Assembly (NCBI GenBank): GCA_964017065.1
Contig: OZ024789.1
Span: 7,320,191-7,384,190, forward strand
Length of the DNA: 64,000 bases
Direction of reading: 5' to 3'
Source of the DNA: Haliclona indistincta
Lineage: Eukaryota; Porifera; Demospongiae; Haplosclerida; Chalinidae
Shown here: positions 1-64,000 of the stretch, piece after piece
Position numbering within the stretch: position 1 is the first letter of the stretch
Layout: the number at the start of each line of letters is the position of its first letter
Position numbers and translations under genes: made by a program
Notes under the pieces: model-generated
What the model was told of the DNA's origin: nothing
What the model saw: the letters and a program-made list of their open reading frames with translations, nothing else
Databases searched by the model: none

Positions 1-23
1 TCCCTCTCTCTCTCTCTTTATAG

Positions 24-3000
24 CTGTTCACTACTGAGGACTGGAACACTCTGATGTATAGAACAGCTAGCTCCTATACAACTGAGATATGCAAGATCAA
101 TATAACTGGTGATATTCAAGACAACAACATTAACTTTCTGGCACATTTTGTGACGCTATACTACCTCATTGTGGTCATTTCCGTCGGCTGTATCCTCTTT
201 ACTTGTTTTGAAATGTCTCTAACTTGTTGTGTGATGAAGGAAGTACAGTGGGGCCTCACTCCACTAGAACAAAGCATTTTCTGGTCCTATGTAAACTGTT
301 CGTATTTCAGAGTTCTAGCTTATCATTCCAAGAGGTGTACAACTTCAAATAGTACAGTGGTAATAGTATATTTCTGTTGCGCGGTGCATTAGAAAACTTC
401 CTTATAAGGTGTTTGTATGAGCCGATTAAACATACGCTACACTGGGCCTTTACATGCAATAGTGGCGCACAGTTATAACACTACTTGGAATGATAAGCTT
501 CTGTGTGTTCCCATTGTACTTTTGCTGGCTACAAACTTCTGACTCAGCAATCAATTCTGATTAAATTTTGCATTATTTCTTTGACTATTCACTCTCACAG
601 TCATATTTGTCAATGTCTTCCTGGCTATTGCTGTAGACAAACTCTCTGAGATAAACGCTGTCAAAGAGGACATGACAATGCGAACAGAACAGCAAGAAGA
701 AAAGAGGAAGGAAAGAAAAGAACAATTGGATGCTCTCAAAAATCCTACAAGACCTCAAATGTTACGTCAAACACTGCAACGAGTGCTGTTATTCACTTCA
801 GGTGTCCGTGCTAGCTCGTACACACAACAAAAGAAGAAACTTCCTCGTCGAGTACGATCACTGATTGACGTTCCAAAAGACAAACTATACGTACGAAAAT
901 ATGGTTCTCTTGGATCACCCTCTCCAATGCCTGTGCTGAAGTTGAGAAGACTTCACAATGAAAGAAGAAGTGAGGGAGACATTGAGCCATTGAGAGAAGC
1001 TCCTGTCCGTAAAAGATCCGCTTCTTTGATACCCAATCGAGGCTCTGAATCATTTGAATCAGATGGTGGTAGTGATGTCGCCAGACCAACGCAGTTAGCT
1101 ATTACCAATCCGATTACAAAGTTTAATCTTGATTCTCCTCTTGAAACTGAAAATGATACTGAGCAATTTCGGAGACGAAAGTTGTCTTCAGTAGTGTCGT
1201 ACCAATCTACAGACAGACATGAAGACAATGAGCAATCAATACCATCACCATCGTCTAATGAGGACCATCAAGAGAATGAAAGAGAAGAAACTACTGAGAC
1301 AGAAGAAAGGAACAATGAAAGAAGTGGTTCTTTAGACCTGGCTACTTGTCGGCAGTCCAGCATTCAGTCAGCTCCAAATGGTGTATCAACTTCTCAGATA
1401 CAACAGCACAGTCATTCATTTGAGCGTACCCAGTCACTTCCTCAGTTTGACGCCAGCAAACTGCGACGCCCTTTTCTCACTCGACAAAATTCACTTGACA
1501 TTTCTCCTGGTAATGAAACCAAACTTACTGAGGCTACCTACAGCTCTAACCACCAAAAGTAAATCACTTCGCATGCATACATTCTATGTATATTGATTTG
1601 TTGGTTTTCCTCTCAGTAATGCTCCTCCAAGTTTACTAGCTAATGGATGGAAGCCAGCTGAGATGGAGGAAGAGGCTACCATTGATCGGTTAGTGAGACA
1701 GAGCTCACTGGAGAGTATCAGTCCACTGTCACACGACACGAACCAGACTACTGAACACAAGGTTTGTCCTAAGAATAGAGTAAACATTATGGGCACGCTA
1801 TAAGTGCACAAATTAAATTCAAGTGAAACAAAAAGTTTTTAACTTCATGTAAATCTTTTACCCATTAGAAGAACAAGACTTGGGAAACGTTCAAGTCAAA
1901 AGGTGAATATATGTACCCTTGCTAATCCGAACCCTTGCTAGTTCAGAGGGTCTACTCTTAAAGTGAATGAGTGTGATTTATAATGGTGTACATAAACAGG
2001 TCGTCGTGTGTGGAACTGGTTGAAGGAGTACCTTGGTACAATGCAGTTCAACCCTCAAGAAGAATTACAAAAAATTCCAGAGCATTCTGCTTTCTTTATT
2101 CTATCGCCTGATAACAGGTAGGCTTCTTTTGTCTCTATTATTAGTTCTTTATTTTTCTTACTAGAATGCGATTGATTTGCTACAAAATTGTGAAAACTAC
2201 ACTATTCCAGATTCTATCATACGGGTTGATCTTTCTTAGCAGTGGTATTTTAGCATTTGAAATAGCTCTTCCAGACGTTAATAACACCAACCCAATATGT
2301 CTGATTCAGGTAAGACAAGTCAAATGACCTAATCGCAACCTCTGCTTTTGTACAATAGGAACTGATCTTATATGTTGATACGGCACTGGTAGCATGGTTT
2401 CTATTGGAAATGCTAATGAAGGTAAGATTCAGTGCTCGCGTTTTTTTGTATACTGAAGTGTTTTTGTTCAGATGGTGGCGCTGGGAGTGTTTCTTCATCA
2501 AGGATCATATTTTAGAGGATTGTTCAATATAGTGGACTTTGTTGTCACTGTGACTTCAGCCGTACCACTCATATCTTTCTATTTAAACTACAGGTACTGG
2601 ACTACATCGACACTCACAATGGTAATTTGTCATCTCACTTAGATCTACAGCTGGCATGTGCCGATCTTACGGTTATGAACTTAATCCTGGAGTTGCCTTA
2701 CTGAGAATATTTAGAGTGCTTCGACCAATCAGATTCTTTCGTATTAAAGGAATTTACGTAAGCTAGTTATGCAGTTTTGTGCTAAATCATGCTTTTGTTG
2801 TTTCAGCTATTAATACAAGGGCTGTTAGCAACACTGAAGAACATGGGCTATATAGTATTTATATTTTTCATAACATTGGTGATATTTGCCATTATCGGAG
2901 TTCTGCTCTTCAAAGTAAGCAACGCCCTCTCACAAAAAATAATAATAAAATACAAGAATGTGTCGTACGTGTACTTGAAATTCAAGTTCTGAGTTTCATC

Positions 3001-6000
3001 AGTAGCTGATCTAATAGTGGCTGAAATATTGACCAGGCAGCTGTCCACTGGTCCTCGCCAGCACCTCCTGTCCCGTGTATATCACCTAGTGGTTCTAGAT
3101 AGTCTACAATACTACCGTGCTCTTGTATCTGTACAGCAAACTGCAAGTGCCTCAAGCAATGTGTCAGAGTCTTTCTTCCAGCACTATTGGCTCCTTTGGA
3201 AAAATGTTTCTTAGCAACTCTCACGTCTCTTTCGTACATTTTGTTTGCAGAAGTGACCAAGTCCATGCGTGAATAGTGAAAGAGGCATTTCGGATCAGTG
3301 TTCTGTTGGATCTTCAGACATTCTGGCGCCCACACAGTTACTATTGCCTGGAGAGAGTGTTCCTTTAGTAAGGAGCAGTAGTCATCTATTGATAGCAGCC
3401 ATAGGTCTAGGAGCCCCTTGTGTGCGTTCTTAGGAGTAACCACAGCAGTGCGTGACAGAGCTGGGTTGACAACAACGACCAGATCCCAGTCACTGTATTG
3501 GCGGCACGTGCCCCATAAATGGCTGCCTACTACGAACATACAAACGATACTAGCTTTGAATAGAGTCTGGCGAGGGAATCGTGTGTCCTCTGGGGCATTG
3601 CCTAACTTTTACCATCGACTCCTTCGAGGCCATCTTGCAGAAACCATGCGTTTTCGTCAATCCGCTTGCGTCACGAAGACGCGATTCTCGTACCGTACCT
3701 ACGTACGTTACTAAACATATACTAGGTATACTTACAGCATGTATTTGCCTCGCGCAGTGATGAGACCAATAGGCATATTACCTATAATTAACTCTTCTAC
3801 AGAATATTGAGCTACCTAGTTAGGTGGCTTAGCAAAATTGTGGGGACGAAGCGGATAAAAGCACCAAACTTGCAGGATGTTATCTATAGGCTTTATGAAG
3901 TAGTTTTAAGATGGGAGCCAACAGATCTTTTTTATTTTACCAGAGAAATTAATAGTAGAAGTTTGACCACAATTAATGAATATTCATCGCAAAATGTAAG
4001 TGAATACATTTAAAATGTTTTGAATATCATTAAAACATACAGTAACAAGTAGTGAATTTGATTAACTGTACATGTACTGGAATTGTTAATAAACTTCCAA
4101 TTAGATTTCTGACAACTAAATCTATGTTAGAATTCATTCAATGTCATTATAATGCATGCCCTAGCCTGTGACAATAGATTTGCTAATCCTACTTGGACAG
4201 ACTCGGTTAAATTCCAGCTCAATCATAGCAAGTAAGCACAGGAAAGACCAATATATTGAGGAAGGATTGCACTGTAGCAGCTCAATACTCCCCAGACTGA
4301 GGTTTGGTCATCTAACTTGCAGTAAGATGTCAGTACAGTAGGTCTTTCTTGTGACTATTTTTGTCTATGACATAATGCTTGCTGCTATTATAAGAGCTGT
4401 TTGTAACATAATAGAGAGATTGCTATCGCTACAAAGTCCTATCGCTTAATAATTATTTATCTACAGGACTTGTAATTATCATAGAAATAGAACCTGAGAT
4501 ACATACCTGAGTGCTTGATGATAAAGTAAAGTGTAGTGCTTTTATTTCATGGGTCAATTTTAGTTCATGAAATTCTGACATTCACAAAAAATTAGTGGCA
4601 CAATCTTTTTTGTGCAAATGTGTTTCAGTGCTAATCACGACAATAAAAGCATCCTATAATACCACACTGCATGTTACAAGCCTAGTTGTGTACATGTTTA
4701 GAATGACTTTAAGAGTGTTTTCTGAATCTGAAGTTTGAAGAGTCACCTTCGTGCACTAATGTGTTGATCCAGATCTGAGCTCTTTTGTGTTATTGACGAT
4801 CTAGGTCTGCTTGCTACTGAATTGGTGCAAGAAAATTATTTGTTATAGTCTTTGGATGTTTGGAGCCAACGTGTCCTACACATATCTTTCAGTTTTTGTC
4901 TGTTCGAAGTTGGCTGTCGTTTGGAAATTGCCTTTTCAAAGAGCCCTTTGCCGTTTAGGATGCGCAGCAAAAAAAAACGGTACACTCTTCCTATTACTTC
5001 AATCATATTTTGCACACTTGAGACCTTTGACCACAGGCAGTGACTGGCACAGTGGAGGTGAACTAAGTCTGGCAGAAGCAAGAGAGATTTTTGTATAGAG
5101 CTCGAGCTTGTAGACTTAAAAAAACTCAGCAGTTGTACATAATATTGAACTGACATGAAGACTGATTACATTGAAATTAATTGTAGTGTATATAATCCTG
5201 GAGTGAACATGCTCCAAAGTGATATAGAAATGAATTACTAGTTACAGCTCCATGCACATCACGCATGTATGAGTACAAGCTATGGGCCGTAAAACATCAG
5301 ATAAACTTGTACTATGCAGAAACTCTATCAATTTCATTTTTTTGCTGGTGTCAGATAATGGTCGATAACTGGATAGTTATAGGCATAAGACTAATCAATA
5401 GAGACTAACTTTAAACTTGAGCCGGCTGGAATTTAACTGAGTCTGTCCAAGTTGGATTAGCAAATCTATTGTCACAGGCTAGGGCATGCATTATAATGCC
5501 ATTGAATGAATTCTAACATAGATTTAGTTGTCAGAAATCTAATTGGAAGTTTATTAACAATTCATGTACATGTACAGTTAATCAAATTCACTACTTGTTA
5601 CTGTATGTTTTAATGATATTCAAAACATTTTAAATGTATTCACTTACATTTTGCGATGAATATTCATTAATTGTGGTCAAACTTCTAATATTAATTTCTC
5701 TGGTAAAATAAAGAAGATCTGTTGGCTCCCATCTTAAAACTACTTCATAAAGCCTATAGATAACATCCTGCAAGTTTGGTGCTTTTATCCGCTTCGTCCC
5801 CAAATCAGCAAATTTGGCTGTTAAGCCACCTCACTAACCGGGAAGACAATCAATGGAGGGTTTCTGGATTTTTTGTTTTTGCTGTTATTTGCATTTTTAG
5901 CATGTTTTGACAGTGATAATAGTAAATAAAACAAGACATGGTCCATCGTGCTGTCCCCGCGCACGTGCTATAAATGGGCGTGGCTGCTGTTTGATTGCTT

Positions 6001-8524
6001 GCTTGGGTGTGGCTCAGTAACACAATGTAGCTGCTTTATGAGCACGCTGACGGAGGTCTGAAAGTCTGCTTTCTCTAGTAAATTTAAAATTATTACAGTG
6101 TAATACAACTAAGTTTGTAATAACCTTTGCTGTTCAGTTTCATTTAACCTGCTCTCATGAGCACGCTGACGGAGGTCTGAAAGTCTGCTTTCTCTAGTAA
6201 ATTTAAAATTATTACAGTGTAAAGGTAAGAATAGAGTATACCTTTGCTCTTCAGTTTCTGTCGACAATCTTTTACTAGCACTCTGACTAAGATCTGAAAG
6301 TCTGCTTTCTCTGCGAAGTTGCAGGCAATGGCATCGTTTATAGCCTATTGTAGCAAAATTATAGAGCATACCTTGCATCAGGTGTCTCTCTTTTACGCTG
6401 CCTGCGCTTTCTCTCCCGTGCCAAAGCCCTGGATCTGGGCAAATCGCTGTCGTCCATTTTAATGGATGGTTATTAAAGAACGTAGTGTTTATGAAAGAAC
6501 GTCATGTAGACCCCGAGACCCCGCGGGTTCCAAAACGTGACATATATATATATATACATACAAACATACAATTTCGAAACTGTACTACGCGATCAAATGC
6601 CTCACGCTAAGGCGCTCGGCAATAAATGTAGGCTATAGCGCTAGCGTCTATGAATTAAAATTGTGTTCCCGTAACTGCACTGCAAGTTGTAACCTTGTAG
6701 GCAACAATTTAAAAATCATATTATTGTTGTAGGGCCGGTTTCAATACTGTTCTGACCTTGTGACCGTTGACAGAGATGACTGCCGGTAAGTGTGTTTATA
6801 ATCATTTGCTGTGTTCTGTTACCTTCTTTTTACTAGTGGAAATTACTTTCAGTATCCCAATGGAGATCTCGAATGCACTATAGTGAGTACTGCATGCAAT
6901 CAATGTTATAAACTTTGGTGGCGGAATCATTTCCTACAGGTGAAGGAGAGGGAGTGGTTATACAGAAAACTTAATTTCGATAACATCTTTGTAGCACTGC
7001 TAACATTGTGTACAATGATTACCAAAGAGGGATGGCACGAGTGAGTCAGTTATTTTTTGAATAATTATTTCTGAAATGAAACCTCCTTGTTTTGACAAGT
7101 TGTGCAATGAATCGATAATTAGTCATTTTTGCTTCTCTTGCTATAAATTTTGAAAATCTTATTTATTTTCTAGAATCATGTACAATGCTATTGACTCCAC
7201 TGGAGAGGGAAAAGGCATCAGGAGGAACAGCAGTGTATTTTCTTCTGTTTACTTCATATTGTACATGATTGTGGTCACGTTCATCCTGCTGAACCTGTTT
7301 GTTGGATTTGTAATTGTGACGTTTCAAAGAGTAGGAGTCAAGCCCTTCAAAGAAGCTAACTTGGATAGAAATCAGGTGAGAATCAGTGTAAAACAATACA
7401 ATACTTTGCCCTCTGTTTCCTTCTTCAGCGTAACTGTGTGTATTTTGCTCTTACTGCTCGTCCAAAGAAAACTTATCAACCTCGTTTTGAATTTCACAAG
7501 AAGCTATACGATCTAGTGACATCACCAGCTGCTAATATGGTCATATTCATAGCCCTTGTACTGAATACAGTAATACTAGCACTTCAGGTGAGCACTGTTA
7601 GTACACATGTCTGTACTTACTGCATTGTGTAGATCTATGCTATACCATGGGAGCATACTGTGACGTGGAATGTTGCCATCTACTGGACTAATGTAGCATT
7701 CACAGTGTTCTTTGCTCTTGAGACTATAGTGAAAATTGCAGTACTCACTCCTCCTGTAAGCTATACTGTGGTATAAAAAGTAGTATCATAGTACGAATGT
7801 ATAGAATCAGGAGCTAATCATTCTAAGAAGCGTACAACCATGGAACAACAGAATGAGTGCGAGGATTATATAGCCCTAGTAGCGTACATTCACACGTGGG
7901 TGTATGGCTCATACAAAAACTGCCTAATAAGAAGTTTTTTCAACGCAACGAGCAGAGGGACACCGCGCTATATTTCAAGTTGTACTCTCCTTGGAATGAT
8001 AAGCTTCTGGTATAATAAAGGGACATCTTGCATAATGACAGAATGACCAAAACCACTGAATGCAAAAGTTTTGCATAAGAGATTTTTGAAACTACTACTT
8101 TGTCTGTATCTTGTATTTTTTGCTCCAGAACTATTTTCGTCACGGTTGGAATGTGTTTGCCTTTTTGATAGCACTTGGGTCTGTTCTAGAGACAGTAATT
8201 CAAAAATCAACCAACTCAAGAGTGAGACACTGTTACAAATTTTTATTCTTATGTCTAAGTTTTGTTTGTACAGGATCCACTTAGTTCAGTATTGGAGAAC
8301 GCTAGTCTGACACACATAGCTAGTTCATTCCGTGTGCTTCGTTTACTACAGCCTACCAAGAAGATCCGACTCATCCTATGGACAGTAGTTCAGTCGCTTG
8401 AGGTGACTGCAACAAACTGTTTTTCATCTTTAATCTCATTGTCTTTGCTAATGTGCAGATATTTCCATGGGTTGGTGTGTTACTGGTTTGGTTGATCTAC
8501 TTGTTCTCAGTCACTGGAATTCAC
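24..8524 (+). CDS. Voltage-gated calcium channel alpha-1 subunit, exons for domain II pore to domain IV S5 (5' end outside window)
   Basis: Pore-forming subunit of a plasma-membrane CaV channel. Nineteen exons join with matching phases: 24-189, 601-1558, 1617-1761, 1869-1902, 2000-2117, 2165-2309, 2359-2421, 2472-2593, 2643-2757, 2807-2914, 6733-6785, 6837-6882, 6940-7040, 7174-7375, 7429-7587, 7633-7755, 8129-8221, 8274-8402, 8459-8524. The first encodes the domain II filter (TTEDWN). The second gives IIS6 (NVFLAIAVDKL) and a long Ser/Glu-rich II-III linker. Domain III follows, with S4 reading RIFRVLRPIRFFRIKG and filter TKEGW. Domain IV S1-S5 ends in YLFSVTGIH. Glutamate is present at the filter position in domains II, III and IV, as expected for a calcium channel. 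The protein continues into the cassette at 10507. Domain I and the start lie left of the window. The family call is very secure; the CaV1/2/3 class was not resolved, although the IQ region argues against CaV3. Confidence 0.95.
190..600 (+). other. Probable U12-type intron in CaV IIS6
   Basis: The donor begins GTATCCTCT, close to the minor-spliceosome consensus GTATCCTTT. A TTCTTTGAC-like branch site sits about 17 bases before the CAG acceptor at 600. Splicing here joins ISVG to the FVNVFLAIAV block of S6 in phase 1. Minor introns are known to be conserved in voltage-gated cation-channel genes. Confidence 0.6.
316..500. mobile_element. Small inverted-repeat element (MITE) in a CaV intron
   Basis: The ends are AGCTTATCATTCCAAG and its inverted partner CTTGGAATGATAAGCTT. 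A relative with the same ends lies at 7811-8006 in another intron of the same gene. It has no coding capacity. Confidence 0.6.
2982..3539 (-). CDS. Nucleotidyltransferase-fold protein (RlaP/DNA polymerase beta-like), nested in a CaV intron
   Basis: An uninterrupted 185-codon antisense ORF in the 3.8-kb CaV intron 2915-6732. Near its N-terminus it carries GSHLWGTCRQYSDWDLVVVV, matching the minimal nucleotidyltransferase motif GS-(x)n-SDxD with both catalytic acidic residues. Farther on, KKHFSKGANSAGRK and an HGSIVDY segment resemble the helical part of predicted polymerase-beta-like nucleotidyltransferases (RlaP/PF10127 type); this subfamily call is from memory. The first in-frame Met lies only four residues before the motif, so the N-terminus looks short. 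An upstream Met in another frame (MPQRTHDSLARL, about 3602) would supply a plausible leader helix but is out of frame, so a frameshift or small intron is possible. Substrate unknown. Confidence 0.6.
   Translation of the reverse strand: MFVVGSHLWGTCRQYSDWDLVVVVNPALSRTAVVTPKNAHKGLLDLWLLSIDDYCSLLKEHSLQAIVTVWAPECLKIQQNTDPKCLFHYSRMDLVTSANKMYERDVRVAKKHFSKGANSAGRKTLTHCLRHLQFAVQIQEHGSIVDYLEPLGDIHGTGGAGEDQWTAAWSIFQPLLDQLLMKLRT
3812..5842. mobile_element. Long-inverted-repeat DNA transposon, defective
   Basis: Two arms of about 420 bases, 3812-4226 and 5418-5842, are near-perfect inverted copies, both including GGGGACGAAGCGGATAAAAG and the GGTGGCTTA end. The central 1.2 kb holds a transposase remnant on the - strand. 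The arms are long enough to form a strong hairpin in CaV pre-mRNA. A precise target duplication was not resolved. Confidence 0.75.
4836..5156 (-). pseudogene. Transposase fragment (ZMYM1/DUF4371, hAT-related type)
   Basis: A 106-codon ORF inside the inverted-repeat element. It contains LHCASHCL, a SVQNMIEVIGRVYRFF stretch and LKDMCRTRWLQ. These match in order the core of the ZMYM1-like, hAT-related transposases (HC-x-SH-x-LNL, then xFF, then L-x-TRW). The usual residues after the histidine block are missing and the protein is far shorter than a full transposase, so it is a non-functional remnant. Confidence 0.55.
6014..6457 (-). CDS. Small gene built from repeated in-phase exons; Helitron-like Arg/Glu-rich repeats
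   Basis: Four exons join in one frame: 6457-6372, 6310-6242, 6193-6125 and 6074-6014. The first starts MDDSDLPRSRALARERKRR. The next three each encode the same 23-residue unit, RESRLSDLxQxA...RLxxETEEQR, and each is flanked by nearly the same intron. At DNA level this is a tandem repeat with a period of about 117 bases. Units of this kind (ESRL...ETxEQR) are common at the N-termini of Helitron-encoded and related repeat proteins in invertebrates, which makes a transposon remnant the likeliest origin. The product would be about 94 residues and strongly charged. It ends without a recognisable catalytic domain. Whether it is expressed is unknown. Confidence 0.5.
7811..8006. mobile_element. Small inverted-repeat element (MITE) in a CaV intron
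   Basis: It shares the ends GAGCTAATCATT and TTGGAATGATAAGCTTC with the element at 316-500. It lies in the intron between the IVS2 and IVS3 exons and contains no gene. Confidence 0.5.
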
Positions 8525-8597
8525 GTAAGACATGATACATGATACATGTACGTGCGTACTATCACAGAATCTAACTGGTATGGGCCCTTGATGGTAT

Positions 8598-8846
8598 CAG
8601 GAGCGCATATAAACAAGGGAGCATGTAACTCTGTAAACGGCGAAATCCTAAAATGGCGGCTGTTCTAAAAATAATAGTTTCCATATAAGAACTATAATCC
8701 ATATAAGGTCTATAATTTCAACCGCGCCTCCACCCGGTATACTTTATATGGAAGTAACTAAAATAGCAAGTCAGCCATATTAGGATTTCGCCGTTATATG
8801 GGGTAGTGTTCAGAGTTACATGCTCCCTTGTTTATATGCGCTCCTG
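8598..8846. mobile_element. 249-bp MITE with 36-bp terminal inverted repeats
   Basis: Perfect inverted ends, 8598-8633 and 8811-8846, begin CAGGAGCGCATATAAACAAG. The inner sequence GGCGAAATCCTAA is repeated inverted as well. The direct repeat ATGGTAT flanks both sides (8591-8597 and 8847-8853). The paralogous positions near 17056 and 32770 are empty (CCCTTGGTGTTCAATACC), which confirms an insertion after the array formed. Confidence 0.85.
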
Positions 8847-9247
8847 ATGGTATTCAATACCTGATAATGGTACTCGCTATTGTATAGACTGGTTGCAATA
8901 GTGAGTAACAATCTGACTGATGAGTTGGCTATTATGTACATGTGTATCAGAACGGTTATCTCTGTGTAATAGTATTGTATATGTATTGAGAATTATAAAT
9001 ATTATTACAATACTGTTACTTTAATGAATAAAAGGTTTGCAATAGTATAGTAAAGTAGCACTAGGATGTAGGAAAAAAAACATTAATAAAAAAACATAAA
9101 GAAAAGATAAAGATAAAGAAAATAAGATAAAGCTACATATAATAGTTATGATAAAACTAAAGGAAAAAACAAATAAATAAAGTACCCAAAAGAACATTTA
9201 CAACTACATTTACACTGACTGAAAATATCAAATGAGAGCAAAATGGT

Positions 9248-10246
9248 TCATTGCTGCATCTGGTTATTGTTCTTGTGTAGTAGTAATCGTGTGTCCTCTT
9301 CATTCTCACTCACTGGTATGTATTCAGTGTTACATGTCTCTGACATTCCTTCACTAGTATATACACCGGTACGATACGTGCAACGATGGTTAATGCTTCC
9401 ATATCTAACTGCTGGTTCTCTTCTTCTCTTGCTTCTCAACCTGTTTCTTACTGAGAAGAGATGTACAGCAACTGATACAGCAGAAAATAATCCTGGTATA
9501 CCATAAATAACGTTTCTAGATATAAATACTGTAAATATAATACCAGTGTTGTTTTGTAAATTGTTTGTTATAGAATAAACAAGACAAAAGGAAAAAGCTG
9601 GTAGTATTGTTAGGATAAAGAATGGCAATATTTCTATCAGTGCCTTTCTGTGGCTCTCTTTAGTAGCAGTAGTCTTCATACACATGTTATATCCACAAGC
9701 TCTACAACTCAGTGGTACTACTGCCAATAAAGTGAATACAATGTTTAAAATAAAAAATATAATTAAACAAATCTCTTCAGTCAGTTTAATTGCTGGACCA
9801 CAATTACTGCATGCATACATTAATATTAGCAATATTGCCCATAACATTAGAGCGATGATGAATGGTATGAACAAACAAAGATCAGCTTTGTATGTGAACT
9901 GATAGTTGTGTAGAGCCATAAGATATATACTGATGGAAATACATACACCAATCATTAATGCAACTACTAGGCAACCAATTATAAACATTGAAAAGGTTTG
10001 TATAACAGAATCTATGTTTACATCTTGTGTTGTCCTTAAAATAATCAAAGAATATTCAATTGCAGTAGCCAAAGATGAGCCAATCAGTGGTAAGAGTTTG
10101 TAAAGCACCAGACGATAGATGAATTTATGCCACAACTTGTAGTATAGCAGAGCTGCCACAGCAATGATACATGTTACAGTAGACACACCTGCTAAAGATA
10201 CGGTGACAATATCGGACTGGAGCAAGGAATTGTTGTTGGTGTCCAT
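9248..10246 (-). CDS. 7TM receptor A1 (GPCR-like), antisense in CaV intron
   Basis: An intronless 332-residue protein with seven hydrophobic segments at about 12-36, 48-70, 83-112, 122-145, 158-180, 203-226 and 236-265. It has a short N-terminus and a charged cytoplasmic tail of about 65 residues ending EDTRLLLHKNNNQMQQ. Loop 1 is basic (WHKFIYRLVLYK), as expected for an inside loop. I see no DRY, NPxxY or class B/C hallmarks. It belongs to an orphan 7TM group and the ligand is unknown. It sits antisense between the CaV S5 exon (8524) and the pore exon (10507), so it is nested in the channel gene. Asn-linked sites (NNS, NNT) lie in outside segments. Confidence 0.85.
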   Translation of the reverse strand: MDTNNNSLLQSDIVTVSLAGVSTVTCIIAVAALLYYKLWHKFIYRLVLYKLLPLIGSSLATAIEYSLIILRTTQDVNIDSVIQTFSMFIIGCLVVALMIGVCISISIYLMALHNYQFTYKADLCLFIPFIIALMLWAILLILMYACSNCGPAIKLTEEICLIIFFILNIVFTLLAVVPLSCRACGYNMCMKTTATKESHRKALIEILPFFILTILPAFSFCLVYSITNNLQNNTGIIFTVFISRNVIYGIPGLFSAVSVAVHLFSVRNRLRSKRRREPAVRYGSINHRCTYRTGVYTSEGMSETCNTEYIPVSENEEDTRLLLHKNNNQMQQ

Positions 10247-10506
10247 GTCAGACCGTCTCTAAAGAGTAATATTAGAATCTGTTGTTAAAATAGGTACATT
10301 GTAGATATGATGTAGACAGTGTTATCTTATTGAATTAGTAGTATCAACAGTTCAGTTAGGTAATGTATTATTATAATAACATAATTTAACAAAGTTGTTT
10401 TAAGAATTTCTACATGCCAAAGTCACTGCATGTGTTTAGGAATTTGGAAGTACATCTCAATGGAAATTAACTATGAGAATTCTGACATACTGTCTCTTTT
10501 CTTCAG

Positions 10507-11863
10507 TTGTTTGGTACTATTGAGATTGGTTCAGTGGATGATATCACACCCACTACTGCTATCACTACCTACAACAACTTTGCTAACTTTCCTCAAGCAG
10601 CACTAGTCATGATCAGGTTATCTCTTCATGCTATTCTCAATCCTGTCTGACCCTTTCTTCTATAAATAAATGAAGATGTCTAACTGGCGAGAACTGGGAA
10701 CAAGTAATGCTATCATGTTCAGGTAGTGCACCTTGTGATCCATCAGTCAACATGACTAATTCTTGTGGCAGTCATGCTAGCTACGTGTTTTTTCCATTAT
10801 TCTTCTTGGTTGGAGTGATTTTGGTGAGTACGTGGTACATGAAATGGATGAATGAATAAATAAATGAATGAGTGGAGGGTTTCATTCAGAAATATATTTT
10901 GTATCAGCTTCATAGGGGGTCTGGGGTGTGCCCCAGATAGTTTTTGCATTTTTAAGCCTCCTGAGAGTGATTTGGGGTATTTTGGACACCAAAGCAGCAG
11001 CACACATGTAACTTTTGAGCGCTGTATGAACTCTGGAGTGATTGGACTACATTCTGTACAATTTTTGCCTTTTTATAGATTCTTAATTTGTTTGTTGCGA
11101 TCATTATTGATAACTTTGACTACTATGTACGTGACAAGTCTATCCTGGGCTCTCATCATCTCGCTGAGTTTCCTTTTCTCTGGGCCAAGTATGATCCCAA
11201 TGGCACGTAAGTACATCACGTAGTATTAAATGTACTTTATTATGTATTGATTTATAGTGGTAGGATAATACATCATGATCTGATGAAACTAATGAGATCA
11301 CTCAATCCACCGCTGGGGTGGGGAAAGTTGTGCCCCCAAGAACTGGCTTATTGGGTATAATACTAATTCTTCTCTCTTTTCTTTCCTACCTCTCTCTCTT
11401 CTCTTTATACCATCTCATTCTATTATTCAGAAAATGATGCAGTTAAACATTCCACTAAATGAAGATGGTACTATTGATTTCTACAGTACATTGCTTAGTA
11501 TTGTGTGTCGAGCACTGTCCATTGAGACACAAGGTATTAACACAGAAGAACGGATATAATGTTATTGCTACCCTTTATTTAGGTGACATTGCTTCTTTAA
11601 AGCAAAGGTTGAAAGTACTGTTTCCTGACAAAGGACTGGATAAGATTCTCCCAACAGATACCGGTACTGTAGTTATCAGTTGTATAGTTACTATGATAAT
11701 ATTTACTACTAGATACTACCAAACCTTACTATGCTGCTCTACTGGTACAATATCACTGGAGAAGATGGAAAGTAAAGAATGAAAAAGCCATATCTAAACC
11801 TCAGCTACGAAGAAGAAAACTAAGCATGATGGTATGTAGCATGATAGAGTCAACTCTGTGTGT

Positions 11864-11904
<41 letters not shown>

Positions 11905-11925
11905 CGTGTGTGCGAGCGTGCGTGC

Positions 11926-11956
<31 letters not shown>

Positions 11957-12626
11957 CGTGTGCGTGCGTGCGTGTGTGTATGAGTAATGTCTGCAAGACC
12001 TTTATGACCTGTATATTTTTATCTCACAAGGCACTATATCGTACTCCTGATATTGGACCACAGCTACTACAGAGACGGTTCACTGCAACCAGCATACCAA
12101 CAGCACCCACTCTATTGAGCCCCACTGCAGTAAGTCTATAAACCCTATTTCCAAACTCTTTGTTTATGAATACACATTAGATCATACATAATTTGAATGC
12201 AATTCAGCCTAGGTTGGGTAGATATACATGTAGATTTTTGAAATTGATTTCAGCAGTAACTGGATTCATAGAATGTGCACATTCTGATTATTATTTGTAC
12301 ATTACTCTCTTCTCTCTTAGCCTCTAACAACTCCAGAGGAAGAACTCTCAGTAGAACTAGGCAGACGGTCATCAATTAATCGTAAATCTGTCCCTCTACT
12401 GAACACACTTGGTACTATCATAGAGTCAAAATCTGAAGAAGTGATTGAAGAGGTAGCAGAGGAAGAGGAAGAAGAAAAGATTGAAAGACGACTGATACAG
12501 CGTGCCAGTATGTTTTCAGAGGCTGAGACATTTGTATCTGCTCCCTCGTCTCCTCAAGAGTCACTTTTATCATTATATTATAGCGACACTGAAGAGGAGA
12601 GAAATATATTAGAAACAGCAGTATAA
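10507..12626 (+). CDS. CaV 3' cassette 1: domain IV pore, S6, EF-hand/IQ region and C-terminal tail
   Basis: Nine exons in matching phase: 10507-10616, 10676-10823, 11079-11206, 11258-11354, 11431-11533, 11583-11663, 11713-11831, 12031-12129, 12321-12626. They continue directly from the S5 exon at 8524 (FSVTGIH then LFGTIEIG). The P-loop reads [13 protein letters not shown] then [12 protein letters not shown], giving the fourth filter glutamate. S6 is [17 protein letters not shown]. The EF-hand-like region ([23 protein letters not shown]) and an IQ-like calmodulin site ([11 protein letters not shown]) follow. The tail is Glu-rich and ends ETAV. All frames are open and all splice sites are present. 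As the cassette nearest to the upstream exons, it is the default end of the channel. Confidence 0.92.
11856..11988 (+). repeat. (GT)n microsatellite in CaV cassette 1 intron
   Basis: Interrupted GT dinucleotide run between the IQ exon and the penultimate exon. A run of different length and interruption pattern occupies the same intron in the other three cassettes. Confidence 0.95.
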
Positions 12627-12887
12627 CATGTTCACCATTACGCACAACAATTTTATCACTGTTTATTTTTAATTTTCTGTCCAATCTAAATGTGCTATAA
12701 TTATTATTGTATCATAATAGGTTCGGCTATACGTCTGCACTGAAAACTATACATCACGATAATATATATTCCTAGTTCTAGCGCTTATTGAGATTCAAGA
12801 AACCCTTCAAATTCCACAGTAGTATTTTACAATAGCTCTTTACTATAATCAAACGATAAGAGAACAAGATAATTAAAGTAGAATGAT

Positions 12888-13928
12888 TCATTGCTGCATC
12901 TGGTTATTGTTCTTGTGTAGTAGTAATCGTGTGTCCTCTTCATTCTCACTCACTGGTATGTATTCAGTGTTACATGTCTCTGACATTCCTTCACTAGTAT
13001 AAACACCGGTACGATACGTGCAACGATGGTTAATGCTTCCATGTCTAACTGCTGGTTCTCTTCTCTTGCTTCTCAACTTGTTTCTTACTGAGAAGAGATG
13101 TACAGCAACTGATACAGCAGAAAATAATCCTGGTAAACAATAAAAGAAATTTCGGGACACACATGTAAATAATGAATACAGAAAATCATTGCTGTTTTGT
13201 AATATATCTAATATAATAAACACAATGATGTAGGAGAAAAGTGGTAATAATGTTAGAATGAAGAATGGCAATATTTCTATCAGTGCCTTCCTGTGGCTCT
13301 CTTTAGTAGCAGCAGTCTTCATACACATGTTATATCCACAAGCTCTACAACTCAGTGGTACTACTGTTAGTAAAGTAAATACAATGTTTACAAGAAAACA
13401 TACAATCGAAGCAATCTCTTCAGTCGGTGTAATTGCTGGACCACATTTTTTACCACATCCAAAAATTAATATAATTAATATTGCCAATGCTATTAAAGGA
13501 AGAATGGATAGTACGAGCAAGCAAAGATCAGCTTTGTATGTGAACTGGTAGTTGTGTAGAGCCATAAGATATATACAGATGGAAATACATACCCCAATCA
13601 TTGTTGCAAATACTAGGCCACCAATAACAATTGATCCAAAGGTTCTATTGACAATAACAGAAGTTACGTCATCTTGTCTTTTTTCCATGATGATTAAGAC
13701 AATCCATATTGCGGTAGACAAAGATGAGCCAATCAGTGATAAGAGTTTGTAAAGCACCAAACGATAGATGAATTTATGCCACAACTTGTAGTATAGCAGA
13801 GCTGCCACAGCAATGATACATGCTACAGTAGACACACCTGCTAAAGATACGGTGAAAATATCGGACTGGAGCAAGGAAATGTTGCTAATATTCAAGCAAG
13901 ACATGTTGACAGTCACATGTAGAACCAA
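12888..13928 (-). CDS. 7TM receptor B1 (GPCR-like)
   Basis: An intronless 346-residue paralogue of A1. TM1, the start of TM2 and the last 100 residues are nearly the same as in A1, but TM2-TM7 outer parts differ (e.g. a GCGKKCGPAITPTEEI loop). The N-terminus is MVLHVTVNMSCLNISNIS, with two potential N-glycosylation sites. A second start at MSCLN (13904) is shared by all B copies and may be the true one. It lies tail-to-tail with CaV cassette 1, about 260 bases away. Confidence 0.83.
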   Translation of the reverse strand: MVLHVTVNMSCLNISNISLLQSDIFTVSLAGVSTVACIIAVAALLYYKLWHKFIYRLVLYKLLSLIGSSLSTAIWIVLIIMEKRQDDVTSVIVNRTFGSIVIGGLVFATMIGVCISICIYLMALHNYQFTYKADLCLLVLSILPLIALAILIILIFGCGKKCGPAITPTEEIASIVCFLVNIVFTLLTVVPLSCRACGYNMCMKTAATKESHRKALIEILPFFILTLLPLFSYIIVFIILDILQNSNDFLYSLFTCVSRNFFYCLPGLFSAVSVAVHLFSVRNKLRSKRREPAVRHGSINHRCTYRTGVYTSEGMSETCNTEYIPVSENEEDTRLLLHKNNNQMQQ

Positions 13929-14109
13929 TAATAATTTATTATATGTAGAATCTGTTGTACAAATATATAGGTAGACATGGTTACCACAAGCGTAATGATA
14001 TCACAAGTTTTAGTATCAATCATTACGATGATAACCTTGCACTTTGCCACTTTAAAATAACTTAGATAATAATATGACAGCAGGAGTACATAAAAAATTA
14101 CCTGATGAC

Positions 14110-14340
14110 ACTATTCTTCCCCTACTCTTTGTTACATCATCACCTACAACTACTTTGCTAACATAAGCAACACTAGTTATGATTAGGTTATCCTTCCTTC
14201 ATGCTTTTCTCTATCCTGTTTAACTCTTTTCATAAAGATGTCACCCTAGCTGGCAAGGAGAACTAGGAACAGGTAACGCTGTCTTGTTTGGTTAGTGCAC
14301 CTTGTGATCCATCAGTCAATATGACTTCTTGTTGTGCATG
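14110..14340 (+). pseudogene. Decayed CaV domain IV pore exons (relic)
   Basis: Degenerate copies of two CaV exons. CTACAACTACTTTGCTAAC with ACTAGTTATGATTAGGTTAT corresponds to the end of the pore exon and its donor. Then ACTAGGAACAGGTAAC and GTGCACCTTGTGATCCATC correspond to the filter exon. Indels destroy the frame. It marks an older round of cassette duplication. Equivalent relics are at 27716 and 38040. Confidence 0.8.
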
Positions 14341-14490
14341 GAAAAGTTGAATGAGTGAGTGAGTTTATAAGTGATAAATTGCTTATCGACACTATTGGAT
14401 TTAAGAATACAGCAAATGAAAAACAAGTAACTGGCACATAAAATACACTATTTTAAAGTAGTTTGTTCACTGTAACTTTCTCTTGCTTGA

Positions 14491-16983
14491 TCAGAACTGC
14501 TCCTTCAACTCTGTCAATGAAGTTAGCATATCGTCTTCAAACTGCATGCAGGTGCACAAACATAAAATAAAGTACACGAGTCACCTCACCTGAACGTCTG
14601 TAGTAGAGATAAGGGCAGTCAACATATTGTATAACACCTGCCATCAGTTAGATCTCTAGTTCATGTACACCAGATGTTAGTATCAAGCCAATCCAGGGTC
14701 AATCAGTGAGGAAAGACAAAGATGTGTGATTATAATACAGGTATAATGTTGGTTCAGCTGGAACTAGTCAGTCAAATCCAACTGAGAGTCACAACAACAA
14801 CAACACAGTATTTATATGACAATGATTACAATGACTGACTAGTGTTCTATACAACATGTGACAATGTTACACACGTACCTTATCACATGGTTTAGTTTAC
14901 AATGCCTGGTTTCATACTAAAGCGTGTTGCACCTGACGCTGGAGGCTGAACAGAGCTTTAAAACAAATTTCAGTCAATACACATGTGGCAGGCTTACAGT
15001 ACAATTAACAATAGTATCAGTATCATTTCTAGTGTTATAATAATTTGTTCAGCATAATAATTACGTATTTGCCTATAGCCTAAATATTTGGTGATTGAGG
15101 TGCATGTCCTAGTCATGTTCCTCCTCTCTTTCTTTTTTCTCTGTTGCTGGAACAGTAGCATGTGTGTCTGTCAGTGGATCAAACACCTGCAAATCAGCAG
15201 TGGTAGTCACTGTGGAGGTGCTGGTGGTAGTCAGTTCAGGTGTTGTTGACGATGGAGAGATTATATCAGCAGAGAGAGGTACATGTTCATCACTTTGTGC
15301 TGTTGGTATCGTCGTGGTTGTGGGTGTTAGAGCAGCTGGTTGCAGGCTTGCTGCTGGTGCCGCTACTTCTGTAACTGTTTGACTATCCGGTGATTCCATT
15401 AGATTCAACAGCTCTCCTCCTGGCTCAGTACTTTCCAGCGGTCCTCGGAATGACCCAGTACTGAGTGACTTAGGAATTGATCTTAATGGTTCGTGTGATG
15501 CTGGTTTTTCTGGTTCAAATGACTGTAAGTAAAGGTTTGTAAAGTGCTATGTATAGTATTGAGACAGTGTTACCTGTTGTGCATCCACTGCACCAGACAG
15601 CTGTTCCATTACCATTAGGGATGGAGACTGCTGCTCCTATACTCACAGGAACAGTCATGATGATACAGTAAATATGAATCAGCCGCTTTTACCCACTTAC
15701 CGTGATTAATTTCACTGCAACACGAATTGCTTCAATGACAGACTGACAAACCTATAAAAAGACATTGTATTATTTGCAGTCACCAGTAAATTGATGATTA
15801 CTTACAGCTTTGCCAGAAAGACTGGCCTCAAATACATGACAAACATGTTTATCTCGTCCTGGATCAGTCGTCTTGGAGATGATGCCAAGCAGTCTGTGCA
15901 AAGATTGAAGATAAAATTACTACATGGTATAATCCTGTACTTGTGGTTATCAGGGTGCTTGGCACAGTATGATATGTCCTTGAGCTTGAACTGCACACTG
16001 AGCTTGCCTGTCACCTTATCCATTAAACTACAATGGAAATATTGACATTACAGCAAATTACAAATTATTATAGCTAAACGGACCTTACTGATCGATGTGT
16101 GACTACCAAGTTGACACTGAAGTTTTTCATAATATTTTTCAGAGCTCTTGCTGCAATAATTCGCCTGATAGCCTCAGTAACTATACGAAGACCTGTATTT
16201 CGGAATGTCACACGATCACTGGACTGTATATTGAAGGGGTACGTACCTTTATTTGCAGGCACTTCCATTGAACCCAGGTAGACCACCTCAAAGCTCTGCA
16301 GATAGCTACCTCGTGAGGTGTCTGGAGAAGCAGTATCAGCCAGTTCTAGTAACTGCTGAACAGTTGTGGAGGCAAAAGCAGATCTGCTACCATTAGTCTG
16401 TGAACTGATGAGTAAAATATCATAAATTTTGCACATAAAATCTAAAATTATGCATAATCTACCTATTGATAAGCAAACTGGTATTATTTACATTAGTCAT
16501 TACGGTCATAGATCTACAGTCTTGGAGTGCTACTCAATAATATAATACTTCTGACTATTTTTACCTTGATGGTGTTTGGGTGCTACCACGTTTTCTTGGA
16601 GGTGGAGGATGAGGAGGAGCTCTCATAGAGTAAGTATGCTGCCGGAGTTTACTATCAGGTCGTTCAGAAGATTTCAGAGAAGTCTTTTTCTTTCCACTGC
16701 TGCTACTAGTGCCTGGTGTCACTTCGTGCTGTACCCATGAACGTATTTTCTGCCTCTCCATTCTGCAAAATGAAGTTAATACACAAATTATGTTGCAAAG
16801 TGAACTAGAGTATATGACAATACCTGATCAGCTCAGAGTCGGACCGTTCTCTGCCAGTAGTATCAGATACCTGAAGTTGCAAACATGGTATCATCATCAT
16901 GCGATACATAGCTACTATTCTCTTACATCCACAAGCTGAGATTTTGATGGTGATTTGCTTGCATTGTTGACAACTGCAGTCCA
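14491..16983 (-). pseudogene. APPL-type gene, 5'-truncated copy 1 (end of PH domain, linker, PTB, C-terminus)
   Basis: Carries the exons equivalent to exon 14 onward of the full gene at 38433-44192: the last PH helix (WTAVVNNASK), the Ser/Pro-rich linker, the PTB domain (SFEVVYLGSMEV) and the Thr/Ser-rich C-terminal exon stopping at 15109. The downstream small exon ending LTELKEQF is at 14491. Reading frames and splice sites look intact, but the BAR domain and most of PH are absent. Homology stops in the intron before exon 14, near 17027, where CaV-intron sequence begins. Without its own promoter it is either a pseudogene or an alternative 3' end for read-through from 44192. An extra 51-base in-phase exon (about 16463-16513) is intact here. 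Confidence 0.8.
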
Positions 16984-17019
16984 CTACAGAAAAACATTCA
17001 AAAATTTAAGCTGCTATAC

Positions 17020-17060
17020 AAAATTTGTGCTGTCAGTTCTAATCTAACTGGTATGGGCCC
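17020..17060. other. Array junction: APPL intron fused to CaV intron
   Basis: Left of about 17027 the sequence follows APPL intron 13 (compare 42175). Right of it the sequence follows the CaV intron (compare 8567, TCTAACTGGTATGGGCCC). The same junction recurs near 32745. It is a tandem-duplication breakpoint. Confidence 0.85.
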
Positions 17061-17470
17061 TTGGTGTTCAATACCTGATAATGGCACTCACTATTGCATA
17101 GACTAGTGAGTAACAATCTGATCGATCAGTTGGCTGTATAATATAATTTATATCAGTTGGCTGTACAGAACGGTTATCTCTGTGTAATAGTACTATTGTA
17201 TATGTATTGAGAATTATAAATATTACTACATTTACACAATACTGTTACTTTAATGAAAAAAAGGTTTGCAATAGTATGGTAAGATGTAGGAAAAAACATA
17301 ATAAAAAACACATAATGAAAAGAAAAAGATAAAGAAAATAAGATAAAGCTACATGTAGTAGTTATGATAAAACTAACTAACTAATAAGGAAAAAGATGAA
17401 TAAAGTACCCAAAAGAACATTTGCAACTACATTTACACTGACTGAAAATATCAAATGAGAGCAGAATGGT

Positions 17471-18472
17471 TCATTGCTGCATCTGGTTATTGTTCTTGTG
17501 TAGTAGTAGTAATCGTGTGTCCTCTTCATTCTCACTCACTGGTATGTATTCAGTGTTACATGTCTCTGACATTCCTTCACTAGTATAAACACCGGTATGA
17601 TACGTGCAATGATGATTAATGCTTCCATATCTAACTGCTGGTTCTCTTCTTCTCTTGCTTCTCAACTTGTTTCTTACTGAGAAGAGATGTACAGCAACTG
17701 ATATAGCAGAAAATAATCCTGGTACACCGTAAAAAACGTTTCTGAATATAAATACTGTAAATATAATACTAGTGTTGTTTTGTAAATTGCTTGTTATAAA
17801 ATAAACAAGACAAAAGGAAAAAGTTGGTAGTATTGTTAGGATAAAGAATGGTAATATTTCTATCAGTGCCTTTCTGTGGCTCTCTTTAGTAGCAGTAGTC
17901 TTCATACACATGTTATGTCCACAAGCTCTACAACTCAGTGGTACTACTGTCAATAAAGTGAATACAATGTTTACAAGAAAAAATATAATTGAACAAATCT
18001 CTTCAGTCGGTATAATTGCTGGACCACAATTACTGCATGCATACATTAATATCATCAATATTGCCCATAACATTAGAGCGATGATGAATGGTATGAACAA
18101 GCAAAGATCAGCTTTGTATGTGAACTGATAGTTGTGTAGAGCCATAAGATATATACAGATGGAAATACATACACCAATCATTAATGCAACTACTAGGCAA
18201 CCGATTGCAAACATTTCAAAGGTTCGTATAACAAAATATATGTTTACATCTTGTCTTGTCCTTAAAATAATCAAAGAAACTCCAATTGTAGTAGCCAAAG
18301 ATGTGCCAATCAGTGATAAGAGTTTGTAAAGCACCAAACGATAGATGAATTTATGCCACAACTTGTAGTATAGCAGAGCTGCCACAGCAATGATACATGT
18401 TACAGTAGACACACCTGCTAGAGATACGGTGACAATGTCAGATTTCAAGAGAGTGTTGTTGTTGGTGTCCAT
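17471..18472 (-). CDS. 7TM receptor A2 (GPCR-like)
   Basis: A 333-residue A-type paralogue, MDTNNNTLLKSDIVTVSL at the start and the common tail ending NNNQMQQ with one extra Leu. Seven hydrophobic segments are intact. It differs from A1 mainly in TM2 and the outer loops. It precedes CaV cassette 2 exactly as A1 precedes cassette 1. Confidence 0.83.
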   Translation of the reverse strand: MDTNNNTLLKSDIVTVSLAGVSTVTCIIAVAALLYYKLWHKFIYRLVLYKLLSLIGTSLATTIGVSLIILRTRQDVNIYFVIRTFEMFAIGCLVVALMIGVCISICIYLMALHNYQFTYKADLCLFIPFIIALMLWAILMILMYACSNCGPAIIPTEEICSIIFFLVNIVFTLLTVVPLSCRACGHNMCMKTTATKESHRKALIEILPFFILTILPTFSFCLVYFITSNLQNNTSIIFTVFIFRNVFYGVPGLFSAISVAVHLFSVRNKLRSKRRREPAVRYGSINHHCTYHTGVYTSEGMSETCNTEYIPVSENEEDTRLLLLHKNNNQMQQ

Positions 18473-18766
18473 GTCAGACCGGCTCTAAAGAGTAATATTA
18501 GAATCTGTTGTTGAAATAGGTACATTGTAGATATGATGTAGACAGTGTTATCTTATCAAAACTGACCTTAGTAGTATCATAGATATTACAGTACTATGGT
18601 AGTATGGTCTATGGTAGTATCAACAGTTCAGTTAACTCCTGGTATTATTATAATAACACAACTTAACCAAGTTGTTTTAAAAATTTTACATGCTGAAGTC
18701 ACGTACAGCATGTGTTTAGGAATTTGGAATGAGAATTCTGACATACTAGCTGTCTCTTTTCTTCAG

Positions 18767-21001
<2,235 letters not shown>

Positions 21002-21040
21002 TGATACAATAAGAGAACAAGATAAGTAATGTAGAATGGT

Positions 21041-22033
21041 TCATTGCTGCATCTGGTTCTTGTGTAGTAGTAATCGTGTGTCCTCTTCATTCTCACTCAC
21101 TGGTGTGTATTCAGTGTTACATGTCTCTGACATTCCTTCACTGGTATAAACACCGGTACGATACGTGCAACGATGATTAATGCTTCCATATCTAACTGCT
21201 GGTTCTCTTCTTCTCTTGGTTCTCAACCTGTTTCTTACTGAGAAGAGATGTACAGCAACTGATACAGCAGAAAATAATCCTGGTATACCATAAAAAATGT
21301 TTCTAGATATAAATACTGAAAATATAATACCAGTGTTGTTTTGTAAAATGTTTATTATAACAAAAACAAGACAAAAGGAGAAAGCTGGTATTATTGTTAG
21401 AATAAAGAATGGTAATATTTCTATCAGTGCCTTTCTGTGACTCTCTTTAGTAGCAGTAGTCTTCATACACATGTTATGTCCACAAGCTCTACAACTCAGT
21501 GGTACTACTGTTAGTAAAGTAAATACAATGTTTACAATAAAAAATATATTTGAACAAATCTCTTCAGTCGATGTGATTGCTGGACCACAATTACTGCATG
21601 CATATATTAATATCATCAATATTGCCCATAACATTAGAGCAATGATGGATGGTATGAACAAACAAAGATCAGCTTTGTATGTGAACTGGTAGTTGTGTAG
21701 AGCCATAAGATATATACAGATGGAAATACATACACCAATCATTAATGCGACTATTAGGCAACCGGTTGCAAACATTGGAAAGTTTTGTATAACAAAATCT
21801 ATGTTTACATCTTGTCTTGTACTTAAAATAATCAAAGAAACTCCAATTGTAGTAGCAAAAGATGAGCCAATCAGTGATAGGAGTTTGTAAAGCACCAAAC
21901 GATAGATGAATTTATGCCACAACTTGTAGTATAGCAGAGCTGCCACAGCAATGATACATGTTACAGTAGACACACCTGCTAAAGATACGGTGACAATGTC
22001 AGACTGGAGCAAGGAAATGTTGTTGGTGTCCAT
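21041..22033 (-). CDS. 7TM receptor A3, junction copy with B-type 3' flank
   Basis: About 330 residues, A-type in its body (MDTNNISLLQSDIVTV, TRQDVNIDFVIQ, YACSNCGPAITSTEEI). Its 3' flank (CAATAGCTCTTTACTATAAT and the following AAGAGAACAAGAT) is the one found downstream of B genes. It therefore sits at an exchange point between A and B paralogues. An upstream in-frame Met at 22090 adds 19 residues, but the MDTNN start is shared by all A copies. It lies immediately upstream of the pore exon of CaV cassette 3. Confidence 0.8.
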   Translation of the reverse strand: MDTNNISLLQSDIVTVSLAGVSTVTCIIAVAALLYYKLWHKFIYRLVLYKLLSLIGSSFATTIGVSLIILSTRQDVNIDFVIQNFPMFATGCLIVALMIGVCISICIYLMALHNYQFTYKADLCLFIPSIIALMLWAILMILIYACSNCGPAITSTEEICSNIFFIVNIVFTLLTVVPLSCRACGHNMCMKTTATKESHRKALIEILPFFILTIIPAFSFCLVFVIINILQNNTGIIFSVFISRNIFYGIPGLFSAVSVAVHLFSVRNRLRTKRRREPAVRYGSINHRCTYRTGVYTSEGMSETCNTEYTPVSENEEDTRLLLHKNQMQQ

Positions 22034-22383
22034 GTCAGCTAGACCGTCTCTAAAGAGTAATATTAGAATCTGTTGTTGAAATAGGTACATTGTAGATATG
22101 ATGTAGACTGTGTTATCTTATCAAAAGTGACCTTAGTAGTATCAACAGTTCCGTTAGGCTCTTGGTGATAACATAATGTAACCAAGTTGTTTTAAAATTT
22201 CTACATGCCAAAGTCACTGCATGTGTTTAGGAATTTGGAATGGGAATTCTGACTTACTGTCTCTTTTCTTCAGTTGTTTGGTACTATCAGGATTGGTTCA
22301 GTGGATGATATCACACCCACTACTGCTATCACTACCTACAACAACTTTGCTAACTTTCCTCAAGCAGCACTAGTCATGATCAG

Positions 22384-24174
22384 CCCAGGTACAGAAAACA
22401 TATATGTTGCATTGTTTCAACATAGCTACCTATATTTTACATATGTGCACCACCTATGTAATAGCTATGTTCATATGTACATAGTTTTTGACGCAATATG
22501 TATTTATATGTCACATATGTGTTGATTGTATGTACAATTTTTTACATATATGTAAATAGTATTTAAGGTGCATGCATGTCAGCTCTGCATATATGTTCTT
22601 ATATGCTACATATGTGTTTGTAGTACATATAATTTTTTGTGCATATGCAGTACATTTATGAAACATATTGTATATGCAGAAACTGTGAACTGTGCATCGA
22701 AAATTGAGTTATTGGTACCTGGCAATAGCCCTGTCTTCGCTGGTCATAGCAACGTTTGAAGCGCCGAGATCGTGTATTCCGTCGCTAAGATATTAACTAA
22801 AACGTGCGCTGTTTTAGCAAAACATTGTTTCAAGATAAAATAAATACTCGTGGGCGTGTCCGCATACTTCCGTGCACGTGCACGAGCACATGGCGCCCAG
22901 TTGAACTCGCGCACTTCTCTTTCTCCATGTTCTCTTGCTAACAAGGCTTGTTACGGCTCTTCTGAGTGTTGACACGTTCTTCTTGAGTGTTGAGAAGTTG
23001 TTCTTACCTGGTTTTATCTATGGAGAAGGCCTGGATAGCTAAACTGACATCTGTGAGCCGTGCTGGTGAGTACAATCTGTCTGATAAGTGTTCTGTAATC
23101 GACTTTAATGTTAGATTTCTTTAACACAGCATTGTTTTCAAGCTTTCTACTCTGTATTTGACTAATCATGATCTTAAAAGTGAGTAAGATATAACGAAAT
23201 CATTTGTTGATGAGCAATAATTAGAACAGTTTTATTTCAGTGTAACCAATCGCTTAATGCTGTCTTGTCAGTTGTCTATCTACTGCAAGTCGATGGTGAG
23301 TGGTAGCTAGTAGCTCTGATAACACACTGATCTGTCCCTATCTGCAGGGATCATCTAAAGATGCTTTCCTGAAGATGTTTGAAGATGTGTATGCTTGTGT
23401 CAAGGTATCTCTGAACCTGCTACGCTATCCTGTACTACACAAATTGAACCTACAAGCTAGACAAAAGTAATCTAGCTGCTGATGGATGTCTGTTCTGAAG
23501 GTATATTGACTATTTACTATGTAGCTATGATATTCAACTCTCTGTCAACGTACAGGAACATTATAGTTACTTAAGTGGAGAGAGAGAGAGAGAGAAGTGA
23601 AACACAAATCCGTGGACTTGTGGAGAAGATGACTTTGAGGTACAGTGACCCTGCATGATACTGCTTACACATTATGTTGTCCATCTTCTATACATGCAGC
23701 TATATACTCTGGTAAAAACATTGAAAGACTTGATGAAAACTCTATACAGCGCGTAACACTACAAGTTTATTTTGTACTATTCACATTATTTAGCATAATT
23801 TTTCATGACAGACTCATAATTGTACCACATTTTATCTTTTTTTTCAATGACCACAAATTACTTATATTTATCATAACTGTTACATAATATGCAAAAGCAA
23901 TTTCGGAACAGTGTAATACCTATGTTGCATATGTTTTACATAAATGTACATATATGGAACACATGTGTAATCTAGAAGCAGTAGTATGTGTACAACATAT
24001 GCAGCATATGTGCGGAATATATGTACATACATGTACATATATGTATACATAGGTTTGTGTTGGGCCAAATACCAACAAATTACATATATATAAAACATAT
24101 ATCACATATATGCAATTTCTGTGAATAAATATATGTTACATTCGTATGCAACATATATGTTTTTTATACCTGGG
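22384..24174. mobile_element. 1.8-kb inverted-repeat element in cassette 3
   Basis: It begins CCCAGGTACAGAAAACATAT and ends with the inverted partner reading ...ATATATGTTTTTTATACCTGGG. The inverted ends match over about 28 bases with few mismatches. The flanks show a two-base AG repeat and removal restores the exon-intron border of the other cassettes. Both subterminal regions are rich in ATATGT-type motifs. No transposase is visible, so it is non-autonomous. The middle has exon-like stretches with splice sites: 23020-23065 starting MEKAWIAKLTSVSRA, and 23348-23404 reading GSSKDAFLKMFEDVYACVK. These could be captured host exons, but I do not recognise them and their phases do not join cleanly. 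Confidence 0.7.
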
Positions 24175-25432
24175 AGGTTATCTCTTCATGCTATTCTCAA
24201 TCCTGTCTGACCCTTTCTTCTATAAAGATGTCTAACTGGCGAGAACTGGGAACAGGTAATGCTATCATGTTCGGGTAGTGCACCTTGTGATCCATCAGTC
24301 AACATGACTAATTCTTGTGGCAATCATGCTAGCTACGTGTTTTTTCCATTATTCTTTTTGGTTGGAGTGATTTTGGTGAGTACATATGGTACATGAAATG
24401 GGTGAGTGAATAAATGAATGAGTTTGTGAGTGCAGGGTTTCATTCAGAAAGAATTTTTTCCATTGTACCAGCTTCATAGGGGGTCTGGGGTGTGCCCCAT
24501 ATAGTTTTTTTGCAATTGTAAGCCTCCTGAGAGTGATTTTGGGATATTTTGGACACCAAGGCAGCAGCGCACATGTAACTTTTGAGCGCTGTATGAACTC
24601 TGGAGTGATTGGACTACATTCTGTACAATTTTTGCCTTTGTTATAGATTCTTAATTTGTTTGTTGCGATCATTATTGATAACTTTGACTACTATGTACGT
24701 GACAAGTCTATCCTGGGCTCCCATCATCTCGCTGAATTTCCTTTTCTCTGGGCCAAGTATGATCCCAATGGCACGTAAGTACATCTCATACTATATCACA
24801 TAGTATTAAATGTACTTTATTATGTCTTGATTTATAGTGGTAGGATAATACATCATGATCTGATGAAATTAATGAGATCACTCAATCCACCACTGGGGTG
24901 GGGAAAGTTGTGCCCCCAAGAACTGGCTTATTGGGTATAATACTAATTCTTCTCTCTTTTCTTTCCTACCTTTCTCTCTTCTCTTTATACCATCTCATTC
25001 TATTATTCAGAAAATGATGCAGTTAAACATTCCACTAAATGAAGATGGTACTATTGATTTCTACAGTACATTGCTTAGTATTGTGTGTCGAGCACTGTCC
25101 ATTGAGACACAAGGTATTAACACAGAAGAACGGATATAATGTTATTGCTACCCTTTATTTAGGTGACATTGCTTCTTTAAAGCAAAGGTTGAAAGTACTG
25201 TTTCCTGACAAAGGACTGGATAAGATTCTCCCAACAGATACCGGTACTGTAGTTATCAGTTGTATAGTTACTATGATAATATTTACTACTAGATACTACC
25301 AAACCTTACTATGCTGCTCTACTAGTACAATACCACTGGAGAAGATGGAAAGTAAAGAATGAAAAAGCCATATCTAAACCTCAGCTACGAAGAAGAAAAC
25401 TAAGCATGATGGTATGTAGCATGATAGAGTCA

Positions 25433-25435
<3 letters not shown>

Positions 25436-25484
<49 letters not shown>

Positions 25485-25550
25485 CGTGCGTGTGTGCGTG
25501 TGTGTGTGTGTGTGTGTGTGCGGGCGTGTGTGTGTGTGTGCGTGTGTGTA
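25436..25550 (+). repeat. (GT)n microsatellite in CaV cassette 3 intron
   Basis: Interrupted GT tract at the position homologous to 11856. Confidence 0.95.
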
Positions 25551-26462
25551 TGAGTAATGTCTGCAAGACCTTTATGACCTGTATATTTTTATCTCACAAG
25601 GCACTATATCGTACTCCTGATATTGGACCACAGCTACTGCAGAGACGGTTCACTGCAACCAGCATACCAACAGCACCCACTCTATTGAGCCCCACTGCAG
25701 TAAGTCTATAAACCCTATTTCCAAACTCTTTGTTTATGAATACACATTAGATCATACATAATTTGAATGCAATTCAGCCTAGGTTGGGTAGATATACATG
25801 TAGATTTTTGAAATTGATTTCAGCAGTAACTGGATTCATAGAATGTGCACATTCTGATTATTATTTGTACATTACTCTCTTCTCTCTTAGCCTCTAACAA
25901 CTCCAGAGGAAGAGCTCTCAGTAGAACTAGGCAGACGGTCATCAATTAATCGTAAATCTGTCCCTCTACTGAACACACTTGGTACTATCATAGAGTCAAA
26001 ATCTGAAGAAGTGATTGAAGAGGTAGCAGAGGAAGAGGAAGAAGAAAAGACTGAAAGACGACTGATACAGCGTGCCAGTATGTTTTCAGAGGCTGAGACA
26101 TTTGTATCTGCTCCCTCGTCTCCTCAAGAGTCACTTTTATCATTATATTATAGCGACACTGAAGAGGAAAGAAATATATTAGAAACAGCAGTATAACATG
26201 TTCAGTATTACGCACAACAATTTTATCACTGTTTATTTTAAATTTTCTGTCCAATCTAAATGTGCTATAATTATTATTGTATCATAGTAGGTTCGGCTAT
26301 ACGTCTGCACTGCAAACTATACATCACGATAATTATATAATTATTCCTAGTTCTAGCGCTTATTGAGATTCAAGAAACCCTTCAAATTCCACAGTAGTAT
26401 TTTACAATAGCTCTTTAGTATAATGATACAATAAGAGAACAAGATGATTAAAGTAGAATGGT

Positions 26463-27506
26463 TCATTGCTGCATCTGGTTATTGTTCTTGTGTAGTAGTA
26501 ATCGTGTGTCCTCTTCATTCTCACTCACTGGTATGTATTCAGTGTTACATGTCTCTGACATTCCTTCACTAGTATAAACACCGGTACGATACGTGCAACG
26601 ATGGTTAATGCTTCCATGTCTAACTGCTGGTTCTCTTCTTCTCTTGCTTCTCAACTTGTTTCTTACTGAGAAGAGATGTATAGCAACTGATACAGCAGAA
26701 AATAATCCTGGTAAACAATAAAAGAAATTTCGGGACACACATGTAAATATTAAATACAGAAAATCATTGCTGTTTTGTAATATATCTAATATAATAAACA
26801 CAATGATGTAGGAGAAAAGTGGTAACAATGTTAGAATGAAGAATGGCAATATTTCTATCAGTGCCTTTCTGTGGCTCTCTTTAGTAGCAGTAGTCTTCAT
26901 ACACATGTTATGTCCACAAGCTCTACAACTCAGTGGTACTACTGTTAGTAAAGTAAATACAATGTTTACAAGAAAACATATAATCGAAGCAATCTCTTCA
27001 GTCGGTGTAATTCCTGGACCACATTTTTTACCACATCCAAAAATTAATATAATTAATATTGCCAATACTATTAAAGGAAGAATGGATAGTACGAGCAAGC
27101 AAAGATCAGCTTTGTATGTGAACTGGTAGTTGTGTAGAGCCATAAGATATATACAGATGGAAATACACACCCCAATCATTGTTGCAAATACTAGGCCACC
27201 AATAACAATTGATCCAAAGGTTCTATTGACAATAACAGAATTTACGTCATCTTGTCTTTTTTCCATGATGATTAAGACAATCCATATTGCGGTAGACAAC
27301 GATGAGCAAATAAGTGATAAGAGTTTGTAAAGCACCAAACGATAGATGAATTTATGCCACAACTTGTAGTATAGCAGAGCTGCCACAGCAATGATACATG
27401 CTACAGTAGACACACCTGCTAGAGATACGGTGAAAATATCGGACTGGAGCAAGGAAATGTTGCTAATATTCAAGCAAGACATGTTGACAGTCACATGTAG
27501 AACCAA
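26463..27506 (-). CDS. 7TM receptor B2 (GPCR-like)
   Basis: A 347-residue B-type paralogue starting MVLHVTVNMSCLNISN, almost identical to B1. Seven hydrophobic segments and the shared tail are intact. It lies tail-to-tail with CaV cassette 3, about 270 bases away. Confidence 0.83.
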   Translation of the reverse strand: MVLHVTVNMSCLNISNISLLQSDIFTVSLAGVSTVACIIAVAALLYYKLWHKFIYRLVLYKLLSLICSSLSTAIWIVLIIMEKRQDDVNSVIVNRTFGSIVIGGLVFATMIGVCISICIYLMALHNYQFTYKADLCLLVLSILPLIVLAILIILIFGCGKKCGPGITPTEEIASIICFLVNIVFTLLTVVPLSCRACGHNMCMKTTATKESHRKALIEILPFFILTLLPLFSYIIVFIILDILQNSNDFLYLIFTCVSRNFFYCLPGLFSAVSVAIHLFSVRNKLRSKRRREPAVRHGSINHRCTYRTGVYTSEGMSETCNTEYIPVSENEEDTRLLLHKNNNQMQQ

Positions 27507-27715
27507 TAATAATTTATTATAAATAATATGTAGAATCTGTTGTACAAATATAGGTAGACATGGTTACCACAAGCGTAATGATATCACAAGTTTTAGTATC
27601 AATCATTATGATGATAACCTTGCACTTTGTACTAGTTAAAGCACCGCTCCGAGTGCTCTACGCCACTTTAAAATAACTTAGATAATAATATGACAGCAGG
27701 AGTACATAAAAAATT

Positions 27716-27960
27716 ACCTGATGACACTATTCTCCCCCTACTCTTTGTTACATCATCACCTACAACTACTTTGCTAACATAAGCAACACTAGTTATGATT
27801 AGGTTATCCTTCCTTCATGCTTTTCTCTATCCTGTTTAACTCTTTTCATGAAGATGTCACCCTAGCTGGCAAGGAGAACTAGGAACAGGTAACGCTGTCG
27901 TGTTTGGTTAGTGCACCTTGTGATCCATCAGTCAATATGACTTCTTGTTGTGCATGGAAA
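27716..27960 (+). pseudogene. Decayed CaV domain IV pore exons (relic, second copy)
   Basis: Same decayed pore/filter-exon pair as at 14110, with the same frame-breaking changes. The relic was therefore already decayed before this unit was duplicated. Confidence 0.8.
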
Positions 27961-29288
27961 AGTTGAATGAGTGAGTGAGTTTATAAGTGATAAATTGCTT
28001 ATAAACTCCAATAGTGTCGTATTTCAGTATCGACACTATTGGATTTAAGAATACAGCAAATGAAAAACAAGTAACTGGCACATAAAATACACTATTTTAA
28101 AGTAGTTTGTTCACTGTAACTTTCTCTTGCTTGATCAGAACTGCTCCTTCAACTCTGTCAATGAAGTTAGCATATCAATCGTCATCAAACTGCAGGTGCA
28201 CAAACATAAAATAAAGTACACGAGTCACCTCACCTGAACGTCTGTAGTAGAGATAAGGGCAGTCAACATATTGTATAACACCTGCCATCAGTTAGATCTC
28301 TAGTTTATGTACACCAGATATTAGTATCAAGCCAATCCAGGGTCAATCACTGAGGAAAGACAAAGATGTGTGATTATAATACAGGTATAATGTTGGTTCA
28401 GCTGGAACTAGTCAGTCAAATCCAACTGAGAGTCACAACAACAACAACAACAACAACATGACAATGATTACGATGACTGACTACGTGTTCTATACAGCAT
28501 GTGAAAATGTTACACACGTACGTACCTTATCACATATGGTTAGTTCACAATGCCTGGTTTATACTAAAGATTGTTGTACCTGACGCTGGAGGCTGAACAC
28601 AGCTTTAAAACAAATTTCAGTGGTGTGGTTATACATGTGGCAGGCTTACAGTACAATTAGTAATAGTATCAGTCATTTCTAGTGTTATAATAATTTGTTC
28701 AGCATAATAATTACGTATTTGCCTACAGCCTAAATATTTGGTGATTGAGGTGCATGTCCTAGTCATGTTCCTCCTCTCTTTCTTTTTTCTCTGTTGCTGG
28801 AACAGTAGCATGTGTGTTTGTCAGTGGATCAAACACCTGCAAATCAACAGTGGTAGTCACTGTGGAGGTGCTGGTGGTAGTCAGTTCAGGTGTTGTTGAC
28901 GATGGAGAGATTATATCAGCAGAGAGAGGTACATGTTCATCATTTTGTGCTGTTGGTATCGTTGTGGTTGTGGGTGTTAGAGCAGCTGGTTGCAGGCTTG
29001 CTGCTGGTGCCGCTACTTCTGCTACTGTTTGACTATCCGGAGATTCCATTAGATTCAACAGCTCTCCTCCTGGCTCAGTACTTTCCAACAGTCCTCGGAA
29101 TGACCCAGTACTGAGTGACTTAGGAATTGATCTTAATGGTTCGTGTGATGCTGGTTTCTCTGGTTCAAATGACTGTAAGTAAGGTTTGTAAAGTGCTATG
29201 TATAGTATTGAGACAGTGTTACCTGTTGTGCATCCACTGCACCAGACAGCTGTTCCATCACCATTAGGGATGGAGACTGCTGCTCCTA

Positions 29289-31349
29289 TTAGGGAGACAC
29301 GGTAGTGTCTCCCTATGTAGGGTTGAACGAGAAAACAAGATGGCGGCTACATACAATGTATTAGCGTTCAAACGCTGATATTTCGCCTGGTGATGAATTT
29401 TATACGTCCAAAGACACTTAGATCTGCTCTCTGGCGTTGCCCCATCTTACAGTAGCAAGGAGATTGCTCGAAATTGTTGCTAAAGTGACGAACCAGGAAA
29501 CGGTGAAAATCGACTTTCGTCATCTTCGTCTTCTTCTTATTCTTCTTCTTCTTCTTTCTTTCTTCAACTCGCCTAGCGCCTTTGCGCGAGCAGTGCCGAG
29601 ACCAAAACACCCACGAACATTCGTGAAATTCTCCTGGCAGGTGCCTTTTGAACATTGTTTTTAGCGAAACGGCGATCTAAATTCCGCGAGTTCTCGATCG
29701 TGATCCATTGTCAGCTAAGTGTTAGACGCCATTATTTGTAGTGAGTAGACTAGTTCATGGCGCGGACGCGTGGTTCTAGTGCTCGTGGGAAAAGTCGTGG
29801 TGGAGGCACAGCTGCCTCGGTGGCTGTGCCTCGGAGGAGTGCTCGGATAGCTGGAACTGCTGGCGGCAACCAGGCTGTTTCTACCCATGAGGAAGACGGA
29901 GCCTCCTCAAGGTCACCGCCTAGACCTGCTCATAGTCGGTCTCCCAGCTGTCAGGGCTCACCCCAAAGTCAGTCTGCTGCTTCGTCTCTCCCCTGTTCAT
30001 CTCCCAAGTCGCTGCTACCCGCACCACGTCAGTCTGAGTCTTCCTTGCCTCTGAAGCCTCCCATGCCAAGTCGCCCTCCTTTTCTTCTTCCTACTCCTTT
30101 AGCCAACTCTCTCGTTCCTATTCCAGTCTTCTCTCGCGTCTCTCTTCTTTTCTCCCTGATTCTGTCAGTGTTTCTATTTCTTTCTCTCCACTAACAGCTG
30201 TGTGCTGGCTCTATGATCTCTTTCCCTCGTCACTAGTCCTATGTGTTGACTATACTCTATGCTTTTACTACTCTCTTCACTCATGACTGCTGCTCTCAAT
30301 CTGATCTGTGCCACGAGTCTCCTCATACCATGCCATTGTCTTCATTATCTCTACTGTTGTCCCTACAACACTGTCACTAACACTACATGACTACATGTCT
30401 ACTATTCTTCCCTGATTTTTAAACACTATGTATCTCTCTTCTTTGTATAATTTGGGTGCATGCTTTGATTAGCTATTAGCTATATTATGCCTCCTTTGCA
30501 TTTGCAAAAATATTAAAAAAAAAAAAAAAAGATTGCGCAATACGCGCGCACGTGACCAAGCAGTGGCTAGCGCACGTGACCAAGCACTAGCTTGAGTATC
30601 GCCATGCCGTATGGATCATGGAGAACACATATTTGTCTGGAGTCTTCGAATAAGGGCAAGCTCGTGTAGGATCACCATTCTGCGCTTGCCAGATAATTAT
30701 AACCGGCGTACAGGTCTACAATAAGTGTGGGCGGGGCTCGTATGCACTGCATGCATGAATGCGTAGGCGAGCTGATATGTACCACATAACAAATATTTTT
30801 AGCTACAAGTTCAAAATTGTTAATAATAAAGAAAAGCCATCAACAATAGGAAAACTAAACCAATGGTGGAAACCATGACAAAGACGACTCAGTACATGGA
30901 TGATATTGAACTGCACTTCACTGAAAATGAAAAAGGACACAAACAAGAAAATAAAAAGATTTCTATCGAAATCAAAAGGATGTAGGGTTGTGAAATCTAC
31001 CACTGGTCCACAATGTAATCTAACAAGGAACACGCATGGAATGGTAACACGATTGACTTGCTAACAGACCATAGATCCCTACATCAGTGGCTGTACATAA
31101 GATCAATAATTATTTTGTCACAAGCTGAATCCAATTCAATTTAATGCATGTCTGGTGTCAGTCAACAGCAACTAGCTGAATTAGCTATAGCCAACCACAG
31201 CAGCCACTGATGTAGGGATCTATGGTCTGTTAGCAAGTCAATCGTGTTACCATTCCATGCGTGTTCCTTGTTAGATTACATTGTGGACCAGTGGTAGATT
31301 TCACAACCCTACATCCTTTTGATTTCGATAGAAATCTTTTTATTTTCTT
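29289..31349. mobile_element. Hairpin-ended element, long copy, in APPL copy 2
   Basis: It starts with a perfect hairpin (TTAGGGAGACACGG...GTGTCTCCCTA). Near its 3' end are two inverted arms of about 140 bases (30953-31092 and 31204-31346). It is flanked by a TA repeat, and the empty site is seen in APPL copy 1 (GCTCCTATACTCACAG near 15634). A shorter relative is at 40395-41605. No transposase is visible. It is unassigned to a superfamily. Confidence 0.7.
29737..30531 (+). mobile_element. Poly(A)-ended retroposed insertion inside the hairpin element
   Basis: This segment is absent from the otherwise matching element at 40395-41605 and ends in a run of 17 A residues, the mark of retroposition. 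It carries one ORF, 29757-30194 (+), starting MARTRGSSARGKSRGG, with RRSARIAG and a long Ser/Pro-rich stretch. The composition suits the start of an ORF1-like protein or a truncated retroelement transcript. No reverse transcriptase is present. No convincing target duplication was found. Confidence 0.6.
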
Positions 31350-33174
31350 TACTCACAGGAACAGTCATGATGATACAGTAAATATGAATCAGCCCCTTTT
31401 ACCCACTTACCGTGATTAATTTCACTGCAACACGAATTGCTTCAATAACCGACTGACAAACCTATAAAAAGACATTGTGTTATTTGCAATTACCAGTAAA
31501 TTGATGATTCCTTACAGCTTTGCCGGAAAGACTGGCCTCAAATACATGGCAAACATGTTTATCTCGTCCTGGATCAGTCGTCTTGGAGATGATGCCAAGC
31601 AGTCTGTGCAAAGATTGAAGATAAAAATTACTACATGGTATAATCCTGTACTTGTGGTTATCAGGGTGCTTGGCACAGTATGATATGTCCTTGAGCTTGA
31701 ACTGCACACTGAGCTTGCCTGTCACCTTATCCATTAAACTACAATGGAAATATTGACATTACAGCAAATCACATAATAATTATAGCTAAACGGACCTTAC
31801 TGATCGATGTGTGACTACCAAGTTGACACTGAAGTTTTTCATAATATTTTTCAGAGCTCTTGCTGCAATAATTCGCCTGATAGCCTCAGTAACTATACGA
31901 AGACCTGTATTTCGGAATGTCACACGATCACTGGACTGTATATTGAAGGGGTACGTACCTTTATTTGCAGGCACTTCCATTGAACCCAGGTAGACCACCT
32001 CAAAGCTCTGCAGATAGCTACCTCGTGAGGTGTCTGGAGAAGCAGTATCAGCCAATTCTAGTAACTGCTGAACAGTTGTGGAGGCAAAAGCAGATCTGCT
32101 ACCATTAGTCTGTGAACTGATGAGTAAAATATCATAAATTTTGCACATAAAATGCATAATCTACCTATTGATAAGCAAACTGGTATTATTTACATTAGTC
32201 ATTACTGTCATAGATCTACAGTCTTGGAGTGCTACTCAATAATATAATACTTCTGACTATCTTTACCTTGATGGTGTTTGGGTGCTACCACGTTTTCTTG
32301 GAGGTGGAGGATGAGGAAGAGCTCTCATTGAGTAAGTATGCTGCCGGAGTTTACTATCAGGTCGTTCAGAAGATTTCAGAGAAGTCTTTTTCTTTCCACT
32401 GCTGCTACTAGTGCCTGGTGTCACTTCGTGCTGTACCCATGAACGTATTTTCTGCCTCTCCATTCTGCAAAATGAAGTCAATACACAAATTATGTTGCAA
32501 AGTGAACTAGAGTATATGACAATACCTGATCAGCTCAGAGTCGGACCGTTCTCTGTCAGTAGTATCAGATACCTGAAGTTGCAAACATGGTATCATCATG
32601 CGATACATAGCTACTATTCTCTTACATCCACAAGCTGAGATTTTGATGGTGATTTGCTTGCATTGTTGACAACTGCAGTCCACTACAGAAAAACATTCAA
32701 AAATTTAAGCTGCTATACAAAATTTGTGCTGTCAGTTCTAATCTAACTGGTATGGGCCCTTGGTGTTCAATACCTGATAATGGCACTCACTATTGCATAG
32801 ACTAGTGAGTAACAATCTGATCGATCAGTTGGCTGTATAATATAATTTATATCAGTTGGCTGTACAGAACGGTTATCTCTGTGTAATAGTACTATTGCAT
32901 ATGTATTGAGAATTATAAATATTACTACATTTACACAATACTGTTACTTTAATGAAAAAAAGGTTTGCAATAGTATGGTAAGATGTAGGAAAAAACATAA
33001 TAAAAAACACATAATGAAAAGAAAAGAAAAAGATAAAGAAAATAAGATAAAGCTACATGTAATAGTTATGATAAAACTAACTAACTAATAAGGAAAAAGA
33101 TAAATAAAGTACCCAAAAGAACATTTCAAACTACATTTACACTGACTGAAAATATCAAATGAGAGCAGAATGGT

Positions 33175-34176
33175 TCATTGCTGCATCTGGTTATTGTTCT
33201 TGTGTAGTAGTAGTAATCGTGTGTCCTCTTCATTCTCACTCACTGGTATGTATTCAGTGTTACATGTCTCTGACATTCCTTCACTAGTATAAACACCGGT
33301 ACGATACGTGCAATGATGATTAATGCTTCCATATCTAACTGCTGATTCTCCTCTTCTCTTGCTTCTCAACCTGTTTCTTACTGAGAAGAGATGTACAGCA
33401 ACTGATACAGCAGAAAACAATCCTGGTATACCAAAAACAACGTTTCTAAGTATAAATACTGAAAATATAATATCAGTGTTGTTTTGTAAAATGTTTACTA
33501 TAATAAGAACAAGACAAAAGGAAAAAGCTGGTAGTATTGTTAGGATAAAGAATGGTAATATTTCTATCAGTGCCTTTCTGTGGCTCTCTTTAGTAGCAGT
33601 AGTCTTCATACACATGTTATGTCCACAAGCTCTACAACTCAGTGGTACTACTGTCAATAAAGTAAATACAATGTTTACAAGAAAAAATACAATTGAACAA
33701 ATCTCTTCAGTCAGTGTAGTTGCTTCATAACATTTGCTGCATACATGCATTAATATCATCAATATTGCCCATAACACTAGAGCGATGATGAATGGTATGA
33801 ACAAGCAAAGATCAGCTTTGTATGTGAACTGATAGTTGTGTAGAGCCATAAGATATATACAAATGGAAATACATACACCAATCATTAATGCAACTACTAG
33901 GCAACCGGTTGCAAACATTGCAAAGGTTTGTATAACAAAACTTATGTTTACATCTTGTTTTGTCCTTACAATAATCAAAGAAACTCCAATTGTAGTAGCA
34001 AAAGATGAGCAAATCAGTGATAAGAGTTTATAAAGCACCAAACGATAGATGAATTTATGCCCCAACTTGTAGTATAGCAGAGCTGCCACAGCAATGATAC
34101 ATGTTACAGTAGACACACCTGCTAAAGATACGGTGACAATGTCAGATTTCAAGAGAGTGTTGTTGTTGATGTCCAT
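33175..34176 (-). CDS. 7TM receptor A4 (GPCR-like)
   Basis: A 333-residue A-type paralogue (MDINNNTLLKSDIVTV). The third outer loop differs from the other A copies (HVCSKCYEATTLTEEI instead of a CGPAI form). The Trp of the basic first loop is Gly (YYKLGHKFIYRL). Frame open, seven hydrophobic segments. It precedes CaV cassette 4. Confidence 0.82.
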   Translation of the reverse strand: MDINNNTLLKSDIVTVSLAGVSTVTCIIAVAALLYYKLGHKFIYRLVLYKLLSLICSSFATTIGVSLIIVRTKQDVNISFVIQTFAMFATGCLVVALMIGVCISICIYLMALHNYQFTYKADLCLFIPFIIALVLWAILMILMHVCSKCYEATTLTEEICSIVFFLVNIVFTLLTVVPLSCRACGHNMCMKTTATKESHRKALIEILPFFILTILPAFSFCLVLIIVNILQNNTDIIFSVFILRNVVFGIPGLFSAVSVAVHLFSVRNRLRSKRRGESAVRYGSINHHCTYRTGVYTSEGMSETCNTEYIPVSENEEDTRLLLLHKNNNQMQQ

Positions 34177-34450
34177 GTCAGACTGGCTCTAAAGAGTAAT
34201 ATTAGAATCTGTTGTTGAAATAGGTACATTGTAGATATGATGTAGACAGTGGTATCTTATCAAAAGTGACCTTAGTAGTATCAACAGTTCAGTTAGGTAA
34301 TGGTATTATTATAATAACATAACGTACGTAACCAAGTTGTTTTAAGAATTTCTACATTCCAAAGTCACTGCATGTGTTTAGGAATTTGGGCATACATCTC
34401 AATGGAAATTAATTATGAGAATTTTGACATATACTGTCTCTTTTTTTCAG

Positions 34451-35850
34451 TTGTTTGGTACTATCAGGATTGGTTCAGTGGATGATATCACACCCACTAC
34501 TGCTATCACTACCTACAACAACTTTGCTAACTTTCCTCAAGCAGCACTATAGTCATGATCAGGTTATCTCTTCATCGCTCTATTCTCAATCCTGTTTGAC
34601 CCTTTCTTCTATGATTAATAAAGATGTCTAACTGGTGAGAACTGGGAACAAGTAATGCTATCATGTTCGGGTAGTGCACCTTGTGATCCATCAGTCAACA
34701 TGACTAATTCTTGTGGCAGTCATGCTAGCTACGTGTTTTTTCCATTATTCTTCTTGGTTGGAGTGATTTTGGTGAGTACATGTGGTACATGAAATGGGTG
34801 AATAAATGAATGAGTTTGTGAGTGCAGGGTTTCATTCAGAAATATATTTTTCCACTGTATCAGATTCATAGGGGGTCTGGGGTGTGCCCCAGATAGTTTT
34901 TGCAATTATAAGCCTCCTGAGGGTGATTTTGGGATATTTTGGACACCAAATTTAAGCAGCAGCACACATGTAACTTTTGAGCGCTGTATGAACTCTGGAG
35001 TGATTGGACTACATTCTGTACAATTTTTGCCTTTTTATAGATTCTTAATTTGTTTGTTGCGATCATTATTGATAACTTTGACTACTATGTACGTGACAAG
35101 TCTATCCTGGGCTCCCATCATCTCGCTGAATTTCCTTTCCTCTGGGCCAAGTATGATCCCAATGGCACGTAAGTACATCACGTAGTATTAAATGTACTTT
35201 ATTATGTATTGATTTATAGTGGTAGGATAATACATCATGATCTGATGAAACTAATGAGATCACTCAATCCACCGCTGGGGTGGGGAAAGTTGTGCCCCCA
35301 AGAACTGGCTTATTGGGTATAATAATAATTCTTCTCTCTTTTCTTTCCTACCTCTCTCTCTTCTCTTTATACCATCTCATTCTATTATTCAGAAAATGAT
35401 ACAGTTAAACATTCCACTAAATGAAGATGGTACTATTGATTTCTACAGTACATTGCTTAGTATTGTGTGTCGAGCACTGTCCATTGAGACACAAGGTATT
35501 AACACAGAAGAACGGATATAATGTTATTGCTACCCTTTATTTAGGTGACATTGCTTCTTTAAAGCAAAGGTTGAAAGTACTGTTTCCTGACAAAGGACTG
35601 GATAAGATTCTCCCAACAGATACCGGTACTGTAGTTATCAGTTGTGTAGTTACTATGATAATATTTACTACTAGATACTACCAAACCTTACTATGCTGCT
35701 CTACTAGTACAATATCACTGGAGAAGATGGAAAGTAAAGAATGAAAAAGCCATATCTAAACCTCAGCTACGAAGAAGAAAACTAAGCATGATGGTATGTA
35801 GCATGATAGAGTCAACTCTGTGTGTGTGTGTGTGTGTGTGCGTGTGTGCG

Positions 35851-35926
<76 letters not shown>

Positions 35927-36578
35927 GTGTGTGTTTGTGTGTGTGTGTGCGTGTGTGTATGAGTAATGTCTGCAAGACCTTTATGACCTGTATATTTTTA
36001 TCTCTCAAGGCACTATATCGTACTCCTGATATTGGACCACAGCTACTGCAGAGACGGTTCACTGCAACCAGCATACCAACAGCACCGACTCTATTGAGCC
36101 CCACTGCAGTAAGTACTCTCTGTTTATGAATACACATTAGATCACTTAATTGTAGATGCAATTCAGCCTAGGTTGGGTAGATATACATGTAGATTTTTGA
36201 AATTGCATTAACTGGATTCATAGAATGTGCACATTCTCATTATTCTGTGTACATTACTCTCTTCTCTCTTAGCCTCTAACAACTCCAGAGGAAGAACTCT
36301 CGGTAGAACTAGGCAGACGGTCATCAATTAATCGTAAATCTGTCCCTCTACTGAACACACTTGGTACTATCATAGAGTCAAAATCTGAAGAAGTGATTGA
36401 AGAGGTAGCAGAGGAAGAGGAAGAAGAAAAGACTGAAAGACGACTGATACAACGTGCCAGAATGTTTTCAGAGGCTGAGACATTTGTATCTGCTCCCTCG
36501 TCTCCTCAAGAGTCACTTTTATCATTATATTATAGCGACACTGAAGAGGAGAGAAATATATTAGAAACAGCAGTATAA
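34451..36578 (+). pseudogene. CaV 3' cassette 4, frameshifted in the pore exon
   Basis: Nine homologous exons: 34451-34562, 34624-34771, 35041-35168, 35220-35316, 35393-35495, 35545-35625, 35675-35793, 36010-36108, 36273-36578. The first is 112 rather than 110 bases: a TA insertion in GCAGCACTATAGTCATG makes a TAG stop right after NFPQAAL. The other eight exons remain open and keep their splice sites, including TGENW and the IQ-like region. The lesion looks recent, or conversion keeps the rest clean. If used as a terminal cassette, the product would stop just before the domain IV filter. Confidence 0.85.
35819..35967 (+). repeat. (GT)n microsatellite in CaV cassette 4 intron
   Basis: GT tract with a few GC and TT interruptions, homologous in position to the other three. 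Confidence 0.95.
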
Positions 36579-36837
36579 CATGTTCAGTATTACGCACAAC
36601 AATTTTATCAGTTTATTTTTAATTTTCTGTCCGATCTAAATTTGCTATAATTATTATTGTATCATAATAGGTTCGGCTATACGTCTGCACTGAAAACTAT
36701 ACATCACGATAATATATATTCCTAGTTCTAGCGCTTATTGAGATTCAAGAAACCCTTCAAATTCCACAGTAGTATTTTACAACAGCTCTTTACTATAATC
36801 AAACAATAAGAGAACAAGATGATTAAAGTAGAATGGT

Positions 36838-37851
36838 TCATTGCTGCATCTGGTTATTGTTCTTGTGTAGTAGTAGTAATCGTGTGTCCTCTTCATTCTC
36901 ACTCACTGGTATGTATTCAGTGTTACATGTCTCGGACATTCCTTCACTAGTATAAACACCGGTACGATACGTGCAACGATGGTTAATGCTTCCATGTCTA
37001 ACTGCTGGTTCTCTTCTTCTTTTGCTTCTCAACTTGTTTCTTACTGAGAAGAGATGTACAGCAACTGATACAGCAGAAAATAATCCTGGTAAACAATAAA
37101 AGAAATTTCGGGACACACATGTAAATATTGAATACAGAAAATCATTGCTTTTTTGTAATATATCTAATATAATAAACACAATGATGTAGGAGAAAAGTGG
37201 TAACAATGTTAGAATGAAGAATGGCAATATTTCTATCAGTGCCTTTCTGTGGCTCTCTTTAGTAGCAGTAGTCTTCATACACATGTTATGTCCACAAGCT
37301 CTACAACTCAGTGGTACTACTGTTAGTAAAGTGAATACAATGTTTACAAGAAAACATATAATCGAAGCAATCTCTTCAGTCGGTGTAATTGCTGGACCAC
37401 ATTTTTTACCACATCCAAAAATTAATATAATTAATATTGCCAATGCTATTAAAGGAAGAATGGATAGTACGAGCAAGCAAAGATCAGCTTTGTATGTGAA
37501 CTGGTAGTTGTGTAGAGCCATAAGATATATACAGATGGAAATACACACCCCAATCATTGTTGCAAATACTAGGCCACCAATAACAATTGATCCAAAGGTT
37601 CTATTGACAATAACATAAGTTACGTCATCTTCCATGATGATTAAGACAATCCATATTGCGGTAGACAACGATGAGCCAATCAGTGATAAGAGTTTGTAAA
37701 GCACCAAACGATAGATGAATTTATGCCACAACTTGTAGTATAGCAGAGCTGCCACAGCAATGATACATGCTACAGTAGACACACCTGCTAGAGATACGGT
37801 GACAATATCGGACTGGAGCAAGGAAACGTTGCTAATATTCAAGCAAGACAT
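36838..37851 (-). CDS. 7TM receptor B3 (GPCR-like)
   Basis: A B-type paralogue. The open frame reaches back to 37992, but the Met used at the start of B1 and B2 is Leu here (LVLHETVN). I place the start at MSCLNISN (37851), which is shared by all B copies and gives 337 residues. Four residues are missing in the first outer loop (EKRQDD becomes EDD). Tail-to-tail with CaV cassette 4. Confidence 0.78.
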   Translation of the reverse strand: MSCLNISNVSLLQSDIVTVSLAGVSTVACIIAVAALLYYKLWHKFIYRLVLYKLLSLIGSSLSTAIWIVLIIMEDDVTYVIVNRTFGSIVIGGLVFATMIGVCISICIYLMALHNYQFTYKADLCLLVLSILPLIALAILIILIFGCGKKCGPAITPTEEIASIICFLVNIVFTLLTVVPLSCRACGHNMCMKTTATKESHRKALIEILPFFILTLLPLFSYIIVFIILDILQKSNDFLYSIFTCVSRNFFYCLPGLFSAVSVAVHLFSVRNKLRSKRRREPAVRHGSINHRCTYRTGVYTSEGMSETCNTEYIPVSENEEDTRLLLLHKNNNQMQQ

Positions 37852-38039
37852 GTTGACAGTCTCATGTAGAACCAATAATAATTTATTACATGTAGAATCT
37901 GTTGTAAAATAGGTAGACATGGTTACCACAAGCGTAATGATATCACAAGTTTTAGTATCAATCATTACGATGATAACCTTGCACTTTGCCACTTTAAAAT
38001 AACTTAGATAATAATATGACAGCAGGAGTACATAAAAAA

Positions 38040-38290
38040 TTACCTGATGACACTATTCTTCCCCTACTCTTTGTTACATCATCACCTACAACTACTTTGC
38101 TAACATAAGCAACACTAGTTATGATTAGGTTATCCTTCCTTCATGCTTTTCTCTATCCTGTTTAACTCTTTTCATGAAGATGTCACCCTAGCTGGCAAGG
38201 AGAACTAGGAACAGGTAACGCTGTCGTGTTTGGTTAGTGCACCTTGTGATCCATCAGTCAATATGACTTCTTGTTGTGCATGGAAAAGTT
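38040..38290 (+). pseudogene. Decayed CaV domain IV pore exons (relic, third copy)
   Basis: Third copy of the broken pore/filter-exon pair, next to 7TM B3, with the same lesions as at 14110 and 27716. Confidence 0.8.
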
Positions 38291-38432
38291 GAATGAGTGA
38301 GTGAGTTTATAAGTGATAAATTGCTTATCGACACTATTGGATTTAAGAATACAGCAAATGAAAAACAAGTAACTGGCACATAAAATACACTATTTTAAAG
38401 TAGTTTGTTCACTGTAACTTTCTCTTGCTTGA

Positions 38433-41400
38433 TCAGAACTGCTCCTTCAACTCTGTAAATGAAGTTAGCATATCGTCTTCAAACTGCAGGTGCACAAACA
38501 TAAAATAAAGTACACGAGTCACCTCACCTGAACGTCTGTAGTAGAGATAAGGGCAGTCAACATATTGTATAACACCTGCCATCAGTTAGATCTCTAGTTT
38601 ATGTACACCAGATATTAGTATCAAGCCAATCCAGGGTCAATCACTGAGGAAAGACAAAGATGTGTGATTATAATACAGGTATAATGTTGGTTCAGCTGGA
38701 ACTAGTCAGTCAAATCCAACTGAGAGTCACAACAACAACAACAACACAGTATTTATATGACAATGATTACAATGACTGACTAGTGTTCTATACAACATGT
38801 GACAATGTTACACACGTACCTTATCACATGGTTTAGTTTACAATGCCTGGTTTCATACTAAAGCGTGTTGCACCTGACGCTGGAGGCTGAACAGAGCTTT
38901 AAAACAAATTTCAGTCAATACACATGTGGCAGGCTTACAGTACAATTAACAATAGTATCAGTATCATTTCTAGTGTTATAATAATTTGTTCAGCATAATA
39001 ATTACGTATTTGCCTATAGCCTAAATATTTGGTGATTGAGGTGCATGTCCTAGTCATGTTCCTCCTCTCTTTCTTTTTTCTCTGTTGCTGGAACAGTAGC
39101 ATGTGTGTCTGTCAGTGGATCAAACACCTGCAAATCAGCAGTGGTAGTCACTGTGGAGGTGCTGGTGGTAGTCAGTTCAGGTGTTGTTGACGATGGAGAG
39201 ATTACATCAGCAGAGAGAGGTACATGTTCATCACTTTGTGCTGTTGGTATCGTTGTGGTTGTGGGTGTTAGAGCAGCTGGTTGCAGGCTTGCTGCTGGTG
39301 CCGCTACTTCTGCTACTGTTTGACTATCCGGTGATTCCATTAGATTCAACAGCTCTCCTCCTGGCTCAGTACTTTCCAGCGGTCCTCGGAATGACCCAGT
39401 ACTGAGTGACTTAGGAATTGATCTTAATGGTTCGTGTGATGCTGGTTTTTCTGGTTCAAATGACTGTAAGTAAGGCTTGTAAAGTGCTATGTATAGTATT
39501 GAGACAGTGTTACCTGTTGTGCATCCACTGCACCAGACAGCTGTTCCATTACCATTAGGGATGGAGACTGCTGCTCCTATACTCACAGGAACAGTCATGA
39601 TGATACAGTAAATATGAATCAGCCACTTTTACCCACTTACCGTGATTAATTTCACTGCAACACGAATTGCTTCAATAACCGACTGACAAACCTATAAAGA
39701 GACATTGTGTTATTTGCAATCACCAGTAAATTGATGATTCCTTACAGCTTTGCCGGAAAGACTGGCCTCAAATACATGACAAACATGTTTATCTCGTCCT
39801 GGATCAGTCGTCTTGGAAATGATGCCAAGCAGTCTGTGCAAAGATTGAAGATAAAATTAATACATGGTATAATCCTGTACTTGTGGTTATCAGGATGCTT
39901 GGCACAGTATGATATGTCCTTGAGCTTGAACTGCACACTGAGCTTGCCTGTCACCTTATCCATTAAACTACAATGGAAATATTGACATTACAGCAAATCA
40001 CATAATATAGCTAAACGGACCTTACTGATCGATGTGTGACTACCAAGTTGACACTGAAGTTTTTCATAATATTTTTCAGAGCTCTTGCTGCAATAATTCG
40101 CCTGATAGCTTCAGTAACTATACGAAGACCTGTATTCCAGAATCTAACATGCTCACTGGACTGTATATTGAAGGAGTACGTACCTTTATTTGCAGGCACT
40201 TCCATTGAGCCAAGGTAGACCACCTCAAAGCTCTGCAGATAGCTACCTCGTGAGGTGTCAGGAGAAGCAGTATCAGCCAGTTCTAGTAACTGCTGGACAG
40301 TTGTGGAGGCAAAAGCAGATCTGCTACCATTAGTCTGTGAACTGATGAGTAAAATATCATTTGAAGTTTGCACATAAAACCTAAATCATGCATATTAGGG
40401 AGACACGGTAGTGTCTCCCTATGTAGGGTTGAACGAGAAAACAAGATGGCGGCTACATACAATGTATTAGCGTTCAAACGCTGATATTTCGCCTGGTGAT
40501 GAATTTTATACGTCCAAAGACACTTAAATCTGCTATCTGGCGTTGCCCCATCTTACAGTAGCAAGGAGATTGCTCGAGATTGTTAATAAACTGACGAACC
40601 TGGAAACGGTGAAAATCGAGTTTCGTCATCTTCGTTTTCTTCTTTCTTCTTTCTTCTTTCTTCCACTCGCCTAGCACCTTTACGTGAGCAGTGCCGAGAC
40701 CAAAACACCCACGAACAGTCGTGAAATTCTCCTGGCATGTGCCTTTTGAACTTAGTTTTTAGCTAAACGGCGATATAAATTCCGCGATTTCTCGATCGTG
40801 ATCCATTGTCAGCTAAGTGTTAGACGCCATTAGTGATTGCGCAATACGCACGTGACCAAGCTGTGGTTAGCGCACGTGACCAAGCACAAGCTTGAGTATC
40901 GCCACGCCGTATAGATCACGGAGAACACATATTTGTCTGGAGTCTTCGAAGAACGGTAAGCTAGCAAGCGCAGAATCACCATTCTGCCTTGCCAGATAAT
41001 TATAACATCCGTAAACAAGTGTGGGCGGGGCTCATATGCACTGTATTCATGCATGCGTAGGCGAGCTGATATCTACAGCATAACAATTATTTAGCTACAA
41101 GTTTAGAATTGTTAATAATAAAAAAAGCCATCAACAACAGGAAAACCATACCAATGGTGGAAACAAAGATGGCACAGTAATTGCATGATGTTGAACTGTA
41201 CTTCACTGAAAAAGAAAAAAGGACACAAACAAGAAAATTAAAAAGATTTCTATCGAAATCAAAAGGATGTAGGGTTGTGAAATCTACCACTGGTCAACAA
41301 TGCAAACTAACAAGGAACAAGCATGGAATGGTAACACGATTGACTTGCTAACAGACCATAGATCCCTACATCAGTGGCTGTACATAAGCTGAATGCACGT

Positions 41401-44192
41401 CAGGTGTCAGTCAACAGCAACAAGCTAAGCTGAACTAGCTATAGTCAACTACAGCAGCCACTGATGTAGGGATCTATGGTCTGTTAGCAAGTCAATCGTG
41501 TTACCATTCCATGCTTGTTCCTTGTTAGTTTGCATTGTTGACCAGTGGTAGATTTCACAACCCTACATCCTTTTGATTTCGATAGAAATCTTTTTAATTT
41601 TCTTGTACAGCTAAAAATCTGCCTGTTGATAGGCAAACTGGTATTATTTACACTATTATAGATCTACAGTCTTGCAGTGCTACTCAATATAATACTTCTG
41701 ACTATTTTTACCTTGATGGTGTTTGGGTGCTACCACGTTTTCTTGGAGGTGGAGGACGAGGAGGAGCTCTCATAGAGTAAGTATGCTGCCGGAGTTTACT
41801 ATCAGGTCGTTCAGAAGATTTCAGAGAAGTCTTTTTCTTTCCACTGCTGCTAGTAGTCGTGCCTGGTGTCACTTCGTGCTGTACCCATGAACGTATTTTC
41901 TGCCTCTCCATTCTGCAAAATAAAGTCAATACATAAATTATGTTGCAAAGTGAACAAGAGTATGACAATACCTGATCAGTTCTGAGTCGGAACGTTCTCT
42001 GCCAGTAGTATCAGATACCTGAAGTTGCAAACATGGTATCATCATACAATACGCAGCTACTATTCTCTTACATCCACAAGCTGAGATTTTGATGGTGATT
42101 TGCTTGCATTGTTGACAACTGCAGTCCACTACAGAAAAGATTCAAAAATTTTAAGCTACTAAACAAAATTTGTGCATACCTCATCTCTAGTTTTTGCACA
42201 TTCAGCTTGAAATAGCAGCGGTCTAACAAGAACAATTACATCAATATTAGTATCAGTAAAATGCATGAATCTACTTTTTCATGACATCGTTCACAATTTG
42301 AAATACGTATCTCCTGTCATCAGTCTCAACTGCTTCTGCTACTACTTGATGTCCGCTCAAATCTAATACAATCTCTGGCGTCTACAAGAAAGTGTAAAAT
42401 TTTAAACTGCAACATTTAACTACCTTTTGTGGATAGTGAACATATAGAAGATGCTCTTTACTGAAATAGTAACCTCGTTCCCACTTGTTTCTGTAAGCAA
42501 ATCGTTATTGATAATAACACGGGCTTTGTGCATGTCTGCATGAACTACTTACTGTTTATGAAAGAGGTAACCTGATTTTGATTTGAGACTTAAATCAGGC
42601 GGCTTGTATTCGACAAATGGATCTGTAAGCATTAGGTTAAATTTTGTTATGCATTACATGTTTATCTTGTACCTAATGGATCCGGGTCTGGCACACAAAG
42701 CAATGGAGCTCGCTGCTCTAGTGCTTCAAACTGCTTTCTCTGCTGTTTGCTGGATAGCTCATACTCACTCCTCACTCTAAATGGTAATTTTATTTGAAAT
42801 AAACAAATTTTAAAAGTTTATTTTTTGTGTCACAAAGTTTTTTATTGTTATAACCAAGCACTAGTATTAGGCATAACAATAAATGCATGAGAGGAGACTT
42901 GTACAAGAGAAATATTATGAATAAGCAATGCTATAGCTTATCAAAACTGTACTAATGAGAAACTTACTTTTGTATCTCAACATTCAAACTGGTCAAAAAC
43001 CGTCCAACCTCATCAGTGAGTATCTCATGTCCCATTTTGAAGTATGCCATCTATAAGTTGTTATACACATGCTTTATTTATAAATTCAAATAATGGTTTG
43101 TATTGTACCTGAGCATGCATAAAAGACAGCAATGGATCCAGGACTGCATATTTCTTCTTCTGTTGAAAGTTGTTAAGCTCAGAGTAGTAGTGCAGTGAGC
43201 TCTGAATAAACACAGAAAAATTATAAACAACATGCCCAGTACACACTCAATGCCCTAAATTTAGCACTTTAGTAGGAAACCCAACAAAAATTTACTTGAT
43301 TCTGACTTGATTTACTGAGTTTAGGTTCTTAAATCGGGTGATAATGAAATGCTATATGTACCTGAAAGAATGACTTTCTTGCAGTGAAGAGCTCAGAGTT
43401 TGCATCAAACCGACTTCTCTCGGTTTCTTTCTTCTTTGACACTCGAGCGTATTTTGACATTGCTTGTTCATGATCTGTTACCAAGAATAAATTAATTCAA
43501 AACTTGTCAAACTATAAATTGCCTGCTCTTACCAGATCTTGACTGGTCATATGCAAGTTTGAGGCTCTCAAGTTTCGTGAGGTCATTAGAGAGAAAGCTG
43601 TCAAACTGATCTACTACAGCATGATTCAGCTGAGTGCAGAGCATCTCCTGCCATGATTGCATCTTATGGAACAAAAATTTATTGCAACTGATGCATGCAT
43701 GTTTGTAATACACACGTACCTCAGAGACGTGACTACCTAGTCGCTGAAAGGCAGACAACATGAAGGCATCTTTGTCACCTAATGCCTACTCAGAACAAAG
43801 AGCAATATAGAAGTTTTGCTATTAATGTCAAACCTCTTGATTGAATGATTTCAGAACTCTGTTGAACTCAGTCAGTGTCTCTGATACTTTCATCTGAAAA
43901 TCAGAAAATGTTAGTTTTTAATACAGTAACTCGTACTTGTTGTGATTGCAGTGTACGACATGTTTCCTTCAGCTGGTCAGTCAGATCTTTCATAGGAGCT
44001 ACGGTCGCCTCGAGATTCGCCACAGTAGCCTGCGTCTAGCAGAACAAAAAATATTGAGCCCCACCCACAAAGACAAATATTTGGATATAGAGCATTCTAA
44101 GTAGTCATTTGGGTAGTTTTTAATGGTTAGCTTACCTGGGGAGAATCATCCAATGCCGCTTCTAAGTCTAATCGCCCGGTTGCAGTCGGCAT
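38433..44192 (-). CDS. APPL-type adaptor (BAR-PH-PTB), full-length copy
   Basis: Endosomal adaptor family that binds membranes and Rab5-type GTPases. Exons join from MPTATGRLDLEAALDDSPQ: 44192-44136, 44035-43937, 43893-43834, 43785-43720, 43662-43533, 43474-43362, 43201-43109, 43050-42968, 42776-42673, 42622-42553, 42490-42424, 42381-42275, 42222-42180, 42128-42072, 42018-41972, 41912-41712, 40341-40184, 40129-40021, 39967-39881, 39833-39746, 39691-39641, 39576-39514, 39463-39050. This gives about 788 residues (human APPL1 is 709). The coiled BAR domain spans about 1-240, PH about 265-385 (SGYLFHK ... W at the last helix), a basic linker (PPPPRKRGS), then PTB (VVYLGSMEV ... HVFEASLSGKA). The C-terminus is Thr-rich. 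Alternative last exons 38575-38528 and 38483-38433 (ending LTSFTELKEQF) are conserved in all three copies. Exon 17 of the partial copies is damaged here. Domain limits are estimates. Confidence 0.87.
40130..40183 (-). other. 54-base in-frame mini-intron within the PTB exon
   Basis: The - strand reads AATAAAG then GTACGT ... ATACAG then GTCTTCG. Removal joins VPANKG to LRIVTEAIRRIIAARA, which matches the spacing of known PTB domains. The intron is a multiple of three with no stop, so retention would insert 18 residues (19 in the two partial copies, where it is 57 bases). Confidence 0.65.
40395..41605. mobile_element. Hairpin-ended element, short copy, in the full APPL gene
   Basis: The same TTAGGGAGACACGG hairpin end and 3' inverted arms as 29289-31349, flanked by TA. 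It lacks the poly(A)-ended retroposed segment and so represents the simpler form. It lies in the intron between the linker and PTB exons, beside the damaged exon 17. Confidence 0.7.
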
Positions 44193-44405
44193 GATTAGTT
44201 ACAACAACGATTTGCAACAAAACCGCACAAAGGGCGTGTCTGCTTATAAATTCTTAAATTTTAACCCGGTGATTGCTGACCACGCCTTAAAGACACAGTC
44301 GTTTTGTTGCTCGATCTTCATGTTACTTCCTCTTGCGAGCAACCTCGTGTCTACTCAATGACGTGGCTGAAAGTCCGCGTGTATTTGTTTGTACCTTAGC
44401 ATATA
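44193..44405. promoter_or_regulatory. Divergent promoter between APPL (-) and EDEM1 (+)
   Basis: Only 213 bases separate the two start codons, so they must share a regulatory region including both 5' UTRs. It contains GGGCGTG and CACGCC boxes, which also occur in the other divergent gap at 52641-52828. No TATA box stands out. Confidence 0.6.
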
Positions 44406-47400
44406 ATGGTGGAAATAATTTCTCGACCAATCTTTGTGTGGTGCTTTTGGCTAATCATGGCAGTAGGAAATTTGTTATGGACTACATTCCCACAGCTACT
44501 GATGCTGGTGTCAAAAGCACGCGACTGGGAACCAGGAGAGAATGTGACCACTAAAATACCATTGTCTTCATTGCTGCATCGTCCTTTTCCAGAGGAGAGA
44601 AGACTGCATTTAAAAGAAGAGGTTTATAAAATAATGATGTCTTCAAGAAAGGAGGTCTATGATCTTTCTGTTTGCTGTATTAGGTCAGAGAGATGTTTCA
44701 CTGGGGCTATGATAATTATATGAAGTTTGCATTTCCTGAGGACGAGCTGAATCCCTTGGACTGTGCTGGACGTGGGCACGACTGGGATAATCCGTAAGTT
44801 TTCATAATACCATAGATTGGGATATTTTTGTCATTCATCCTTGTGACGAAAATTAAACAGACGAAAATTTCCCGATCTACGGTATTTTATGCTGTTATTT
44901 GCACCAGCTGCAGCTAAAGAACAATAAATTGAACCATTTTCTTTCCTTCCTTTCTCTTTTGCTCACCAACTTTTATATAGATCCAATATTAATATCAATG
45001 ATGTTCTTGGCGACTATTCACTAACGTTGGTTGACTCACTGGACACTCTAGCTGTCATGGGTAACAAGAAGGAATTCAAGAGAGCTGTACAGCTAGTAAT
45101 AAAACATGTCAACTTCAACAAATGCTCAACAGTTCAAGTTTTTGAAGCTTCTATCAGGTATAGAACAAGTAGTAGTATATTTGTTGCCTGGGCACTAAAA
45201 ACTGTAGTCTACACTGAGTCAATTTCATTTGCATTTGAAAATGACGTAATCTATAAAAGCACTGCCTAGCCCTTTGTGTAGCTAAGTGAGACACGGAATC
45301 TGTTCAGACTAATTGAAAAGAATAGACGGACATCACTCAAATAGTTTCCGTGTCCCACAGATCTACACAAAGGGCTACACAGTGCTTTTATAGATTACAC
45401 CATGATCAAATTGACTCCACTTCTAGAAGGGAGGGTCAAGAATTGTAGTTTTACGCTGTTAGAATTGCTTACATCAGTACCAAAGGTACGTCAAGTGTCT
45501 TTACTAGTAGAGTTACCTTAGTCATTGAGTCAGTAAACTGTATAATATCACAAATTCTGAGTAGAAATGCCTGATTTTTGTTTTAACCATTTTTTGTGTC
45601 TGAACATTCTGTGCTCCATTACGAGTATTATAATTGTATGTCTGTTGCTTTTTAGACTTACACGAAAGACATAAATATTTTAACTTTGCACTAATTTTGG
45701 AATGATTGCAAAAATGTACGCGAATCGATTATTTGAATTTTTCCTCTACAGAGTGATAGGTTCTCTTCTCTCAGCTCATCTTATCATTGTCGATCCTGAT
45801 CAGCCGTTTGGTTCCATTGCTCCTGCTGGGTACAGCAATGAGCTCCTCCTTCTTGCTCATGACCTAGCTGGTCGTCTTCTACCAGCTTTTGATAACACCA
45901 CGACAGGACTTCCTTATCCACGAGTGAGTAACAAGGAAGCAGAGTTACTGTTGCTTAAGATGATGTTAGCTGTGGATTTGATGAGCAGTGTTTTTTGCTG
46001 AAGTGAAGTAACTGTGTTGCATAGTAGAATGGGACCCCTCTTAGAGAACACCCCTCATCTCTCTATAATGGACACTTACTGAATCCCAAATATAACCCAC
46101 ATAATGTATAATAAACCCCTGACCAGAGGACACCCTCTCTATAATGTGACAATTTTGTTGGTCCCAATGGTGTCCGAGAGGTTCCACTGTATATCTGTGT
46201 ATGTAGAGAAGAATTCACTACTTATTTCACACGGTGACCACGGTATGTTCTATAGGTTAACTTGTGTGGGGGACAGCCTAATCCTTCATACACCGAGACA
46301 TGTACTGCTGGAGCTGGCACACTTACTGTTGAGTTTGGTCTACTGAGTCGATTGTTGGGCGATCCTGTATATGAAAACCTGGCTAGACAAGCTGTGAGGA
46401 GCCTCTGGGACAAACGACATGTCAAAACAGGTTTACTAGGTCAGTGATATATGTTGTATGCAACCCGGTACAACAAAATTAGGAAGCCAGTGCATTAACA
46501 CTGGCAATTAGACTATAAAATTAAAATTAATACTGATCACACTAGTTCAGACTGTCATAATGTCAAACAGTCACACTGTCGCACTAGTATGACTGTTTGA
46601 CATTATGACAGTGAGTTACTGTTTAAATGTGATTAGCTCGTGCTGTTGCCCCAAAGTAAGACCATAGTTTTTACAGATTAAACTTCTTCCATGTTTAGCT
46701 TAACAGTATGTTAAATATTCAAGATTAGCCATTTTGTAACAACTGCTTGTAAACAGCAATACATAATTTCTCTAGTACAAAGTAGAGAAACATACTGTCT
46801 ATCTATACTACAGCAATAACAGTGTGTCCGTAGATTACTTATCTATTGATCATTCTAACTAAAGTGTTCCATTACATGACACACAAGATCATGGAAAAAT
46901 TCCTTGTTTTCCTTGGAACCTTATTTGATCAATAGCATCTCCAGAGTGACCAGCGATAGCTTTAATTTTTCCACTGATCCGAATCGAGGCACTGTCTGTG
47001 GGATCACCATACGGCCCAAATTCGTCAATAGAAAAGGATTCAGTAGAAAAAGCTTCGAACGATATGCTATCAACAATAGTGATACCAAAGGTTGTAGATT
47101 CAGCACTTGTTGCCGCAGCTCCAATGAGTTCAAGGTCCTTCAGATCTATGACGTGGGTTTCAGTATCATCAGTTAATTTTCCATGTTCATGTTCAGTTCC
47201 ATCGCTGTATGAAAGACACCATTAAATGACTTAATACTATAATATTTTGGTCTTTACCTGTATGTAGTTTTGATGTATAATAGAGCTTTGGGAAGACCAT
47301 CGAATTCTCCCATTCCAATCTCTATTTTATCGATTTTAGTATTCTCGTTACATGGATCAGCAAACTCTCCACCTCCGTATCCTCCGACAGGTTCACCAAG

Positions 47401-50400
47401 AAACTCGCATGCAGACTGAGCCTTGCTTGCTTCTGTGGATAGTTGCTTCTGCAAGGGAGTAGGACTAAGAGAAGACACTGCTGCTCCAAAAATGCCGAGA
47501 CAAACAAGAACCATGAGAATAGCCATGTTGAAGAGTAGTGTCTAAATGTGCTGTTTGCTTTGTATGGGCTGCTTTTATACACAATGGTGGTGTATAGTAA
47601 CAGTATGGTCAGTTTACTCAGCTACTAAGTTAAAGCAAATAGGTCTTTCCTTGTAGACACCGAGGAGTTATACTGATTTCCCGTGCTGTTACATTGTAAT
47701 GACAAACACAAAACATCAATGCATAATTCATGTCGCAGCAGTCAACTGAATAGAGCTAAATCATGAGTGATTTCAAATCACTCACTATTCACGACGGAAT
47801 CAAATGCGGTGAATTCTATGGCGTAACTTATACTGATTTCCATGCAGTCACTTTTTAAAGCGTGCTGTTGGATTATAATGATGAACGCAAACACATTAAT
47901 TCATAATTCATGTCGCAGCAGTCAACTGAATAGAGCTAAATCATGAGTGATTTCAAATCACTCACTGTTCACGACGGAAATCAAATGTGGTGATAGCCTC
48001 GTACCCAGGCCTGCTCTATTGAGCTAACGTCAGCTCAATAAAGCAGGCCTGGGTACGAGGCTAATGTGGTGAATTCTATAGTTGTAACTGTCTGTCAATA
48101 AGATCTCAGTTTATACTCCAATGTAAGAATTTCGTCACACTCAACAAATTTTATCTTATGTCTCACACTTCCATCTCAAAATGAAAAAATGAAATGACAA
48201 AATGAAACCATTTCCGGGTCTTGCCCACTGAATGTACTGCAAACACGACGTGCTAATGGCTCGAGTTTGTCTACTGCAGCCAGCGCCTTGGTATGAAGAG
48301 TTCATACATGCAACTCAATAGTGTATATAGTGACAGTTCATGGAAATAGTTCACATTGTTCATTGAAAATTGAGCAAAATTTGATACACCAGCATCATCA
48401 CATTCTTGCGTTGTTCAATCTTGTCGTCCATATACATTGATGCACCAGCATCATCACATTCTTGCGTTGTTCAATCTTGTCGTCCGTATAGTGATTGATT
48501 ATCATGTATTTTTGTGCAGGTAATGTAATAGATGTCAAAAGTGCTCAGTGGGTGGGCAGGATGAGTGGATTAGGAGCTGGTCTGGACTCTTTCTATGAGT
48601 ATCTTCTCAAGGTATCATCAACTTGTACCGATTTGTGTGGTTAGTTTCATATCGTTTTCAGTCGTACATATTATTTGGTGAAGACGAGGACCTGGAGATG
48701 TTCAATGATATATACAAGAGTGTTATGAGGCATTTGAGGAGAGGGTAAGCTATCCTTTTAGAAATCGACTGCTTGGGTGTAAAACAAACTCAGTTAGGCC
48801 TAAATCACTACGACTACTCAACCGTGTAAGATGTAGATAGCTTACATAGCTTCCTACAGGAGCATGTAATGAGATAGAGTGAGCATCTTAAGCTGTCCCC
48901 AGTCATAAACAGTCATAGAAGTTGTGTTTTTGACTGCATGTACGCTGTGTCTGTTTATCTTATCCACATTTCGCAATCAATCACCTTTTCTCTCCAGCCC
49001 AAGATGTCGAGAGCTCATGAAAGGGTTATCAGTGACCACACCCCCTCATTATGTGAACGTTGACTACTCCACTGGCTCAGTGTCTAATCACTGGATGGAC
49101 TCACTCTCTGCCTCCTTCGCTGGTCTACAGGTAAATATTTTTAAAGTCTCGCACATGACAATGCTCACTCATGTAATATAATGCTCATGTACCATAACCA
49201 TCGCACATGCACTGATGGTTTACACAATGGAACCTCTCGTAATAAACACTCCCAATAGCGGACACCTCTGACTAACGGACACTTTGCTGCTGTTGTACAT
49301 AACAATACAATACAGATTGAATCTCCATGTAACGGACAACTTCATTTAACAGATTGCCCAACATGTTCGTATTCCTCTGTAGAGAAAAAACATCTTTTGC
49401 TCACTCCAGAACTGTTATGGAGTTCAGTTTTTCAGCAAATAAGTAATTAGCCTCGTCCCCAGTCCCTCAAAAGAGGGCCTGGTATACACTGACTGCGCAT
49501 GCTTCAGATTTCCCAGATTTTCTGGGGAAATAGGATACCTTCGGTACACGTCTGTACCACGTATGACATAGTAAATAATACAGCTCACTGTCAGTGAACA
49601 CACGGCTGCTGGTCAGCTACGCTCGAGCCCCTCCTAGAGCATTTATACAGAGATGTCGTTTGAGGATGCTCTATCTTTTGCGCTCCAGTCGTTGGTGTGT
49701 ACATGTACCTTCACGCTGAAGGTCGACTCCTGTAATTAAGAATTCATCATGCGCACGTGCACAGTCAGTGTATACCAGGCCCTCTTTTGAGGGACTGGGG
49801 ACGAGGCTAATAAGTAATATGCTCATGAGCCTTCTTACTGAGTTCAATTCACCACAACAGTATTGTACTACTACTATTGTACTGTATCAATACTATGCAC
49901 ACAATGTCTCTCAATGAGGATGCAATGAATATCATGTTCAGGTATTGACAGGAGACGTTGATGAAGCAATATGTAGCCATGCACTCCACTACTCAATATG
50001 GCGGCGATATGGAGCACTGCCCGAACGATTTGATTGGTCAACAAGAGCAACAACCGTAGCATTCTATCCACTCAGACCTGAACTAGTGGAGTCTACTTAT
50101 CTTTTGTATCAGGTTGGTAAGAATTTGTGTTGTTCTGTCAAACTGTTGAAAATTCATGCTAGTGTACAATGTAGTGTGTAGTATAGTATTGATGTCACAG
50201 TACATGTACACAATGCAGGCTACCAAGAACCCTTTCTATCTTCATGTTGGGAGTGATATATTTGCCAGTTTAGAGAAATACACTAAAGCCAGGTAACATG
50301 ATGCTCTCTCTGTTCATTCAGTTTGTCTCTCCCACTTCCTGTAGGTGTGGTTATGCTACTGTTCATGATGTCAACTCTATGACACTGGAGGACAGAATGG

Positions 50401-51044
50401 AGAGTTTCTTTCTCAGTGAAACTTGCAAGTACCTCTATTTGGTATAAAATATTATTCACATGCACTTGGCTATTCCTCATCTTCCTTATAGTTGTTTGAT
50501 TCAGAGAACATTGTCAATCAGCAAGCGTCTCATTTCATGTTCACTACTGAAGGTCATGTTATTAAACTCAAGTCTTCTCTTCGTCAGAGAGTGTGGCTTG
50601 AATCATCTCATGACAACGCCTACTGCAATGGACCAGAGTATGAAAGACCAGACAGAGCAGTGGCTAGGCTAAATTACACAAATCAGGTTAGTAGCTATTT
50701 TGTAGTGTATTAGAACATGTGATGAGTGCTTCAAAGAATAGCACACAGTTGTGTCATTTCTATCAGTGCTATGTTTGTACTCACTCTACATATGAATCAA
50801 TTCTGGTGTGAATAACTTTATTTTTCTGTCTCTATATACTAACAGTATACACATAATTATTGTACTGTTTGTGTATGTTGTTTGATAGTTGACGTAGCAA
50901 ATTGATAATTATTGTAAGTATTTGTTTGTAAGTGAATGTTGTATTTGTCCACAGTGCCCGTGGTTTAGTACCAGCAGAAAACACAGTCTTCCTCTCAGTA
51001 GAGAACATTTGGGTCTGTTTGAATCACTGGCAGGTCTTCATTGA
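44406..51044 (+). CDS. EDEM1: EDEM1-type ER degradation-enhancing alpha-mannosidase-like protein (GH47)
   Basis: Trims or recognises mannose on misfolded glycoproteins for ER-associated degradation. Thirteen exons join in phase: 44406-44621, 44684-44793, 44981-45157, 45752-45923, 46256-46439, 48520-48611, 48662-48744, 48998-49130, 49942-50112, 50219-50292, 50345-50441, 50492-50686, 50955-51044, giving 597 residues. The N-terminus has an uncleaved-type anchor ([15 protein letters not shown]). GH47 landmarks are clear: [70 protein letters not shown] and [20 protein letters not shown]. The order and spacing follow vertebrate EDEM1. Two introns are large; one holds an antisense lectin gene and others hold small elements. 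No C-terminal KDEL-like signal. Confidence 0.95.
44809..44888. mobile_element. Short palindromic element in EDEM1 intron 2
   Basis: Inverted ends ATACCATAGATTGGGA and its partner TTTCCCGATCTACGGTAT, about 80 bases overall. No gene. Confidence 0.45.
45246..45398. mobile_element. MITE in EDEM1 intron 3
   Basis: Inverted ends GTAATCTATAAAAGCACTG (45246-45264) and its complement (45380-45398), with a further inverted CCCTTTGTGTAGC pair inside. Confidence 0.7.
46031..46191. mobile_element. Pogo/Tigger-like MITE remnant
   Basis: It ends in GAGAGGTTCCACTGTAT, the inverse of the CAGTGGAACCTCTC end typical of pogo/Tigger elements. A relative begins at 49227. The left end is degenerate. Confidence 0.45.
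46549..46615. repeat. Near-perfect palindrome in EDEM1 intron 5
   Basis: GACTGTCATAATGTCAAACA is followed after a 20-base loop by its inverted copy. It would form a stable hairpin in the transcript. Confidence 0.7.
46889..47526 (-). CDS. Secreted jacalin-like lectin, nested in an EDEM1 intron
   Basis: Two exons, 47526-47258 and 47204-46889, join in phase 2 to give about 194 residues. The N-terminus [19 protein letters not shown] is a clear signal peptide. Jacalin-fold landmarks follow: [36 protein letters not shown], then FGPYG and a closing [19 protein letters not shown]. These are the positions of the GGxGG, GxYG and sugar-site GxxGDxIDxI elements of jacalin-related lectins. The body has two cysteines. 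It probably binds carbohydrate outside the cell. It lies antisense within the 2.1-kb intron 46440-48519, and its own upstream sequence must drive it. Confidence 0.75.
47668..47993. repeat. Tandem duplication, two copies of about 160 bases
   Basis: Both copies start TTATACTGATTTCC and contain GTCGCAGCAGTCAACTGAAT and CATGAGTGATTTCAAATCAC. The second begins near 47828. It is upstream of the lectin gene. Confidence 0.85.
47994..48062. mobile_element. 69-bp palindromic MITE with 10-bp target duplication
   Basis: The ends are AGCCTCGTACCCAGGCCTGC and its complement. It is flanked on both sides by AATGTGGTGA (47984-47993 and 48063-48072). Same family as 49448-49808. Confidence 0.85.
48387..48490. 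repeat. Tandem duplication, 56-base period
   Basis: Two copies starting CACCAGCATCATCACATTCT at 48387 and 48443. Confidence 0.9.
49227..49350. mobile_element. Pogo/Tigger-like MITE remnant
   Basis: It begins AATGGAACCTCTCGTAATAA and resembles the element ending at 46191. Only one end is clear. Confidence 0.4.
49448..49808. mobile_element. 361-bp MITE with 10-bp target duplication in EDEM1 intron 8
   Basis: Inverted ends of over 40 bases, starting AGCCTCGTCCCCAGTCCCTC. A perfect direct repeat AATAAGTAAT lies at 49438-49447 and 49809-49818. The ends and the 10-base duplication match the element at 47994, which defines a family; 10-base duplications suggest a MULE-type transposase. Confidence 0.9.
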
Positions 51045-51725
51045 ACTAGTGCCAAGTGCACCACCACATACTCATGCATGGTATATGGATCACATGTTGT
51101 GTGTGTGGGAGTACACACACAATACCACTAGAAAATCACTGGATATAATAGGATGTCACTTTTCTCAATTATTATTGTATTTACTTTTATACTGCATTGC
51201 AATTGTTAAGTTATCCTCATTCTAGTCAACATACTAGTGTTCTTATGATGCGCATGATATGAACCAACACTGGATCTGCACAATGTTCTTGATTTTGACA
51301 ATGTTCTTGATTTTGACTTTGTTGGTCAAAATCTGTTAAATTACTGAGTTATTTCCATTTACGAGAGATCTCCTCGCCTGGGTACGGGGCTAAACCACCA
51401 GGTACTGGGTACGAGGCTATACCACCAGGTACTCTTACGTTACATTTGGATGCGTGACATTATTCATATAACACAATGATATAAAGTTACCATGTACAGC
51501 TATACAAATGAGTGCTAATGAATACATACAATTACAAGAATTACCAAAAAAGGTATATCAGTGTGAAACAAGGAAGTGGCAGCTGCCAGCCAGCTATGCA
51601 ACTGCCATAACCTTGCTCACTAAGTAAGCAAAAGAAAAGATAAAATAAATATGGTCGGCATAAAAATATCTAATCTCACATAAACTGTTTAAGACAACAC
51701 AATTTTTGTTATGTTGTGCGTGGTT
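51045..51725. other. Intergenic region between convergent EDEM1 and surface-protein genes
   Basis: 3' flanks of two tail-to-tail genes. At 51374-51430 there are two tandem copies of about 34 bases ending in CTGGGTACGAGGCT, which is the terminus of the MITE family at 47994 and 49448. Nothing else was recognised. Confidence 0.6.
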
Positions 51726-52640
51726 TTAGTAGATGTATTTCCAGAGCCCAGCAATTGTAGCTATGGCGAGTAGCAGTGGGAGAGAGAGCATGTGAAGGGT
51801 TGATGCACCGCTAGGTGTGGTGGGCTGTGTGACGGTTGGAGTGAACATGCCGGTTAGCAGGTTGGAAGGAGTTTCACGATTCTGTTCCGAGCACCAGTAC
51901 TCATTGTCCTGATTGCCGGCTAAGAAGAAAAAATACAACTTGTTCAACATTTACTCTCACAGCACACATTCATTTACTCACGCAGTACATCGCTGAGCCT
52001 TATTCTATAGTAAAACTCTAAATCACCAGTAGTACACGAGTTATCACAGAGCACTGTAATGGTGACCACGTTACTGCTATCGGCAATTGCTGATCCACAC
52101 AAGTGGGCATTGTTCTGTAATTTTAGTGACAGTTATTTCATAGGCTGATAATCAGTACTCACCGAAGCACAAGATGGATCCATATTAGTACCACCCATTC
52201 TAACACTATAGGAATCAAACAGTAAATTGTATGTTAGGTGGGTGCACATGTAAAATTTCATACCAAATTCTTGCTCCAGAACTGAGCGTTGTCAGTTGAA
52301 CCTATAAAAGCATATTATAAAGCGTACATCGGTATCTTTGTCACGTAGCACTGACCGTGGCTTCCACGTATCGACTAGTGTCGTTTATCGTGAATGTAAA
52401 GCAAGGATCGGCTACCATGTCCTCTGGATTAGGAAGAATAGCTCGCCGGAACCCTAGAGGGAACTTGCTTGAATCAGACAGAGCATCACTTGTGTTGTCG
52501 TAAGTAGGTGCTTCCGTGTAGGAATTACATTGAGAGAAGACTCCTGTGTAAAAACCTCAGTTCAAATCTAGGCGCTTGTTCATTCACGCGCGCTCACCTG
52601 ACAGGAGCTGGAGAAAGAGCAAACAGTATAGCGGCTTCAT
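51726..52640 (-). CDS. Small secreted or GPI-anchored surface protein, family not recognised
   Basis: Six exons join in phase: 52640-52598, 52543-52356, 52301-52264, 52205-52163, 52114-51982, 51919-51726, giving about 212 residues. The N-terminus MKPLYCLLFLQLLSG is a signal peptide. The middle carries several cysteines (e.g. DPCFTF, DPSCAS, AHLCGS, VLCDNSCTTG) and ends near YWCSEQ. A Thr/Pro-rich stalk (FTPTVTQPTTPSGAST) leads to a C-terminal hydrophobic segment (LSLPLLLAIATIAGLW) with only KYIY after it. That suits either a GPI signal with the site near SGAS or a single membrane anchor. NDTS and similar sites allow N-glycosylation. I do not recognise the family. Confidence 0.75.
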
Positions 52641-52828
52641 CTTCTTTCTGCAGAACTCCTTCGTTTCGACCCTGACCGAGCTATTTAGTAGTGTCACCTT
52701 CTAGGCTATCTTTACCAAACAAGGATCACGCAAGGAATGCCGAGGAATGCAAAATGATAGCCACGCCCTAGTTGGTGGTCACATGCATGAGAGGGGCGGG
52801 GCTCGTTTCTTGCAAGATTGCGATCAAG
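52641..52828. promoter_or_regulatory. Divergent promoter between surface protein (-) and ADAM10 (+)
   Basis: 188 bases separate the start codons. It contains GCCACGCCC and GGGGCGGGGC, which are SP/KLF-type boxes on opposite strands. No TATA box was noticed. Confidence 0.6.
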
Positions 52829-55800
52829 ATGATGTCCATTTGGTGCATAGTGGTTGTCGCTACTGCATCACTCGCTACGGCAGGTCAGATCTGCTCAGCT
52901 CTTCAAACTATAATACTAACCAGTTTGCTCTCCCAGACAAACTCAACGAGTTTGTACACCACTACGAATCGCTCAGATTGTCACCAAAGATTGTTTCAAC
53001 AGATTCCAACAGAATCACAGCCACGATCGACTTTAGAGCACATAACAGGTACCCCATAGTACTCCTCTAACCAATGCATGTTACATTAACCCATTCACTT
53101 CCAGACAGTTTAGTCTACGAGTGAAGACTAACACTCGTCTCTTTACCGATGACTTCAAGCTAAGAGTACACTCAGCAGGAAAGGTCCGTCATGAAAAGGT
53201 CGACACAAGACACATTGTAGCTGGGTATCTGGAAGGTACACGATGAGACCTATGAGGAAGATGGTTATATTATGTTCTTCAGGTGAGAGGGAAGGGACAT
53301 TGGTTCATGGAAGGATATCGTCACATCACTTTGAAGGAGTCATACATACCTCTGAGTGAGTGTCACAACTTGCACGTGAGATGTTTACCGAATCTCTTCT
53401 TGCACAGTGAAATCTATCATGTTGAACCTATGACTAGGTATGCATGCTGTTGTTGCTTATTCTACCATTAATCCTTCCGATAGATATCGCCAGGCTACTC
53501 CACAGCATACTGTAGTGGTATACAAAGCCAGTGATGTACACTATGACCTTATTGATGCACATTGCAACAGCAGCTTGGAACATACACGACTGAGGAAGCT
53601 ACAAGTAAATATTTCAATCCTGTACAGCAACATGAATTTGTGAATACGACACTTTTGAACACAACTGAATGACAATGTGTTAGTAGTGTTAGATGCGAAT
53701 CAATAGCTACTTACTAGAGAGTATAAATGCACAAAACTTATCTCCTATTTTTACAAGGAACAAGCTGGAATTAGAGGGAGAGTTGGAAAACCCACCAACA
53801 GTCTTAAAAGACGACAACCAGGTACATGTATAGATGATCATGATTAAAGATACCTTCAACTGTATTCAGGTGCTCCAGATGGTGCAAATACATGCACAGT
53901 ACACGTGTTCGCTGACTACTTGTTTTATGAGAATGTTGGATTAAGTGACGTAGCAAGTGTGAGCTGTTTATGTCAGAACATGCATAGTTACCAATTTATT
54001 GTCTTTAATTACAGACCTTGGCAACTATGGCTGAACACATTGCATTTTCAGACCAAATCTACAGGTGTGTAGATCAATCTACTTTCTTCTTAAGCAATCT
54101 ACTTTGTTTACTTAAAATTAAAAGTCTTTTTTAACAAAATTGTTCAGGAATACAGATTTTCAAATGAATGGCGAGGATGTCACTGGGTATGGATTAGCAA
54201 TCCAAGGAGCTGATGTAAGTTTGGAATAATTTGTCCATTTTGACCTATGCACTATATCTTTACAAAGGTGATTCAAACAAATACGGCATATGACAATCCA
54301 CTATTCGGAGAATTCACAACAGATGGACTGCTTGATGCATTTGCTTCATATTATGTATGCAATAATGATGTTGTCTCAAACAGCTAATCAGTTTTTATTC
54401 AGACATTGGATGACGTCTGCCTTGGGCACTTGTTCACTTACAGAGACTTTCGTGGTAAGCAAATTAATTTTATCATGAGAAACCCATAATTATTGCTGGT
54501 CCGTGCAGGTGTCATAGGATTGGCTTTTGTAGGAGATCCATGTAAGACACTATGACCTAACTGTGTTGCTCTGTTTTCATTTTCGTATATAGCTGGAAGA
54601 CTTTCTGGTGGCATTTGCCAAAGGAGAACACAGACATTTGGAGGCGAGAAGAAGTGAGTTCAATGCAGTTTACAACAAATGGTATTTCACACGTGCTCAA
54701 ATGTAGTTTGAACACTGGATTCACTTCTCTATTAAATTATGGACGAAGAGTGAGTTCATTTGCTATACGTGTTGCACTCTGTGATGAACCACTATTCTCT
54801 GATAGTTGCCAAATGCAGTATCTTCGATTACTACTGCACATGAGATTGGTCATAATTTTGGTTCACCTGTGAGACTATAGTGTGTAATCCAACACAATGT
54901 TATATTTGATTCTATTATTAGCATGACTCAACAGCTGAGTGTACTCCAGGAGGCACACAGGGTAACTACATCATGTATCCATCAGCTACCAATGGCAACC
55001 TCCAGAACAACGACATGGTGAGCGTGTGGACCGGTAGCATAAGATTCACACACAACTGTTGTTTTTCTGTTCCAGTTTTCTAGTTGTAGCAAAGACATTA
55101 TGGGGCAAACAATTGCAGCTAAAGGTAGTTGCTTTCAAAAAAGTCAGTTTACACTATCAAATAGCAAATTACCACATAGTTGTTCACTTCTCTTTCACAG
55201 CTCCACTGCAGCAAGAGTGTGGTAATGGTATTGTCGAAGGAGATGAAGAATGTGATTGCGGTTCAAATGACACTGCCATATGTCATAATAAAGATCCGTG
55301 TTGTGTACCAGGAAACTGTACTCTCAAGGAGAGTGCAAAATGCAGGTTTGTAATATTAAACTGTAAACATGTGTGATTTAGTGATTTTATTCATTTCGTA
55401 TTCCAGTCCAGCTGCTAGCTCATGTTGTGGCAATGATTGTGAGGTTAGCAATGCCACTGTGCAGTGTAGAATGGGTGATGGAGATTGCTTGGAGGAAAGC
55501 TACTGCGAATATCCTTTCTGCACTGCACACACAGCTACGCACATGATGACAGCAAATATCATTCTATTTAACTTAACTTTCTCTTACTGGTGTGAATTAT
55601 GTCTGCCCTCAACCAGAGCGTAAAGACGGAATCCCTTGCAACAACGGCAGTAACGTGTGTGTCGATGGTGTGTGTTCAGGATCGATCTGTCTGCTCAATG
55701 ATCTCAATGCTGAACCGTGCTTCTGTTTTGCTGGACCGAATGAAGAGGACTCAGAAACAGTACGAAATAGGACAGTGGACAATTGTCTGTTTTAATGCTC

Positions 55801-57049
55801 TTTATGTACAGTTGTGTCACGTATGCTGTGTATTTGATGCCAGCGCTGGATGTGTGTCAACCTTCACAAGACCTGGTACGTATGTACACAATATAGTAAA
55901 TGATAAAATCTCTCTTACTCTATCAGGTGTGACAAATGCTACAATAAAGCCTGGCTTCCCATGTGCTAACTTCACTGGTTACTGTAATGATGAGATGTAA
56001 GTTACTCTTCACTCCATGAGTACAATGGCTATACAAAAACTACATTCAAACCCTCCATACAAACATGGATGGGGTGAAGTACTTTCATAAAAATACTGAA
56101 GTACAAGTACACTCCAAATTTTGCATGTGGACTTAAATATAAGTACTGAGGTTTGTATTAAAGTACACATACAAGTACGAGTTCCTGAACTGTTTGAGAA
56201 TTTATTCAATAGGTGCTGACAAAAACATGCTAATTGAGACAGAATTGTGTATGCGTATAGTTACTCATATTTTTAAGACATGAAAATTGTAGATAAATGT
56301 GGTGGTCAAGCTTATAAGTACTTCAGGCACATTAATACTTTGCCTAGTATTTAAGTACAAGTACTGAAAAATAAATTATTGTACATACAAGTAAAGTACT
56401 TGGGCCCCAAAACTGCCCACAAATAAAATAGTCTGTGTAAGATGACATCCAAACGGCAGTACAACCATAAATAGAACCTCTTCTTGAATAGATGCCTCCT
56501 TTAAATTGACACCCATGGTATTCACACTGATTTGAGAATCGATTACCATCATGCATAGGAAATTAGAGTCCCAGCTTTTATCTAATGATTTACGGTATAT
56601 CCTTCTTGTAGGGAATGTATAATTGCAGATACAAACAGACCTTTGGATGACTTACTGGTAACAGCAACTATATTCACTATGACATGGCTTACTCAAGTGA
56701 TTTATTTTCACTTTAGGATATTATTCCATCATTCAGTTCCATTGTTGAATGGTTACAATACAACTGGTACTGGGTACTAGGTGGAATAGGAGTTACTAGT
56801 AAGTAGGAGCATGCTTTAAAGCAGTACACACTGGTATCAATGTGATTCTCTCTTCTTCTAGTTGTCATAATAGTGCTGCTGCAATTGACGTATCGCAGAA
56901 AGAAGTTGAAGAATAGAACAAGACAGGGTCGTCGAGCTGAGCAGCAAGGACAAAGAGAGGAGCTGACAGAGTCAGCTAGATTGCTAAGAGAAAGAGATAG
57001 CAGACAACCAAGAGATAGCAGACAACCGAGAGATGACACATATCTATAA
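52829..57049 (+). CDS. ADAM10: ADAM10-type membrane metalloprotease (sheddase)
   Basis: Membrane-anchored zinc protease that cuts ectodomains such as Notch. Twenty-six exons join without a phase error into 714 residues (human ADAM10 is 748). A signal peptide (MMSIWCIVVVATASLATAG) is followed by the prodomain (FHHYESLRL-like, DEIYHVEP) and a basic processing site (SLKRRQP). The metalloprotease domain has the full zinc site HEIGHNFGSPHD and a Met-turn at YIMYPSA. The disintegrin part has ECGNGIVEGDEECDCG, and the Cys-rich part has VCSGSIC and LCHVCC, matching ADAM10 rather than ADAM17. One transmembrane helix (YWVLGGIGVTIVIIVLLQLTY) and an Arg/Gln-rich tail close the protein. Exons 20 and 21 (55407-55508 and 55588-55759) are joined by an AT-AC intron. 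Catalytic residues are all present. Confidence 0.95.
55509..55587 (+). other. U12-type AT-AC intron in ADAM10
   Basis: A 79-base intron beginning ATATCCTTT, the exact minor-spliceosome donor, and ending CTTAC. A TTTAACTTAACTTT branch region lies about 12 bases before the AC. No GT-AG alternative keeps the frame. AT-AC splicing joins ESYCD to GVNYVCPQPE, the expected Cys-rich sequence of ADAM10. Confidence 0.9.
56040..56415. mobile_element. Decayed hAT-like element in an ADAM10 intron
   Basis: AACCCTCCATACAAAC at one end and AAGTACTTGGGCCCCAAAAC at the other, with repeated AAGTACAAGTACT motifs. It resembles the ends of the hAT element at 60744-63204, but both ends are degraded. Confidence 0.4.
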
Positions 57050-57282
57050 ATTGAATTCTTTTATTAAAAATATTGATGTTGGTGTAAAATAAAGTGTGAG
57101 TACTTTCAAAATTAATTGATGAGATTGAGGTGCTTCAGGAACGTGTACAATGAGAAAGCAACTAGTTCTGACGATGAGAGTGATGGTAGCTATATCGTAG
57201 TAAGCAGCATGTTTTCAAGATGGTAAGTATCCACGAGGGGTGGGTGGGATGGCAGAAATAGGAGAAACGAGTTATCTACAGC

Positions 57283-57342
57283 TAGATTGCTAAGAGAACA
57301 AGATAGAAGACAATGGAGATATGACACATATCTATAAATAAA
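57283..57342 (+). pseudogene. Second copy of the ADAM10 tail exon
   Basis: GCTAGATTGCTAAGAGAACA through ATGACACATATCTATAA repeats the last coding bases of ADAM10 (ARLLRE...DTYL and stop) with changes and a shortened QRD repeat. It is preceded by CTACAG, a possible acceptor, and is followed by the same TGTAAAATAAA signal region. It is either a relic of a terminal-exon duplication or an alternative last exon. Confidence 0.6.
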
Positions 57343-57384
57343 CATTTTTTTGATGCTGCTGTAAAATAAACTCTAAAATTTGTA

Positions 57385-59210
57385 TCAGCTAGATGGAGCA
57401 CCATACACGGTCACTCCTTTTCCTGTTGTGTCAGCCAATGAATAATCTATTGGTCTTTTTTCATTTAATGCTTTCACTAGTTCGATGTGGACATCAAATG
57501 GTAAAAGAGTGTTCTGAACAGCCTCCACTTCCTCTACCATCACCGTCATCCAGCGATGGAGAATAGGAAACTTGTTCTCTGAGAAATCCGTATCAATTTC
57601 TGTAATAAAACAACAGAATACAGCTTACATAGCATTTCATAGCACAAGGCAATGTGGCAGGCATCTCCATAACTGATCAAATGGATGAATGCCATGCCAT
57701 GAATGATATACGCATTGGGGTTACAATCAAATACAAATAGATTGGGTTTGAATCTAGAAGAGACTATGGTGCAAACAATAATTCCCAAAGTGCTATCCGT
57801 TTCACACGAGATCATCCAATCATGATAATAACCTTGTAACAGTGTTAATTTAATTTTGGTACTAAATTATTTTGATATTATGGTATTTTGCATACCAGGT
57901 CTTACAGCAGCTGCTGGTTTTAACCGCTCAAAGAATGGCCATAAAAGTAAATCCACTGCTCCACACTTCTCTCCACTGAGATACTGTCCATTGTTCTCTA
58001 CTATCATAGCTTCCATATCAGCAAGTACACTAGAGAGAGATGATAATACGAGCGATGAGCTGTCACCACCTCGATACTTGAACCAGTTGGATAAGAACTA
58101 GGATAGAAAAGTATCTGTCATCTAATTCATAATGTACACTCTGTCACTTCTTACCTTACTATTGAATTCACCTAGTAGAATACTTTGACAGGCTTTCTTG
58201 AAGGGATCAGAAGGCCACAGTTTGATGTCACCAAATGCATCATCGAGATAATCTAAGAAAAGAAATACAGGCTAAACCTGGGATAAACTGTGAAATTACT
58301 TACCAAAGCAAACTTGTGACTCTCTAACAATTTTCTGGTTGTGGTCTACAACAGGCACAAGCCCATATCTGTTGATTTTAAAAAACCAAGACGGCTTCCT
58401 GTCAAGATGGATATATATCGATTCATGTGGAATGCGTTTAGCAGCAACAGCAAGACGTACTCTCTGTATGACAAACAAAACATTGCTATAGACTTAAGAA
58501 ATCCGTACGTACGCGTACCGTCGGCCATCACAAGTCTATCTTTAGAGACAAGGCCATCATGTGTGGAGTCGCAATTTTTAAACAAGTGCGTGGGAGTGCC
58601 CGCTCCTGCCTTCTTACCACGCTCACTCTCATTATGCGCTCCTGACATTTGCTACAATGCTGAATTTGTGCTATGATGCTATAATTATGATCAAAGATGC
58701 CGCCCATGTCAAAATTATTGCGCACTTAGGCATTTATTGCACTAAGATTGCCGCCAACACACACTTTCTCACAGAACCGACAATCTTTGACTCTAAATCA
58801 GTTAGAGCACGGTTGTTCATGCTTTAACTAATACTTAATCTTAGTTAACCTCCGGCTGACTAATCGGATTGCGGAATTGACCTAGTTTCCTGTACTATGG
58901 CCTAAGTATTAGTCACAAGAAAATTTCTGCATTTTTGTCTACATGGCTAATATTTTCGTGGGTCAAAATTTTGATTACGTGACCCAATAAAAAATAAATT
59001 TTTCTATGTGTACACCTGACTCAATCTGTAGATTACCTGAGCAAAGGGACAAAAAGGATTGACATAAACTCGCAACGACAGATTAGATGGACGAGCAGGT
59101 GGCTCATGGTACACTTCAGTAGCACTCTTCAATCCGGAACACAATCTAACACTACCATTAGTAGCATAACGGGGCAAGTAGCCAAAACGATAAAGTACTC
59201 CTTTCCACAT
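57385..59210 (-). CDS. Omega-class glutathione S-transferase
   Basis: Thiol transferase/dehydroascorbate reductase family. Five exons join in phase: 59210-59037, 58463-58304, 58252-58155, 58097-57896, 57599-57385, giving 282 residues (human GSTO1 is 241). The catalytic cysteine lies in YVNPFCPFAQRVRLA, the omega-class site. The thioredoxin-like domain continues with PSWFFKINRYGLVPVV and a QVCFGDYLDDAF segment where other GSTs have ES-x-x-I-x-x-YL. The helical C-terminal domain has GEKCGAVDLLLWPFFERL. About 45 residues precede the thioredoxin fold (MWKGVLYRFGYLPRYA), longer than usual and possibly an organelle signal. It is tail-to-tail with ADAM10, 335 bases apart. Confidence 0.9.
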
Positions 59211-59301
59211 AATTTAAAAGTGAGGCCTAAAGGAAAACAAATACATACATACTACTGACATAAATACAAGAAATGGAACCACAAGCTGCATGCTGTACTA
59301 A

Positions 59302-59480
59302 TAGTGCGTTTACACTAGCAAGTTTAGAGCCGGGCCAGACTAATTTAATTTTTTTCAAAATTTGATAATAATAGAGTAGCTAGTACTTGGGAAGTGCCAG
59401 TTGTTGTGCCACTATCAACCTTTACTAATAAAACTACACCAGTCTGGCACAGTTCTGAAGTTGATAGTGTAAACGCACTA
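59302..59480. mobile_element. MITE upstream of the GST
   Basis: Perfect inverted ends TAGTGCGTTTACACTA and TAGTGTAAACGCACTA. It is 179 bases long, has no gene and is flanked by TA. Confidence 0.75.
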
Positions 59481-60346
59481 TAAGTGTGACCACAATGCAA
59501 TATACACTCAATCATAAGTTTTATCTGTAGCACCGAAGAGACAATTTAGGTTGCAATGTAGACAACTATAGATGTCACAGGAAGTGGGCGTCAAATTCAT
59601 GTTCGCTAATAAGAGTGGTGATGGCGTGAAAACCTTGCACTACTAGATCTCCTAGGCTCTCTTAAGCAGCCAAACACGCACTAACTTTGTCTCATACATG
59701 ACCCAAGAAGCGAAGTTTTTTCTCCAGTGAGAGTGACTGTAGCACACGGCAGTTGTTAGATTGTCAAGTGAGTGTGGCTAACTGCCCATGCGAGCAATTG
59801 ACAACAAGCCAATGTGATGTGCAAGTCGATTTTGTTTATAATCAATGTCGTGTTGAAAACCCTTTAAACCACGAGACTGGATAGAGAATTTCAGAGTGAG
59901 TAAAAAGACGTTTCAATAACCTTTGCCTGCCAACAATTGATACCTATCATAAGAAAGAAAGAGATTCACCTAAGAATGTTGGCATCACATTATTATCATG
60001 TTAGCCACAACTGCCGAGTATCGCAGTGCGGTTAATCTTTTTGGTATAGCCAAGAAACACAGTGTCTGTCATTATTAAAGCCGCCATTGTAAAAATTGTT
60101 GCCAATTTCTATCTGGAGATGATTTAAGGATGTTGGCTGGTTTAAAGAGATACGGGATCCTGCAATGTGTAGGTTCTGTTGTAGATTAATTCACAGAATT
60201 AAACGTAGTTAACAGGCGAGAGTACATCCTACACTAGTTGGGTATTATTGCGCAAGCACAGTGCTCGTTACTTACGCGCGTAGCTTGAATTATGTTCAGC
60301 TGTTGCCGTTTGATGCATAGCAATGACTCTTTCCTTTTGGCATAGA
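59481..60346. other. Intergenic region without recognised gene
   Basis: No ORF with a recognisable product, no RNA gene and no clear repeat was seen here. It may include distal regulatory sequence of the GST. Confidence 0.5.
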
Positions 60347-60743
60347 TATTATATTGCCTACGGACTGGGATTGGACACTGGGCATTTCCGTGTACACACC
60401 ACGTTGCGCCGGAAGTCAATTTTGCCCTTGGATACAGCGTGGTTCAGCATGGTTACAGTATTACTTAATACAAAAACTGCCCGAATCAAAGGCGTTTTGC
60501 GACGAGATAACGCTTTGTCTGCATACAGATTGTAGCCTAAACCATATTCGAATCATCGAACAGTAACTCCAAGGTATTGAATTTATTCGGATATTTGTCA
60601 TGTTGAGTCCAGAGGTACACAAAAAAGGTCACTAGCAAGTACGAATTCTGCACTGCAGTATCGCCCTAAGCGCTGAAAAACATGCCTACACCACATTGAT
60701 CAACGTGAGTAACAATTATAAAACTACAGCGTACACTAAAAAC

Positions 60744-63204
60744 CAGGGTTGGGTCCAAGTACATTTGTACTTGTACTTAAGTACAATAAGTACAGGTGTC
60801 TATGGGTACTTGTACTGTCTTAAGTACACTATATCTATTATCTATAGTACTTGTACTTGTACTTAGTACGTGTTGCTGTACTTGGGAGTACTTATGAATA
60901 CTAATGTTCCTGCTGAAAAAACTTGTAAAATAATTATACATTTAGGCTGGGGTTTAGGCTTGTATGTTTCTTACATTCCTATGAAATATCACACCTTCTT
61001 GTGAAATATCACACACCATCATGTGACTATCACCTGGCATCCAGAACTTTCTCTGTGCATGTGACTACCAGCTGGCATCAAATGAAGACAGGAAGTACTA
61101 GTATCTGAGATTCTGAGTAGCATGGCAACACGCTCTAAAGCAGCACCCAAAGCTCCAGATGTTCTTAAGCATTTTGTTGCTCCTTCCCCTCTACCAGCAG
61201 GAGACTTTCAGGCTAACTGTAAATACTGTGGCAAGCCTTACACTGGTTCTGTGAAAAACACTTAGTAAGTATTACACTGGTAGCACATCTAAATTAAATA
61301 ATTTTCTGTGCTTTTAGAGACGAGTTCATGATGATGAGTTGAAAAAACAGAGAGTGACTCAACAAAAAATAACCGACTTTGCACAACAGCAAAAAAAGTA
61401 CGATGCAAAGCACCCAAAACAGCTACAAGCAACAGACGCGCTAGTTGATTTTGTTGCAGAGGATCTAATGCCTCTCCGTGTTGTAGAAAGTTCTAGATTC
61501 GAAAACTTTGTGAAGGTATTAGACCCGCAGTACTGTCTACCAACCAGAAAGCATTTGTCCACTACTTTACTCCAAAAAAAGTATATCAATCTTAAAGCTC
61601 AGACTATTGATCACTTGAAAGGTGTCAATACAGTGAATTTAACGATTGACCTTTGGACTAATATGCAAATGCGTTCGTATCTTGGTATCACGGCTCACTA
61701 CATTACAGCGGAATGGAAGTTGGAGCAGGTTATGCTAGCTTGTAATCGGGTCCGTGGTAGGCACACTGCTGAAAATATTTTAATGTGGTATGAAGAAATT
61801 ATATCAGAGTTTAATATTGCCGAGCAAGTTAAACACATAGTATAGTGGTGACTGATAGTGGTAACTGATAGTGGTGCTAACATTAAAAAGGCTTTTAACT
61901 TACCAGGGTATGAGAAAGAGATTGCCTGCCCTGCTGAATCTTCTGATGAAGAAAGCTCAGGAGAAACTGAAGACGACGACTCAGGCGATGAAGGTGAACA
62001 CGCAAGGTTTTTGTTGGAAACTAGCCTTCCATTTGAGCATCACGCATGCTTTGCTCACACACTACATCTCGTTGTAAAAGATGGGCTAAGCAAAGCAGGC
62101 CAAATCTCTACAGTGATCAAACGGTGTACTAAACTGGTTTCTTTTGTACGTAAATCTACTGTTGCAACAGACGTACTAGAGGGCGAAAAACGACTTCAAA
62201 TTGAAAATACCACTAGGTGGAATTCGCAATTAAAGATGATAAATCTGTTCTTAGCATTCCCGAGGAGAAGCTGTCACAATTAGAAGGTGCACCTTGCCTG
62301 AGTAACTACGACAGAAATGTTCTCAAAGATCTGATAGAAATACTTACTCCCTTTGAGGATGCCACAGATTTTGTTCAAACAGAAAATGTACCATCAGCAG
62401 GGTATGTGCTACCTTGTGTCAAAGGTCTACAGCATCACATAAAGAATTGCTCTACTAAGTACCATTCAGCTTTCGTAAGAGCTTTGGCAGCCTCCCTGAA
62501 TAAGCGAATGCCGTACTACGAGGATAGTGATACTTACGCGCTGGCTGCTGTGGTTGACCCAAGGTTTAAACTCAGATGGTGCACAGAGAGTGAAAAATCT
62601 AAATATAAAGATCTTCTCGTTGAAGAAGCAAGGAAGTATAGCACACCTTCTGAGGACTCGGAACAGCTGGAGTCAGAGCCAGCACCAAAGAAAACAAAAT
62701 CTTTATTTAATTTTATGGAACCAGATGCAGCAAACAAGGAAAACGCAAATGGTCCAAATGGAGATGTTGACAAATACTTGAGTACTCCCTGTGTAGACAT
62801 ATCAGCAAATCCTGCAATATACTGGTCTGAAAATGCTGCTAATTTACCAACTCTAGTACCTATTGCGAGGCAACTACTCAGCGTGCCTTCGTCATCCGCA
62901 CCAGTTGAGAGACTCTTCAGTATAGCAGGCAGAGTTTTCACACCCATTAGATGTAGGCTTAAAGATAAAAGATTTGAACAATTAATGTTTATTAGATTTA
63001 ACAATAGTATCATTAAAAACTAGATCTTTAAAAAATTGAAACCTGCATGTACTTACATTGGTACTTAAGTATAAAAATTTGGTATTTGTACTGTACTTAA
63101 GTACTTTTCCGTAATCTAAGTACGTACTTACACAAGTACTAGGGAAATTTTAGAGTACTTGCAATATACTTAAGTACACAAAAATGTACTTGGACCCAAC
63201 CCTG
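60744..63204 (+). mobile_element. hAT DNA transposon, 2461 bp, with 8-bp target duplication
   Basis: The ends are CAGGGTTGGGTCCAAGTACA and the inverted TGTACTTGGACCCAACCCTG. A perfect 8-base duplication CTAAAAAC lies at 60736-60743 and 63205-63212, the length expected for hAT. Subterminal regions are packed with AAGTACTT-type motifs. The transposase inside is broken. Confidence 0.95.
61122..63023 (+). pseudogene. hAT transposase, frameshifted
   Basis: The BED-type zinc finger (CKYCGKPYTGS) begins at 61122 but runs into a stop near 61265. The finger's second half resumes as RRVHDDELKKQR at about 61319. The body continues in 61339-61845, then 61858-62283, and a last frame 62217-63023. Family landmarks are present: LTIDLWTN, HHACFAHTLHLVV, NTTRWNSQL and the C-terminal dimerisation block SSSAPVERLFSIAG. 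At least two frameshifts (near 61845 and 62250) and the early stop make it inactive as it stands. The second half is well preserved, so the insertion is fairly recent. Confidence 0.85.
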
Positions 63205-63536
63205 CTAAAAACAGTTCGTATTTGCAGTAGAGGTACACAAAGTTCACGACTTTCTGCTCGCTAAATGTATTGCGGCATTTGGGTCAAGCGCAACGCGGAG
63301 TGCACGCACCAAAAATGTATTGTTACTATGCGCTCACGTGAGCTAGTGTCCAATCCCAGTCCGTAGGCAATATAATACCTTTGCTTTTGGCTAGCTGCTT
63401 TGCGTGCCCACCCACCCTTCCCTTTTCTCCATCTTGATAAGTTATCAAGGTGTGATAAGGATTAGGAAGTCTTTCTGCACAAATGAGAGCATACGTTGCG
63501 CTGATGTTCAGAAAGCTGTGCTTGGTTGTGACTCAG

Positions 63537-63680
63537 CCAGTCACCAACTAAGCTGATGGTTCCTCTTTCAATACTCAGACTCTCCCAGTCACCAAGTCAG
63601 CTGATGGTTCCTCTTTCAATCCTCAGACTCTCCCAGTCACCAAGTCAGCTGATGGTTCCTCTTTCAATGCTCAGACTCTC
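63537..63680. repeat. Minisatellite, three units of 48 bases
   Basis: Units starting CCAGTCACCAA at 63537, 63585 and 63633, each with GCTGATGGTTCCTCTTTCAA. They do not encode a recognised peptide. Confidence 0.9.
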
Positions 63681-63828
63681 AGACAATTGTCTCAGACAAT
63701 AGAGAAGTCTGCCTACTGTCCGCCACAAGATTGGAATAAATTGGACAAAGTATACATTATTAATAACATGTGTATGAAAGGTTGCAAAAAGTCAATGTCA
63801 GTATATCACAAAAGTCATCTGTCCATCA

Positions 63829-63896
63829 GTCAGATTAGTCATTAGTCAGATTAGTCATCAGATTAGTCATCATTAGTCAGATTAGTCATCAGATTA
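63829..63896. repeat. Short tandem repeat (CAGATTAGTCAT)n
   Basis: Irregular repeats of CAGATTAGTCAT and ATTAGT near the right edge of the window. Confidence 0.85.
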
Positions 63897-64000
63897 AAGC
63901 GCTAGCTAGGCTGACTTTGTCTATAGATAGCGCTAAGCTGAAACTCGTTTAAAACTTGTGAATAAAACGATTGAGTATGTGAGCAGTTGTTCTAATAAGA

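Follow-up and report, generated by a model that had tools for sequence, protein, structure and literature searches.

The 3' ends of two convergent genes of the sponge Haliclona indistincta, CaV (plus strand) and APPL (minus strand), lie in a multiplied array of 7TM receptor genes. We consider it probable that the receptor cluster has grown by unequal crossing over and that the distal CaV and APPL ends are its passengers, with only the nearest copies likely used. The window, that is, the whole stretch of 64,000 nt analyzed here, comes from a 144-Mb genome. The stretch between the last common exons of CaV (ending at 8524) and APPL (ending at 42180) contains four 3' cassettes of CaV and three of APPL, all modelled exon by exon, as well as seven open 7TM genes. 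The initial annotation had described a convergent CaV/APPL pair with a multiplied common downstream region, and self-comparison of the window together with the exon models confirms it, as well as the proposed four CaV ends (plus strand), three APPL ends (minus strand) and seven antisense 7TM genes, the latter all with open frames. The array order is A1-c1-B1-p1 / J1 / A2-c2-A3-c3-B2-p2 / J2 / A4-c4-B3-p3, where A and B denote 7TM genes (minus strand), c, CaV 3' ends (plus strand), p, APPL 3' ends (minus strand), and J, junctions. The features are as follows.

8459..8524, plus strand: last common CaV exon (donor GTAAGA), from its position S5 of domain IV
8598..8846: small element in unit 1, within the CaV intron, with inverted ends and ATGGTAT on both flanks
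9248..10246, minus strand: 7TM gene A1, 332 aa, within the CaV intron
10507..12626, plus strand: CaV cassette c1, exons a–i, fully open
12888..13904, minus strand: 7TM gene B1, open frame
14136..14336, plus strand: relic of older CaV exons a–b, copy 1, truncated, with indels
15109..16983, minus strand: APPL cassette p1, most distal, exons 14–22 (17 split in two), open
17030..17062: junction J1, APPL intron 13 fused to the CaV intron, short filler
17471..18472, minus strand: 7TM gene A2, open frame
18767..21001, plus strand: CaV cassette c2, with every exon and splice site retained, frame open
21041..22033, minus strand: 7TM gene A3, A body with a B-like 3' flank
22274..22383, plus strand: exon a of CaV cassette c3, donor GT lost
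22384..24174: inserted element in c3, 1791 bp, inverted ends CCCAGGTA, AG repeated at both sides
24228..26196, plus strand: exons b–i of CaV cassette c3, open
26463..27482, minus strand: 7TM gene B2, open frame
27752..27952, plus strand: relic of CaV exons a–b, copy 2, truncated, with indels
28759..32682, minus strand: APPL cassette p2, open exons, insertion of about 2 kb in intron 20 directly before exon 21
32729..32761: junction J2, breakpoints equal to those of J1
33175..34176, minus strand: 7TM gene A4, open frame
34451..36578, plus strand: CaV cassette c4, exon a with a 2-bp insertion, reads TAG
36838..37851, minus strand: 7TM gene B3, open frame
38078..38278, plus strand: relic of CaV exons a–b, copy 3, truncated, with indels
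39050..42128, minus strand: APPL cassette p3, proximal, exons 14–22, open, insertion of about 1.2 kb in intron 16
42222–42180, minus strand: last common APPL exon (exon 13)
42180..44192, minus strand: APPL common exons 1–13, ATG at 44192, encoding BAR and the greater part of PH

In the self-comparison of the window the interleaved repeats are approximately 84–96% identical across long stretches, and relic pieces, 74–81%. For both genes, the stretches compared with the genome yield the single common 5' part that a locus with alternative 3' cassettes would have, in agreement with the earlier placement of one CaV 5' part at the left and one set of APPL exons 1–13 at the right. The APPL stretch 42180–44200 matches only itself; the CaV stretch 6780–8540 has one full match among the best 40 of 65 candidates, the remaining 45 listed matches all falling on query positions 1017–1242, a repeat. 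Genome-wide, the HVA-channel GPHH domain has four matches, which are the four CaV cassettes (all 8 candidates scored). Scoring of all 17 candidates in the genome gave no APPL end exon outside the array, and the best 40 of 556 candidates included no additional CaV end, most of the others being a GT repeat. The splice sites had been described as mostly kept, and indeed the dinucleotides are intact at 67 of 68 CaV boundaries (36/36 acceptors, 31/32 donors) and at all 57 APPL boundaries (30 acceptors, 27 donors), but exon a is broken in c3 and c4.

The assignment of the two genes to CaV and APPL is borne out by Pfam domains and, for CaV, also by L-type channels in PDB. Ion_trans and GPHH of CaV score over the Pfam cut-off, and IQ, under it. 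Cassette c1 consists of nine exons with an open frame of 396 codons and comprises pore loop IV, S6, GPHH/EF, the IQ region and a tail with terminal ETAV; its product matches L-type CaV channels in PDB (E 2.6e-72) over the part that runs from the pore of domain IV to the IQ region. The set expected of an HVA CaV alpha1 (domain IV pore, S6, GPHH and IQ) is thus present. The C-terminal ETAV presumably resembles a PDZ-binding end.

All three distal CaV cassettes are altered, c2 in the tail, c3 in the donor, and c4 by a stop. In exon i of c2, a 9-bp insertion and a 1-bp deletion near the stop lead to the loss of both ETAV and the stop, and the cassette gets a longer tail, with TAA at 20999–21001. 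The donor of exon a in c3 is destroyed by the inserted element, which carries GT 5 nt further on, where splicing would shift the frame. Stops in the readout of c4 are caused by the upstream frame shift in exon a; exons b–i of c3 and c4 have no frame-shifting indels relative to c1, and the two cassettes have a common E-to-R replacement in exon a (110 bp). Entry in frame from the common donor is possible for c1, c2, p1, p2 and p3, and impossible for c3 and c4, broken at exon a. Nor do the cassettes give different products, as these are nearly identical save for the c2 tail. The CaV introns leading to exon a would span 1,982 (c1), 10,242 (c2), 13,749 (c3) and 25,926 nt (c4). The small element at 8598..8846 is found only in unit 1 and is missing from both J junction copies. 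In the passages of PMC5095125 that deal with it, the Amphimedon Cav channel is referred to in the singular, its placement being weakly supported. Two further features are seen in the CaV region: a 378-nt inverted repeat (3841–4218 and 5425–5802, 98% complementary, 1.2 kb apart), and, opposite CaV, a single open frame at 2985–3608 on the minus strand, whose match to nucleotidyltransferases (PF01909) is weak and under the cut-off.

In APPL, the BAR_3, PH and PID domains score over Pfam cut-offs in the order BAR-PH-PTB, as obtained with the unsplit model. With p3 the gene was modelled at first with 22 exons, and with 23 once exon 17 had been split at a 54-nt in-frame piece with GT–AG ends (40183–40130, 16246–16193 and 31958–31905), which is likely an intron. 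We discarded a seeming burst of amino-acid change in exon 17 of p3, because peptide P0117 of a relative indicates the 54-nt in-frame intron, and an intron read as exon imitates rapid protein evolution; after its removal dN/dS of the p1–p3 pair falls from 0.17 to 0.09. Neither of the two distal APPL cassettes is altered. The proximal cassette, placed at 38433–41912 by the initial annotation, starts instead at exon 14 (42128), and its frame stops at 39050, those of p2 and p1 stopping at 28759 and 15109. The intron after exon 13 has 51 nt if it leads to p3, 9,497 nt to p2 and 25,196 nt to p1.

Several repeats and gene pieces are observed around APPL. The insertions 29287–31347 (p2) and 40394–41616 (p3), situated in different APPL introns, have common sequence, and the former ends exactly at the exon 21 acceptor. 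The piece of about 355 bp at 14384–14743 and its copies, downstream of the APPL end, have nine matches outside the window with 84–86% identity, and form a dispersed repeat. A glycosyl hydrolase family 47 piece is located near the APPL start (44928–45266, plus strand), and a hAT-like transposase frame, at 61318–63020 (PF05699 at 62217–63020).

The 7TM genes show the fold of GPCRs: the predicted model is helical, of moderate confidence (mean pLDDT 65), and GPCRs are found in all 50 PDB structure matches listed, with TM (query) of 0.43–0.59. No Pfam receptor family matched A1, B1 or P0008, and no relatives of A1 were found in GTDB genomes and IMG/VR. The family also expands elsewhere in the genome: it has at least 121 matches (best 120 of 196 candidates scored), at least 27 of them at C1:7.12–7.24 Mb, many about 2 kb apart. 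No CaV end was found at this array among the best 40 of 556 candidates, and no APPL end among all 17 candidates scored. Large arrays of related 7TM genes are observed both here and at C1:7.60–7.72 Mb, some genes having in-frame stops. Adjacent clusters of two to eight rhodopsin-like GPCRs are described in sponges in the pertinent part of PMC4302439.

The A and B genes differ by dS of 0.21–0.27, and dN/dS is 0.57–1.59 among the A genes and 0.26–0.59 among the B genes. Among the codons of A1–A4, 50 of 140 are variable in the half predicted to be extracellular, compared to 11 of 136 in the intracellular one. We considered and rejected positive selection on the former half of the A receptors: dN/dS is 1.12 with the lowest p 0.0525 of four pairings, so that an excess over 1 is unsupported. 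In the protein collection, A-type proteins P0003, P0005 and P0007 match no window gene exactly (85–91% to window A genes), and B-type P0008 is 98.5% identical to B3. The collection also holds the APPL exon 17 peptide P0116; the longest listed contig for P0008 and P0116 has 21,947 bases. These five (P0003, P0005, P0007, P0008 and P0116) would represent other haplotypes of the same species.

The junctions J1 and J2 are the same, their flanks differing at 11 of 958 sites; the breakpoints are 4 nt past APPL exon 13 and about 44 nt past the last common CaV exon. Hence the repeated identical junctions expected from unequal crossing over are observed. The pair A3-c3 forms an extra sub-unit with its junction at the 7TM 3' end, passing from a B-like flank to an A body, a chimera at homologous repeats, which is what a crossover would leave. 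Moreover, relics of CaV exons a–b, about 75% identical, truncated and with indels by alignment inspection, adjoin all three B genes. The presence of a relic beside each B gene makes it likely that the 7TM ancestor already adjoined CaV exon a, and that the CaV copy of that time has decayed.

The ends differ among themselves by 4–7% at silent sites. For CaV exons b–i dN/dS is 0.05–0.09 in all six pairs, with dS 4–7% and introns 3–7%, and for the APPL cassettes 0.09–0.19 in all three pairs, with dS 4–5.5%. Lineage changes amount to 12 nonsynonymous and 32 synonymous in distal exons, and 4 and 15 in proximal ones; the two do not differ in constraint (Fisher p 0.76), and p for all distal changes being neutral is 9e-12. 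Judged from these comparisons, exons of the distal cassettes carry a signature of purifying selection as strong as that of the proximal ones. As the three APPL copies are unrooted, changes can be attributed to the minority copy only approximately, and with this approximation p2 alone looks more relaxed (6:7 nonsynonymous to synonymous; p1, 1:5). The counts omit CaV exon a (110 bp), gap codons, stop codons, the c2 change i104, made by the frameshift, and one two-by-two synonymous CaV site; among introns, those omitted are the GT-repeat intron of CaV, its a–b intron in c3 pairs, and those of APPL touched by insertions.

The time the distal ends could have spent unconstrained has a one-sided 95% bound of 0.27% per lineage, which is below the estimated age of J1–J2, 0.57% (interval 0.29–1.03%), so that neutral passengers since J without exchange are mildly disfavoured. 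Divergence is patchy: most blocks differ between units by about 2–9%, and candidate exchanges are tracts of 0.6–1.3% inside such units. Four blocks (V, VII, VIII and IX) show 0.6–1.2% between u1 and u3 and 1.9–4.7% for u2x, and near J the divergence is 1.1% for u1–u2x and 1.3% for u2–u3. In the B block all three pairs differ by 1.4–1.7% and no pair stands out. The CaV block has 100 single-copy and 16 two-by-two sites and is nearly star-like across the four copies, which suggests little recent exchange there.

We favour a scenario in which the 7TM cluster between CaV and APPL would multiply by repeated unequal crossing over, the duplicated units carrying along four CaV and three APPL 3' ends. 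The CaV exon 8459–8524 would be spliced to c1, the transcript ending there, and APPL exon 13, to p3 across the 51-nt intron, all distal ends presumably being passengers. The cassettes nearest to each 5' part, c1 and p3, are canonical. Moreover, the intron would have to span 9.5 kb to p2 and 25 kb to p1, while 18 of 21 modelled APPL introns have 42–100 nt, which favours p3. The duplications are likely retained for the sake of the receptors, whose amino-acid changes are concentrated in the predicted extracellular half. "Recent duplication without function", the plain alternative offered initially, is too simple in view of the strong purifying-selection signature in distal exons, which calls for the distal ends either to be used or to exchange sequence with functional copies. 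We propose the latter: the apparent constraint on the distal exons may result from exchange between units and functional copies, possibly across divergent haplotypes; alternatively, clean distal exons could stem from recent assembly of the array from divergent haplotypes. Still, constrained distal exons, open p1 and p2, the star-like CaV block and the B block without a special pair are evidence against distal ends being passengers.

The initial annotation had compared the geometry of the locus to that of clustered alternative exons. In a working locus of this kind the CaV and APPL 5' parts would each be spliced, in opposite directions, to several terminal cassettes. First acceptors are kept in all distal cassettes, dN/dS is low in each of the CaV and APPL pairs, and c2 would yield a channel with a different C-terminus. 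However, this reading is unlikely, and less probable than duplication with passengers, because entry into c3 and c4 is broken at exon a, the cassettes encode nearly one protein, the proximal APPL intron has just 51 nt, and the older CaV copy has decayed. Real use of distal ends would also explain their clean exons, and hence the two-way reading keeps a small share of the probability. It is doubtful that the only HVA CaV of the genome and the endosomal adaptor APPL draw interchangeable last exons, kept by selection, from one array.

It is quite improbable that the distal ends are unused and yet selected as conversion templates, or as a reservoir able to become proximal after deletion: mosaic units, low-divergence tracts and exons b–i open in the CaV copies would agree with it, but selection for such a reserve is expected to be weak, and it explains nothing beyond simple exchange. 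False copies from an assembly error or merged haplotypes are the least probable. The copies may diverge over a range that overlaps the one between haplotypes, but two haplotypes would be too few for four CaV ends, three APPL ends and seven 7TM genes. The window has no Ns. In the protein collection the A1, A3 and A4 proteins (P0001, P0004 and P0006) are listed on two contigs each, and A2 (P0002) once; p2 fragment P0114 is on a 15,226-base contig. These contigs may or may not come from independent reads. Two of 20 small-contig ends, searched against the genome for haplotigs as a yardstick of heterozygosity, each matched only itself.

Among known systems, Drosophila mod(mdg4) and lola similarly have common 5' exons and many alternative 3' cassettes, some of them antisense in mod(mdg4). 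However, those cassettes differ in the domains encoded and are proven to be used, whereas here we observe near-identical copies, two opposed genes and two broken CaV cassettes. The protocadherin and UGT1 clusters share the geometry of tandem cassettes spliced to one common part, but there the variable part is 5' and has its own promoters, while here the multiplied part is 3'. Tandem segmental duplications with partial gene copies, as a general kind, show repeated junctions, partial copies without 5' exons and patchy divergence, all seen here; in contrast to them, here the same units truncate two convergent genes from opposite sides, and the partial copies show purifying selection. Adjacent lineage-specific 7TM receptors of sponges, two to eight in a cluster, are attributed to duplication (PMC4302439), as here; the portion of that paper on these clusters does not describe host-gene 3' ends between receptors, which are present in our locus. 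Among the titles surveyed, a part of the literature, no comparable locus was found.

The C-terminal part of the sole HVA CaV gene found in the genome sits inside a duplicating receptor array. The locus makes it testable how a conserved gene survives beside a duplicating neighbour, and whether the signature of constraint in partial duplicates can stem from exchange rather than use. If the distal ends are in fact used, this would be one alternative-exon system serving two genes simultaneously.
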